64,000 bases of DNA from Dicyema japonicum (taxonomy: Eukaryota; Dicyemida; Rhombozoa; Dicyemidae). The notes under the pieces were generated by a model, which was not told the origin of the DNA, did not search any database, and worked only from the letters and a program-made list of their open reading frames with translations. The position numbers were made by a program, and so were the translations under genes. Positions 1 to 64,000 of this stretch are shown here, piece by piece. Location: contig RDEW01000007.1 of the NCBI GenBank assembly GCA_011109175.1, positions 681,712 through 745,711 of the forward strand, given 5' to 3'. Each line of letters opens with the position of its first letter. Positions within the stretch are counted from its first letter, which is position 1.

Positions 1-3000
1 TACCTCGAATAACCAGACAACAACTGCTAATAACACAGGCACAAGCTTAAATAACCAGACAACAACAGCAACGAACACAGGCAGTACGACCATTAACCAG
101 ACTACAATAGGAACTAATACAAGAACCACGTCTAATAAACAGATTACAACAGCAACAAACACAGTCTATACGTCAAATAACCCGACTACAAATTCAACTA
201 ACATAGGCAACACCTCCAAAAACCAGACTACACCAGTAATTACTACAAGCACAACCTCCAATTATCACACTACAAAAATACCTATTACTTCTTCTTTAGG
301 TATGATTTTTGATAACAAATAGCATCGTATAATGGGACTACATCTAATAAGCAGACAACAACGTCAACTAACACAGGCACTACCGCGAATAATCAGACAA
401 CACCAGCATCAAATCCAAGCACTACCTCCAATAACCAGACAACAACATCAACAAATACAGACACTACATCAAATAACCAAACAACAACTGCATCTAACAC
501 AGGCACAAAATCCAATAACCAGACAACAACAGCAACTAGCACTAGCACAACCTCTAATAACCAGATAACAACGTCAACCTACACAGGCACTACCGCGAAT
601 AATCAGACAACAACAGCATCAAATCCAAGCACTACCTCCAATAACCAGACAACAACATCAACAAATACAGACACTACATCGAATAACCAAACAACAACTG
701 CATCTAACACAGGAACAAAATCCAATAACAATACAACAAGAGCAATTAACACAGGCTCTACGTCAAATAACCAGACAACAACTGCTAATAACACAGGCAC
801 AAGCTTTAATACCCAGTCAACATCAGCAACTAACACATACACAGACCAATAACCAGAGAACAACTGCAACAAACAAAGGAATAACTACCAATAACAAAAC
901 TACGACTGCCAATAATACAAGCACTACCTCGAAGAACAATGCAACAACAGCGACTAACACAGGCTCTACGTCAAATAACCGACTACTACTTTAACTAACA
1001 CAGGCACCATGTCGAATAACCAGACTACACCAGTATTTACTACAAGCACAACCTCCAATAATCACACTACAAATTATCCAACAACTTCTTCAGGTTTGCT
1101 TTTTGATAACAAATAGCATATAATAATGGCACTACATCGAATAACCAGACAACTATAGCAACTAACACAGGCACAACGACCAATAACCAGAGTACAACTG
1201 CAACAAACAATGGAATAACAACTAATAACAAAACTACTATAGCCAATAATACAAGCACTACCTCGAATAACAATACAACAACAGCAACTAACACAGGGAC
1301 AACGACCAATAACCAGAGTACAACTGCAACAAATAATGGAATTACGACCAATAACAAAACTACTACATCCAATAATACAAGCACTACATCGAATAACCAG
1401 ACAATAACTGCAACTAATACAGGCACTATCTCGAATAACCAGACAACAACTGCTAATAACACAGGCACAACCTTAAATAACCAGACAACATCGACAACTA
1501 AAACAGACACAACGACCAACAACCAGAGTACAACTGCAACAAACAAAGGAATAACGACCAATAACATAACTACGACAGCCAATAATACAAGCACTACCTG
1601 GAAGAACAATGCAACAACAGCAACTAACACAGGCTCTACGTCAAATAACCAGACTACAACTTCAACTAACACAGGCACCACGTCGAATAACCAGACTACA
1701 CCAGTAATTTCTACAAGAACAACCTTCAATAATCAGACTACAAATAAACCAACCAATTCTTCTTCAGGTTTGCTTTTTGATAACAAATAGCACATAATAA
1801 TGGCACTACATCTAATAACCCGACTACAACTTCAGATAACACAGGCACCACGTCGAATAACCAGACTACATTAGTAATAACTACAAGCTCAACCACAATA
1901 ATCAGACTACAAATAAACAAACTACTTCTTCTTCAGGTTTACTTTTTGATAACATATAGCATATAATAATGGCACTACCTCGAATAACCAGACAACAACT
2001 GCTAATAACACAGGCACAAGCTTAAATAACCAGACAACAACAGCAACGAACACAGGCAGTACGACCATTAACCAGACTACAATAGGAACTAATACAAGAA
2101 CCACGTCTAATAAACAGATTACAACAGCAACAAACACAGTCTATACGTCAAATAACCCGACTACAAATTCAACTAACATAGGCAACACCTCCAAAAACCA
2201 GACTACACCAGTAATTACTACAAGCACAACCTCCAATTATAACACTACAAAATACCTATTACTTCTTCTTTAGGTATGATTTTGATAACAAATAGCATAT
2301 AATAATGGCACTACATCGAATAACCAGATAACAACGTCAACTAACACAGGCACTACCGCGAATAATCAGACAACACCAGCATCAAATCCAAGCACTACCT
2401 CCAATAACCAGACAACAACATCAACAAATACAGACACTACATCAAATAACCAAACAACAACTGCATCTAACACAGGCACAAAATCCAATAACCAGACAAC
2501 AACAGCAACTAGCACTAGCACAACCTCTAATAACCAGATAACAACGTCAACCTACACAGGCACTACCGCGAATAATCAGACAACAACAGCATCAAATCCA
2601 AGCACTACCTCCAATAACCAGACAACAACATCAACAAATACAGACACTACATCGAATAACCAAACAACAACTGCATCTAACACAGGAACAAAATCAATAA
2701 CAATACAACAAGAGCAACTAACACAGGCTCTACGTCAAATAACCAGACAACAACTGCTAATAACACAGGCACAAGCTTTAATACCCAGTCAACATCAGCA
2801 ACTAACACATACACAACGACCAATAACCAGAGAACAACTGCAACAAACAAAGGAATAACTACCAATAACAAAACTACGACTGCCAATAATACAAGCACTA
2901 CTCGAAGAACAATGCAACAACAGCGACTAACACAGGCTCTACGTCAAATAACCCGACTACTACTTTAACTAACACAGGCACCATGTCGAATAACCAGACT

Positions 3001-6000
3001 ACACCAGTATTTACTACAAGCACAACCTCCAATAATCACACTACAAATTATCCAACAACTTCTTCAGGTTTGCTTTTTGATAACAAATAGCATATAATAA
3101 TGGCACTACATCGAATAACCAGACAACTATAGCAACTAACACAGGCACAACGACCAATAACCAGAGTACAACTGCAACAAACAATGGAATAACAACTAAT
3201 AACAAAACTACTATAGCCAATAATACAAGCACTACCTCGAATAACAATACAACAACAGCAACTAACACAGGGACAACGACCAATAACCAGAGTACAACTG
3301 CAACAAATAATGGAATTACGACGCAATAACAAAACTACTACATCCAATAATACAAGCACTACATCGAATAACCAGACAATAACTGCAACTAATACAGGCA
3401 CTATCTCGAATAACCAGACAACAACTGCTAATAACACAGGCACAACCTTAAATAACCAGACAACATCGACAACTAAAACAGACACAACGACCAACAACCA
3501 GAGTACAACTGCAACAAACAAAGGAATAACGACCAATAACAATAACTACGACAGCCATAATACAAGCACTACCTGGAAGAACAATGCAACAACAGCAACT
3601 AACACAGGCTCTACGTCAAATAACCAGACTACAACTTCAACTAACACAGGCACCACGTCGAATAACCAGACTAACACAGTAATTTCTACAAGAACAACCT
3701 TCAATAATCAGAACTACAAATAAACCAACCAATTCTTCTTCAGGTTTGCTTTTTGATAACAATAGCACATAATAATGGCACTACATCTAATAACCCGACT
3801 ACAACTTCAGATAACACAGGCACCACGTCGAATAACCAGACTACATTAGTAATAACTACAAGCTCAACCACCAATAATCAGACTACAAATAAACAAACTA
3901 CTTCTTCTTCAGGTTTACTTTTTGATAACATATAGCATATAATAATGGCACTACCTCGAATAACCAGACAACAACTGCTAATAACACAGGCACAAGCTTA
4001 AATAACCAGACAACAACAGCAACGAACACAGGCAGTACGACCATTAACCAGACTACAATAGGAACTAATACAAGAACCACGTCTAATAAACAGATTACAA
4101 CAGCAACAAACACAGTCTATACGTCAAATAACCCGACTACAAATTCAACTAACATAGGCAACACCTCCAAAAACCAGACTACACAGTAATTACTACAAGC
4201 ACAACCTCCAATTATCACACTACAAATACCTATTACTTCTTCTTTAGGTATGATTTTTGATAACAAATAGCATCGTATAATGGGACTACATCTAATAAGC
4301 AGACAACAACGTCAACTAACACAGGCACTACCGCGAATAATCAGACAACACCAGCACAAATCCCAAGCACTACCTCCAATAACCAGACCAACAACATCAA
4401 CAAATACAGCACTACATCAAATAACCAAACAACCAACTGCATCTAACAACAGGCACAAAATCCATAACCAGACAACAACAGCAACTAGCACTAGCACAAC
4501 CTCTAATAACCAGATAACAACGTCAACCTACACAGGCACTACCGGCGAATAATCAGACAACAACAGCATCAAATCAAGCACTACTCCAATAACCAGACAA
4601 ACAACATCAACAAATACAGACACTACATCAAATAACCAAACAACAACTGCATCTACACAGGCACAAAATCCAATAACCAGACAACAACAGAACTAGCACT
4701 AGCCAACCTCTAATAACCAGATAACAACGTCAACGCTACACAGGCACTACCGCGAATAATCAGACAACAACAGCTCAATCCAAGCACTACCTCCAATAAC
4801 CAGACAACAACATCAACAAATACAGACACTACATCGAATAACCAAACACAACTTCATCTAACACAGGATCAAATCCAATAACAATACAACAAGAGCAATT
4901 AACACAGGCTCTACGTCAAATAACAGACAACAACTGCTAATAACACAGGCACAAGTTTTAATACTCAGTCAACATCAGCAACTAACACATACACAACGAC
5001 CAATAACAGAGAACAACTGCACAAACAAAGGAATAACTACCAATAACAAAAACTACGACTGCCAATAATACAAGCACTACCTCGAAGAACAATGCAACAA
5101 CAGCGACTAACACAGGCTCTACGTCAAATAACCCGACTACTACTTAACTAACACAGGCACCATGTCGAATAACCAGACTACACCAGTATTTACTACAAGC
5201 ACAAACCTCCAATAATCACACTACAAATTATCCAACAACTTCTTCAGGTTTGCTTTTTTGATAACAAATAGCATATAATAATGGCACTACATCGAATAAC
5301 CAGACAACTATAGCAAACTAACACAGGCACAACGACCAATAACCAGAGTACAACTGCACAAACAATGGAATAACAACTAATAACAAAACTACTATAGCCA
5401 ATAATACAAGCACTACCTCGAATAACAATACAACAACAGCAACTAAACACAGGGACACGACCAATAACCAGAGTACAACTGCAACAATATGGAATTACGA
5501 CCAATAACAAAACTACTACATCCAATAATACAAGCACTACACGAATAACCAGACAATAATGAACTAATACAGGCACTATCTCGAATAACAGAACAACAAC
5601 TGCTAATAACACAGGCACAACCTTAAATAACCAGACAACATCGACAACTAAAACAGACCAAAACCAAGCAGCACACAACACCAGAATACAACTGCAAACA
5701 AACAAAGGAATAACGACCAATAACATAACTACGAACAGCCAATAATACAAGCACTACCTGGAAGAACAATGCAACAACAGCAACTAACACAGGCTCTACG
5801 TCAATAACCAGACTACAACTTCAACTAACACAGGCCACCACGTCGAATAACCAGACTACACCAGTAATTTCTACAAAGAACAACCTTCAATAATCAGACT
5901 ACAAATAAACCAACCAATTCTTCTTCAGGTTTGCTTTTTGATAACAAATAGCACATAATAATGGCACTACATCTAATAACCCGACTACAACTTCAGATAA

Positions 6001-9000
6001 CACAGGCACCACGTCGAATAACCAGACTACATTAGTATAAACTACAAGCTCAACCACCAATAATCAGACTACAATAAACACTACTTCTTCTTCAGGTTTA
6101 CTTTTGATAACATATAGCATATAATAATGGCACTACCTCGAATAACCAGACAACAACTGCTAATAACACAGGCACAAGCTTAAATAACCAGACAACAACA
6201 GCAACGAACACAGGCAGTACGACCATTAACCAGACTACAATAGGAACTAATACAAGAACCACGTCTAATAAACAGATTACAACAGCAACAAACACAGTCT
6301 ATACGTCAAATAACCCGACTACAAATTCAACTAACATAGGCAACACCTCCAAAAACCAGACTACACCAGTAATTACTACAAGCACAACCTCCAATTATCA
6401 CACTACAAAAATACCTATTACTTCTTCTTTAGGTATGATTTTTTGATAACAAATAGCATCGTATAATGGGACTACATCTAATAAGCAGACAACAACGTCA
6501 ACTAACACAGGCACTACCGCGAATAATCAGACAACACAGCATCAAATCCAAGCACTACCTCCAATAACCAGACAACAACATCAACAAATACAGACACTAC
6601 ATCAAATAACCAAACAACAACTGCATCTAACACAGGCACAAAATCCAATAACCAGACAACAACAGCAACTAGCACTAGCACAACCTCTAATAACCAGATA
6701 ACAACGTCAACCTACACAGGCACTACCGCGAATAATCAGACAACAACAGCATCAAATCCAAGCACTACCTCCAATAACCAGACAACAACATCAAACAAAT
6801 ACAGACACTACATCGAATAACCAAACAACAACTTCATCTAACACAGGAACAAAATCCAATAACAATACAACAAGAGCAATTAAACACAGGCTCTACGTCA
6901 AATAACCAGACAACAACTGCTAATAACACAGGCACAAGCTTTTAATACCAGTCCATCAGCAACTAACACATACACAACGACCAATAACCAGAGAACAACT
7001 GCAACAAACAAAGGAATAACTAAATAACAAAACTACGACTGCCAATAATACAAGCACTACCTCGAAGAACAATGCAACAACAGCGACTAACACAGGCTCT
7101 ACGTCAAATAACCCGACTACTACTTTAACTAACACAGGCACCATGTCGAATAACCAGACTACACGCAGTATTTACTACAAGCACAACCTCCAATAATCAC
7201 ACTACAAATTATCCAACAACTTCTTCAGGTTTGCTTTTTGATAACAAATAGCATATAATAATGGCACTACATCGAATAACCAGACAACTATAGCAACTAA
7301 CACAGGCAACAACGACCAATAACCAGAGTACAACTGCAACAAACAATGGAAAACAACTAATAACAAAACTACTATAGCCAATAATACAAGCACTACCTCG
7401 AATAACAATACAACACAGCACTACACACAGGGACAACGACCAATAACCAGAGTACAACTGCAACAAATATGGAATTACGACCATAACAAAACTACTACAT
7501 CCAATAATACAAGCACTACATCGAATAACCAGACAATAACTGCAACTAATACAGGCACTATCTCGAATAACCAGACAACAACTGCTAATAACACAGGCAC
7601 AAGCTTTAATACCCAGTCAACATCAGCAACTAACACATACACAACGACCAATAACCAGAGAACAACTGCAACAAACAAAGGAATAACTACCAATAACAAA
7701 ACTACGACTGCCAATAATACAAGCACTACCTCGAAGAACAATGCAACAACAGCGACTAACACAGGCTCTACGTCAAATAACCCGACTACTACTTTAACTA
7801 ACACAGGCACCATGTCGAATAACCAGACTACACCAGTATTTACTACAAGCACAACCTCCAATAATCACACTACAAATTATCCAACAACTTCTTCAGGTTT
7901 GCTTTTTGATAACAAATAGCATATAATAATGGCACTACATCGAATAACCAGACAACTATAGCAACTAACACAGGCACAACGACCAATAACCAGAGTACAA
8001 CTGCAACAAACAATGGAATAACAACTAATAACAAAACTACTATAGCCAATAATACAAGCACTACCTCGAATAACAATACAACAACAGCAACTAACACAGG
8101 GACAACGACCAATAACCAGAGTACAACTGCAACAAATAATGGAATTACGACCAATAACAAAACTACTACATCCAATAATACAAGCACTACATCGAATAAC
8201 CAGACAATAACTGCAACTAATACAGGCACTATCTCGAATAACCAGACAACAACTGCTAATAACACAGGCACAAGCTTAAATAACCAGACAACAACAGCAA
8301 CGAACACAGGCAGTACGACCATTAACCAGACTACAATAGGAACTAATACAAGAACCACGTCTAATAAACAGATTACAACAGCAACAAACACAGTCTATAC
8401 GTCAAATAACGCGACTACAAATTCAACTAACATAGGCAACACCTCCAAAAACCAGACTACACCAGTAATTACTACAAGCACAACCTCCAATTATCACACT
8501 TACAAAAATACCTATTACTTCTTCTTTAGGTGATGATTTTGATAACAAATAGCATCGAAATGGGACTACATCTAATAAGCAGACAACAACGTCACTAACA
8601 CAGGCACTACCGCGAATAATCAGACAACACCAGCATCAAATCCAAGCACTACCTCCAATAACCAGACAACAACATCAACAAATACAGACACTACATCAAA
8701 TAACCAAACAACAACTGCATCTAACACAGGCACAAAATCCAATAACCAGACAACAACAGCAACTAGCACTAGCACAACCTCTAATAACCAGATAACAACG
8801 TCAACCTACACAGGCACTACCGCGAATAATCAGACAACAACAGCATCAAATCCAAGCACTACCTCCAATAACCAACAAACAACATCAACAAATACAGACA
8901 CTACATCGAATAACCAAACAACAACTGCATCTAACACAGGAACAAAATCCAATAACAATACAACAAGAGCAATTAAACACAGGCTCTACGTCAAATAAAC

Positions 9001-12000
9001 CAGACAACAACTGCTAATAACACAGGCACAAGCTTTAATTACCCAGTCAACATCAGCAACTAACATATACACAACGACCAATAACCAGAGAACAACTGCA
9101 ACAAACAAAGGAATAACTACCAATAAACAAAACTACGACTGCCAATAATACAAGCACTACCTCGAAGAACAATGCAACAACAGCGACTAACACAGGCTCT
9201 ACGTCAAATAACCCGACTACTACTTTAACTAAACACAGGCACCATGTCGAATAAACCAGACTACACCAGTATTTACTACAAGCACAACCTCCAATAATCA
9301 CACTACAAATTATCCAACAACTTCTTCAGGTTTGCTTTTTGATAACAAATAGCATATAATAATGGCACTACATCGAATAACCAGACAACTATAGCAACTA
9401 ACACAGGCACAACGACCAATAACCAGAGTACAACTGCAACAAACAATGGAATAACAACTAATAACAAAACTACTATAGCCAATAATACAAGCACTACTCG
9501 AATAACAATACAACAACAGCAACTAACACAGGGACAACGACCAATAACCAGAGTACAAACTGCAACAAATAATGGAATTACGACCAATAACAAAACTACT
9601 ACATCCAATAATACAAGCACTACATCGAATAACCAGACAATAACTGCAACTAATACAGGCACTATCTCGAATAACCAGACAACAACTGCTAATAACACAG
9701 GCACAACCTTAAATAACCAGACAACATCGACAACTAAAACAGACACAACGACCAACAACCAGAGTACAACTGCAACAAACAAAGGAATAAACGACCAATA
9801 ACATAACTACGACAGCCAATAATACAAGCACTACCTGGAAGAACAATGCACAACAGCAACTAACACAGGCTCTACGTCAAATAACCAGACTACAACTTCA
9901 AACTAACACAGGCACCACGTCGAATAACCAGACTACACCAGTAATTTCTACAAGAACAACCTTCAATAATCAGACTACAAATAAACCAACCAATTCTTCT
10001 TCAGGTTTGCTTTTGATAACAAATAGCACATAATAATGGCACTACATCTAATAACCCGACTACAACTTCAGATAACACAGGCACCACGTCGAATAACCAG
10101 ACTACATTAGTAATAACTACAAGCTCAACCACCAATAATCAGACTACAAATAAACAAACTACTTCTTCTTCAGGTTTACTTTTTTGATAACATATAGCAT
10201 ATAATAATGGCACTACCTCGAATAACCAGACAACAAAACTGCTAATAAACACAGGCACAAGCTTAAATAACCAGACAACAACAGCAAACGAACACAGGCA
10301 GTACGACCATTAACCAGACTACAATAGGAACTAATACAAGAACCACGTCTAATAAACAGATTACAACAGCAACAAAAACACAGTCTATACGTCAAATAAC
10401 CCGACTACAAATTCAACTAACATAGGCAACACCTCCAAAAAACCAGACTACACCAGTAATTACTACAAGCACAACCTCCAATTATCACACTACAAAAATA
10501 CCTATTACTTCTTCTTTAGGTATGATTTTGATAAACAAATAGCATCGTATAATGGACTACATCTAATAAGCAGACAACAACGTCAACTAACACAGGCACT
10601 ACCGCGAATAATCAGACAACACCAGCATCAAATCCAAGCACTACCTCCAATAACCAGACAACAACATCAACAAATACAGACACTACATCAAATAACCAAA
10701 CAACAACTGCATCTAACACAGGCACAAAATCCAATAACCAGACAACAACAGCAACTAGCACTAGCACAACCTCTAATAACCAGATAACAACGTCAACCTA
10801 CACAGGCACTACCGCGAATAATCAGACAACAACAGCATCAAATCCAAGCACTACCTCCAATAACCAGACAACAACATCAACAAAATACAGACACTACATC
10901 GAATAACCAAACAACAACTGCATCTAACACAGGAACAAATCCAATAACAATACAACAAGAGCAATTAACACAGGCTCTACGTCAAATAACCAGACAACAA
11001 CTGCTAATAACACAGGCACAAGCTTTAATACCCAGTCAACATCAGCAACTAACACATACACAACGACCAATAACCAGAGAACAACTGCAACAAACAAAGG
11101 AATAACTACCAATAACAAAACTACGACTGCCAATAATACAAGCACTACCTCGAAGAACAATGCAACAACAGCGACTAACACAGGCTCTACGTCAAATAAC
11201 CCGACTACTACTTTAACTAACACAGGCACCATGTCGAATAACCAGACTACACCAGTATTTACTACAAGCACAACCTCCAATAATCACACTACAAATTATC
11301 CAACAACTTCTTCAGGTTTGCTTTTTGATAACAAATAGCATATAATAATGGCACTACATCGAATAACCAGACAACTATAGCAACTAACACAGGCACAACG
11401 ACCAATAACCAGAGTACAACTGCAACAAACAATGGAATAACAACTAATAAAAAACTACTATAGCCAATAATACAAGCACTACCTCGAATAACAATACAAC
11501 AACAGCAACTAACACAGGGACAACGACCAATAACCAGAGTACAACTGCAACAAATAATGGAATTACGACCAATAACAAAACTACTACATCCAATAATACA
11601 AGCACTACATCGAATAACCAGACAATAACTGCAACTAATACAGGCACTATCTCGAATAACCAGACAACAACTGCTAATAACACAGGCACAACCTTAAATA
11701 ACCAGACAACATCGACAACTAAAACAGACACAACGACCAACAACCAGAGTACAACTGCAACAAACAAAGGAATAACGACCAATAACATAACTACGACAGC
11801 CAATAATACAAGCACTACCTGGAAGAACAATGCAACAACAGCAACTAACACAGGCTCTACGTCAAATAACCAGACTACAACTTCAACTAACACAGGCACC
11901 ACGTCGAATAACCAGACTACACCAGTAATTTCTACAAGAACAACCTTCAATAATCAGACTACAAATAAACCAACCAATTCTTCTTCAGGTTTGTTTTGAT

Positions 12001-15000
12001 AACAAATAGCACATAATAATGGCACTACATCTAATAACCCGACTACAACTTCAGATAACACAGGCACCACGTCGAATAACCAGACTACATTAGTAATAAC
12101 TACAAGCTCAACCACCAATAATCAGACTACAAATAAACAAACTACTTCTTCTTCAGGTTTACTTTTTGATAACATATAGCATATAATAATGGCACTACCT
12201 CGAATAACCAGACAACAACTGCTAATAACACAGGCACAAGCTTAAATAACCAGACAACAACAGCAACGAACACAGGCAGTACGACCATTAACCAGACTAC
12301 AATAGGAACTAATACAAGAACCACGTCTAATAAACAGATTACAACAGCAACAAACACAGTCTATACGTCAAATAACCCGACTACAAATTCAACTAACATA
12401 GGCAACACCTCCAAAAACCAGACTACACCAGTAATTACTACAAGCACAACCTCCAATTATCACACTACAAAAAATACCTATTACTTCTTCTTTAGGTATG
12501 ATTTTTGATAACAAATAGCATCGTATAATGGGACTACATCTAATAAGCAGACAACAACGTCAACTAACACAGGCACTACCGCGAATAATCAGACAACACC
12601 AGCATCAAATCCAAGCACTACCTCCAATAACCAGACAACAACATCAAACAAATACAGACACTACATCAAATAACCAAACAACAACTGCATCTAACACAGG
12701 CACAAAATCCAATAACCAGACAACAACAGCAACTAGCACTAGCACAACCTCTAATAACCAGATAACAACGTCAACCTACACAGGCACTACCGCGAATAAT
12801 CAGACAACAACAGCATCAAATCCAAGCACTACCTCCAATAACCAGACAACAACATCAACAAATACAGACACTACATCGAATAACCAAACAACAACTGCAT
12901 CTAACACAGGAACAAAATCCAATAACAATACAACAAGAGCAATTAACACAGGCTCTACGTCAAATAACCAGACAACAACTGCTAATAACACAGGCACAAG
13001 CTTTAATACCCAGTCAACATCAGCAACTAACACATACACAACGACCAATAACCAGAGAACAACTGCAACAAACAAAGGAATAACTACCAATAACAAAACT
13101 ACGACTGCCAATAATACAAGCACTACCTCGAAGAACAATGCAACAACAGCGACTAACACAGGCTCTACGTCAAATAACCCGACTACTACTTTAACTAACA
13201 CAGGCACCATGTCGAATAACCAGACTACACCAGTATTTACTACAAGCACAACCTCCAATAATCACACTACAAATTATCCAACAACTTCTTCAGGTTTGCT
13301 TTTTGATAACAAATAGCATATAATAATGGCACTACATCGAATAACCAGACAACTATAGCAACTAACACAGGCACAACGACCAATAACCAGAGTACAACTG
13401 CAACAAACAATGGAATAACAACTAATAACAAAACTACTATAGCCAATAATACAAGCACTACCTCGAATAACAATACAACAACAGCAACTAACACAGGGAC
13501 AACGACCAATAACCAGAGTACAAACTGCAACAAATAATGGAATTACGACCAATAACAAAACTACTACATCCAATAATACAAGCACTACATCGAATAACCA
13601 GACAATAACTGCAACTAATACAGGCACTATCTCGAATAACCAACAACAACTGCTAATAACACAGGCACAACCTTAAATAACCAGACAACATCGACAACTA
13701 AAACAGACACAACGACCAACAACCAGAGTACAACTGCAACAAACAAAGGAATAACGACCAATAACATAACTACGACAGCCAATAATACAAGCACTACCTG
13801 GAAGAACAATGCAACAACAGCAACTAACACAGGCTCTACGTCAAATAACCAGACTACAACTTCAACTAACACAGGCACCACGTCGAATAACCAGACTACA
13901 CCAGTAATTTCTACAAGAACAACCTTCAATAATCAGACTACAAAATAAACCAACCAATTCTTCTTCAGGTTTGCTTTTTGATAACAAATAGCACATAATA
14001 ATGGCACTACATCTAATAACCGACTACAACTTCAGATAACACAGGCACCACGTCGAATAACCAGACTACATTAGTAATAACTACAAGCTCAACCACCAAT
14101 AATCAGACTACAAATAAACAAACTACTTCTTCTTCAGGTTTACTTTTTGATAACATATAGCATATAATAATGGCACTACCTCGAATAACCAGACAACAAC
14201 TGCTAATAACACAGGCACAAGCTTAAATAACCAGACAACAACAGCAACGAACACAGGCAGTACGACCATTAACCAGACTACAATAGGAACTAATACAAGA
14301 ACCACGTCTAATAAACAGATTACAACAGCAACAAACACAGTCTATACGTCAAATAACCCGACTACAAATTCAACTAACATAGGCAACACCTCCAAAAACC
14401 AGACTACACCAGTAATTACTACAAGCACAACCTCCAATTATCACACTACAAAAATACCTATTACTTCTTTTTAGGTATGATTTTTGATAACAAATAGCAT
14501 CGTATAATGGGACTACATCTAATAAGCAGACAACAACGTCAACTAACACAGGCACTACCGCGAATAATCAGACAACACCAGCATCAAATCCAAGCACTAC
14601 CTCCAATAACCAGACAACAACATCAACAAATACAGACACTACATCAAATAACCAAACAACAACTGCATCTAACACAGGCACAAAATCCAATAACCAGACA
14701 ACAACAGCAACTAGCACTAGCACAACCTCTAATAACCAGATAACAACGTCAACCTACACAGGCACTACCGCGAATAATCAGACAACAACAGCATCAAATC
14801 CAAGCACTACCTCCAATAACCAGACAACAACATCAACAAATACAGACACTACATCGAATAACCAAACAACAACTGCATCTAACACAGGAACAAAATCCAA
14901 TAACAATACAACAAGAGCAATTAACACAGGCTCTACGTCAAATAACCAGACAACAACTGCTAATAACACAGGCACAAGCTTTAATACCCAGTCAACATCA

Positions 15001-18000
15001 GCAACTAACACATACACAACGACCAATAACCAGAGAACAACTGCAACAAACAAAGGAATAACTACCAATAACAAAACTACGACTGCCAATAATACAAGCA
15101 CTACCTCGAAGAACAATGCAACAACAGCGACTAACACAGGCTCTACGTCAAATAACCCGACTACTACTTTAACTAACACAGGCACCATGTCGAATAACCA
15201 GACTACACCAGTATTTACTACAAGCACAACCTCCAATAATCACACTACAAATTATCCAACAACTTCTTCAGGTTTGCTTTTGATAACAAATAGCATATAA
15301 TAATGGCACTACATCGAATAACCAGACAACTATAGCAACTAACACAGGCACAACGACCAATAACCAGAGTACAACTGCAACAAACAATGGAATAACAACT
15401 AATAACAAAACTACTATAGCCAATAATACAAGCACTACCTCGAATAACAATACAACAACAGCAACTAACACAGGGACAACGACCAATAACCAGAGTACAA
15501 CTGCAACAAATAATGGAATTACGACCAATAACAAAACTACTACATCCAATAATACAAGCACTACATCGAATAACCAGACAATAACTGCAACTAATACAGG
15601 CACTATCTCGAATAACCAGACAACAACTGCTAATAACACAGGCACAACCTTAAATAACCAGACAACATCGACAACTAAAACAGACACAACGACCAACAAC
15701 CAGAGTACAACTGCAACAAACAAAGGAATAACGACCAATAACATAACTACGACAGCCAATAATACAAGCACTACTGGAAGAACAATGCAACAACAGCAAC
15801 TAACACAGGCTCTACGTCAAATAACCAGACTACAACTTCAACTAACACAGGCACCACGTCGAATAACCAGACTACACCAGTAATTTCTACAAGAACAACC
15901 TTCAATAATCAGACTACAAATAAACCAACCAATTCTTCTTCAGGTTTGCTTTTTGATAACAAATAGCACATAATAATGGCACTACATCTAATAACCCGAC
16001 TACAACTTCAGATAACACAGGCACCACGTCGAATAACCAGACTACATTAGTAATAACTACAAGCTCAACCACCAATAATCAGACTACAAATAAACAAACT
16101 ACTTCTTCTTCAGGTTTACTTTTTGATAACATATAGCATATAATAATGGCACTACCTCGAATAACCAGACAACAACTGCTAATAACACAGGCACAAGCTT
16201 AAATAACCAGACAACAACAGCAACGAACACAGGCAGTACGACCATTAACCAGACTACAATAGGAACTAATACAAGAACCACGTCTAATAAACAGATTACA
16301 ACAGCAACAAACACAGTCTATACGTCAAATAACCCGACTACAAATTCAACTAACATAGGCAACACCTCCAAAAACCAGACTACACCAGTAATTACTACAA
16401 GCACAACCTCCAATTATCACACTACAAAAATACCTATTACTTCTTCTTTAGGTATGATTTTTGATAACAAATAGCATCGTATAATGGGACTACATCTAAT
16501 AAGCAGACAACAACGTCAACTAACACAGGCACTACCGCGAATAATCAGACAACACCAGCATCAAATCCAAGCACTACCTCCAATAACCAGACAACAACAT
16601 CAACAAATACAGACACTACATCAAATAACCAAACAACAACTGCATCTAACACAGGCACAAAATCCAATAACCAGACAACAACAGCAACTAGCACTAGCAC
16701 AACCTCTAATAACCAGATAACAACGTCAACCTACACAGGCACTACCGCGAATAATCAGACAACAACAGCATCAAATCCAAGCACTACCTCCAATAACCAG
16801 ACAACAACATCAACAAATACAGACACTACATCGAATAACCAAACAACAACTGCATCTAACACAGGAACAAAATCCAATAACAATACAACAAGAGCAATTA
16901 ACACAGGCTCTACGTCAAATAACCAGACAACAACTGCTAATAACACAGGCACAAGCTTTAATACCCAGTCAACATCAGCAACTAACACATACACAACGAC
17001 CAATAACCAGAGAACAACTGCAACAAACAAAGGAATAACTACCAATAACAAAACTACGACTGCCAATAATACAAGCACTACCTCGAAGAACAATGCAACA
17101 ACAGCGACTAACACAGGCTCTACGTCAAATAACCCGACTACTACTTTAACTAACACAGGCACCATGTCGAATAACCAGACTACACCAGTATTTACTACAA
17201 GCACAACCTCCAATAATCACACTACAAATTATCCAACAACTTCTTCAGGTTTGCTTTTTGATAACAAATAGCATATAATAATGGCACTACATCGAATAAC
17301 CAGACAACTATAGCAACTAACACAGGCACAACGACCAATAACCAGAGTACAACTGCAACAAACAATGGAATAACAACTAATAACAAAACTACTATAGCCA
17401 ATAATACAAGCACTACCTCGAATAACAATACAACAACAGCAACTAACACAGGGACAACGACCAATAACCAGAGTACAACTGCAACAAATAATGGAATTAC
17501 GACCAATAACAAAACTACTACATCCAATAATACAAGCACTACATCGAATAACCAGACAATAACTGCAACTAATACAGGCACTATCTCGAATAACCAGACA
17601 ACAACTGCTAATAACACAGGCACAACCTTTAAATAACCAGACAACATCGACAACTAAAACAGACACAACGACCAACAACCAGAGTACAACTGCAACAAAC
17701 AAAGGAATAACGACCAATAACATAACTACGACAGCCAATAATACAAGCACTACCTGGAAGAACAATGCAACAACAGCAACTAACACAGGCTCTACGTCAA
17801 ATAACCAGACTACAACTTCAACTAACACAGGCACCACGTCGAATAACCAGACTACACCAGTAATTTCTACAAGAACAACCTTCAATAATCAGACTACAAA
17901 TAAACCAACCAATTCTTCTTCAGGTTTGCTTTTTGATAACAAATAGCACATAATAATGGCACTACATCTAATAACCGACTACAACTTCAGATAACACAGG

Positions 18001-21000
18001 CACCACGTCGAATAACCAGACTACATTAGTAATAACTACAAGCTCAACCACCAATAATCAGACTACAAATAAACAAACTACTTCTTCTTCAGGTTTACTT
18101 TTTGATAACATATAGCATATAATAATGGCACTACCTCGAATAACCAGACAACAACAGCAACGAACACAGGCAGTACGACCATTAACCAGACTACAATAGG
18201 AACTAATACAAGAACCACGTCTAATAAACAGATTACAACAGCAACAAACACAGTCTATACGTCAAATAACCCGACTACAAATTCAACTAACATAGGCAAC
18301 ACCTCCAAAAACCAGACTACACCAGTAATTACTACAAGCACAACCTCCAATTATCACACTACAAAAATACCTATTACTTCTTCTTTAGGTATGATTTTTG
18401 ATAACAAATAGCATCGTATAATGGGACTACATCTAATAAGCAGACAACAACGTCAACTAACACAGGCACTACCGCGAATAATCAGACAACACCAGCAACA
18501 AATCCAAGCACTACCTCCAATAACCAGACAACAACATCAACAAATACAGACACTACATCAAATAACCAAACAACAACTGCATCTAACACAGGCACAAAAT
18601 CCAATAACCAGACAACAACAGCAACTAGCACTAGCACAACCTCTAATAACCAGATAACAACGTCAACCTACACAGGCACTACCGCGAATAATCAGACAAC
18701 AACAGCATCAAATCCAAGCACTACCTCCAATAACCAGACAACAACATCAACAAATACAGACACTACATCGAATAACCAAACAACAACTGCATCTAACACA
18801 GGAACAAAATCCAATAACAATACAACAAGAGCAATTAACACAGGCTCTACGTCAAATAACCAGACAACAACTGCTAATAACACAGGCACAAGCTTTAATA
18901 CCCAGTCAACATCAGCAACTAACACATACACAACGACCAAATAACCAGAGAACAACTGCCAACAAACAAAGGAAAACTACAATAACAAAACTACGACTGC
19001 CAAAATACAAGCACTACCTCGAAGAACAATGCAACAACAGCGACTAACACAGGCTCTACGTCAAATAACCCGACTACTACTTTAACTAACACAGGCACCA
19101 TGTCGAATAACCAGACTACACCAGTATTTACTACAAGCACAACCTCCAATAATCACACTACAAATTATCCAACAACTTCTTCAGGTTTGCTTTTTATAAC
19201 AAATAGCATATAATAATGGCACTACATCGAATAACCAGACAACTATAGCAACTAACACAGGCACAACGACCAATAACCAGAGTACAACTGCAACAAACAA
19301 TGGAATAACAACTAATAACAAAACTACTATAGCCAATAATACAAGCACTACCTCGAATAACAATACCAACAACAGCAACTAAACAGGACAACGACCAATA
19401 ACCAGATACAACTGCAACAAATAATGGAATTACGACCAATAACAAAACTACTACATCCAATAATACAAGCACTACATCGAATAACCAGACAATAACTGCA
19501 ACTAATACAGGCACTATCTCGAATAACCAGACAACAACTGCTAATAACACAGCACAACCTTAAATAACCAGACAACATCGACAACTAAAACAGACACAAC
19601 GACCAACAACCAGAGTACAACTGCAACAAACAAAGGAATAACGACCAATAACATAACTACGACAGCCAATAATACAAGCACTACCTGGAAGAACAATGCA
19701 ACAACAGCAACTAACACAGGCTCTACGTCAAATAACCAGACAACAACTTCAACTAACACAGGCACCACGTCGAATAACCAGACTACACCAGTAATTTCTA
19801 CAAGAACAACCTTCAATAATCAGACTACAAATAAACCAACCAATTCTTCTTCAGGTTTGCTTTTTGATAACAAATAGCACATAATAATGGCACTACATCT
19901 AATAACCCGACTACAACTTCAGATAACACAGGCACCACGTCGAATAACCAGACTACATTAGTAATAACTACAAGCTCAACCACAATAATCAGACTACAAA
20001 TAAACAAACTACTTCTTCTTCAGGTTTACTTTTTGATAACATATAGCATATAATAATGGCACTACCTCGAATAACCAGACAACAACTGCTAATAACACAG
20101 GCACAAGCTTAAATAACCAGACAACAACAGCAACGAACACAGGCAGTACGACCATTAACCAGACTACAATAGGAACTAATACAAGAACCACGTCTAATAA
20201 ACAGATTACAACAGCAACAAACACAGTCTATACGTCAAATAACCCGACTACAAATTCAAACTAACATAGCAACACCTCCAAAAAACCAGACTACACCAGT
20301 AATTACTACAAGCACAACCTCCAATTATCACACTCAAAAATACCTATTACTTCTTCTTTAGGTATGATTTTTTGATAACAAATAGCATCGTATAATGGAC
20401 TACATCTAATAAGCAGACAACAACGTCAACTAACACAGCACTACCGCGAATAATCAGACAACACCAGCATCAAATCAAAGCACTACCTCCAATAACCAGA
20501 CAAACAACATCAACAAATACAGACACTACATCAAATAACCAAACAACAACTGCATCTAACACAGGCACAAAATCCAATAACCAGACAACAACAGCAACTA
20601 GCACTAGCACAACCTCTAATAACCAGATAACAACGTCAACCACACAGGCACTACGCGAATAATCAGACAACACAGCATCAAATCCAAGCACTACCTCCAA
20701 TAACCAGACAAACAACATCAACAAATACAGACACTACATCGAATAACCAAACAACAACTGCATCTAACACAGGAACAAAATCCAATAACAATACAACAAG
20801 AGCAATTAACACAGGCTCTACGTCAAATAACCAGACAACAAACTGCTAATAACACAGGCACAAGCTTTAATACCCAGTCAACATCAGCAACTAACACATA
20901 CACACGACCAATAACCAGAGAACAACTGCAACAAACAAAGGAATAACTACCAATAACAAAAACTACGACTGCCAATAATACAAGCACTACCTCGAAGAAA

Positions 21001-24000
21001 CAATGCAACAACAGCGACTAACACAGGCTCTACGTCAAATAACCCGACTACTACTTTAACTAACACAGGCACCATGTCGAATAACCAGACTACACCAGTA
21101 TTTACTACAAGCACAACCTCCAATAATCACACTACAAATTATCCAACAACTATCTTCAGGTTTGCTTTTTGAAACAAATAGCATATAATAATGGCACTAC
21201 ATCGAATAACCAGACAACTATAGCAACTAACACAGCACAACGACCAATAACCAGAGTACAACTGCAACAAACAATGGAATAACAAACTAATAACAAAACT
21301 ACTATAGCCAATAATACAAGCACTACCTCGAATAACAATACAACAACAGCAACTAACACAGGACAACGACCAATAACCAGAGTACAACTGCAACAAATAA
21401 TGGAATTACGCACAATAACAAAACAAACTACATCCAATAATACAAGCACTACATCGAATAGACAAAACTGCAACTAATACAGGCACTATCTCGAATAACC
21501 AGACAACAACTGCTAATAACACAGGCACAAGCTTAAATAACCAGACAACAACAGCAACGAACACAGGCAGTACGACCATTAACCAGACTACAATAGGAAC
21601 TAATACAAGAACCACGTCTAATAAACAGATTACAACAGCAACAAACACAGTCTATACGTCAAATAACGCGACTACAAATTCAACTAACATAGGCAACACC
21701 TCCAAAAAACCAGACTACACCAGTAATTACTACAAGCACAACCTCCAATTATCACACTACAAAAATACCTATTACTTCTTCTTTAGGTATGATTTTTGAT
21801 AACAAATAGCATCGTATAATGGGACTACATCTAATAAGCAGACAACAACGTCAACTAACACAGGCACTTACGCGAATAATCAGACAACACCAGCAACAAA
21901 TCCAAGCACTACCTCCAATAACCAGACAACAACATCAACAAATACAGACACTACATCAAATAACCAAACAACAACTGCATCTAACACAGGCCACAAAATC
22001 CAATAACCAGACAACAACAGCAAACTAGCACTAGCACAACCTCTAATAACCAGATAACAACGTCAACCTACACAGGCACTACCGCGAATAATCAGACAAC
22101 AACAGCATCAAATCAAGCACTACCTCCAATAACCAGACAAACAACATCAACAAATACAGACACTACATCGAATAACCAAACAACAACTGCATCTAACACA
22201 GGAACAAATCCAATAACAATACAACAAGAGCAATTAACACAGGCTCTACGTCAAATAACCAGACAACAACTGCTAATAACACAGGCACAAGCTTTAATAC
22301 CCAGTCAACATCAGCAACTAACACATACACAACGACCAATAACCAGGAGAACAACTGCAACAAACAAAGGAATAACTACCAATAACAAAACTACGACTGC
22401 CAATAATACAAGCACTACCTCGAAAAACAATGCAACAACAGCGACTAACACAGGCTCTACGTCAAATAACCCGACTACTACTTTAACTAACACAGGCACC
22501 ATGTCGAATAACCAGACTACACCAGTATTTACTACAAGCACAACCTCCAATAATCACACTACAAATATATCCAACAACTTCTTCAGGTTTGCTTTTTGAT
22601 AACAAATAGCATATAATAATGGCACTACATCGAATAACCAGACAACTATTAGCAACTAACACAGGCACAACGACCAATAACCAGAGTACAACTGCAACAA
22701 ACAATGGAATAACAACTAATAACAAAAACTACTATAGCCAATAATACAAGCACTACCTCGAATAACAATACAACAACAGCAACTAACACAGGGACAACGA
22801 CCAATAACCAGAGTACAACTGCAACAAATAATGGAATTACGACCAATAACAAAACTACTACATCCAATAATACAAGCACTACATCGAATAACCAGACAAT
22901 AACTGCAACTAATACAGGCACTATCTCGAATAACCAGACAACAACTGCTAATAACACAGGCACAACCTTAAATAACCAGACAACATCGACAACTAAAACA
23001 GACACAACGACCAACAACCAGAGTACAACTGCAACAAACAAAGGAATAACGACCAATAACATAACTACGACAGCCAATAATACAAGCACTACCTGGAAGA
23101 ACAATGCAACAACAGCAACTAACACAGGCTCTACGTCAAATAACCAGACTACAACTTCAACTAACACAGGCACCACGTCGAATAACCAGACTACACCAGT
23201 AATTTCTACAAGAACAACCTTCAATAATCAGACTACAAATAAACCAACCAATTCTTCTTCAGGTTTGCTTTTTGATAACAAATAGCACATAATAATGGCA
23301 CTACATCTAATAACCCGACTACAACTTCAGATAACACAGGCACCACGTCGAATAACCAGACTACATTAGTAATAACTACAAGCTCAACCACCAATAATCA
23401 GACTACAAATAAACAAACTACTTCTTCTTCAGGTTTACTTTTTGATAACATATAGCATATAATAATGGCACTACCTCGAATAACCAGACAACAACTGCTA
23501 ATAACACAGGCACAAGCTTAAATAACCAGACAACAACAGCAACGAACACAGGCAGTACGACCATTAACCAGACTACAATAGGAACTAATACAAGAACCAC
23601 GTCTAATAAACAGATTACAACAGCAACAAACACAGTCTATACGTCAAATAACCCGACTACAAATTCAACTAACATAGGCAACACCTCCAAAAACCAGACT
23701 ACACCAGTAATTACTACAAGCACAACCTCCAATTATCACACTACAAAAAATACCTATTACTTCTTCTTTAGGTATGATTTTTGATAACAAATAGCATCGT
23801 ATAATGGGACTACATCTAATAAGCAGACAACAACGTCAACTAACACAGGCACTACCGCGAATAATCAGACAACACCAGCATCAAATCCAAGCACTACCTC
23901 CAATAACCAGACAACAACATCAACAAATACAGACACTACATCAAATAACCAAACAACAACTGCATCTAACACAGGCACAAAATCCAATAACCAGACAACA

Positions 24001-27000
24001 ACAGCAACTAGCACTAGCACAACCTCTAATAACCAGATAACAACGTCAACCTACACAGGCACTACCGCGAATAATCAGACAACAACAGCATCAAATCCAA
24101 GCACTACCTCCAATAACCAGACAACAACATCAACAAATACAGACACTACATCGAATAACCAAACAACAACTGCATCTAACACAGGAACAAAATCCAATAA
24201 CAATACAACAAGAGCAATTAACACAGGCTCTACGTCAAATAACCAGACAACAACTGCTAATAACACAGGCACAAGCTTTAATACCCAGTCAACATCAGCA
24301 ACTAACACATACACAACGACCAATAACCAGAGAACAACTGCAACAAACAAAGGAATAACTACCAATAACAAAACTACGACTGCCAATAATACAAGCACTA
24401 CCTCGAAGAACAATGCAACAACAGCGACTAACACAGGCTCTACGTCAAATAACCCGACTACTACTTTAACTAACACAGGCACCATGTCGAATAACCAGAC
24501 TACACCAGTATTTACTACAAGCACAACCTCCAATAATCACACTACAAATTATCCAACAACTTCTTCAGGTTGCTTTTTTGATAACAAATAGCATATAATA
24601 ATGGCACTACATCGAATAACCAGACAACTATAGCAACTAACACAGGCACAACGACCAATAACCAGAGTACAACTGCAACAAACAATGGAATAACAACTAA
24701 TAACAAAACTACTATAGCCAATAATACAAGCACTACCTCGAATAACAATACAACAACAGCAACTAACACAGGGACAACGACCAATAACCAGAGTACAACT
24801 GCAACAAATAATGGAATTACGACCAATAACAAAACTACTACATCCAATAATACAAGCACTACATCGAATAACCAGACAATAACTGCAACTAATACAGGCA
24901 CTATCTCGAATAACCAGACAACAACTGCTAATAACACAGGCACAACCTTAAATAACCAGACAACATCGACAACTAAAACAGACACAACGACCAACAACCA
25001 GAGTACAACTGCAACAAACAAAGGAATAACGACCAATAACATAACTACGACAGCCAATAATACAAGCACTACCTGGAAGAACAATGCAACAACAGCAACT
25101 AACACAGGCTCTACGTCAAATAACCAGACTACAACTTCAACTAACACAGGCACCACGTCGAATAACCAGACTACACCAGTAATTTCTACAAGAACAACCT
25201 TCAATAATCAGACTACAAAAAACCAACCAATTCTTCTTCAGGTTTGCTTTTTGATAACAAATAGCACATAATAATGGCACTACATCTAATAACCCGACTA
25301 CAACTTCAGATAACACAGGCACCACGTCGAATAACCAGACTACATTAGTAATAACTACAAGCTCAACCACCAATAATCAGACTACAAATAAACAAACTAC
25401 TTCTTCTTCAGGTTTACTTTTTGATAACATATAGCATATAATAATGGCACTACCTCGAATAACCAGACAACAACTGCTAATAACACAGGCACAAGCTTAA
25501 ATAACCAGACAACAACAGCAACGAACACAGGCAGTACGACCATTAACCAGACTACAATAGGAACTAATACAAGAACCACGTCTAATAAACAGATTACAAC
25601 AGCAACAAACACAGTCTATACGTCAAATAACCCGACTACAAATTCAACTAACATAGGCAACACCTCCAAAAACCAGACTACACCAGTAATTACTACAAGC
25701 ACAACCTCCAATTATCACACTACAAAAATACCTATTACTTCTTCTTTAGGTATGATTTTTGATAACAAATAGCATCGTATAATGGGACTACATCTAATAA
25801 GCAGACAACAACGTCAACTAACACAGGCACTACCGCGAATAATCAGACAACACCAGCATCAAATCCAAGCACTACCTCCAATAACCAGACAACAACATCA
25901 ACAAATACAGACACTACATCAAATAACCAAACAAACAACTGCATCTAACACAGGCACAAAATCCAATAACCAGACAACAACAGCAACTAGCACTAGCACA
26001 ACCTCTAATAACCAGATAACAACGTCAACCTACACAGGCACTACCGCGAATAATCAGACAACAACAGCATCAAATCCAAGCACTACCTCCAATAACCAGA
26101 CAACAACATCAACAAATACAGACACTACATCGAATAACCAAACAACAACTGCATCTAACACAGGAACAAAATCCAATAACAATACAACAAGAGCAATTAA
26201 CACAGGCTCTACGTCAAATAACCAGACAACAACTGCTAATAACACAGGCACAAGCTTTAATACCCAGTCAACATCAGCAACTAACACATACACAACGACC
26301 AATAACCAGAGAACAACTGCAACAAACAAAGGAATAACTACCAATAACAAAACTACGACTGCCAATAATACAAGCACTACCTCGAAGAACAATGCAACAA
26401 CAGCGACTAACACAGGCTCTACGTCAAATAACCCGACTACTACTTTAACTAACACAGGCACCATGTCGAATAACCAGACTACACCAGTATTTACTACAAG
26501 CACAACCTCCAATAATCACACTACAAATTATCCAACAACTTCTTCAGGTTTGCTTTTGATAACAAATAGCATATAATAATGGCACTACATCGAATAACCA
26601 GACAACTATAGCAACTAACACAGGCACAACGACCAATAACCAGAGTACAACTGCAACAAACAATGGAATAACAACTAATAACAAAACTACTATAGCCAAT
26701 AATACAAGCACTACCTCGAATAACAATACAACAACAGCAACTAACACAGGGACAACGACCAATAACCAGAGTACAACTGCAACAAATAATGGAATTACGA
26801 CCAATAACAATACTACATCCAATAATACAAGCACTACATCGAATAACCAGACAATAACTGCAACTAATACAGGCACTATCTCGAATAACCAGACAACAAC
26901 TGCTAATAACACAGGCACAACCTTAAATAACCAGACAACATCGACAACTAAAACAGACACAACGACCAACAACCAGAGTACAACTGCAACAAACAAAGGA

Positions 27001-30000
27001 ATAACGACCAATAACATAACTACGACAGCCAATAATACAAGCACTACCTGGAAGAACAATGCAACAACAGCAACTAACACAGGCTCTACGTCAAATAACC
27101 AGACTACAACTTCAACTAACACAGGCACCACGTCGAATAACCAGACTACACCAGTAATTTCTACAAGAACAACCTTCAATAATCAGACTACAAATAAACC
27201 AACCAATTCTTCTTCAGGTTTGCTTTTTGATAACAAATAGCACATAATAATGGCACTACATCTAATAACCCGACTACAACTTCAGATAACACAGGCACCA
27301 CGTCGAATAACCAGACTACATTAGTAATAACTACAAGCTCAACCACCAATAATCAGACTACAAATAAACAAACTACTTCTTCTTCAGGTTTACTTTTTGA
27401 TAACATATAGCATATAATAATGGCACTACCTCGAATAACCAGACAACAACTGCTAATAACACAGGCACAAGCTTAAATAACCAGACAACAACAGCAACGA
27501 ACACAGGCAGTACGACCATTAACCAGACTACAATAGGAACTAATACAAGAACCACGTCTAATAAACAGATTACAACAGCAACAAACACAGTCTATACGTC
27601 AAATAACCCGACTACAAATTCAACTAACATAGGCAACACCTCCAAAAACCAGACTACACCAGTAATTACTACAAGCACAACCTCCAATTATCACACTACA
27701 AAAATACCTATTACTTCTTCTTTAGGTATGATTTTTGATAACAAATAGCATCGTATAATGGGACTACATCTAATAAGCAGACAACAACGTCAACTAACAC
27801 AGGCACTACCGCGAATAATCAGACAACACCAGCATCAAATCCAAGCACTACCTCCAATAACCAGACAACAACATCAACAAATACAGACACTACATCAAAT
27901 AACCAAACAACAACTGCATCTAACACAGGCACAAAATCCAATAACCAGACAACAACAGCAACTAGCACTAGCACAACCTCTAATAACCAGATAACAACGT
28001 CAACCTACACAGGCACTACCGCGAATAATCAGACAACAACAGCATCAAATCCAAGCACTACCTCCAATAACCAGACAACAACATCAAACAAATACAGACA
28101 CTACATCGAATAACCAAACAACAACTGCATCTAACACAGGAACAAAATCCAATAACAACAACAACAGCAACTAAACACAGGCCTACGTCAATAACCAGAC
28201 AACAACGTCAATACACAGGCCAACTAATACCCAGTCAATAATCAGACAACAACACATACAAACAGCACTACCTCCAATAACCAGACACAACTGCAAACAA
28301 ACAACACTACATCGAATAACCAAACAACAACTCACTCTAAACAGGATCAGATCCAAGAACAATAACAAGAGCGACTTAACACAGGCTCTACGTCAAATAC
28401 AGACAACAACTGCTAATAACACAGGCACAAGTTTTTAATACCTCAGTCAACATCAGCAACTAACCATACACAACGAAAAACCAGAGAACAACTGCAACAA
28501 ACAAAGGAATAACTACCAATAACAAAACTACGACTGCCAATACAAGCACTACCTCGAATAGACAATGCAACAACAGCGACTAACACAGGCTCTACGTCAA
28601 ATAACCCGACTACTACTTTATACTAACACAGGCACCATGTCGAATAACCAGACTACAACCAGTATTTACTACAAGCACAAACCTCCAATAATCACACTAC
28701 AAATTATCCAACAACTTCTTCAGGTTTGCTTTTTGATAACAAATAGCATATAATAATGGCACTACATCGAATAACCAGACAACTATAGCAACTAACACAG
28801 CACAACGACCAATAACCAGAGTACAACTGCAACAAACATGGAATACAATAAATAACAAAATACTATAGCCAATAATACAAGCACTACTCGAATAACAATA
28901 CAACACAGCAACTAACACAGGCTCTACGTCAAATAACCCGACTACAACTTCAACTAACACAGGCACCACGTCGAATAACCAGACTACACAAGTAATTTCT
29001 ACAAGAACAACCTTCAATAATCAGACTACAAATAAACAACCAATTCTTCTTCAGGTTTGCTTTTTGATAACAAATAGCACATAATAATGAACTACATCTA
29101 ATAACCCGACTACAACTTCAGATAACACAGGCACCACGTCGAAATAACCAGACTACATTAGTAATAACTACAAGCTCAACCGAATAATCAGACTACAAAT
29201 AAACAAACTACTTCTTCTTCAGGTTTACTTTTTGATAACATATAGCATATAATAATGGCACTACTCGAATAACCAGACAACAACTGCTAATAACACAGGG
29301 CACAAGCTTAAATAACCAGACAACAACAGCAACGAACACAGGCAGTACGACCATTAACCAGACTACATAGGAACTCAATACAAGAACCACGTCTAATAAA
29401 CGATTACAACAGCAACAAACACAGTCTATACGTCAAATAACCCGACTACAAATTCAACTAACATAGGCAACACCTCCAAAAACCAGACTACACAGTAATT
29501 ACTACAAGCACAACCTCCAATTATCACACTACAAAAATACCTATTACTTCTTCTTTAGGTATGATTTTTTGATAACAAATAGCATGTATAATGGGACTAC
29601 ATCTAATAAGCAGACAACAACGTCAACTAACACAGGCACTACCGCGAATAATCAGACAACACCAGCATCAAATCCAAGCACTACCTCCATAACCAGACCA
29701 ACACCATCAACAAATACAGACACTACATCAAATAACCAAACAACAACTGCATCTAACACAGGCACAAAATCAATAACCAGACAACAACAGCAACTAGCAC
29801 TAGCACACCTCTAATAACCAGATAACAACGTCAACCTACACAGGCACTACCGCGAATAATCAGACAACAACAGCATCAAATCCAAGCACTACCTCCAATA
29901 ACCAGACAAACATCAACAATACAGACACTACATCAATAACCAAACAACAACTGCATCTAACACAGGCACAAAATCCAATAACCAGACAACAACAGCAACT

Positions 30001-31432
30001 AGCACTAGCACAACCTCTAATAACCAGATAACAACGTCAACCTACACAGGCACATACCCGCGAATTAATCAGACAACAACATCATCAAATCCAAGCACTA
30101 CTCCAATAACCAGACAACAACATCAACAATACAGACACTACATCGAATAACCAAACAACAACTTCATCTAACACAGGACAAAATCCAATAACATACAACA
30201 AGAGCAATTAACACAGGCTCTACGTCAAATAACCAGACAACAACTGCTAATAACACAGGCACAAGCTTTAATACTCCAGTCAACATCAGCAACTAACACA
30301 TACACAACGACCAATAACCAGAGAAACTGCAACAAACAAAGGAATAACTACCAATAACAAAACTACGACTGGCCAATAATACAAGCACTACCTCGAAGAA
30401 CAATGCAACAACAGCGACTAACACAGGCTCTACGTCAAATAACCCGACTACTACTTTAACTAACACAGGCACCATGTCGAATAACCAGACTACACCAGTA
30501 TTTACTACAAGCACAACCTCCAATAATCACACTACAAATTATCCAACAACTTCTTCAGGTTTGCTTTTTTGATAACAAATAGCATATAATAATGGCACTA
30601 CATCGAATAACCAGACAACTATAGCAACTAACACAGGCACAACGACCAATAACCAGAGTACAACTGCAACAAACAATGGAATAACAACTAATAACAAAAC
30701 TACTATAGCCAATAATACAAGCACTACCTCGAATAACAATACAACAACAGCAACTAACACAGGGCTCTACGACCAATAACCAGACTACAACTTCAACTAT
30801 CACAGGCACCACGTCGAATAACCAGACTACACAAGTAATTTCTACAAGAACAACCTTCAATAATCAGACTACAAATAAACCAACCAATTCTTCTTCAGGT
30901 TTGCTTTTTGATAACAAATAGCACATAATAATGGCACTACCTCGAATAACCAGACAACAACTGCTAATAACACAGGCACAAGCTTAAATAACCAGATAAC
31001 AACAGATGCTAACACACCTACTACATCTAATACTCATACAAGAGCATATAATACAAGCACAGCATCGAATAACCAGTCTACAAATAATCCAACTACTAAT
31101 TTATCATCTTATACTACTATTTCAGATTCTACACATTTTTTTAATAGTTAAAATTCTATAATTTTTTAGCTACTATTTTTTCGAATTCTACTTTTTCTAC
31201 ACCTTTTATTCCTTCTGGTTTTTTTGGATTTTATCATTTTAGACAATTTTAGTCTATCTTCAAAGCTTCTTGCAATTATTCTTCCAATTGTTTTTATCAT
31301 TCTTTTTTCTATAATACTCTTTTTTCTGTCGGCGTCGGTTATTATTTTTTTTATTTTAGACGTAATAGGCGTAATTTCAATAAATCCTTCGTTTTGAATA
31401 ATTCGTTTTTCGAATTTTCGACTTATCTGTGA
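1..31432 (+). CDS. Giant mucin-like, Thr/Asn/Gln-rich type I membrane protein (5' end outside window), with about 63 mini-introns
   Basis: The predicted surface glycoprotein is about 10,000 residues within the window. Removing 60 short GT-AG segments (mostly 23 nt; 21-24 nt in copies with indels) joins all blocks into one frame of 14-residue motifs such as GTTSNNQTTTANNT. Each motif usually carries an N-Q-T sequon and about half Thr/Ser, as expected of a mucin stalk with N- and O-glycans. Introns start at 300, 1094, 1768, 1937, 2274, 3068, 3744, 3913, 4248, 5248, 5929, 6096, 6433, 7229, 7897, 8530, 9330, 10005, 10174, 10520, 11316, 11989, 12157, 12496, 13294, 13969, 14138, 14475, 15272, 15944, 16114, 16452, 17249, 17924, 18093, 18389, 19185, 19855, 20024, 20362, 21160, 21787, 22587, 23263, 23433, 23772, 24569, 25242, 25412, 25750, 26548, 27218, 27388, 27726, 28724, 29055, 29223, 29559, 30559 and 30899, then 31147, 31218 and 31334. 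The last exons encode a transmembrane helix and a basic tail ending in TGA at 31430. Scattered 1-2 nt indels break the raw frame and look like sequencing errors. No family is recognised beyond the mucin-like composition. Confidence 0.8.
1117..1767 (+). other. Reference exon C of the mucin unit (217 codons, 15 motifs)
   Basis: A clean 651-nt copy with linker A-Y-N-N, fifteen 14-residue motifs and S-S-S. It includes two near-identical internal blocks with the N-N-G-I-T-T variant, a sign of earlier motif duplication. Both boundaries are phase 1. This exon is the usual partner in the chimeric exons of the array. Confidence 0.85.
4271..5247 (+). repeat. Expanded exon B, about five extra 42-nt motifs
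   Basis: This exon B copy is 977 nt instead of 774. A block of about five motifs is present twice, and many single-base indels account for the inexact multiple of 42. The indel density is far above that of neighbouring units. Confidence 0.7.
7252..7896 (+). repeat. Chimeric exon: 5' part of exon C joined to 3' part of exon B
   Basis: The exon starts as C. Near 7600 it switches, within a shared motif stretch (GCTAATAACACAGGCAC), to the late part of exon B, and it ends with a type 1 intron. The motif register is kept. Confidence 0.8.
7920..8529 (+). repeat. Chimeric exon: 5' part of exon C joined to exon A
   Basis: It starts as exon C and continues into exon A near 8265, so intron 2, exon D and intron 3 are missing from this unit. 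The switch again lies inside a shared motif. Confidence 0.8.
15967..16113 (+). other. Reference exon D of the mucin unit (49 codons, 3 motifs)
   Basis: A clean 147-nt copy, the shortest exon: linker A-H-N-N, three 14-residue motifs, S-S-S. Both boundaries are phase 1. It is absent from the units at 7.9-8.5 kb and 21.2-21.8 kb, where exon C runs directly into exon A. Confidence 0.85.
16114..16136 (+). other. 23-nt intron, type 3 (exon D to exon A)
   Basis: It starts GTTTAC, contains TGATAAC (close to the classical branch sequence TACTAAC) and ends ATATAG. If retained, it is read in phase 1 as a short peptide closed by its own terminal TAG. Confidence 0.85.
16452..16474 (+). other. 23-nt intron, type 4 (exon A to exon B)
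   Basis: It starts GTATGA, contains TGATAAC and ends AAATAG. The flanking exon bases are TTTAG and CATCGT. Retention also ends translation at the terminal TAG. Confidence 0.85.
16475..17248 (+). other. Reference exon B of the mucin unit (258 codons, 18 motifs)
   Basis: A clean 774-nt copy; 23795-24568 is another. The linker A-S-Y-N is followed by eighteen 14-residue motifs and S-S. It is the longest exon and the one that most often gains motifs; the copies at 4271 and 29583 are about 200 nt longer. Both boundaries are phase 1. Confidence 0.85.
17249..17271 (+). other. 23-nt intron, type 1 (exon B to exon C)
   Basis: It starts GTTTGC, contains TGATAAC and ends AAATAG, followed by the exon start CATATAATAATGG. 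Its removal restores the motif frame across the junction (T-T-S-S then A-Y-N-N-G). Confidence 0.87.
17924..17946 (+). other. 23-nt intron, type 2 (exon C to exon D)
   Basis: Identical in sequence to the type 1 intron, although it sits in a different position in the unit. It is followed by the exon start CACATAATAATGG. Confidence 0.87.
18116..18388 (+). repeat. Exon A lacking exactly one 42-nt motif
   Basis: The exon is 273 nt instead of 315. The second motif is precisely absent and the rest matches the consensus, so the frame is preserved. Confidence 0.85.
21182..21786 (+). repeat. Second exon C-to-exon A chimera
   Basis: It has the same join as the copy at 7920-8529, leaving out exon D and two introns. 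The switch lies near 21522. Its 5' half has many indels. The shared junction suggests that one rearranged unit was later copied. Confidence 0.75.
25435..25749 (+). other. Reference exon A of the mucin unit (105 codons, 7 motifs)
   Basis: A clean 315-nt copy. The first two bases complete a codon split by the upstream intron, giving an A-Y-N-N linker. Seven 14-residue motifs follow, ending in S-S-L plus the first base of the next codon. Both ends are phase 1, so the exon can be duplicated or skipped without shifting the frame. It holds the most divergent motifs of the unit, including one starting V-Y-T-S. Confidence 0.85.
28747..29054 (+). repeat. Shortened exon C, about 8 motifs missing
   Basis: This copy is 308 nt instead of 651. 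The last exon C (30583-30898, 316 nt) carries a very similar contraction, so the two units nearest the 3' end share a derived short form. Confidence 0.75.
29583..30558 (+). repeat. Expanded exon B, about five extra motifs
   Basis: This copy is 976 nt instead of 774. The motif block ending in the ACTAGCACTAGCAC variant is present twice, as in the expanded copy at 4271. Confidence 0.7.
31147..31169 (+). other. 23-nt intron after the array
   Basis: It starts GTTAAA and ends TTTTAG. Without removal the frame stops at once, because its first bases give an in-frame TAA. With removal the frame continues (…F-F-N-T-T-I-F-S). Confidence 0.75.
31218..31242 (+). other. 25-nt intron before the transmembrane exon
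   Basis: T-rich, starting GTTTTTTTGG and ending ATTTTAG. Its removal in phase 1 joins I-P-S to D-N-F-S-L, just upstream of the hydrophobic helix. Confidence 0.7.
31334..31359 (+). other. 26-nt intron between transmembrane helix and cytoplasmic tail
   Basis: It starts GTCGGTTATT and ends TTTTAG. This choice gives L-S-A-R-N-R-R directly after the helix, a typical stop-transfer patch. A donor 5 nt downstream (22-nt intron) is also possible and would end the protein after S-A-S-T. Confidence 0.55.
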
Positions 31433-32160
31433 TTTATTTGACTAATCAAAGTTATTTTTGGTTCATTTAACTTTTTTTAATTACAATTAAATTTATTTGC
31501 TCATTCTTTTTTTAATTATTGATCTGCACTCGAACTGAAGAAAAACTAAGAAATTGATGACCCATTCAGTACAATCTGTTGTTGCAAATGAATTTGTGGG
31601 GATTCGTGTGGACACGTCGATCCAAGAAGAGAAGATTGAGTTAGACGAGCGTTATTATTATTATAAAAACATGCAATGTCCTTTCGATTCGATTGAGTAA
31701 AACTCTCTCGAGTTGGTAAAAATGTTGAAAGGAAAAAAGGATAAGGTTCACTTGCGTTACCTGATGGTATGAATATAATTCTTGCCATATCCGAGAATGT
31801 TGTGGCAGCTGACCCAAAAGAATAGTCGAGGCAGGTTGTCATGCAGGTATGTAGCAGGCTGACCCAAATTCCCTGGAATGGTTGGCCATCTTGGCGGAGC
31901 TCTGCAGTGGCAGATTCAGTACTGCTATATCTGTGAGTGAACTCAAGAAAATGGCTGTAGGCGAAGAGGGTACTGGTCTAAAGGCGCGGTGACCGGATGA
32001 CCACAACTGTCATAGAGAGCACGAGCACCGGAGCTGTGATACGTTGCAGCTCAAGCATGTATATGAGGTCTTTGCGCAGAATTTCTCTGCAGCGGCAGAT
32101 GTCCCACTTGAGGACCTTAGATTTACCCGCAAGATCCCTCATTGTAAGGTTAACTGATTA
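31433..32160. other. Intergenic, then presumed 5' part of a degenerate retroelement
   Basis: Up to about 31,840 the sequence is AT-rich with no supportable gene. I see no canonical AATAAA directly after the mucin stop. From about 31,840 the base composition resembles the reverse-transcriptase element downstream, and this may be its decayed N-terminal region. Confidence 0.4.
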
Positions 32161-34731
32161 GTGTTGACCTGTATGAATAAGGCTGTGGCTTATGCGATGG
32201 AGGCTAAGTTAGTAGGGTCAACGGGTGACATCTCCCTAGTGCTGTATGCAGCACAGATCATCTATGAGAATTTGACGGACAAGCCAAGACCACCCAGTAA
32301 ATGGAGGGAGCAGATCTGTGCCAAGATTGCTTGGAGACAGACTGAGCTGGAAGCACTGAAGGGGCACATAAGTAGTGTGGCGAGAGGGGTTAGAAAAAAA
32401 GCACTGCCTATAGTAAAGTGGCTAATTAGTAAACTCCGTGTTCCCAAATGGGACCTCAAAGAGTTGAGGAGGGCAAAGGTGGAGTTAGAGGGGCAATAAT
32501 GGTGTATAAGAGGAAACTCTATACACATGAAAGTCGGTGTAAGAGAAGGAGAGAAAATAATCTGTTTGAGTTTAATCGCAGATTGTTTTACCGTCGCCTA
32601 CACGAAAATGGCCATAGTGTATGTTCCCAGCAGGACGCGGAAATGCTTTCCACATGGGGTAGTATGTGGGAGGCTAAACCACGCAGAGGAAATGCGTGGA
32701 ATGTCCCGTACAGCGCCGCTCCTTTCTTGGCGGAATCTTGCGGAATTTTCGATTTTCGCAAGAAATTTGAGGCGGTAGTGAGACATCTCCCTGATTGGAA
32801 GACGACCGGGGTCGATAAAGTTTATAATTTCTTTATCAAAAGATGCACTTCATTACACGAGTCTATGTGTCGTGTATTACAGAAAAGCATCACTAACCCG
32901 GAAACGATTCCTGATTGGGCATGCACAGGGACAACTTATTTGATCCCAAAGCTGGACAACCCCCAGTCTGCTGCAGATTATCGACCGATAACCTGCATGC
33001 CAACCCTGTATAAGCTGATGACCAAATTGGTGGCTAATGAGGTCAGGAGCTTTGTAGAAGCAAATGGGATTCTCTCCGAGAATCAGTTGGGAACTGTGCG
33101 AAATTGTCAGGGGGCAAAAGAGCAGGCTTTGATCAACAAATGCCTTTCTGTGTCTCACGGAAACTCACTTTTGTCTATGATGTGAAGAAGGCTTACGATT
33201 CAGTTGATCATTCTTACCTTGTCGAGTGCCTACACAGTCTGTGTATGCCTGTGTGGTTCATCAGCTTTGTAGTGGCTGTGATGAATAGGTGGAGTATTCA
33301 TCTGAACTATAATAGGCACCGGATAGGCGAGGTAAATCAAGAGGGGGATCCTTCAGGGGATAGCATGTCTCCGCTGCTCTTTGTTCTCTGTTTGGAGCCA
33401 TTGATTCGCCGCCTCAATGACCGGTTTGAGCAAATACCAGTTCATTGTGAGGGGGTTGTTTCAGTACAAATCACCTTCTTTTTATCGATGACCTGAAGAT
33501 GTATGCCCGAACAGTCGAGGAGCTCTACTCCATGGGGATCTGTGTCAAGGAATTTTTTGAGAGTATAGGACTAGATTTGAATTATTAAAAGTATGCGATA
33601 ACACGCAAGTATGTAGCGAGTTAGTAAGAGTCCTAGAGAAACACGAAGGATGTATGTATCTGGGTGTTACCGAAACTCCAAAGTCCCTTATAATGCCTGA
33701 GACAAAGCGACAAATTACTGATGGCATCTGTAAAAGAGCAGCGTTATTGTGTAAGACGTCTCTGAATGCAAGGAATTTGTTCCTAGCATTAAATGAGTAT
33801 GCTGTTTCGCTGCTAAACTACTACATAGGTGTTGTGGAGTTTGAGCCCAAAGAGTATGATGAGATGGATGTTATGATCCGTGGAGTACTCAGAGAGAACC
33901 TTGTCCATCTGCTGGCAGCCAATAAGGAGAGACTATGTTTACCCCGTGATAATAATTTGATGGAAAAGATCAACTTAAAAAGCCTTCATAAGGTCCTCTT
34001 CAGAGCATTGGACAACTCACATGTCGACCTAAAGTCGTCAACAATATGGCTAAAATACGTTGACAACTCACCTCGATCGGAAACGCTGTACACGTATATG
34101 CAGACCGCAATATTTTTTGGGATCGATCAACAAACACATGTCCCCATTGTAAGTCAAGAAGCATGTCGGTTGATCATTTAGCCACTCGATGTGGATCCAT
34201 GCTCTGCCACGACTGTGTGGAAGCATAACGAGGTAGTAAGGAGTCTTCATCTTCTACTATGCAATAAGTATGGTATCCGCCACACCAGAAAGTTGCGGAC
34301 TCATAAGGTGCAATCTGTAGTAGAGAACACCAGAGTTCAAATTAAGGTAGACAGTGTTATCCGTACCTCGGTGCTAGTCAAGCACGATAAACCGGACATT
34401 GTGGTACACGATAAGGAGTCTGGCCAATTCCTTATCATAGAAGTTGACATCACGTCTCAAGACCGTTTGCAGACTGTGGAGGTGGAGAAAAAAAGGAAGT
34501 ATGATTTCGCTTGCAAACGAGATGGGGCAGATGCTTGGTTGCAAGGTCCTCGTTATTCCTATAGTAATGACGTGGGAAGGAATTGCAACAAAGTACTACA
34601 ATGGTTATCTGAAGCAGTTGGGGGTAGATAGGAAGCTCCAGGCCTATCTACAGTCCACTGTATTAAAGCGGACCTTAGAGAGCCGGACACTGGAGTATAG
34701 GAGGCAGAGCCCGGAGATGCCATATGGGTAG
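32161..34731 (+). mobile_element. Degenerate R2/R4-type non-LTR retrotransposon (RT plus C-terminal restriction-like endonuclease)
   Basis: Broken pieces of one polyprotein lie in order. RT segments are at 32448-33185 (Y-R-P-I-T at about 32980) and 33104-33496 (D-V-K-K-A-Y-D-S-V-D). A catalytic F-I-D-D lies at about 33485 in another frame, followed by a thumb region at 33654-34181. The C-terminus shows a zinc-knuckle-like C-x2-C…H-L-A-T-R-C near 34150 and the signature K-P-D-I-V-V-H-D-K-E-S-G with E-V-D-I-T-S-Q-D near 34390-34460. That order (no N-terminal APE endonuclease, RT, then C-x2-C/H-C knuckle and PD-type nuclease) is typical of R2/R4-like elements. Frameshifts near 32,490, 33,180, 33,480, 33,600, 34,140 and 34,600 make it non-functional. 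Confidence 0.75.
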
Positions 34732-34768
34732 AGGGTTCAATTAGACAAGGCTAATCGAGTTTAAGAAT

Positions 34769-35360
34769 GATCCAAATCCTTCTATCTAACACAGAGCTCG
34801 TTGTGAGAGTTTGAAAAACCTACTCAAGAAAATTTGAAACAAACACTCCTCAAGGAGACTCCCTCTCTCCGCTACTATTCACAATATACTTGAAGGCCGC
34901 TATGAGGGAACTGAGACCATTATATCAAGGAAAAATAGAAGAAGTGATTTATGCTGATGATGTCGACCTAATCTCTGGAGACAAAAAACTCCTGGAACAT
35001 GTACTAGAAAAAGAACCAGATATACTTGGGAAATGGATTCTCACCGTGAACAAGGAAAAAACAGAACGGACAGAAATAAGACGAATGAATAACTCACTCG
35101 AAGGGACGAATGAATAACTCACTCGAAGAGCATTGGAGACACACAAAAAAACTTGGTTCCCTATTAGGAGATAGTGAAGATATCATACAGAGAAAAACCA
35201 TGGCAATCCAAGATCTCGCGGAAAGGACTGTACAAAATGTGTGACTTTAAACCAATAAGTCTCGAGATCATAAGCTCTCGTTGGATACTCTTTGGTCACG
35301 TCCTGAGATTGGACCCGACATCCCCCCGGAATATTGCCATGGAAGATTACCTATAAATAT
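34769..35360 (+). mobile_element. LINE fragment, same family as the element at 59.46 kb
   Basis: It matches the RT core of the 59.46-kb element: T-P-Q-G-D-S-L-S-P-L-L-F at 34849, then V-I-Y-A-D-D-V-D at about 34945, then H-T-K-K-L-G-S-L-L-G-D. An in-frame stop upstream and a frameshift caused by a 25-bp tandem duplication (35081-35105 repeated at 35106) break it. It retains a C-terminal S-S-R-W-I-L-F-G-H-V-L-R-L segment at about 35275 that the 59.46-kb copy lacks, but it lacks the part between. Confidence 0.7.
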
Positions 35361-36049
35361 TATGGCTCTCGTGAAAGTGCTATTAATAATAATAGAGACT
35401 ATTTCACGATGCTCAGATTGTTTCAATGTGACTTTTCCAAGACATTCATTTATTGAATCAACAAGTATTCATCATCTGAGTAATAATGTGCTCCATATTA
35501 GGGACCTTACTCATTGAAAAAATTATATACTCTTGTGGAACTTTTATTCTCGTCCGTTTGAATCACTCTCATTTAAAAAGGTTTCTAGCCATAACAGTTT
35601 GCCCAATAAGTCCAACATAACAAATTTGTGTGTATATTTGAGTATTACCTTTGACTTGGGCACCTCACCAGGACCCTCCTTTTGGTAAATCTTTACCGAT
35701 TAGTCTGTCTTACCTCAAAAAATTGTGTAGATGTACATACAAAATTCATACAAAATGTAGATGCAATTTTAACATCGCTGTAGCATTTTTACTATCGATA
35801 TGATCTTAGGAAGATGTGATCCATACATTCCAATGTAATTTAGCTTTTTCATGACGTTGATTTTGTTCAGCCCAATACGTGCTTTCATAGGTTCAAGAGA
35901 AGGTCATCGCGCTAAAATGAGGAAACATGGCCATCTAACATGTAAAAGTTGATTCACGAGAATCAGATTAAAAGTTAGTTAATTAAAAGCTCGTTCGCGT
36001 TGTCCTGACTTGGTCGGGCTTCGCTTGAGACATACTTTCAACAATCCTC
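35361..36049. other. No gene seen
   Basis: AT-rich sequence without a convincing reading frame, tRNA or clear repeat. Its left edge may still include the 3' end of the retrotransposon fragment. Confidence 0.5.
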
Positions 36050-36540
36050 GTTGTCATTAATTTTCAGGACCTTCCTCGATCGCATTCGAATATCAACCAG
36101 GTCATCCACGGATTTGAAATTTTTTTCCGATCCTTTGGTAGTCTTCTTTAGGCATACTGGTAATGTCCATCTAGGCCTCCATCGGAAAGCAGGTCTTCCG
36201 TTCGGATTGAAATACTCTACACGGTGGGTTGCAGTTTAGTCTTAGGACATTCCCAAATAACCTCCATCTGGACTCCAAAATTTCATGGCTTGTTGGTTTA
36301 GCGTTTCATATTTTTTATAATTTTTATTTTATATTTTCCTCGGACATTGTATTTTTAGAATGGTCTAGACTGCCGCTGATGAAACGTATCAAGTTTATCC
36401 AGCTCTTGTTTACTTGTCCCTTATGTACCCAAGTTGTATAACAGAATGGACGGATAACGTGTTGTACAATTTTAGCCGTAGTCCGAGAGAGATCTATTAG
36501 TCGTCCCGGAGTAGCAATCAGAATGTCTGGGCATCTCACT
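36050..36540 (-). mobile_element. Degenerate LINE 3' fragment, minus strand
   Basis: Reading the minus strand in mixed frames gives Y-N-T-L…, G-Y-I-R…, L-D-K-L-D-T-F-H-Q-R-Q and then E-S-R-W-R-L-F-G-N-V-L-R-L. These parallel the C-terminal part of the 59.46-kb LINE (Y-N-T-F-V-K-P…F-H-R-K-Q-L) and of the 34.8-kb fragment (S-S-R-W-I-L-F-G-H-V-L-R-L). Several frameshifts and stops are present. Confidence 0.5.
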
Positions 36541-39528
36541 CTATCGTTCGGTTGCGATCAAGGGGATGACCACCTAAAATAACCCACATGGACATACCAG
36601 TGACAACTGATATAGTAACGTGGTTATTCTGAATAACCAGTTCCCTTGTAGAGACTAAATGAGGAATTAAAAATCAACGTCTAATTTTATTGATGAAATA
36701 AAAGTGAATTTTTCTATGAAATTCTAATTTGGAAGATAAATTAAAGGAGTTACTCCGAAAAAATCCATCAGAAACGTAAGAATTTTTCTATTTGTGTTGA
36801 TATCTCAGTGGATGGGATTTTCCATTATGACATAAATTTTTTTCCTTATCACTCGGAAATAATATACCTTAATTATAAGAAAATTCAGGGAAAAAGTATG
36901 AAAATGTGTTACATTTAAGACATTGATATGCGACAATGCATCAATTCACTAAAATGTTGTATTCGGAACTGGTATTCAATCAATTTCAACGTGTATGAGT
37001 TGTATTTTTTCCTTTTTATGTCAACTTGTCCAATTGATGATTTTTTTCCGTTTAAAAAATTTAATCAAAAAGAAAAATTGCATGAACTCTGAGGAATTGA
37101 TCGAGAAGTTCCATCAGATAACATTTCTTATTAAGAACTAATTCCTTATTCCACAAGACAGGCTTATACGAGTTCTTCCAATTTTTAACAGACGGGAATC
37201 GATTCCAGAGATTATTGCATTCAATGCTTCCTTATTTCTGAAATTTCGCGCATCCTATGTCTTCAGAGTGAATCAACTAGGGAGACGAGAAGTTATATCC
37301 ACGTTATAAGACATTAAGTGTATCTATATTAGAGTACCAGATCTACGTAATCAGCCCATTGGAAACTCAATATTACGTGAAGACTTAGAGATATTGAGAG
37401 AATTATATATATTTGAAATGAGCAAATATTGAATTTTCTCTACCATCTTTTATTTTCAAGTGGTAATTTCAAAGAATCTCGTCTTCCTAAAAAGTGAACT
37501 TATCATCCAAACACATATGAGTCTTTTCAAAATGCCTTTTATTGCTCAATTAAAGTTAAATCTGGGGGACAGTTGATGGGTCCTCCTCTGAAGGGTTTGG
37601 ACGTCACCCGTCCACGGAGTCCCACATTAGCGATTCAGTACCTTCATGGAGATTTGAACCACCAGTGATCTTTGTGTATGATGGCATCCTTTTTTTAAAA
37701 GATGCCATAAATTAATAAAACACCCATTCTTATTTCAAAAAAACCAAAAATTAACGAAAAAGTAAGGGAAGTTGTTGATTTTGAGGAGTTCCTTTGTTGT
37801 ATGGGCGAATTTGCATGCCCCCAAATCTGCAATGATTGTGCAACAGTATTAGTCACACATCCTTGTTCTATAATCTGTTGAATTCTCTTTTACTGGCATT
37901 TTGACTTTGCAATCGTGAACTTGATATTCCTTCCCAAATTCTCGACTCGAATTATTAAAGCAAATAGAAAATCGTAAAAAGTATCTGCAAACAAAAATTT
38001 ATCGACTTTCCAATAACATTTGATAATTAGAAAAGCATCTCGTTTTATTAACCCACGTGCTAATTTTCTTTTCAAGTAATGGATATTTAGTTAGTGGTTT
38101 AGGGTGTGAGGTACTTCCATCCATGCATGAAATGTTAACTTTACTTTATGATGGATGAAGTCTCCTTTCTTCTTGTGAGCATGGACGAGGTGACCGATTC
38201 AGGAAACAAAATACTATGTTCAACAAGGAAATGTCGGATGATCAAAGTATTTGGTTTCAAAATCCTCTCGGCTTTGAAGATGTCTGTCTGAAGCAGTAAG
38301 AATAGGATTATAGTTAATGTAATACAATATATGTCCCTGATAATAACGGTGGTTCAGTTTGTGTGGGAGATGCTTAAACACTCTCTTAAGGACAATGAAC
38401 CATCACACTGATCTTTAACGTTCTAATTATTGAGTGATTTTAAAATATACTCCAGATTTATATAGAGGCAAGCCGTGTTTATAAGAATTAACTCATGTTA
38501 GCCACGAGATTCCTTCACTTGCAGGAACCGGGGGTAAATAGAGAATTAACTGTTACTTTGAGAGATTAATACTCAATGAAATTTGATTTTGAGTAGTCAG
38601 AATTGAGTAAATTAATTGCGAATTTATTTAATCACAGCAAAACCTCTAAAATCTACCACTTTTAGAGGGTCCCATAAATTTAAGAAGCGGATTCGAGAGA
38701 AATATCGAATCTAACGTAAACTACCAGTACTGAACCTAACTTTGCAAATTATTTGCCAAAATTCACTCTCATAACTACTCATCCTATTTAAAAAATAAAT
38801 TAATATTAGGGCAACCAGAAAATAGCGAAAAATTTAAAAAATAGGAAAAAGTAGCATTTTTCATTTCCCCGTCTAAATTAATAAATAGTGCCTATAGAAC
38901 TTATAGATTATAGAATAGAATCAGTCATTAATATTTACGGCTCTAAAATTTCGATCTTTGTCATAATTTTGGATATTGTGAAATAATTCTATCGACCCAG
39001 GCATAACTGGTAGTACAACTTGGAAAATTTACATATACTGATTGTAAGAAACTTTACTTGAGTATTTAGAAATAGATTCAATTTAACAAGGATCTGTTTT
39101 GAAGTGAATCTGTTGTAGGTCCAAAAATGCTTTTTCTATTGAATGATCTTTACGTCCTGTTCTTAGAATTATGTCTATCAGCTCAAAATAATTAGCTGCA
39201 ATAGTAAACTCTCATACAGTGTTGAACACAGTACAGATTTTTTTGTTTATAAAAATTTCAAATCCATAATTTGTTAAATAATCCCGTCGCCGCTATATTC
39301 TAAGTAACCCCGGGCTCACGAACTTGTAGGAGGCCAGCAGCTATTAAATAGGACGCCGCAGATGTCGGTCGCTCACATAGATCGATCATTCCTGGTTTTG
39401 CAGATGAACGTTGTACTAATTTACGACATTCAAAACAAGCGGTTGGAAATTCTCAACGGAAAAATCGAATAGAAATTTTTCCGTTTCTTGAACAAGAAAT
39501 TCAAATATAGCATGAAGTAACTATTACG
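36541..39528. other. Long intergenic stretch without a supportable gene
   Basis: Mostly AT-rich. A tRNA-like B box (GGTTCAAATCTC on the minus strand, about 37655-37667) next to a GACGGGTGACG block may be a decayed SINE related to the one at 41.5 kb. AAACCTCTAAAATC near 38640 followed by an inverted TTTTAGAGGGTCC looks like a palindromic transposon end. I could not join frames here with mini-introns. Confidence 0.4.
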
Positions 39529-39536
39529 ATTTAAAC

Positions 39537-41153
39537 CAGTGGTTCTTAACGGGGGCACTGGAATTTTAATTTTTTTAATTATTATGACTATTTTCATTAG
39601 GTTTTATAAATCATTTATCACGTGCTTTTCTAATTAATTCTACTTTTCTTGTGTGTACTTTAAAAAAATTATTAACTGATATATTTATAAATATTTTCTA
39701 ATTGTATTTAATATTTTATATATATGTGATAAAAAATTAAACCGAGGTATAAAAATCTTAAGGGACGACATAAAAATTTGCTTTAATAATTTAGAAAATT
39801 TAAAAATTTTTGATTGATATTTTTAATCCATTTGAAGCTGAAAACGTTAATACATTTCCAGAAATAACAGAAAATTTATTAATTCTAAAATATGACTTTG
39901 AAGCTAAAGTCATATTTGGCAAATGTGGATATCAACAAATCTCGGTTACTCATAGTTAAAATATCATCAATTGTGGAATGAAATCGAAACACTTATAATA
40001 GCATTTCCTACAACATATCAAGGCGAAATAGAATTTAGTGCAGTCTTCAATATTTTGACGAAAAAAAGGAATAAATTACAAATTGTGATTAGCGGAGATT
40101 TGAGACTAGGTCTGTCAGCTATGGAAGCTGACATAAAGGAATTGACAAATTCTCATCAAACACAAGGCAGTAACTACGCGACCGATTCGCGTTCTATCCC
40201 ATTGTGGTCGAGACAACTCGAAGAATAAGTGGGAAATCGCTTCGCTTCCAAAAGAAACTTAAACGCATAGCTACACTAAAAAACCACGACGCATGTGAGA
40301 CCCGGTGGCCTTTCCAGTTGATCTCTTTTGCAACCGTGAGAGGAAACGCAACGTCTGTAATGTCGGCGGGGACAACTTTGGCTGGATGAACTCCCGTGTC
40401 CCTCCCTGGGGACCCTTTAGGACGATGACTGTATTCGGATTGGGATCGCACAGCGCCTGGGAGTCGATGTATGCGTCGAACACCAATGTCGTTGTGGGGG
40501 GATCGTCGATGCCAATGGCTGCATCCGCTTTCGTGCAAGAGGAGTGCGGGCAGAGCACCCCGCACGTTGCTATGAACAATATTGTCATGCGTGCTCTTTA
40601 AGCTGCAGTCTTCCCGGCAGTGCTGGAGCCCGTGGGATTGAACCGCGGAGACGGGAAAAGACCGGATGGGATAACAATATTTCCGTTCACTGAGAAAAAA
40701 TCGCTCGTATGGGACTGCACTGTGTGTGGATTCTTTCTCGAACTCGATGATGCTCAGCTCGGCGCAGTCGGCTGTTCGGCAGCCGAACTGGCCGAGAAAA
40801 TTAAGATTAAAAAATATGGTGAAATTGGAGATCGCTTTCGTTTTGTACCGGTAGCTATTGAAACGTCAGGTGCTGCGGGAAGTATCACAGCCTCTTTCCT
40901 AAAGGAAATCGGGTGGAAATTGGCACTTCGTAAGAAAGGTTGTTAAATAAAACGTGTTATAACCCTAAGAAAAAAAATTAATTAATTGTTACTTCTATTA
41001 GTAATATTTTATATACAGTTTCCACATACAATTTGAAAAAATGACCGAATAAATCCGCAATTGAAAAAATTAAATCTTAAGGGGCGCTGAAATTTTGAAG
41101 CTTCAAAATTGTATCAAAAGGGGCGCTGACTTAAAAAAGGTTAAGAACCACTG
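39537..41153 (+). mobile_element. hAT-type DNA transposon with terminal inverted repeats and an 8-bp target-site duplication
   Basis: The ends are CAGTGGTTCTTAAC and its inverse GTTAAGAACCACTG. Identical 8-bp flanks, ATTTAAAC, lie at 39529-39536 and 41154-41161, as hAT insertion produces. Decayed transposase is readable: N-P-F-E-A-E-N near 39830, then A-F-P-T-T-Y…F-S-A-V-F-N-I-L-T-K-K-R-N-K-L and L-R-L-G-L-S near 40005-40130. This is the C-terminal dimerisation region of SCAND3/ZBED-like hAT transposases. The transposase is truncated and the element carries a foreign insert at about 40.2-40.95 kb. Confidence 0.9.
40225..40946 (+). mobile_element. Retroelement C-terminal fragment nested in the hAT element
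   Basis: It shows R-I-G-I-A-Q-R-L-G-V-D-V-C…C-R-C-G-G-I-V-D in one frame (40430-40520) and, after a frameshift, L-E-P-V-G-L-N-R-G-D-G-K-R-P-D-G-I-T, L-V-W-D-C-T and V-P-V-A-I-E-T-S-G (40620-40946). The same order occurs in the minus-strand fragment at 53.84-54.5 kb. I recognise it as a domain found at the C-terminus of some metazoan reverse-transcriptase elements, but I do not know its clade. Its higher GC content contrasts with the surrounding hAT sequence. Confidence 0.7.
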
Positions 41154-41427
41154 ATTTAAACGAATGTAACAACATGTTGTGTGAAAGGGCAATAAAAAGT
41201 AGAAAGTTTTTAAAGAAAAAACAGAAATTTCACTAATGTAAAAAAACCATATGATTATGAGCTATAACAAATAGTTGACATATTTTTGTTTTAATAATAG
41301 GAGAGAATACGAATGTATTTTTCTCCAGTCTAGGACAAAAACTTGCTTCAAAAAGATGCGAGCCAAGCGAATTAATCTGGTTGAGGCTCGAAATAGCGGT
41401 GATCAGTGGGAACACCTTCAATCTTGG

Positions 41428-41606
41428 ACTCAACTAAAAATAATAATAATAAAGCTTTTTCCACTGATGACGGCGTCACTCGTCAAACCCTTTCTGCATC
41501 GTAGATGAGTGGAACCTTCCACCAGGTGAACAGCAGCGAGATTCGAACCCGTAACCTAAGCCACTTAAGCCCGACACCTAACCACTATGCCACTCAACTA
41601 AAAATA
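41428..41606 (-). mobile_element. tRNA-derived SINE with 15-bp target-site duplication
   Basis: On the minus strand a tRNA-like head has A box TGGCATAGTGG and B box GGTTCGAATCT. A unique body follows, with a simple (TTA)n tail at about 41443-41455. The direct repeats ACTCAACTAAAAATA lie at 41428-41442 and 41592-41606. I do not call it a functional tRNA gene because the acceptor stem does not close and the tail and duplication mark a retroposon. Confidence 0.75.
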
Positions 41607-42032
41607 TTTACTTTTATCAAAAAATGTTTCTTTTTTTAAAAAATAAAAATTTTAAGTGGTATATTTTGTGGTTAATAAACCTATAATGCTATTTTTTATT
41701 CCTATATTTTAAATTTTAACTGTTATAAAAATTGCCATAATCACCAAAGTCGGTTAACTTGATCAAGTGAGTGAAAGTGTAAACTCTTTTCGTGTTTTGA
41801 GTTGGTCTAAAATCTTTGAGACTGAACAAAAGAAAGAGATTGTACGTAATAGTCCTCACATGTGTCTTTATTAGGCTTTAAATTGAGATTATTGTCGATT
41901 GCTTCCGAAGCATACAAAACCCTAGTTAAACTCTTGACTATGAGGAAGTTATTCTAATTATATTTAAATATATATTTAATTTGTTAAAAATTGATCTTAA
42001 TAATAATAAATTAAATTGTGTTACATTTTGTG
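41607..42032. other. Probable upstream region of the PXK-like gene
   Basis: AT-rich, with no coding segment recognised. No promoter motif is evident. Confidence 0.4.
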
Positions 42033-43902
42033 ATGGTTTTAATTAATGTAATATTAGTCCCCTTTAACAGACGACTCGGAACCTTACTCAGCCAAAATAG
42101 TAAGCCATAAAACATTCAAAGACCACACAGTTTAGCTAAAATAATACTCCTAGGATATTCAATATTGGTCACAAAAGGATATGATAATCAAGTAACGCAC
42201 TCAGTGGGGAAGAGATACAGCCAATTTGAATATTTATATTCTCTTCTAAGCAAGTATTTCTCTCAAACCCCCAAATTCCACCTAAAAAGGTAATAGGGAA
42301 ACTCAATTACCAATTTGTTCAGCGCAGACTGGATGACTTGCAGGTTATTGTCAATTAATAATATATAGAATTTTTTAAACCTAATTTTAACAACATTTTC
42401 TTCTTTCTAAGTTTTGGATTGTTAAGGAATTCCTGGAAACATTTGAAAACCGTAGAATCATTACTGGTAACCGCAAATAGCCATTTAGATGTGCATACTG
42501 AGAAATACCTTTATTTTTTCAGAAATGACAAAAAACTGGACAGTCCACAAACTGCTTGGAGATATTGGCTGGAGGGGATCCAAAAACTACTTTACAGTCT
42601 CCAAGGCTAGTCAGAACAAACAAAAGATGGACTATCTTCTCTCCTTTGTTTTTGTTATTCCTTACTTTAGACTGAGTTCTCAGCAGACCGTAGTTTGTCT
42701 TCAAACAATTTGGAAACTGTCGTTAATTTATTTGGCGATTTACAAGTACTCTTGTCTGTGTATATCCCCAATGGTTGTAGTGTCAGCTAATCATTCCACC
42801 TGTCTCCGTTCATTTTTCCATCTCTGGTATGTACTCAACCCATGTGTTTCTACCCAACGGATCAGTCAGAGACCAGATGAGCAAAGTAATAATCATTATA
42901 TTACAACAAGAACAAGTACTCTGCCTCCTTTCTAAAGAAAATGAGTTGTGAACCTGTAAGCCATTCACTTCCACCTGCCTCTGTTAACCTTATGGCCTTG
43001 CACCTCCTCAAAGCACTGAAATATCTTCACTCTCACGGATTCTTCCATGGTTCATTATAGTGTTTATTGATAGGAAATGTTCAGTTAGGGAATGTTTTCT
43101 TCATAAACGGCATTTACAAACTGGCAGAATGTGAGAGTTCTCTCGTTGGTTCCACGAGTTTGTTTAGACCCTTCTGTGTTGGACATAGGGCCATTAAAGT
43201 TTTAATATCTCTGATTCTAGAGTACTGAGGCTTTTGATATCTATTGTTATGGTCATTTGCTCTATGAGGCTTCCACGGGGAGACTTCTTACTGAACCCTT
43301 TATGGACACAGAGTCAGCCCACGTGCTAATTAGTGACCAGGATTTAGGTTTCTTTTAATATTATTCAGTCTATGTATTGTCTTCTATTCTCGGAAATCAA
43401 ACACTCAAATCAGGGATTCCTTCTATTGACAATTTGTTGGAGATCAAGTTGGTCACGTGGTCATATTTTAGGTACTTTAGTTACATCACAGACTATGTTT
43501 CGTCTCTTCACACTCGCATACCCAGAAAAATACAGGGATTATTGCAGACTCATAGTGAAAAGTGGTTGGAGAGATTGATTGCCAACAGAAAATTGGTTAG
43601 GGGAGTAATTTAAATTCAGATTAAAAAGGCCACTGTGAGAGACAGATTATCCTCTCTACCTTCTGAGGAGAAGAACCGCATTCTGAGCCTCCACAAGGTT
43701 ACTGTAGCACTGATTGTTGTAGAAACAGTCAAGGGCTTGTTTGGATGGGAGTGTAGCTAAGGAAATAACAAGTGAGTCTGGAGAAGTGGTGGAGAACACT
43801 AAACAGACTTTTATAATGGAAGCACCTAAGGAAGAACCAAAGTCATTTGAGGAATCAAGGAATATTCTTTTTGCCGATATTTGCAAAAAACGGATGGATT
43901 AA
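42033..43902 (+). CDS. PXK: PXK-like protein (PX domain plus pseudokinase plus C-terminal WH2-like segment)
   Basis: PXK proteins bind phosphoinositides through a PX domain and act in endosomal trafficking; their kinase domain lacks key catalytic residues. PX part: Y-S-I-L-V-T-K-G, then K-R-Y-S-Q-F and I-P-P-K-K-V-I-G-K (42154-42343). Kinase-like part: H-K-L-L-G-D-I-G-W-R (about 42550), S-F-L-K-K-M-S-C, L-K-A-L-K-Y-L-H-S-H-G-F-F-H-G (42911-43059), I-Y-C-Y-G-H-L-L-Y-E (about 43240) and G-I-P-S-I-D-N-L-L-E. Near the end, N-I-L-F-A-D-I-C-K-K resembles a WH2 motif. The HRD Asp and the DFG motif are absent. Introns: 42130-42153, 42344-42368, 42648-42670, 42886-42910, 43060-43084, 43199-43220, 43348-43368, 43448-43471, 43596-43619 and 43698-43722 (21-25 nt). 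From 43085 to the TAA at 43900 all five introns fit perfectly in phase. Upstream, several single-base indels are needed. The start (ATG 42033, then a 23-nt intron 42048-42070) is tentative. Confidence 0.85.
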
Positions 43903-44678
43903 TGATTATTTATTAATTGGTGTTTTATTAATATTAATTTATTGTCTATATTGCAATCATCTCTCAGGGAATCATACAAATAGCACATTTAGGTACTACG
44001 GTCTCACTGTGCTTTTCATCATGACATTTCAGCAATTGTGGAATCAATTAATATCAAAGTTTGTCTTGAAATAATAGTACTGATAAATTTCAGGAAAATA
44101 CATGACTTGTGCCATCGTTTCAAGAGAAATTGACGATATTCAACAAACAATTTTCTCTTCAACTTTATTATTAATAAGGTTCACTGGCGGGAGACGTCAG
44201 GAGAGTTACCTAACAATTACCTTTTATTCGCTATCGTATCATGTTGTAGGACAGTTTTATTGAATACTTTTTGGATTTGATTTTATTTGGGATTAAAATC
44301 CTAAATGAATATGTCTATAGACAGGAGATCTCATAATCTCCCTACTTTCCTCGAATTACTGTGATTACAGATTACGTGCTCGTAGTCGAGTTAAATGTGC
44401 TGCAGATCAACATTTATGCTGGAAAATGTTCACTATTACTTGGTTTGTTACATTACTGTAGCCTAATTTTTCACATTGTATGTTCTTCAATAATTGATAA
44501 AGGACATCAGTAAATATGTTGCAATAGGAAATGATGGGTTAATTATACTAATTACAACGTTGATTGTGCTAAAATATTAAAAGACCTACTTTCATCGGTT
44601 TGCTGGATATATTAGAGAACACATATTACTAATGGCATAATTCACTAATCTGATTGTTGCACCTTATGCTTCCTTGTA
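43903..44678. other. No gene seen
   Basis: AT-rich region downstream of the PXK-like gene. No motif, repeat or joined frame stands out. Confidence 0.45.
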
Positions 44679-44927
44679 TTGAAAGGGACAGTCTTCAATG
44701 ATGTAAACAACGTTAAAAGTTTATGGAGTGATCTCTATCTTTCAAAACAGTTCCCCCAAGTCACTAAACCAATCTCTGATAGTAAATATTTTCAATTTGT
44801 CAAAATTTTAAAATATTTACGAAAACTGGGTTATAACTTAAATTTAAGACATTTTTTATTTAAATTAATATCAATAATTGAGATAATTTTATTAAGGAAA
44901 GAAAGAGGGTTTAATTTATGTTGTTAG
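44679..44927 (+). pseudogene. Possible piggyBac-type transposase fragment
   Basis: An 82-residue frame contains V-K-S-L-W-S-D-L-Y followed by K-Y-F-Q-F-V-K-I-L-K-Y-L-R-K. This resembles the N-terminal W-S…F…I-L-R-F-L-R-F region of piggyBac transposases. No catalytic aspartates are present, so the call is weak. It could be a chance frame. Confidence 0.3.
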
Positions 44928-45099
44928 CGTTGGGTCATGTGGCTCACTAGAAATGGTGTCACCCATTCCAGAAAGGAACGAAAAGAGCCAACAGGTTTCT
45001 CCCCACCGTCCGGTGGTTCCTCAACTCGTGTGTCTTTGACCCTATCTGGTGTCGCCATTTGTCCAGACTTCTGATTTTTTTGCGGAGACGTCGAAACCT

Positions 45100-47772
45100 A
45101 TCCTGTGCCATGGAGAGATTGACAATTATACAACTGAATACAAAATGGGATCAGGAGGAAAATCTTTGAACTCCGGGCACTCCTCCGCGAAAATGGGGCT
45201 GATCTCGCTTTAATACAGGAGTCAAAGCTTATCTCCCTCCATACCAACACCCTCTTTTCCCGGATACACAGTGATCCGTAAAGATCGTCAGGACTACTTA
45301 CTATTATAAAGAACGATATTCCTTTATAGATACAACTCAACGAACCTCAGAGCTTCTTGGCACCGACAAGACTTTGGAGCAGATTATTGTCAAAATCGAG
45401 TTATTCCCGTCCTTTTGGATCCATTTGGCTAATTTATATATTCCTCCACAAGGATCGTGTCCGACATCTTACACCCCTGATTTATCACGCATTTCAACAT
45501 TGAAAAATCTTCTCGTATGTGGGGATCTTAATGCACGACATCCAGTTTGGCTAACTTTCAAATCCTCTGATAACCGAGGAGAACTTATTGCAAATTATCT
45601 TCCTGTCCTGATTATACTAAACAACCCTAACTCACATACGAGGACTCCATTGAGGATGACTGATAGCTGCACATCCCCCGACTTAACACTATGCTCACCT
45701 TCTCTGGCTGGACTCATTTCCTGGAACGTCTTTTACAGCTTCTCCAGTGACCACAATCCTTCAAAAATTGAGAAGTCTTCGGCGATACAGGAGACGGCCG
45801 GCGGAATCAAAAAGATTCAAGGATTATACGAAGGTAGGCTGGTCCGGTTTCAGTAACCTTGTGGATAAATTCTTGGCCCGGAGATTATCCTCCCCAATAC
45901 GCTCTATTGATGAAGCCGCATAAATTATCAGCGCTGCCATTCAGAAAGCTGACCGTATTTTTATTCCTGCATCGTCATACAAGAAGTTTATTCCTACCCT
46001 CAGCTCTACTGGTTGAAGAGATGCCATCTGATGGACTGGAGTCTTTGACAGCCCTCAGACAACTAATAAAGGATGGCAGCATTAGTTAACCACCTCGACA
46101 GAAAAGTACATCCCGACATTTCCGGAAAACTCTTAAACAAGTCAAGTCGGAGCTGGATGATGCAGACGGAACCGGAAAGTCTTCTCCTGAACACTTATGC
46201 CACCTACATCCTATCATTACGCTGGAATTAGCTTCAAAACCTTCTCGAAACACCTGGACATTAGGGTGCGTGCCCATAAACCGAAGAAGGAACCTTACCA
46301 CCAACTATTCAGATGACTAAGTCTTGGATGTGATCACCAGATTAAAGAGCTCACGGGCGTGCGGGCCTGACAAAGTATCTTCTATTCACCTAAAACACCT
46401 AAGCCACTACGCAATTGGCTACCTCACGCAAATATACAACCTGTCCATTAACTATAATATTATTCCCAAGGTTTGGATGAATTCTATCATCAGACCGATA
46501 TTGAAGGCTGGGAAAACCAGAGACAGAACCTGCATCCTACAGGCCTATTCCGTTACCAGCACACTGTCAAAATTATGGAGAAACTTGTATTATCAGTCAT
46601 TATTCCGTATCTTCCACGTCCTATATTTCAACATGGTTTCCTCCGCGGTAGGTCCACCGCTACATACTTGGCAACTTATCGCAGTTCATTGCCGACGGTT
46701 TTAACACCCATCCCTCCCTCACAACGCACAATCTTGGTTTCTATTGACATCAACAAAGCCTTTGACACTGTTTCGAGGAAAATCTGGTTGGAAAAATATT
46801 TCCTACTAATATTCGTCCAAATATGAATTTATGGCTGGCCAATTTTTTGTCTGGAAAACGTGGAAAAGTAATTAGTCGTGATCTCAGATCTAGATCACGA
46901 TTAATACAGAACGGTGTACCCCATGGGTCTTCACTTTCATCATTTTTATTCAACTTATTACTATACGACCTACCTAATGATGGAGACGATGATTCCCTGT
47001 AATTATCCTACGCAGACGATGGAGTCATTGCAAAACGGAACCGCTCGACGCAAGTAACATCCTTAAAGACTCAGGCAAATTTGAGCATTCTACACGATAG
47101 GATCGTTGGCAATCGACTTACGATTTCTGCAACCAAGTCCATCTGTTCCACTTTCACTTCGGACCGTCGTTCCAAGGATGAACCGAGTATCTTTATTGGT
47201 CCCACTCGGATTCCAGTGACAAGTCGTCCCCCATTGCTATCTGTCCTTGGAGTCAAGTACGACAGTCTTCAATTTTCAACTCCCACGAAACAACAGACAT
47301 GATTACCAGGGCCTCCAGAAGTTAACGTTTACGCGCCCTTGTCGGAGGACCACGAGGAACATGGACTTTTCCGTTTCTACCCTCTACCAACAAACAATCG
47401 CGCCTGCCGTTGAGTATGCCTCCGTTGCATGGAGATTCGCGCTATCGGAGTCATGGTCCAAAGAATCAACTCGATACACCGAAAACAATCAGTATGCTTT
47501 GCCCACGTAATGGATCAACAGTCGACCCACCACTCATGGAAGCTAAGATCCGTAGTCGTGGCTCCGGATTTCTTCTCGTCTGTGAGGAAGATGGAAATCC
47601 GCTTCGCCTGATCCTTTCCATGGCAAGAGAAAACCGATTGGATAAGAAATTCCCCTCCCTGATCGGATTCTTCTGCAAGACCGAGAGAAGGCTCTTCCGG
47701 AAAGTAGTGGGGACGATGGAAGATCACAGACGTCGAATGGCACAATTTATTGCGAGGACTGGGATCACCTAA
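45100..47772 (+). mobile_element. Degenerate Jockey/I-like LINE (endonuclease plus reverse transcriptase)
   Basis: Ordered fragments in shifting frames. The APE endonuclease shows L-A-L-I-Q-E-S-K near 45210, C-G-D-L-N-A-R-H-P-V-W-L near 45520, S-P-D-L-T near 45680 and S-S-D-H-N-P near 45745. The RT shows R-A-C-G-P-D-K-V near 46355, H-G-F-L-R-G-R-S-T-A near 46630, I-D-I-N-K-A-F-D-T-V near 46750, G-V-P-H-G-S-S-L-S near 46915 and S-Y-A-D-D-G-V-I near 47010. A C-terminal region continues to the stop at 47770. At least six frameshifts or stops make it inactive. An AT-rich tail with AATAAA-like sequence follows near 47,815. Confidence 0.75.
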
Positions 47773-47829
47773 CTGACTCTTTTGTCTTTCTTTCTCGTGT
47801 TCCCGGGGTTATTAAAAAAATAAATGTCT

Positions 47830-49130
47830 AATAAACATCCTGGAGAACTTGTGCTAAGGACATTCACGCAAAGGACACAACTGACAAAGGACCTTAGTCG
47901 TTATGAAGTTCCTGTAGCATGCCTATAGGAAACAAAAGTAAAAAAGAAGACTTGAAGTCGTGGGAGCATAAAGAGTTTTTTTTGCTAGAACCAGAATGCA
48001 GACATTATGGACAGGGATTTCTTATCCATCGAAGTTTTGCCAAATCGATTCACAGATGTGGAGTGCAAGTAGCAGGATCTCTCTCATTCAACTGAAGTTT
48101 GGCAGGTTATCAACGCATACAATGGGCTTAGCAATGAAGTGTCCAGATGAAGTTGAAAACTTCGGAATGTGATATAGCTCCGATTTAATATCAAACTGAT
48201 TATATACTATGTAAGCGGGAATTCAAGTGCATGCTTATGGAGTCGCGATCTTATGGAGGCACTATTCTAGTGAGTGGTCATAAATGGTTATCTTATGCTT
48301 TAAACTAGAAAGAAGTCAAGGAATGATCAAGAGAAACAAAACAAACACAACTCTGGAAGATTGGTGGTGGAAAGTCTGAACACAAATAGCTTTTCCCACC
48401 AAAGATTCGCTGATAAAGTGGACGTCTTTGTATCAAAATTGGATATGAGAAGCCCACCAAGTCAGCGGTGGGCTGCAATAACTAATGGACTTGGAAATTT
48501 TGCCTGGTCATAATTGAATGATGTCTAAAGAAGGCCATACAATAAACAAATAGAATTGCTATCGAGAACACAAAAAATTGAGACTCCGGGCTGAGAATAC
48601 ATAATGTCCAAAATAGAAAAGCATTATTAAAGAAAAAAGAAACTCTATCCACGGAACATAAAAAAATACGCTTGCTCCACGAAAGGAGACTTGAACAGTA
48701 TGAAGAGTAAGTTGAAGAACTTAATGTTCAGAGCAATCCGGTTTTTAAACAGAACGGATAAACCTGAAGGATTGATTGTAAATAACAAGAATGGAAGACG
48801 AATACTAGACAAAAAAGAAGTTGCAGAGAATATTGCTGATCACTTTGAATCGCTCTTCAAGAGTGACGACAAACGCATAACTCAATTTCTCAGACAACAG
48901 TAGTGGAGATACAAACGGATCTGCAAAAGCTGAACAACAATAGGAGTCCGGGCATTGACGGTATCAACGGGGAACTTCTGAAACATTCGCCGCCCTCACT
49001 GATCTATCACCTATGCAGCATGCTAAACAACATTTTTATGTACCACATGGCTGTCCCACTAGGAGAGGGAATTCTGATACCTATCAGAAACCTGGGAATC
49101 AGAGTTAGGCAGACGATACCATTTTAGAAT
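47830..49130 (+). mobile_element. Degenerate LINE copy, same family as the 59.46-kb element
   Basis: Endonuclease remnants (C-R-H-Y-G-Q-G-F-L-I-H near 48000; R-S-Y-G-G-T near 48245) are followed by K-K-E-V-A-E-N-I-A-D-H-F-E-S-L-F near 48820 and N-N-R-S-P-G-I-D-G-I-N-G-E-L-L-K near 48940. All align in order with the 59.46-kb ORF (for example H-Y-G-Q-G-F and A-A-H-F-E-K-L-F). Stops are frequent. The copy ends around the start of the RT core. It lies directly after the Jockey-like element, possibly as a separate insertion. Confidence 0.65.
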
Positions 49131-50237
49131 CACGGAGACGTTCACAAACCGGAAGAAAAATGCACTATATTTGTATTATTCTTAGGACTGGTGGCTCGGG
49201 GATCAAAAATATGGTAAAAATGATAAATAAACCAGGTAGCGTAGTTAGTCTCGATTAGCTACGGGTTCGCATTCCACAAATTGGGCGAAGCGTTCTGCTT
49301 TCATGAATCACATAAGGCGCATATGGAGACATTAGTGCTTGGATGGTATCCATATAGTATCCTCCCTATTCAAATTAAGAGTTTCCCACTATTGCAGGTG
49401 TAATGGACGTACTGATGGTAAAGGATGAGCCACATTCCGACAGAGGAAACTGGATAAACCTTAAAATTGATAGATATTAGATAATTTAGTAAACTTGTGT
49501 TGTAGTTGTTCTTTAATGTAAATTCAGCCAATCAAAACAAAAATACACTTGCAGCGATGTTTTCAAATCTTCATTGTATGATTCCCTAGTTCATGTTATT
49601 TTCTTCAGTTCTAAGCGGGGCATTGTAAGGAATTTATTAAAAGAACTCAAGAGTTTCGAATCACTAAAAGTCGGCGAACAGAAAAACTGAATTATAAGGC
49701 CGTGATTATGTAAATTGTTTCAACCTCAACGGTGCAACGCAAAGTCCATTCCATAATGCCTACAGTCCGGTTTCAGAAAAAGAAATCTGTGTTCCTTATA
49801 GTCTTTATCAAGTTCGGATACTTTAGTTTCCAACAGACCTGCCTCCGTAATGCTGTAGATCTTGGCAAAACTAAATTTTTCGTATTTTAGAACTGATTCC
49901 TCTCACATTGAAGGTCATCAAGCTGAAATTCTATCTTCCACGGTGTTTTTGAGACATTACCAGCACTAAGTACAAGAGAGGGACGTCACCACCTATCCAA
50001 ACGACGTATCAGCACTCATAAACATAATTCCATTCTGAGGCTTGATGTATTTATTTTGAATAAGAAGAATGTGTTCCTGATCATGAGGGGTGACTCTCAT
50101 TGCCTGTTCAATACTTCCATGCCAGAATTGAGACCTTGTCCTGAAATCGACTTTTAACTAGTAGTTTTGGTAAATGTTTTATACTTTGAGGTCCTGGAAA
50201 ACATCACGATATTTGGAAAACAAGGTTGAATAATGTT
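49131..50237. other. No gene seen
   Basis: AT-rich spacer between the LINE copy and the minus-strand membrane genes. No repeats or conserved motifs found. Confidence 0.45.
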
Positions 50238-50495
50238 TTAAAAGTCAAACGTGTAGGTAAGTTGATATACTATGAGTCCTCCTCCGGAGGACATGAACAT
50301 ATCCCTGAGGTCCCTCATCGCCCAGTAGTTAATCAGTACACATGAAAGCAGATTACAGCCTTTAAATAAAAGTCCGCTATTATCACCTCCAAAAAAGTGT
50401 ATTAATAATGCGTAATGTGTTAAAAAAACGATTAAAATTAGTAATGTTATTGTAAATAGAATGATCATCTCTCTAAAAATTATAATTAATAGCAA
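50238..50495 (-). CDS. Hypothetical small membrane protein, 85 residues
   Basis: Not recognised. The frame starts with a strongly hydrophobic segment (I-I-L-F-T-I-T-L-L-I-L-I-V-F-L), followed by a second part with two cysteines. A 27-nt GT…AAG segment (about 50362-50388) inside it could be an intron of the local size; removing it would keep the frame. It lies just downstream of the lectin-like gene on the same strand, with a 54-bp gap. It could be an independent gene, a remnant, or chance. Codon use is AT-rich like its neighbours. Confidence 0.3.
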   Translation of the reverse strand: MLLIIIFREMIILFTITLLILIVFLTHYALLIHFFGGDNSGLLFKGCNLLSCVLINYWAMRDLRDMFMSSGGGLIVYQLTYTFDF

Positions 50496-50549
50496 CTAAT
50501 TTTAAAGCGTCCGAGAGATTCGAAGGGATTAAATGAAGTCAATTTTCCA

Positions 50550-52771
50550 CTAAAAGAAATGAAAGAGTAACTTGTATCGAATACAAAAAGTAAGAGAAAC
50601 ACCGAGAACTGCTAGTATTCCAAAAAATAACCCAATACCAATAGCCGTTTTGTTGACTGTACTTTCTGAAATAATAATAAATTAATTTACTTGTCTGAGA
50701 TGAAACAGTTTTGTTGGTCGTAGGTTGACTGGTAGTTTTGTATGATGCCGATGTACTTGGGTCATTGGTTGTATAACAAACAGGGATGTTGTAGTCATTG
50801 CAATATTCGGTTTTCCAAGTTCCGTTAATTAGAATCACGATACACGCAAGTTCTTCATCAAGATGACTTGGCTGATGAACTCCCAATTTGGAGTCATCTA
50901 AATATATAACAAACATCATAAACAGGAGTGACAACATCATTCCAAAGAATTGTTGTACCATTTTTCAGTAAACGGTGATTAATAAAAATTCCCTTAAACA
51001 AAATTTCTAAATTTGGATACCAAGTACCATTTAGAATAGAATTAACAATAGTCGAAGAGATGGGAGTAATTAAAGTTTTATTTTGGTGACTACAAAGATG
51101 ATGAGCTTCATAAAAAGTCATTGGCATAGCATATATGTAAAAACTATATTTGCCAATATTTATATTTTTTCTAAATTCTTGTTTAACTGATAAATTGATA
51201 AAAATAATAAATACAGTATTTATGATTTTTGGGTCTGATATTACATTCGGCTGAACATCTAAAAATAAATTCACATGAACCTTTGATTTCCTTTTGCATG
51301 CAAATTTTGAGGGTAACATTCATCATTAGTCCATCTCCCACTTTTAAAGTTTTGGTAGACACATTTTTTATTATCGCTTTCAATTGGGTATCCATCTTCC
51401 CAATTTGTATAATTCTTAGAGTAATATTAAAATTAACTGAATAAATAAAATCATTTGGAGATAAGATCCCTTTCACAAAGTATTCCCCAAAGTTAAGCTG
51501 AACTGAATAATCGACATTTTCTTTAATTAATATATATTTTTACCAGAAAAAATACTATTTTCCATGGAATTTCTAGGCACATAAATGATTGCTTCTCTAT
51601 AATCACAAATGTCTTTAGCTTCTGCATAGGAAGTGTCCATGTCAAAAATGTAATAAGTTGATTGATTGAATTTAAAAACTTTTGAAAAATAATCTAGATT
51701 TCATGTGAATATACATTTTCTGTATGTCGAGTTACAAAAAACATATGTTGGGCTTTCATTAATCTCGTCAGTCTCACATACAAAGTATGACATGATTTCA
51801 CTGCAATCTGAACTTTGAAATTCTCCGTTCAATTTCGACCTCACAACACATTCTTCAGAAGTAGGGTTATTATCACTCCACGGTAAATATCTCTAAAATT
51901 TAAACCTCAAAAAACAGCGATGTATTGTTTTTGAGTTCTAAAAGAATGCTTATTATTGTTATTCCGATATAACTGTCATCCAATAAATATTCTGCAAAGA
52001 ATCACACCAAATTACCGTGAAATGCACAATTTTCTTCTCCATCGTTAGGAATAAACAAATACCCATTATGATCATCGTGGCATATTCTTCTCACCGTTCC
52101 ATAGTTACGAGTTGCCCGATATATGTAATATGTATGGCGACGGTGAGTCAATACATAGTCTGGTTGTACTATTTATGTTTAACTACAATTTACTGTTTAT
52201 TAGCTTTTTTGCGGTTACATTTATTCCATTTGTGGAAATTCCATCTAAAAGTTCATTCCCTCGGATACCCTGCTCGCAAATGTAATAACCTTGTGCATCT
52301 CCACGTAATGGATACCATTTGCTGCTAGCAGCATCTAATTGTGCGAAGCTGTCCCTCGACGATGGACTAAATTTCCAATTTGTGTATTTCTTGTTTTATC
52401 AAACGTTAATATTACCAATTCTTGACTAGTATGGTAGCTTACCCATTCATCTTTTCTATAAGGTTTTTTCACTCCAATAATGTGGTCGACTCTAAGACTG
52501 CCTATAAAATATCAATATTGGTTATTATACTTGCAATTACAGTATTTTCATTTTCATCAGTTATGTCAATAGGGTACTGATTACCACTACATCTGTATGC
52601 AATGTTGTATGGATGTGATATTTTATCAGAAGAAAGAGAATATGCGTGATTGTTGTAATTATAGATCTCATTTTGTTTTGAATCTGAAATAATTAAGAAA
52701 TTGTTACTTCGAAAAAAAAGTAAGACTAAAAGGGTTGAAATTTTAAAAATCCCAATTGTGCTATAATCCAT
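50550..52771 (-). CDS. Type I membrane protein with four C-type-lectin-like domains (about 657 residues)
   Basis: A secreted-pathway surface protein. Exons: 52771-52708, 52683-52531, 52501-52194, 52168-52016, 51991-51916, 51890-51715, 51693-51544, 51520-51215, 51186-50924, 50897-50691 and 50665-50550. The ten introns are 21-29 nt and all GT-AG. The N-terminus has a signal-peptide-like segment (I-S-T-L-L-V-L-L-F-F). Lectin-like domains: one ends K-Y-T-N-W…Q-G-Y-Y-I-C-E. The next runs H-T-Y-Y-I-Y…P-W-S-D-N-N-P…E-E-C-V-V…Y-F-V-C-E. A divergent third starts S-Y-A-E-A-K-D-I-C. The fourth runs F-Y-E-A-H-H-L-C…W-N-D…A-C-I-V-I…P-V-C-Y. A Thr/Ser stalk, a helix (A-I-G-I-G-L-F-F-G-I-L-A-V-L) and a short R-Y-K tail follow. 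Exon lengths fit the intron phases, apart from one 1-nt discrepancy each in the third and tenth exons (the latter in GGG near 50886). Sugar-binding EPN/QPD signatures are not clear. A role at the cell surface is inferred; the ligand is unknown. Confidence 0.85.
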
Positions 52772-52899
52772 TAAAATAAATCGTTTTTAATAGATTTTTT
52801 CTTTTTATAACGTTCTTGGTTATTTGCTAATGTAACTGCAATTTAAATTTTTCAATAATAGGTTTTCAAGAATTTTATAAGGCGGAAGTAGTCTTATTT

Positions 52900-53010
52900 T
52901 GGAAACCCATTTCCCCTTATGATTTATATGGAAATGCCTTTAATCAACAATTTCTCTTCTGACCTCTCCCTTCTTTTTTGCCATCAGTAAGATCCAAGGA
53001 TCTCTGAGGT
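52900..53010 (-). repeat. Short degenerate copy of the 3' end of the 53.84-kb retroelement
   Basis: The stretch with ATTTCCCCTTATGAT…TTCTCTTCTGACCTCTCCC parallels 53830-53900 (ATTTCCCCTTACGAT…TTCTCTCTGACATCCCTCC) in order and orientation. No open frame remains. Confidence 0.55.
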
Positions 53011-53394
53011 TTCGTTTTAAAGGCTTAACGGAGAACTCCCAGTCCAACATCTTTTATTAAGAGTTTCTGCTCTAAATTAATAAAAATAGATTTTATTCCA
53101 AGTTCAATAATAAGCTGAAAAAACTGATACCGAACAATTGGATCCTGGCTCTCAACTTTTTTCGATCGTGGTATTTTTTATTCATTAACCCAAGCTTACA
53201 ATCTTTGTAATCTAAGCAAAACAGTCACAACTGTTTAATCACGGAAAGAACCCAAGAAAGAACGTCTGCTTCGCCGACCCAATCTATCCACCAATAGTCA
53301 TTATAAACTTCAGTTGCGAAGAGAGGTGGAGAAGTAGGTATGTTCATCACACGTTTTACTCTGGTAAAAGTAGTAATATCCCTTTCAATAACTG

Positions 53395-53665
53395 TGTCGT
53401 GCCAGATTTTGCCAAGGTCCTCGACATCTTTAGCTAAAAAGTCATCTTTTTTAAATTTTATAAAAATTCATTTTATCGGGTCTATAGGTAAGTGGAACAT
53501 TTTACCAAGGTATTCGACATTTTTAGGTAAAAAAAGTCATTTTTTTAAATCTTATAAAAATTGATTTTAAGGAGTCCTATAAGTAAGTGGAACATTTTGC
53601 CAAGGTCCTCAACATCTTTAGCTAAAAAGTCATCTTTTTTAAATCTTATAAAAATTGATTTTATG
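53395..53665 (+). repeat. Three tandem copies of a 95-bp AT-rich repeat
   Basis: CCAAGGTCCTCGACATCTTT-like landmarks recur at about 53410, 53504 and 53599, each followed by AAAAAGTCAT and TTATAAAAATT. Inverted copies occur at 55830-56025. Confidence 0.85.
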
Positions 53666-53839
53666 TTTATTAACTTAAAAATGAAAGATTTATTTTCAAA
53701 AGGAAAAAAAGAAAATAATTATAAATGTTAGTAAAATACATATTTTACTAAATTTTTTTTAAATTGATAACAATTCATTGAAGAATAAAACCAAATAGTT
53801 AAAGGCTACTGGCTGCTCTCAGGATTGAGAGCGCATTTC

Positions 53840-54505
53840 CCCTTACGATCTGTAAGGAGATGCGCTCAATGAGCCAGGCTTCTCTCTGACATCCCTCCTC
53901 CTTTTAGCGACTAACGATCCAATTTTGTTGAGCAGGGCTAACGACCTGTTTCCTATGACTCCCGAAGTTTCGACTGCGACTAGTTCAAATGTGTACTGTT
54001 CGCCGAGGCAGGTGTACTTCTTTGCTTTAAGTATTTCTGCTTTCTCTGCAGCTGAGCCTGGATTTGTCGCACTCATTGTAATATTGGAAGGGGAGAAGCT
54101 ATCTACGCAGGTGGCATCCCAGGCCAGGTACTTCCCAGCATCCCACGGGAACAGAGTCGATCCATCCGGCCTTCTGTTTGCCGTGGCAAGTCCTAGGGGC
54201 TCCATCTGGACAGGGAATCCGGCAGCTTCTAGTCCCCACGCAATAACCTTGTTGATTGCACTATGTCTCAGGCTCCTTCCAGCGCTCCTTCGGCAGGAAA
54301 GTGCGTGGAGTCCTTTCGCGTTGACTATTCCTCCACATCTACAGAGATGGATTGTGCAAACATCGATTCCGAGGCGGACGCAAACCCCAATCCTCGTGGA
54401 GTCATAGTCCAGAAAAGTTCCGAGTGAAATGCACGGGAATGCTTTGAGCCATGCACCACTTACGTTTGTTGATGCGGTAGCCAGACAAGCCAGACGATTT
54501 TAGCT
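53840..54505 (-). mobile_element. Retroelement C-terminal fragment (zinc-knuckle plus conserved terminal domain)
   Basis: On the minus strand it reads S-G-A-W-L-K-A-F-P, L-G-T-F-L-D-Y-D-S-T-R-I-G-V, C-R-C-G-G-I-V-N-A-K-G-L-H-A-L-S-C, S-A-G-R-S-L-R-H-S-A-I-N (54440-54260). After a frameshift near 54210 it continues M-E-P-L-G-L…R-R-P-D-G-S-T-L-F-P-W and V-A-V-E-T-S-G-V (53843-54205). This is the same family as the fragment nested in the hAT element at 40.2 kb but less broken. The RT core is absent, so it is a 5'-truncated remnant. Confidence 0.7.
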
Positions 54506-55440
54506 CATCGATGGTCCTCGAACATACAAGTTCGTTCCAGTCCCAAATTAAATCCAATCCAAACATCGTGAGCCATGCATGCCATTGGTTCAGTGTCCGA
54601 TCTGTTATTGTAGCGTAAGATCTGGTGAACTAGACCACGGGAAGCATATTCTACTAAATTGAATATATATTCTGTCGGATCCATATTAAGTAACATTTGT
54701 TCTTAAACAATTTTCAATATATTCTCAGATAAAGCGATATATTTAGTTTTTCTAAGAATTTTTTCTCCATTTTGTAATCTTAAAAATTTTATCATTCGCT
54801 TTTTTTTATCAATTTTTTACAAAATTTCTTGGAGTCTTGTTTAGTGTCTAAATGTACTTCTAAAAACGTTGTTTCAGCCTTCAATTGAGTTATTTGTCCG
54901 TGGTAAGTCCTCATATAAATTATCCGGATTATTCCAATAATTAATTGGAAATCTCGGAATTAATCCATTTTCTTGATTTCCAATATAATTGATCGAAAAA
55001 TATTGATATGATAGATTTAGAATCGCAGGAAAATCTGATCTCGACACTATCTAATCAAAAGTGTTCTTTACAGTATGTGTAGGAATAAAGGAGATGCATT
55101 TCGACAGTTTTACAAATCTATCGTTAATTTTAAATCACATTTATTTATATCTTCATTATTTATGTCGTTGAAAATTCATAACTCCAATATTTTTGGTAAT
55201 ATTTTGTCCTAGATTGAACATGCAGCAATTTATCCGTGCGTTTGGAAATGACTTTTGAAAAGAGTTTATTGCCCCTTTTTCAAAATCTGAGACAATAACT
55301 CTTGGTTATAAATCCGGAATGAGACGTTTAATTATCTGAAGCATTGTGTCATATTAATTTTCAGTTTTTGATGTTAAAAGACATAATATTATTGGAATTA
55401 CATGGTGATTAATTATTACCGATGTTGTGATTAACTGCTT
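54506..55440. other. No gene seen
   Basis: AT-rich sequence inside the segment bounded by the inverted 95-bp repeats. A 63-residue minus-strand frame (54505-54696) shows no recognisable domain. Confidence 0.4.
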
Positions 55441-55449
55441 CCAAGGAAG

Positions 55450-55690
55450 CTTCATGTCCTCCCGTAATAAGGCTCTCTTGACAAATTCACTCCTTGGAAG
55501 ATGATTATGTTGCTTCAGGCTCCAAACTTCATCGTACGATTGAATGGTTGTTACAGATCCAAGACAGGTACGACCTGAGCACCTCCAATGTGCTTCGTCC
55601 CTTACTGTATTTTAAATGGTACAGATTTCCATCATGTTCTAAACTTCTATGTCCCTTCTGGTTAACGAGAAACAGCATGCAATAATGAAT
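55450..55690 (-). pseudogene. FLYWCH-type zinc-finger fragment
   Basis: The minus strand, with one frame change near 55600, gives D-G-N-L-Y-H-L-K-Y-S-K-G-R, then H-W-R-C-S-G-R-T-C-L-G-S-V-T-T, then H-N-H-L-P. This is the G-x-x-Y…W-x-C…C…T…H-x-H pattern of FLYWCH fingers, which occur in MULE-related transposons and some host proteins. No start or flanking domains are visible. Confidence 0.5.
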
Positions 55691-55829
55691 CAATTGATTA
55701 ATTAAATTATTCAAAAGTTTTATTATAATATAAGAAATTAAAAGAAAAAATCACTCATTAAATTTAGTTTTGATAAATATAATTAATTTTTATTCCGAAG
55801 TCACTTAGTATCTTAAAATCATAGGGTTT

Positions 55830-56025
55830 GGAAGACCTTGGTAAAATGTTTCACTTACCCATAAAACCCGTTAAAATCATTTTTTATAATATTTAAAAAA
55901 GATGACTTTTTACCTAAAAATGTCGAGGACCTTGGTAAAATGTTCCACTTACCCATAGGACCCCTTAAAATCAATTTTTTATAAGATTTAAAAAAGATGA
56001 TTTTTTACCTAAAGATGTCGTTTCG
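55830..56025 (-). repeat. Inverted copies of the 95-bp repeat
   Basis: Two copies, read on the minus strand as AAGTGGAACATTTTACCAAGG-type sequence with TCGACATTTTTAGG, match 53395-53665 in reverse orientation. The pair is about 2.6 kb apart end to end. AGGCCATTTTGAATGGA-type short repeats follow at 56080-56130. Confidence 0.8.
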
Positions 56026-56347
56026 CTAAAATTTCGTGATGTTTATTAATGAACTTATCAAAACTTGAAAAAATTAATTAGAGGCCATTTTGAATGGAGG
56101 CCGTTTTGAAAAAGGCCATTTTGAATGGACACGATATTGAGTCCCCGAATTCAAATTCTAAGTTAGAGAAACCCCCCTTAAGGTTTACAGCCAACGACTA
56201 ACCATTGGCTTTGTAAATTATGATCATTGAAGATGAGAAGGTAAATTTAAAGTTTTTATTCTTTAGAAAGTTCATCTCATTAGTACTAAGAAACATCTAA
56301 TTTGTAATCTCACTAATGCAGAAAATGTAAGAGTTCTTAGACCATTA

Positions 56348-56632
56348 TTATAATCGCATTCGCAATAAGACAGTTATATGCTTCCGTCGCTTGTGCCACC
56401 TCCGGATGATCCCGTCTGTTAGAATCCTCCACGCTATTCTAGAGATTTCAATTTTTCGAATGCTCTCTAGATAATCTTCGTCTTCTAATGCCAACTTAGC
56501 ATGTTTTAAATCGAAGTTCATTATTGATGGCAAAATTGCTAGTGGCTTCCTTCTAAGAGCCTCTGAGCAGAGGAAGTATGATTCCATAATATCGTATTCA
56601 GGAATGGCATGATTCATCCGTAATGTGTCCAA
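56348..56632 (-). CDS. Hypothetical frame, 94 residues
   Basis: Not recognised. It is a basic sequence rich in I, R, K and L (for example R-R-W-H-K-R-R-K-H) without a signal peptide or clear domain. It sits directly downstream of the RTE-like remnant on the same strand and might be part of that element's 3' region, an isolated exon of a host gene, or chance. Confidence 0.25.
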   Translation of the reverse strand: MDTLRMNHAIPEYDIMESYFLCSEALRRKPLAILPSIMNFDLKHAKLALEDEDYLESIRKIEISRIAWRILTDGIIRRWHKRRKHITVLLRMRL

Positions 56633-56644
56633 ATAATGTTATCC

Positions 56645-57890
56645 AAATTAAGTCGTGTCCGACCCTTGGAGATCTCATGAGCCAATTTTCTTCACTCTCC
56701 CCGATCCGTCGCAATTTGGAGTAGCCTTGATATAGGCATTCCCGTGACGTCTTCTACCGTGGATAGCCACCGAGTCCTCGTTCGGCCAGGTCTTTTTTTT
56801 CCAGTAATATTACTTACCATAATGGTTCTTTCCAGTGAATCAGAGCGGACAACATGCCCAAAGAACGCCAATCTGTGTTTTACGATTATTCCTTCTAGCG
56901 AAATGTCAGTCTCTATCCGTTTGAGTACATCGATGTTTGTTATTTTGGAAGTCCAAGGGATTCTTAGTAACCTCCTCCAGCACCACAGCTCAAAAGCATC
57001 AATTTATCGTCTATCCGCCTTTTTCAATATCCATGATTCTGTACGGAATCAAAAATGTATAACGGAATCAAAAACTTTCCGATAATCAATGAAGCACATG
57101 TATACATTCTTTTGGGATTCATGGGCTTTCTCCATAATCCACCGGATATTTGCTATATGGTCACGTGTGCCTCGTCTTTTCCTGAATCCTGCTTGGACAT
57201 CCGGTAGAATCATTTCGGCATTTGGCATTAGACGATGTTGTATTATCTTTAGAAGTATTTTGCTGACGTGGGGAATTAAGGCTATGTACGATAGTTTGAA
57301 CAGTCCTTGCTATCCCCTTTTTCGGTATTGGAATAAATATAGATCTTTTCCACTCGCGTGGCCAAATACCAGTTTCGAAATTTTTTGACATAGACTGGTA
57401 ATAGCTGTCACCGGTATAGCCTTCAACAATTCGCTTGAGATGTCAATCTCCGGTGCCTTGTTCCCTGTTAACTGCCGTATAGCCCACACGCATTCCTCCT
57501 CAAGGGTTTTATACCCCTCACCCAACGTTGCTTCATCAACATATATGGGTGGGCACAATTTTCTGAATATTTCTGAATATAGTCGTATATTCTCTCCAAC
57601 GATTTCGGATGTTCTGTTGGCTTAGCAATTCTACACCATCCTTGTCCTTGATTTTGCCCATCATTTTCGTAAAGGAGGCTCGTAATCTTTTTAGTTGTAA
57701 ATACGCATTCCTAGTGTGACCTCTCTTATAGTCATCTCCAATTTTTTGCAGCGTAACTTCCAGGAGTCTTCTTTATCCTTCCTAGCTGCCTTTTTGAATT
57801 CAGAGTTAAGTTTTCTTGTCTCGTCTATATTCCCAGAGACTTTAGCAGCTTTACGAGCCCAGAATAACATATGACATGAGAACAATTAGC
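56645..57890 (-). mobile_element. RTE-like LINE remnant with internal deletion
   Basis: On the minus strand it reads L-T-G-N-K-A-P-E-I-D-I-S-S-E-L-L-K-A-I-P (about 57490-57400), G-I-W-P-R-E-W-K-R-S-I-F-I-P-I-P (about 57350), then D-V-Q-A-G-F-R-K-R-R-G-T-R-D-H-I-A-N-I-R-W and Y-R-K-V-F-D-S-V (57200-57070). It jumps straight to a C-terminal region: F-E-L-W-C-W-R-R-L-L-R-I-P-W near 56970, L-A-F-F-G-H-V-V-R-S near 56850 and V-E-D-V-T-G-M-P near 56740. The catalytic Y-x-D-D block and thumb are missing, so it cannot encode an active RT. Confidence 0.75.
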
Positions 57891-59459
57891 TTTGTAGAAT
57901 TCTTAGTTATAAAATGTCACAATCCTATTAGTTTATCCGCGAATAAATTAATTTTTTTAAATTTTTGTTTTTTTAATTTTGTTTTTTTTAAATGCACACT
58001 AAAATATTATGCATAACTTTTGTTTTTGTGATTTCCATTAAAAAATAAAACTATCTAGATTTTATATTCTCAGAAAACCAACAGTACTCACTTTTTTGCT
58101 CATTTTATTTAAATCTATTTAAAAATAAATTAGCCAGAATAAAAAAAATTTTAATAATATTTTTTTAATAAAAAAATTATCTAAAATCAAAATCATTTCT
58201 ATTCTAACTATTTCTTGCTTCTCTTCAATAAAATTAATATTATGTCTCGTCCCGCACAGGTTACCCATCCCGTGGTGGTTACATTTCACCTGTCAATCGA
58301 CATGTTGCCTGTCATTCAATCAATATTAATTGGTTTCTAATCAAAGAATTTATTTTTTAAGTCTATATTTTCTTGACTCGACTCATGTTGACTATTTTCA
58401 ATTTTCCTGAACGTGCCTTTTCAACTTTAGCGATGGATTAGTCCCATGATCCTTTAAAACTCGTATCTAAATTTATTCACTAAAGCCACCTCATTTCCAA
58501 TAGAAAAATCATATTTTTGATTGAACGTTCATTCTTTTGTTCATCCGCTTAAAAAAGTCTGAATTTAGATTTTCTGGAGAAAAATTAAGATCAAAATGAT
58601 CTGAATCTAAGTTTTCTAGAAGACTTTATACAATAAATACCTGAAACATCTGAAATATGTTCCACGTCAATATCCTCTGATGATCGTGGAAAAGTATCAT
58701 CCTAACTCTCATTTTCTATGAAGTTGAAAAAAATAAACCTTTAACTCACAAATGACTGTATTTATTCCTGAAACTTATCTCAGGTTTATAAATGGAGTTT
58801 CATTTGTGGTCTCCCTGCAGCATCAATGGGGTCTGCCTGGAATCGTTCATTAGGTCTATTGGCAGTCACATGGTACTTAGAATCGGAAACCTGTTGTATA
58901 AATTAATTTTCTACTTTAAGTGAAATAGAAAACTTACAAATTGTGCACTCTTGGAGAATTCTTTCAATAATTTTCAATTTTATTAAATTTTAATTGAATA
59001 TCTTGCTCACTCTTTGATTTTCTATCAATTATAATTTTGTTACGCTTTACCTGGGGATCTCTGCAAACATGGCTGTGAAGATTTCTTCTAAATGGTCCGC
59101 GTTTCCTTTATCACCAATGGTAACCCTACCTACCGTCCTTGATGAAGTTCTTGGCAAATCGGAAGACGCCTCAAGGAAGTGTAAGACCTCGACTGGCTAT
59201 GGGAGTTGGCAAAGAATCGTCAGAGTTGGTCGAAGTTAACTAGATGTTTGATATCTCGTCTTACACGTTCTTTGTCACTACCTATGATATAGATAATTCC
59301 CTACAATAATACCCCTTTACCTTGTCAACGGTGTTTTTATGTTTTTAATCGCCCAGTAAGAGCTTGTGTGGGCACGAGGGAGGAGCAACGGGAAAGATGA
59401 GGATTTTAATGGAACGCATCAGGATCACGATCGGTTGAGTTAGTGACGTGGCTCTTTAA
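57891..59459. other. AT-rich spacer, possible 5' region of the downstream LINE
   Basis: No gene recognised from 57,891 to about 59,300. The last 150 bp before 59460 are more GC-rich and may be the 5' untranslated region of the LINE. Confidence 0.45.
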
Positions 59460-62047
59460 ATGCAGTCTGAAAAATACAAGATTCAATGGGATGGCCTCAA
59501 CCTACTCTCGTTTAATGTCAGGGGGATCTCGAAGACATGGATGAGGAAAACACTGTGCGATGATTTAGACAAGTACCGCGTCTCTATCGGATGTCTGCAA
59601 GAAACGAAGGTCTCTGATGGATGCTGTGAACACTATGGAACCTATAAACTTATTCTCTTCCCTAGTGAGTCTAAACATTACGGACAAGGTTTCGCAGTCC
59701 ATGAACATCTTGTACCACGGATACATCAATTTTGGAAAGTCAACGACAGGATTAGTGTTCTGCAAATTAGGATGAATGACATGTGCCCTTCCAAAAGCTA
59801 CATGACAGTCATTAACGTGTATGCTCCACATAGTGGCAGATTTTTGAAAAATCCTGAGGAACTGGATGACTTCTACTGTCAACTATTGAGGACGTACTCG
59901 GAATACGAATCTTCGTCGTTGATATTTATTGCCGGGGACTTTAACGCTAAAGTTGGGATGCGACGCAGTGGAGAGGAATCGTTCATCGGCAGGCATGGAC
60001 GGGGGTGGAGAAACACCCCGGGAACACTACTGGCCAATTTCTGTCAAGCGAATGATCTTTTCATAGGAAACACTGCCTTTATGCACCCAGCTCGCCACAG
60101 GAGCACATGGACTGGCCATAGAACGAACTCGGAAAACAAAAGTGTCAATATTTATAATCAAATTGATTACATCATTTGTCGGACCAAGGACAAACACCTA
60201 CTGAATGATGCCCGTTCTTATGGAGGGTCGATGATAAATAGTGACCATAAAATGGTTATTGGCAAGTTCTCCTTGAAGAAATACTACATTGGCAGGAAGA
60301 ACCTGAGTCTAAGCAAAACGCTACCACCTTACCATACCCATGTATATATGACTGAGAAGCTCTGGTCTCAGCCGCTGCTGGTGACAAACTACCAAAAACA
60401 TATAGAGAACCACCTATATACATTACCAGCTAATATGACTATACAAGACCTATGGGATCAGACCAAAAGCATTATTTGCCTTGCCGCAAACACCCACCTT
60501 GGAGTGAGACGGCAGACAACCGGAAATATGTCACTTGGCCATCCAGACTCCTTATTACTGGCAAAACAACAACGAGAAATATGGATACAGAGTCTAAACA
60601 CGACGGATATACATATCAAAAACAAACTACGAACTGAACGAAATATTATCAAGAGAAGAATCATGAAGCTTAATAATGAACACTCGAAGGATGTCTTCCT
60701 ATCACATCTTAGAGAGCTGGAGCAACTAAAGGACAATGCACAAATGTTCGCTGCAGTCCGACTAATGCGAGGAAAGAAAAAAGCGACAGTACATGTTATG
60801 GATGGGAAGGGGAAACTTATCTTAAAACCAGACGAACAGATCGAATTGATTGCTGCCCATTTTGAAAAACTGTTCAATGCGAACGGCCAAGAACTGGCCC
60901 CTTTCATCGGAGAACCGCGGATGCTGGAAACAATTATCACATCTAAGGAAGTTCAGAGTGCGTGCAGTAAGCTAAAGAATCACAGGAGCGCTGGACCAGA
61001 CAACATCCCTCCCGAACTGCTGAAATATGGACCTATGCGTCTATTCGAAACCATTGCGACATTGTTAAATGGAATGTTTACATCCAACTCTGTCCTACCA
61101 CTGGGGAAAGGGACATTGATACCTATACAAAAGCCTAACAAACCAAAGGGACCACTAGAAAGCCTACGCCCAGTCATATTGTTAAACACATTACGAAAAG
61201 TTCTTGCATCTGTTGCTTTGGACCGCTTAAAACATCCTGCAGGAAATTACCTATCAGCATGCCATAGTGGATTTCGTGAAGGAAGGTCGACAGCGGACAT
61301 TCTGTGGAGCCACAGGTGGCGGTGTGCAACGGCTCAAAGATACAAAAATGCCACGACCATCCTGGGGATCGATATGTCAAGAGCTTTCGACACCATTAGC
61401 CGACACAAGCTAATGGTTGTCCTTCATCAATTTGTGGACCAATCATTGCTACGGATAATCAGAGTACTTCTCTCAAGTACTGAACTGTCAGTCCGAATTG
61501 GGAGAACTCTATCCCGACCATTCAAAACTACAATCGGCACTCCTCAGGGAGACTCCCTCTCCCCCTTACTATTTGTGATATATCTCGAAGCTGCACTAAA
61601 GGATCTAAGAACTTGCTATGAAGGAAAAATAAACGAAGTCGTATACGCGGATGATGTGGATTTTATATCCGAGGATACAGAAGCTCTCACACATCTGCTG
61701 GAAAATGCACCGGACAAACTGGGGAATGGTTCCTCATCGTTAACCGGGCCAAAACGGAAATCACGGAAATCAAAAGAATGGACAACATCCTTAATGAACG
61801 TTGGCGACATGTTAATAAGCTTGGATCCCTACTGGGGGACACAGAAGACATCATCAAAAGGAAAACACTTGCAGGAGTAGCAATGCGAAAACTCAAAAAG
61901 GAATGGCTGAAAGGACTAGATGTCAATCTGCGGATACGCATGTACAATACATTTGTGAAACCGATACTGACATACAATGCTGGTACTTGGGCCTGTACAG
62001 GTGCGGAATCAATGGCTCTCGATGGGTTCCACAGAAAACAGCTTTAG
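59460..62047 (+). mobile_element. Nearly intact LINE: APE endonuclease plus reverse transcriptase ORF, 3' end cut off
   Basis: The open frame 59460-61880 (806 residues) encodes an N-terminal APE-type endonuclease: F-N-V-R-G near residue 19, Q-E-T-K about 47, N-V-Y-A-P-H about 120, A-G-D-F-N-A-K about 159, T-W-T-G about 218, Q-I-D-Y-I about 235 and S-D-H-K-M-V about 263. The RT shows S-A-G-P-D-N-I-P about 511, G-I-D-M-S-R-A-F-D about 637, G-T-P-Q-G-D-S-L-S-P about 692 and Y-A-D-D about 727. A single-base frameshift near 61725 diverts the end. The proper frame continues in 61778-62047 (K-L-G-S-L-L-G-D; Y-N-T-F-V-K-P-I-L-T-Y-N-A-G-T-W). Its final F-G-H-V-L-R-L part is missing because hAT-like sequence begins at about 62048. 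No mini-introns are present. Other copies lie at 34.8, 36.3 and 47.9 kb. Confidence 0.9.
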
Positions 62048-62470
62048 AGCAGAGCTTTTCAAAAAATAATTCTCGCGGCACACTAATCGTAAAAAAAATA
62101 ATCCACGGCACACATTAAAAAATAAAAAATTAATTTTTTAAGATGTGTAAACTAAGAACAAAAATTGGTAATTTAATGCCAAAATTTTTATTAATAAAAA
62201 AATGAATTCTTAATTATTATTGTTTTTGCATATATCATCAATATCAGGTCGAATGGTTAACAAAGGCACTTCGCATTTCAGCACAAATCGACGAAAAACA
62301 GTGTTAACTGACAAAGGTATCTTCATTATTTTTTGTTCGTATTTATGACCAACATAGTCCGAGCAATAACACGACAAGCAGGGATTATCAAGTTTTTCGC
62401 CAATATTGTGAGGTTTTAGTTGTTTTGCTATCACTTCTGAGATCAGGTATGAACATTTCAATGATTCCTT
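62048..62470 (-). mobile_element. hAT (SCAND3/FAM200-like) transposase fragment
   Basis: The minus strand encodes L-K-C-S-Y-L-I-S-E-V-I-A-K, K-P-H-N-I-G-E-K-L, K-I-M-K-I-P-L-S-V-N-T-V-F-R-R-F (62461-62210). This is the N-terminal signature of these domesticated-type hAT transposases. The left part carries CGGCACAC repeats typical of hAT ends. No matching right terminal repeat or target duplication was found, so the borders are approximate. Confidence 0.65.
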
Positions 62471-62644
62471 TTGTTTAAAAAAGTTTCACTGAAACATCAT
62501 TTGACTAGATCTACGATTCCGTTTACCACGTAGCACTTATGTAGAGTTGACTGACTGAGATTATTAAAATAAGAAAATAATTAAAAGTAATATTATAATT
62601 TTAAATTGTTTCCGATAATTAGATGATTATTTTTTACACAATAT

Positions 62645-64000
62645 TTATTCAAATAAGATATTTCTATTAATTAATATTATATTACTTTTCAGTCTCATGT
62701 TGTCTATTAAATTGTTTTCCCATGTTGCCAGTAATATGTTGTAATAACCCGGAGATTGATCAAAAAATTTCAAATATTTGTTCGAGTCCTCACTTGGAAG
62801 TATTCTATCAAATTCTCCCTTTCGGTTGAACTCGTCCTCACTTTGGATGAGAATCCTCGCATCGTCTGGTGTCAAGTCATTTATAATCGAGTTGGTGTTC
62901 TAAGTAAAGGCGCTTCACTACTTTTTTTTCTTGCCAATTTTTCACATAGTCAATATGTTTGTGTTTTTCTTCGCAGGTGAGGACAGACCGAAACAATCTC
63001 TCGTCGAACATTAAATGAGAGTGATTTCTGGCAATTGATAGCAGTGAATACCGATCAAACGTGCACGACATGGACCTAGTTAGTGTTCTGTCATTCAAAT
63101 TAGGCAACATCCAGCCGGCAATGTTGAACATGTCCCTTACGATGAGTTCTTTCAGATTAGCATCCAATTGGGAGGTTGAATGTAGACTGGGATAACAATT
63201 CAATCACCTTGGGGATATATTTACTTCCAACAGCCACGGTTTTAATTTCGAGTCTAAGATAATGTCAAATCCGTAAAGTTCATGCACAGAGTACCTCGAC
63301 ACACCAGTGCTTCTTATGGCAGCATTAATGGAGTTTTCAGCACTAAAACATGTTTCAGAAAGGAACCTGATCACAGTTTTTACGACAATGTCATATATTT
63401 TTTGTTTGATAACGTCTGGATTAATATACACGGATATATATCTCCAGAACTGATCAAGACTCCATTTGTCGCTGTTTACATCAAAGTCGAGGTCATTACT
63501 CCCATTGGGCCTGTAGTTGGAGTTCTTTTTGTTGACTGAATAGTTTGTCAGGTGAATAAAACGGTTTTTAACATCATTTTGAGAATATCTGGGATAATAC
63601 CAAGCTTACTTTTCCGATGCAAAGCGAACAAGCCCAGATCTATGAACGTAAATGCGAAGGGGGTTAAAGCAGGAAATATACACGTAAATTCGCAAATCAA
63701 ACTTTTTTCCGTTTATTAAAAATGGGTCGGATATGTATCTAACTGTAAACTGAAAAATACCTTTGAATTATCAACGCACTGCTTTTCGATTATATTTTGT
63801 AACCCCTGAACAACCCTTATGCCTATTCCACGTGCTGACGCTGGCTTTGCGTTATATAATCCTATACTGGCTTTAATATCCATTTTGAGTTCTTTTTGCT
63901 GTCCATTAACACAAAGTCGTAATCTTTCGGGAGACAATATGTTTTGGGGAAAAAATTGTATTCTTCCCCAAATTTTAAATAAGCCTTCTTTAGATTTCTA
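62645..64000 (-). CDS. TTLL4: TTLL4-like tubulin polyglutamylase, 3' part (5' end outside window)
   Basis: TTLL4-type enzymes add glutamate chains to tubulin and other proteins using ATP. Exons (minus): 64000-63868, 63844-63776, 63749-63610, 63588-63208 and 63186-62645. Introns of 23, 26, 21 and 21 nt join F-F-P-K-T-Y-C-L-P, K-W-I-L-K-P|P-A-S-A-R-G-I-G-I (ATP-grasp), K-F-D-L-R-I-Y-V-Y-I, H-L-T-N-Y-S-V-N-K-K, E-L-Y-G-F-D-I and E-V-N-I-S-P|S-L-H-S (metal-binding Glu and Asn). A TTLL4-typical tail follows: T-P-D-D-A-R-I-L…E-D-E-F-N-R-K-G…Y-L-K-F-F. The core is conserved with all catalytic motifs. One extra A near 62884 shifts the frame before the tail, probably a sequencing error. An AATAAA overlaps the stop codon. 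The 26-nt intron (63750-63775) has the weakest donor. Cilia-bearing animals use such enzymes on axonemes. Confidence 0.9.

Follow-up and report, generated by a model that had tools for sequence, protein, structure and literature searches.

Can one gene carry dozens of nearly identical introns of minimal size, copied together with the exons that they separate, and still be read as a single coding sequence? The question is raised by a stretch of 64,000 nucleotides from the dicyemid Dicyema japonicum (the window; C159:681712-745711 in an assembly of 64.67 Mb and 191 contigs), the first ~31 kb of which is taken up by a tandem array whose coding motif is 42 nt long. An earlier note on this DNA had read the short segments that interrupt the array as about 60 near-identical 23-nt introns of a tandemly amplified mucin gene. 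In our analysis the most likely reading of the locus is a giant gene of mucin-like type, with 73 of its 76 short introns belonging to one family. The window region would hold most of this gene, which would span ~36 kb from start codon to stop and, judging by its coordinates, encode ~11,500 residues.

A pattern scan of the window returned 60 matches, 57 of them in the array, against 6.2 expected in a shuffled window, an expectation that does not convert to a p-value because the array copies are non-independent events. A looser search of the entire array found 70 segment copies, 57 of which begin within the window, and the long gaps of the array gave three additional degraded copies, bringing the array-type segments to 73 (60 in the window and 13 upstream of it). 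Their lengths as read are 23 nt (57 copies), 22 nt (eight), 24 nt (seven) and 21 nt (one). Together with the exons they mark a regular higher-order unit of four exons and four introns, in which intact exon copies of 147, 315, 774 and 651 nt and four introns of 23 nt sum to 1,979 nt; GTTTGCTTTTTGATAACAAATAG occurs twice per unit, GTTTACTTTTTGATAACATATAG once and GTATGATTTTTGATAACAAATAG once. Ten of the 16 unit-start spacings fall at 1,974-1,984 and the other six are 2,185, 4,076, 1,931, 3,408, 1,837 and 1,844. These results confirmed both the number of segments and the presence of four per 1,979-bp unit, and the two segments that had been named, 16114/16136 and 17249/17271, are exact. The proposed extent of ~31 kb is correct for the window, but the window edge cuts the array: its first copy lies at C159:676917 (window -4794), ~4.8 kb upstream of the window, and the start codon of the gene at C159:676805 (window -4906). 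At its 3' limit the array ends with the intron at 30899-30921, after which come two introns of different sequence. Scans of the window against Rfam (gathering threshold) and for tRNAs gave no match. The array and a representative unit are laid out as follows.

1..30921, plus strand: array of 42-nt coding motifs with 60 array-type predicted introns of ~23 nt in the window; extends to window -4794
1117..1767, plus strand: 651-nt exon copy, open as read
15944..15966, plus strand: predicted intron a1 of the representative unit, GTTTGCTTTTTGATAACAAATAG, followed by CACATAAT
15967..16113, plus strand: 147-nt exon, starting HNNGTTSNNPTTTSDNTGTTSNNQ; motif frame open as read
16114..16136, plus strand: predicted intron b, GTTTACTTTTTGATAACATATAG
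16137..16451, plus strand: 315-nt exon; motif frame open as read
16452..16474, plus strand: predicted intron c, GTATGATTTTTGATAACAAATAG
16475..17248, plus strand: 774-nt exon; motif frame open as read
17249..17271, plus strand: predicted intron a2, GTTTGCTTTTTGATAACAAATAG, followed by CATATAAT (the 651-class exon copy after 17271 has 652 nt and is not open)
30899..30921, plus strand: last array-type predicted intron

Every array junction reads G/CA and is of phase 1. Retention of a segment leads to a stop within the segment itself in 61 of 70 copies, the exceptions being seven 22-nt and two 23-nt copies. The proposal that excision preserves the motif frame holds for intact copies, while more than half of the exons as read carry length differences of 1-2 nt. 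The commonest lengths in their own classes are 147 nt (9 copies) and 315 nt (6 copies); in the 774 class 772 nt (4 copies) is commoner than 774 nt (3 copies), and in the 651 class 650 and 652 nt (3 copies each) are commoner than 651 nt (2 copies), so that in two of the four classes the commonest length is not a multiple of three. As read, an open frame is present in each of the three 774-nt copies and the two 651-nt copies and in none of the four 772-nt copies. Among the 69 inter-intron exons, 32 are divisible by three as read and 37 are not. The motif frame is open in 21 of the 32 and either other frame in none, whereas the 37 are open in the motif frame in seven cases and in another frame in two (both 775 nt). 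Since three does not divide the length of 37 of the 69 exons and 11 of the remaining 32 have no open frame, the assembly contains no long open spliced frame; one whole unit translated as read has five stops in its best spliced frame, and these come from its 771-nt exon. In the window gene a stop in the frame of the array also lies between the first intron and the array, and the start codon is out of frame as read.

Silent-site comparisons between motif copies favor the spliced frame. With motifs located by DNA and their first codons dropped, pN/pS in the window (n=19) was 0.51 in the spliced frame versus 1.78 and 0.88 in the other frames, and in the paralogue described below (n=73) 0.74 versus 1.06 and 1.31, a weaker contrast. 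Another run, in which window motifs were located by in-frame residues, a selection that itself favors the spliced frame, gave a stronger contrast (window 0.43 versus 1.55 and 1.00; paralogue 0.52 versus 1.16 and 1.41). Taken at the level of sequence, the segments behave as spliceosomal introns, as had been proposed: they have GT-AG ends and a single phase, their removal restores one frame in intact copies, and their retention usually brings in a stop. We accordingly treat them as predicted spliceosomal introns, a status that their agreement in length with the introns of conserved genes also supports.

That agreement was observed in two sets of genes. Spliced alignment of eight chaperonin (PF00118) loci in the same assembly yielded 60 introns, 24 of which measure 23 nt (the mode) and 56 of which are no longer than 30 nt. 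The four longer introns may be errors, since the aligner was limited to 15-70 nt and a single CCT4 profile was used for all eight loci, of which only CCT4 was identified by protein search. A ninth chaperonin-type locus, cpn60-looking, was excluded from this count; the gene at C115:78100-80500, which looks like mitochondrial cpn60, has introns of 25 and 21 nt in its aligned part. Two aldolase genes contributed ten introns of 23-27 nt, seven of them 23 nt long. The top aldolase match was Dicyema acuticephalum (75% identity over 100%), and the other full-coverage matches among those listed had 49-62% identity. The aldolase comparison identifies the animal as a dicyemid. A protein search with the CCT4 exon gave animals as its best named matches, with no dicyemid among the matches listed. 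A COX1 search of the assembly returned no match, and a PAX family search returned matches. An array intron of 23 nt thus has the length found most often in the chaperonin and aldolase genes; its size is ordinary for this animal, and the extraordinary character ascribed to it is not supported. Published values point the same way. For the dicyemids compared (Dicyema acuticephalum, D. japonicum and Dicyema sp.), reports give introns of 26.2 +/- 1.9 nt (n=16 introns; PMC2222250), a median of 27 bp with two thirds below 30 bp (PMC6543705) and, in D. japonicum, a mean of 38.2 bp in a genome of 67.5 Mb (PMC6736024). The short introns of these reports resemble those of the array in size, while tandem amplification of one intron is absent from the descriptions in the available parts of the reports. 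The TGATAAC core occurs in none of the 56 short chaperonin introns and seems peculiar to this one amplified intron.

The earlier note had also seen a difficulty in how a spliceosome would pair the right donor and acceptor among identical neighbors. The T content is 0.435 in array introns, 0.400 in chaperonin introns and 0.161 in array exons. The density of GT..AG segments 21-26 nt long that contain 10 or more T is 0.00 per kb in array exons and 1.01 per kb in chaperonin exons, rising to 3.11 and 23.87 per kb with no limit on T. Exactly one AG ends within 18-50 nt of 69 of 70 donors, and for these 69 the next AG after their own lies 52-68 nt from the donor; 67 of 70 acceptors likewise have exactly one GT in a like range. 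With one AG within reach of 69 of 70 donors, pairing needs little beyond a size limit and the puzzle becomes mild. It would be more notable, on this reading of the sequence, that exon skipping is frame-silent and retention is not.

Downstream of the array the gene continues through two introns that are not of the array type to a hydrophobic last exon.

30922..31146, plus strand: exon after the array, with the last motifs and a Ser/Thr-rich stalk
31147..31169, plus strand: 23-nt predicted intron of non-array sequence, GTTAAAATTCTATAATTTTTTAG; the paralogue counterpart has 22 nt and is diverged
31170..31217, plus strand: 48-nt stalk exon
31218..31242, plus strand: 25-nt predicted intron, GTTTTTTTGGATTTTATCATTTTAG; the paralogue differs at one position
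31243..31397, plus strand: last exon, with hydrophobic segment KLLAIILPIVFIILFSIILFFLSAS...

The hydrophobic segment of the last exon is a probable C-terminal membrane anchor, and the exact C-terminus is uncertain because the paralogues differ in homopolymer lengths in this exon. A third 3' intron of 22 nt (31338-31359) was considered and rejected, its removal giving immediate stops. A composite unit of 629 residues contains 39.3% Thr, 21.6% Asn, 11.8% Ser, 1.9% Pro and no Cys, with 54 N-x-S/T sequons. Membrane-anchored mucins as a class have a Thr/Ser-rich tandem repeat, a hydrophobic start and a C-terminal hydrophobic segment. The predicted protein resembles them in its Thr/Ser-rich repeat, may do so in its hydrophobic ends, and differs in its high Asn content, its 54 sequons per 629 residues, its 1.9% Pro and its lack of Cys. 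The Ser/Thr-rich tandem repeat of a membrane mucin is thus present and the Pro-rich PTS character is not, and the product is termed mucin-like rather than mucin because Pro reaches only 1.9%; the mucin identity first proposed is supported as a likeness in composition only. As read, the hydrophobic start MMWIVVILSIQITIL is in frame only in the paralogue, and the hydrophobic C-terminal exon is present in both genes. From these ends we infer a surface location, and the protein is probably membrane-anchored and heavily glycosylated. An array exon matched no Pfam family, and a protein search with a 774-nt array exon scored 8,000 candidates, none at E <= 0.001.

A search with the 3' part of the window gene found one other place among the matches listed, C159:826368, at 90% identity. 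It belongs to a paralogue at C159:821279-826720, ~108 kb downstream of the 3' end of the window gene. The two genes share the start codon, the first exon (22 nt) and the first intron (25 nt), and the paralogue has counterparts of both 3' introns, with conserved 3' exons and a conserved hydrophobic segment. The 5' end of the paralogue carries three degenerate array-type introns with a 127-bp period. Unspliced, this 5' part has stops in every frame; spliced, it stays open from the start codon through the first three junctions, those of the first intron and of two array-type introns, and its start codon joins the following stretch in frame, unlike that of the window gene as read. Once its third array-type intron is taken out, the flanking exons as read no longer agree in phase. 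The 127-bp module found at the 5' ends has the look of the seed of the array. In the repeat body of the paralogue (4,765 nt, same motif) a search found no array-type intron. The two bodies also differ in homogeneity: the best other match of a 200-nt block has a median identity of 99.5% in the window array, with 160 of 175 blocks at >=97%, and of 87.5% in the paralogue body, with three of 23 blocks at >=97%, a comparison in which the longer window array offers more places to match. Searches with the array and the 5' DNA gave no third place among the matches listed, a weak result because these searches skip common words and failed to list the window array itself.

Other features of the window were recorded alongside. 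On the minus strand at 62700-64000 lies a tubulin-tyrosine ligase-like (TTLL) gene, with PF03133 on one exon and a 21-nt intron readable by eye; the sequence at ~63740-63765 makes sense only with an intron of 11 or 18 nt, which would be very short, or with a base error. The sequence beyond the paralogue matches this TTLL gene end, minus strand, by eye, and the block therefore looks segmentally duplicated. A gene or cluster at 50500-52800 on the minus strand shows by eye a signal-like start, a Ser/Thr-rich stalk, a 25-nt intron and a C-terminal hydrophobic segment; it has a lectin-like look, and two pieces that were scanned gave no Pfam match. Non-LTR retrotransposon sequence occupies 59460-61880 on the plus strand, with an 806-residue endonuclease and reverse transcriptase frame (RVT_1, Exo_endo_phos). 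Further non-LTR retrotransposon sequence lies on the plus strand at 32433-33185 and 45275-45856, where the matches include an Exo_endo_phos_2 piece and a sub-threshold RVT_1 at 32433. Short arrays of ~94-95-bp units at 53406-53663 and 55834-56020 appear by eye to be mutual reverse complements.

The broken frames invite a quite different reading, in which the array, itself a decayed relative of the paralogue, expanded as a dead or non-coding satellite and has ceased to be translated, with its introns as fossils. Most exon copies are frame-broken as read, the start codon is not joined in frame, and homogeneity as high as that of the array blocks is also seen in satellites. The kind of difference between copies argues otherwise. 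Across 53 exon copies of the four classes (23.9 kb; restricted to copies of at least 90% identity and of the class lengths) there are 125 indels versus 51 substitutions, and 97 of the 125 indels fall in homopolymer context. This is unlike natural decay, and the excess of mostly homopolymer indels makes the differences look like consensus error. Four of nine chaperonin loci in the same assembly needed a frame step as well, and the silent-site excess in the coding frame and the conserved 3' exons and hydrophobic segment also speak against a dead array, which we judge unlikely. The assembly is noisy, and both the copy number and the frame of the array depend on it. The introns could accordingly be real and their number an assembly product, the true array being much shorter or longer, as near-identical units in a noisy assembly would allow. 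This is compatible with the giant-gene reading and strikes us as doubtful: the unit-start distances vary from 1,837 to 4,076, so the units are not a single copy pasted repeatedly, and contig C159 is 1.74 Mb long and extends on both sides of the array.

Near-identical short introns at many sites within one gene might instead be independent insertions of one mobile intron (an introner), which would put one intron into exon sites that are not homologous. Around the four unit introns the flanking exon sequences resemble one another, with a TCTTCAG/CA or TCTTTAG/CA context and, by eye, a similar preceding ~70 nt, which indicates that exon and intron were copied together, as the earlier note had supposed. 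An exact 31-nt exon-intron pattern has 26 occurrences (exact matches), all in this array, and the motif body of the paralogue lacks such introns. Insertion was therefore rejected as very improbable. Equally hard to credit, with no observation in its favor, is retention of the 23-nt segments in the message, where they would be translated or bypassed by ribosomal frameshifting; the stops that retention brings in most copies, together with the GT-AG ends and a length matching the conserved-gene introns of this animal, led us to reject it.

We therefore favor with considerable confidence a giant dicyemid gene for a Thr/Asn/Ser-rich, probably membrane-anchored, mucin-like protein, which would have arisen by duplication of a module and amplification of a block and whose minimal introns would be spliced. 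As to order and mechanism, we infer that a 5' exon carrying a single ordinary 23-nt intron was copied as an exon-intron module of ~127 bp. In the window gene, unequal exchange or conversion would then have multiplied a 1,979-bp block with four module descendants, the copies of which stayed homogeneous. The gene would be transcribed and its transcripts spliced by intron definition, with a spliceosome that takes mostly T-rich introns of 21-27 nt and T-poor exons that would leave nearly every donor one acceptor in reach. Phase-1 array introns and intact exon lengths divisible by three would let unequal exchange and exon skipping pass without loss of frame; a retained intron would usually meet a stop inside itself. 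As a speculative extension, possible rather than probable, the co-amplified introns may keep the array homogeneous and length-variable, with frame-silent exchange and skipping giving many chain lengths and intron stops removing retained transcripts.

Near-identical introns within one gene, which had been thought to lack precedent, are described for the MaSp2 silk genes of Argiope (PMC9779670) and for kringle IV-2 (KIV-2) of human LPA (PMC4378929). The Argiope introns are iterated, with a within-gene similarity averaging 97.6% (94.3-99.7%), and mark higher-order units, and intron-poor relatives have less regular repeats; flagelliform silk has repetitive homogenised introns too, as cited there (PMC9779670). 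The window gene is alike in coding for repeats and in its iterated, near-identical introns marking higher-order units. MaSp2 is a silk with one or two alternating intron types, whereas the window gene is mucin-like and has a four-intron cycle of three sequences, 23 nt long, in 73 copies. The LPA region likewise repeats near-identical exon-intron units within one gene (1 to >40), differing in its 5.5-kb units, introns of 4 kb and 1.2 kb and folded kringle domains (PMC4378929). Paramecium and other ciliates have introns of ~25 nt, with 3n introns enriched for stops on retention and intron definition thought predominant (PMC5014332); these resemble the array introns in size and retention stops and are not described as copies of one intron in the available part of that source. 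Searches of the open-access literature, by title and abstract start, gave no report of a tandemly amplified ultra-short intron and none of a dicyemid mucin gene among the matches listed, and the word 'mucin' has no occurrence in the dicyemid papers PMC6543705 and PMC6736024. Homology and near-identity extend in the window gene from the intron copies to the exons on either side, which places it among genes with co-amplified, homogenised introns. Such introns are themselves known; what is new is ultra-short ones in such number. The contrast in homogeneity with the paralogue agrees with the proposal made for Argiope silk that repeated introns favor homogenisation, and a recent expansion would explain it equally well.

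The locus unites the minimal introns of dicyemids with the architecture of intron-homogenised repeat genes, and a relative whose repeat body is free of such introns lies ~108 kb beyond its 3' end. With both oddities in one locus and this relative nearby, homogenisation and splicing fidelity become directly testable questions. One is whether repeated introns help to homogenise a gene that codes for repeats, an idea put forward for spider silk and one for which the paralogue is a natural control. The other is how faithfully a minimal-intron spliceosome works through upward of 70 introns in a row, any one of which, if retained, would normally end the protein. If the giant-gene reading is true, its message would, to our knowledge and in the literature searched, hold more near-identical ultra-short introns than any other. 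Its product would be a candidate giant surface glycoprotein of the dicyemids, parasites of octopus and squid that live in cephalopod kidneys.
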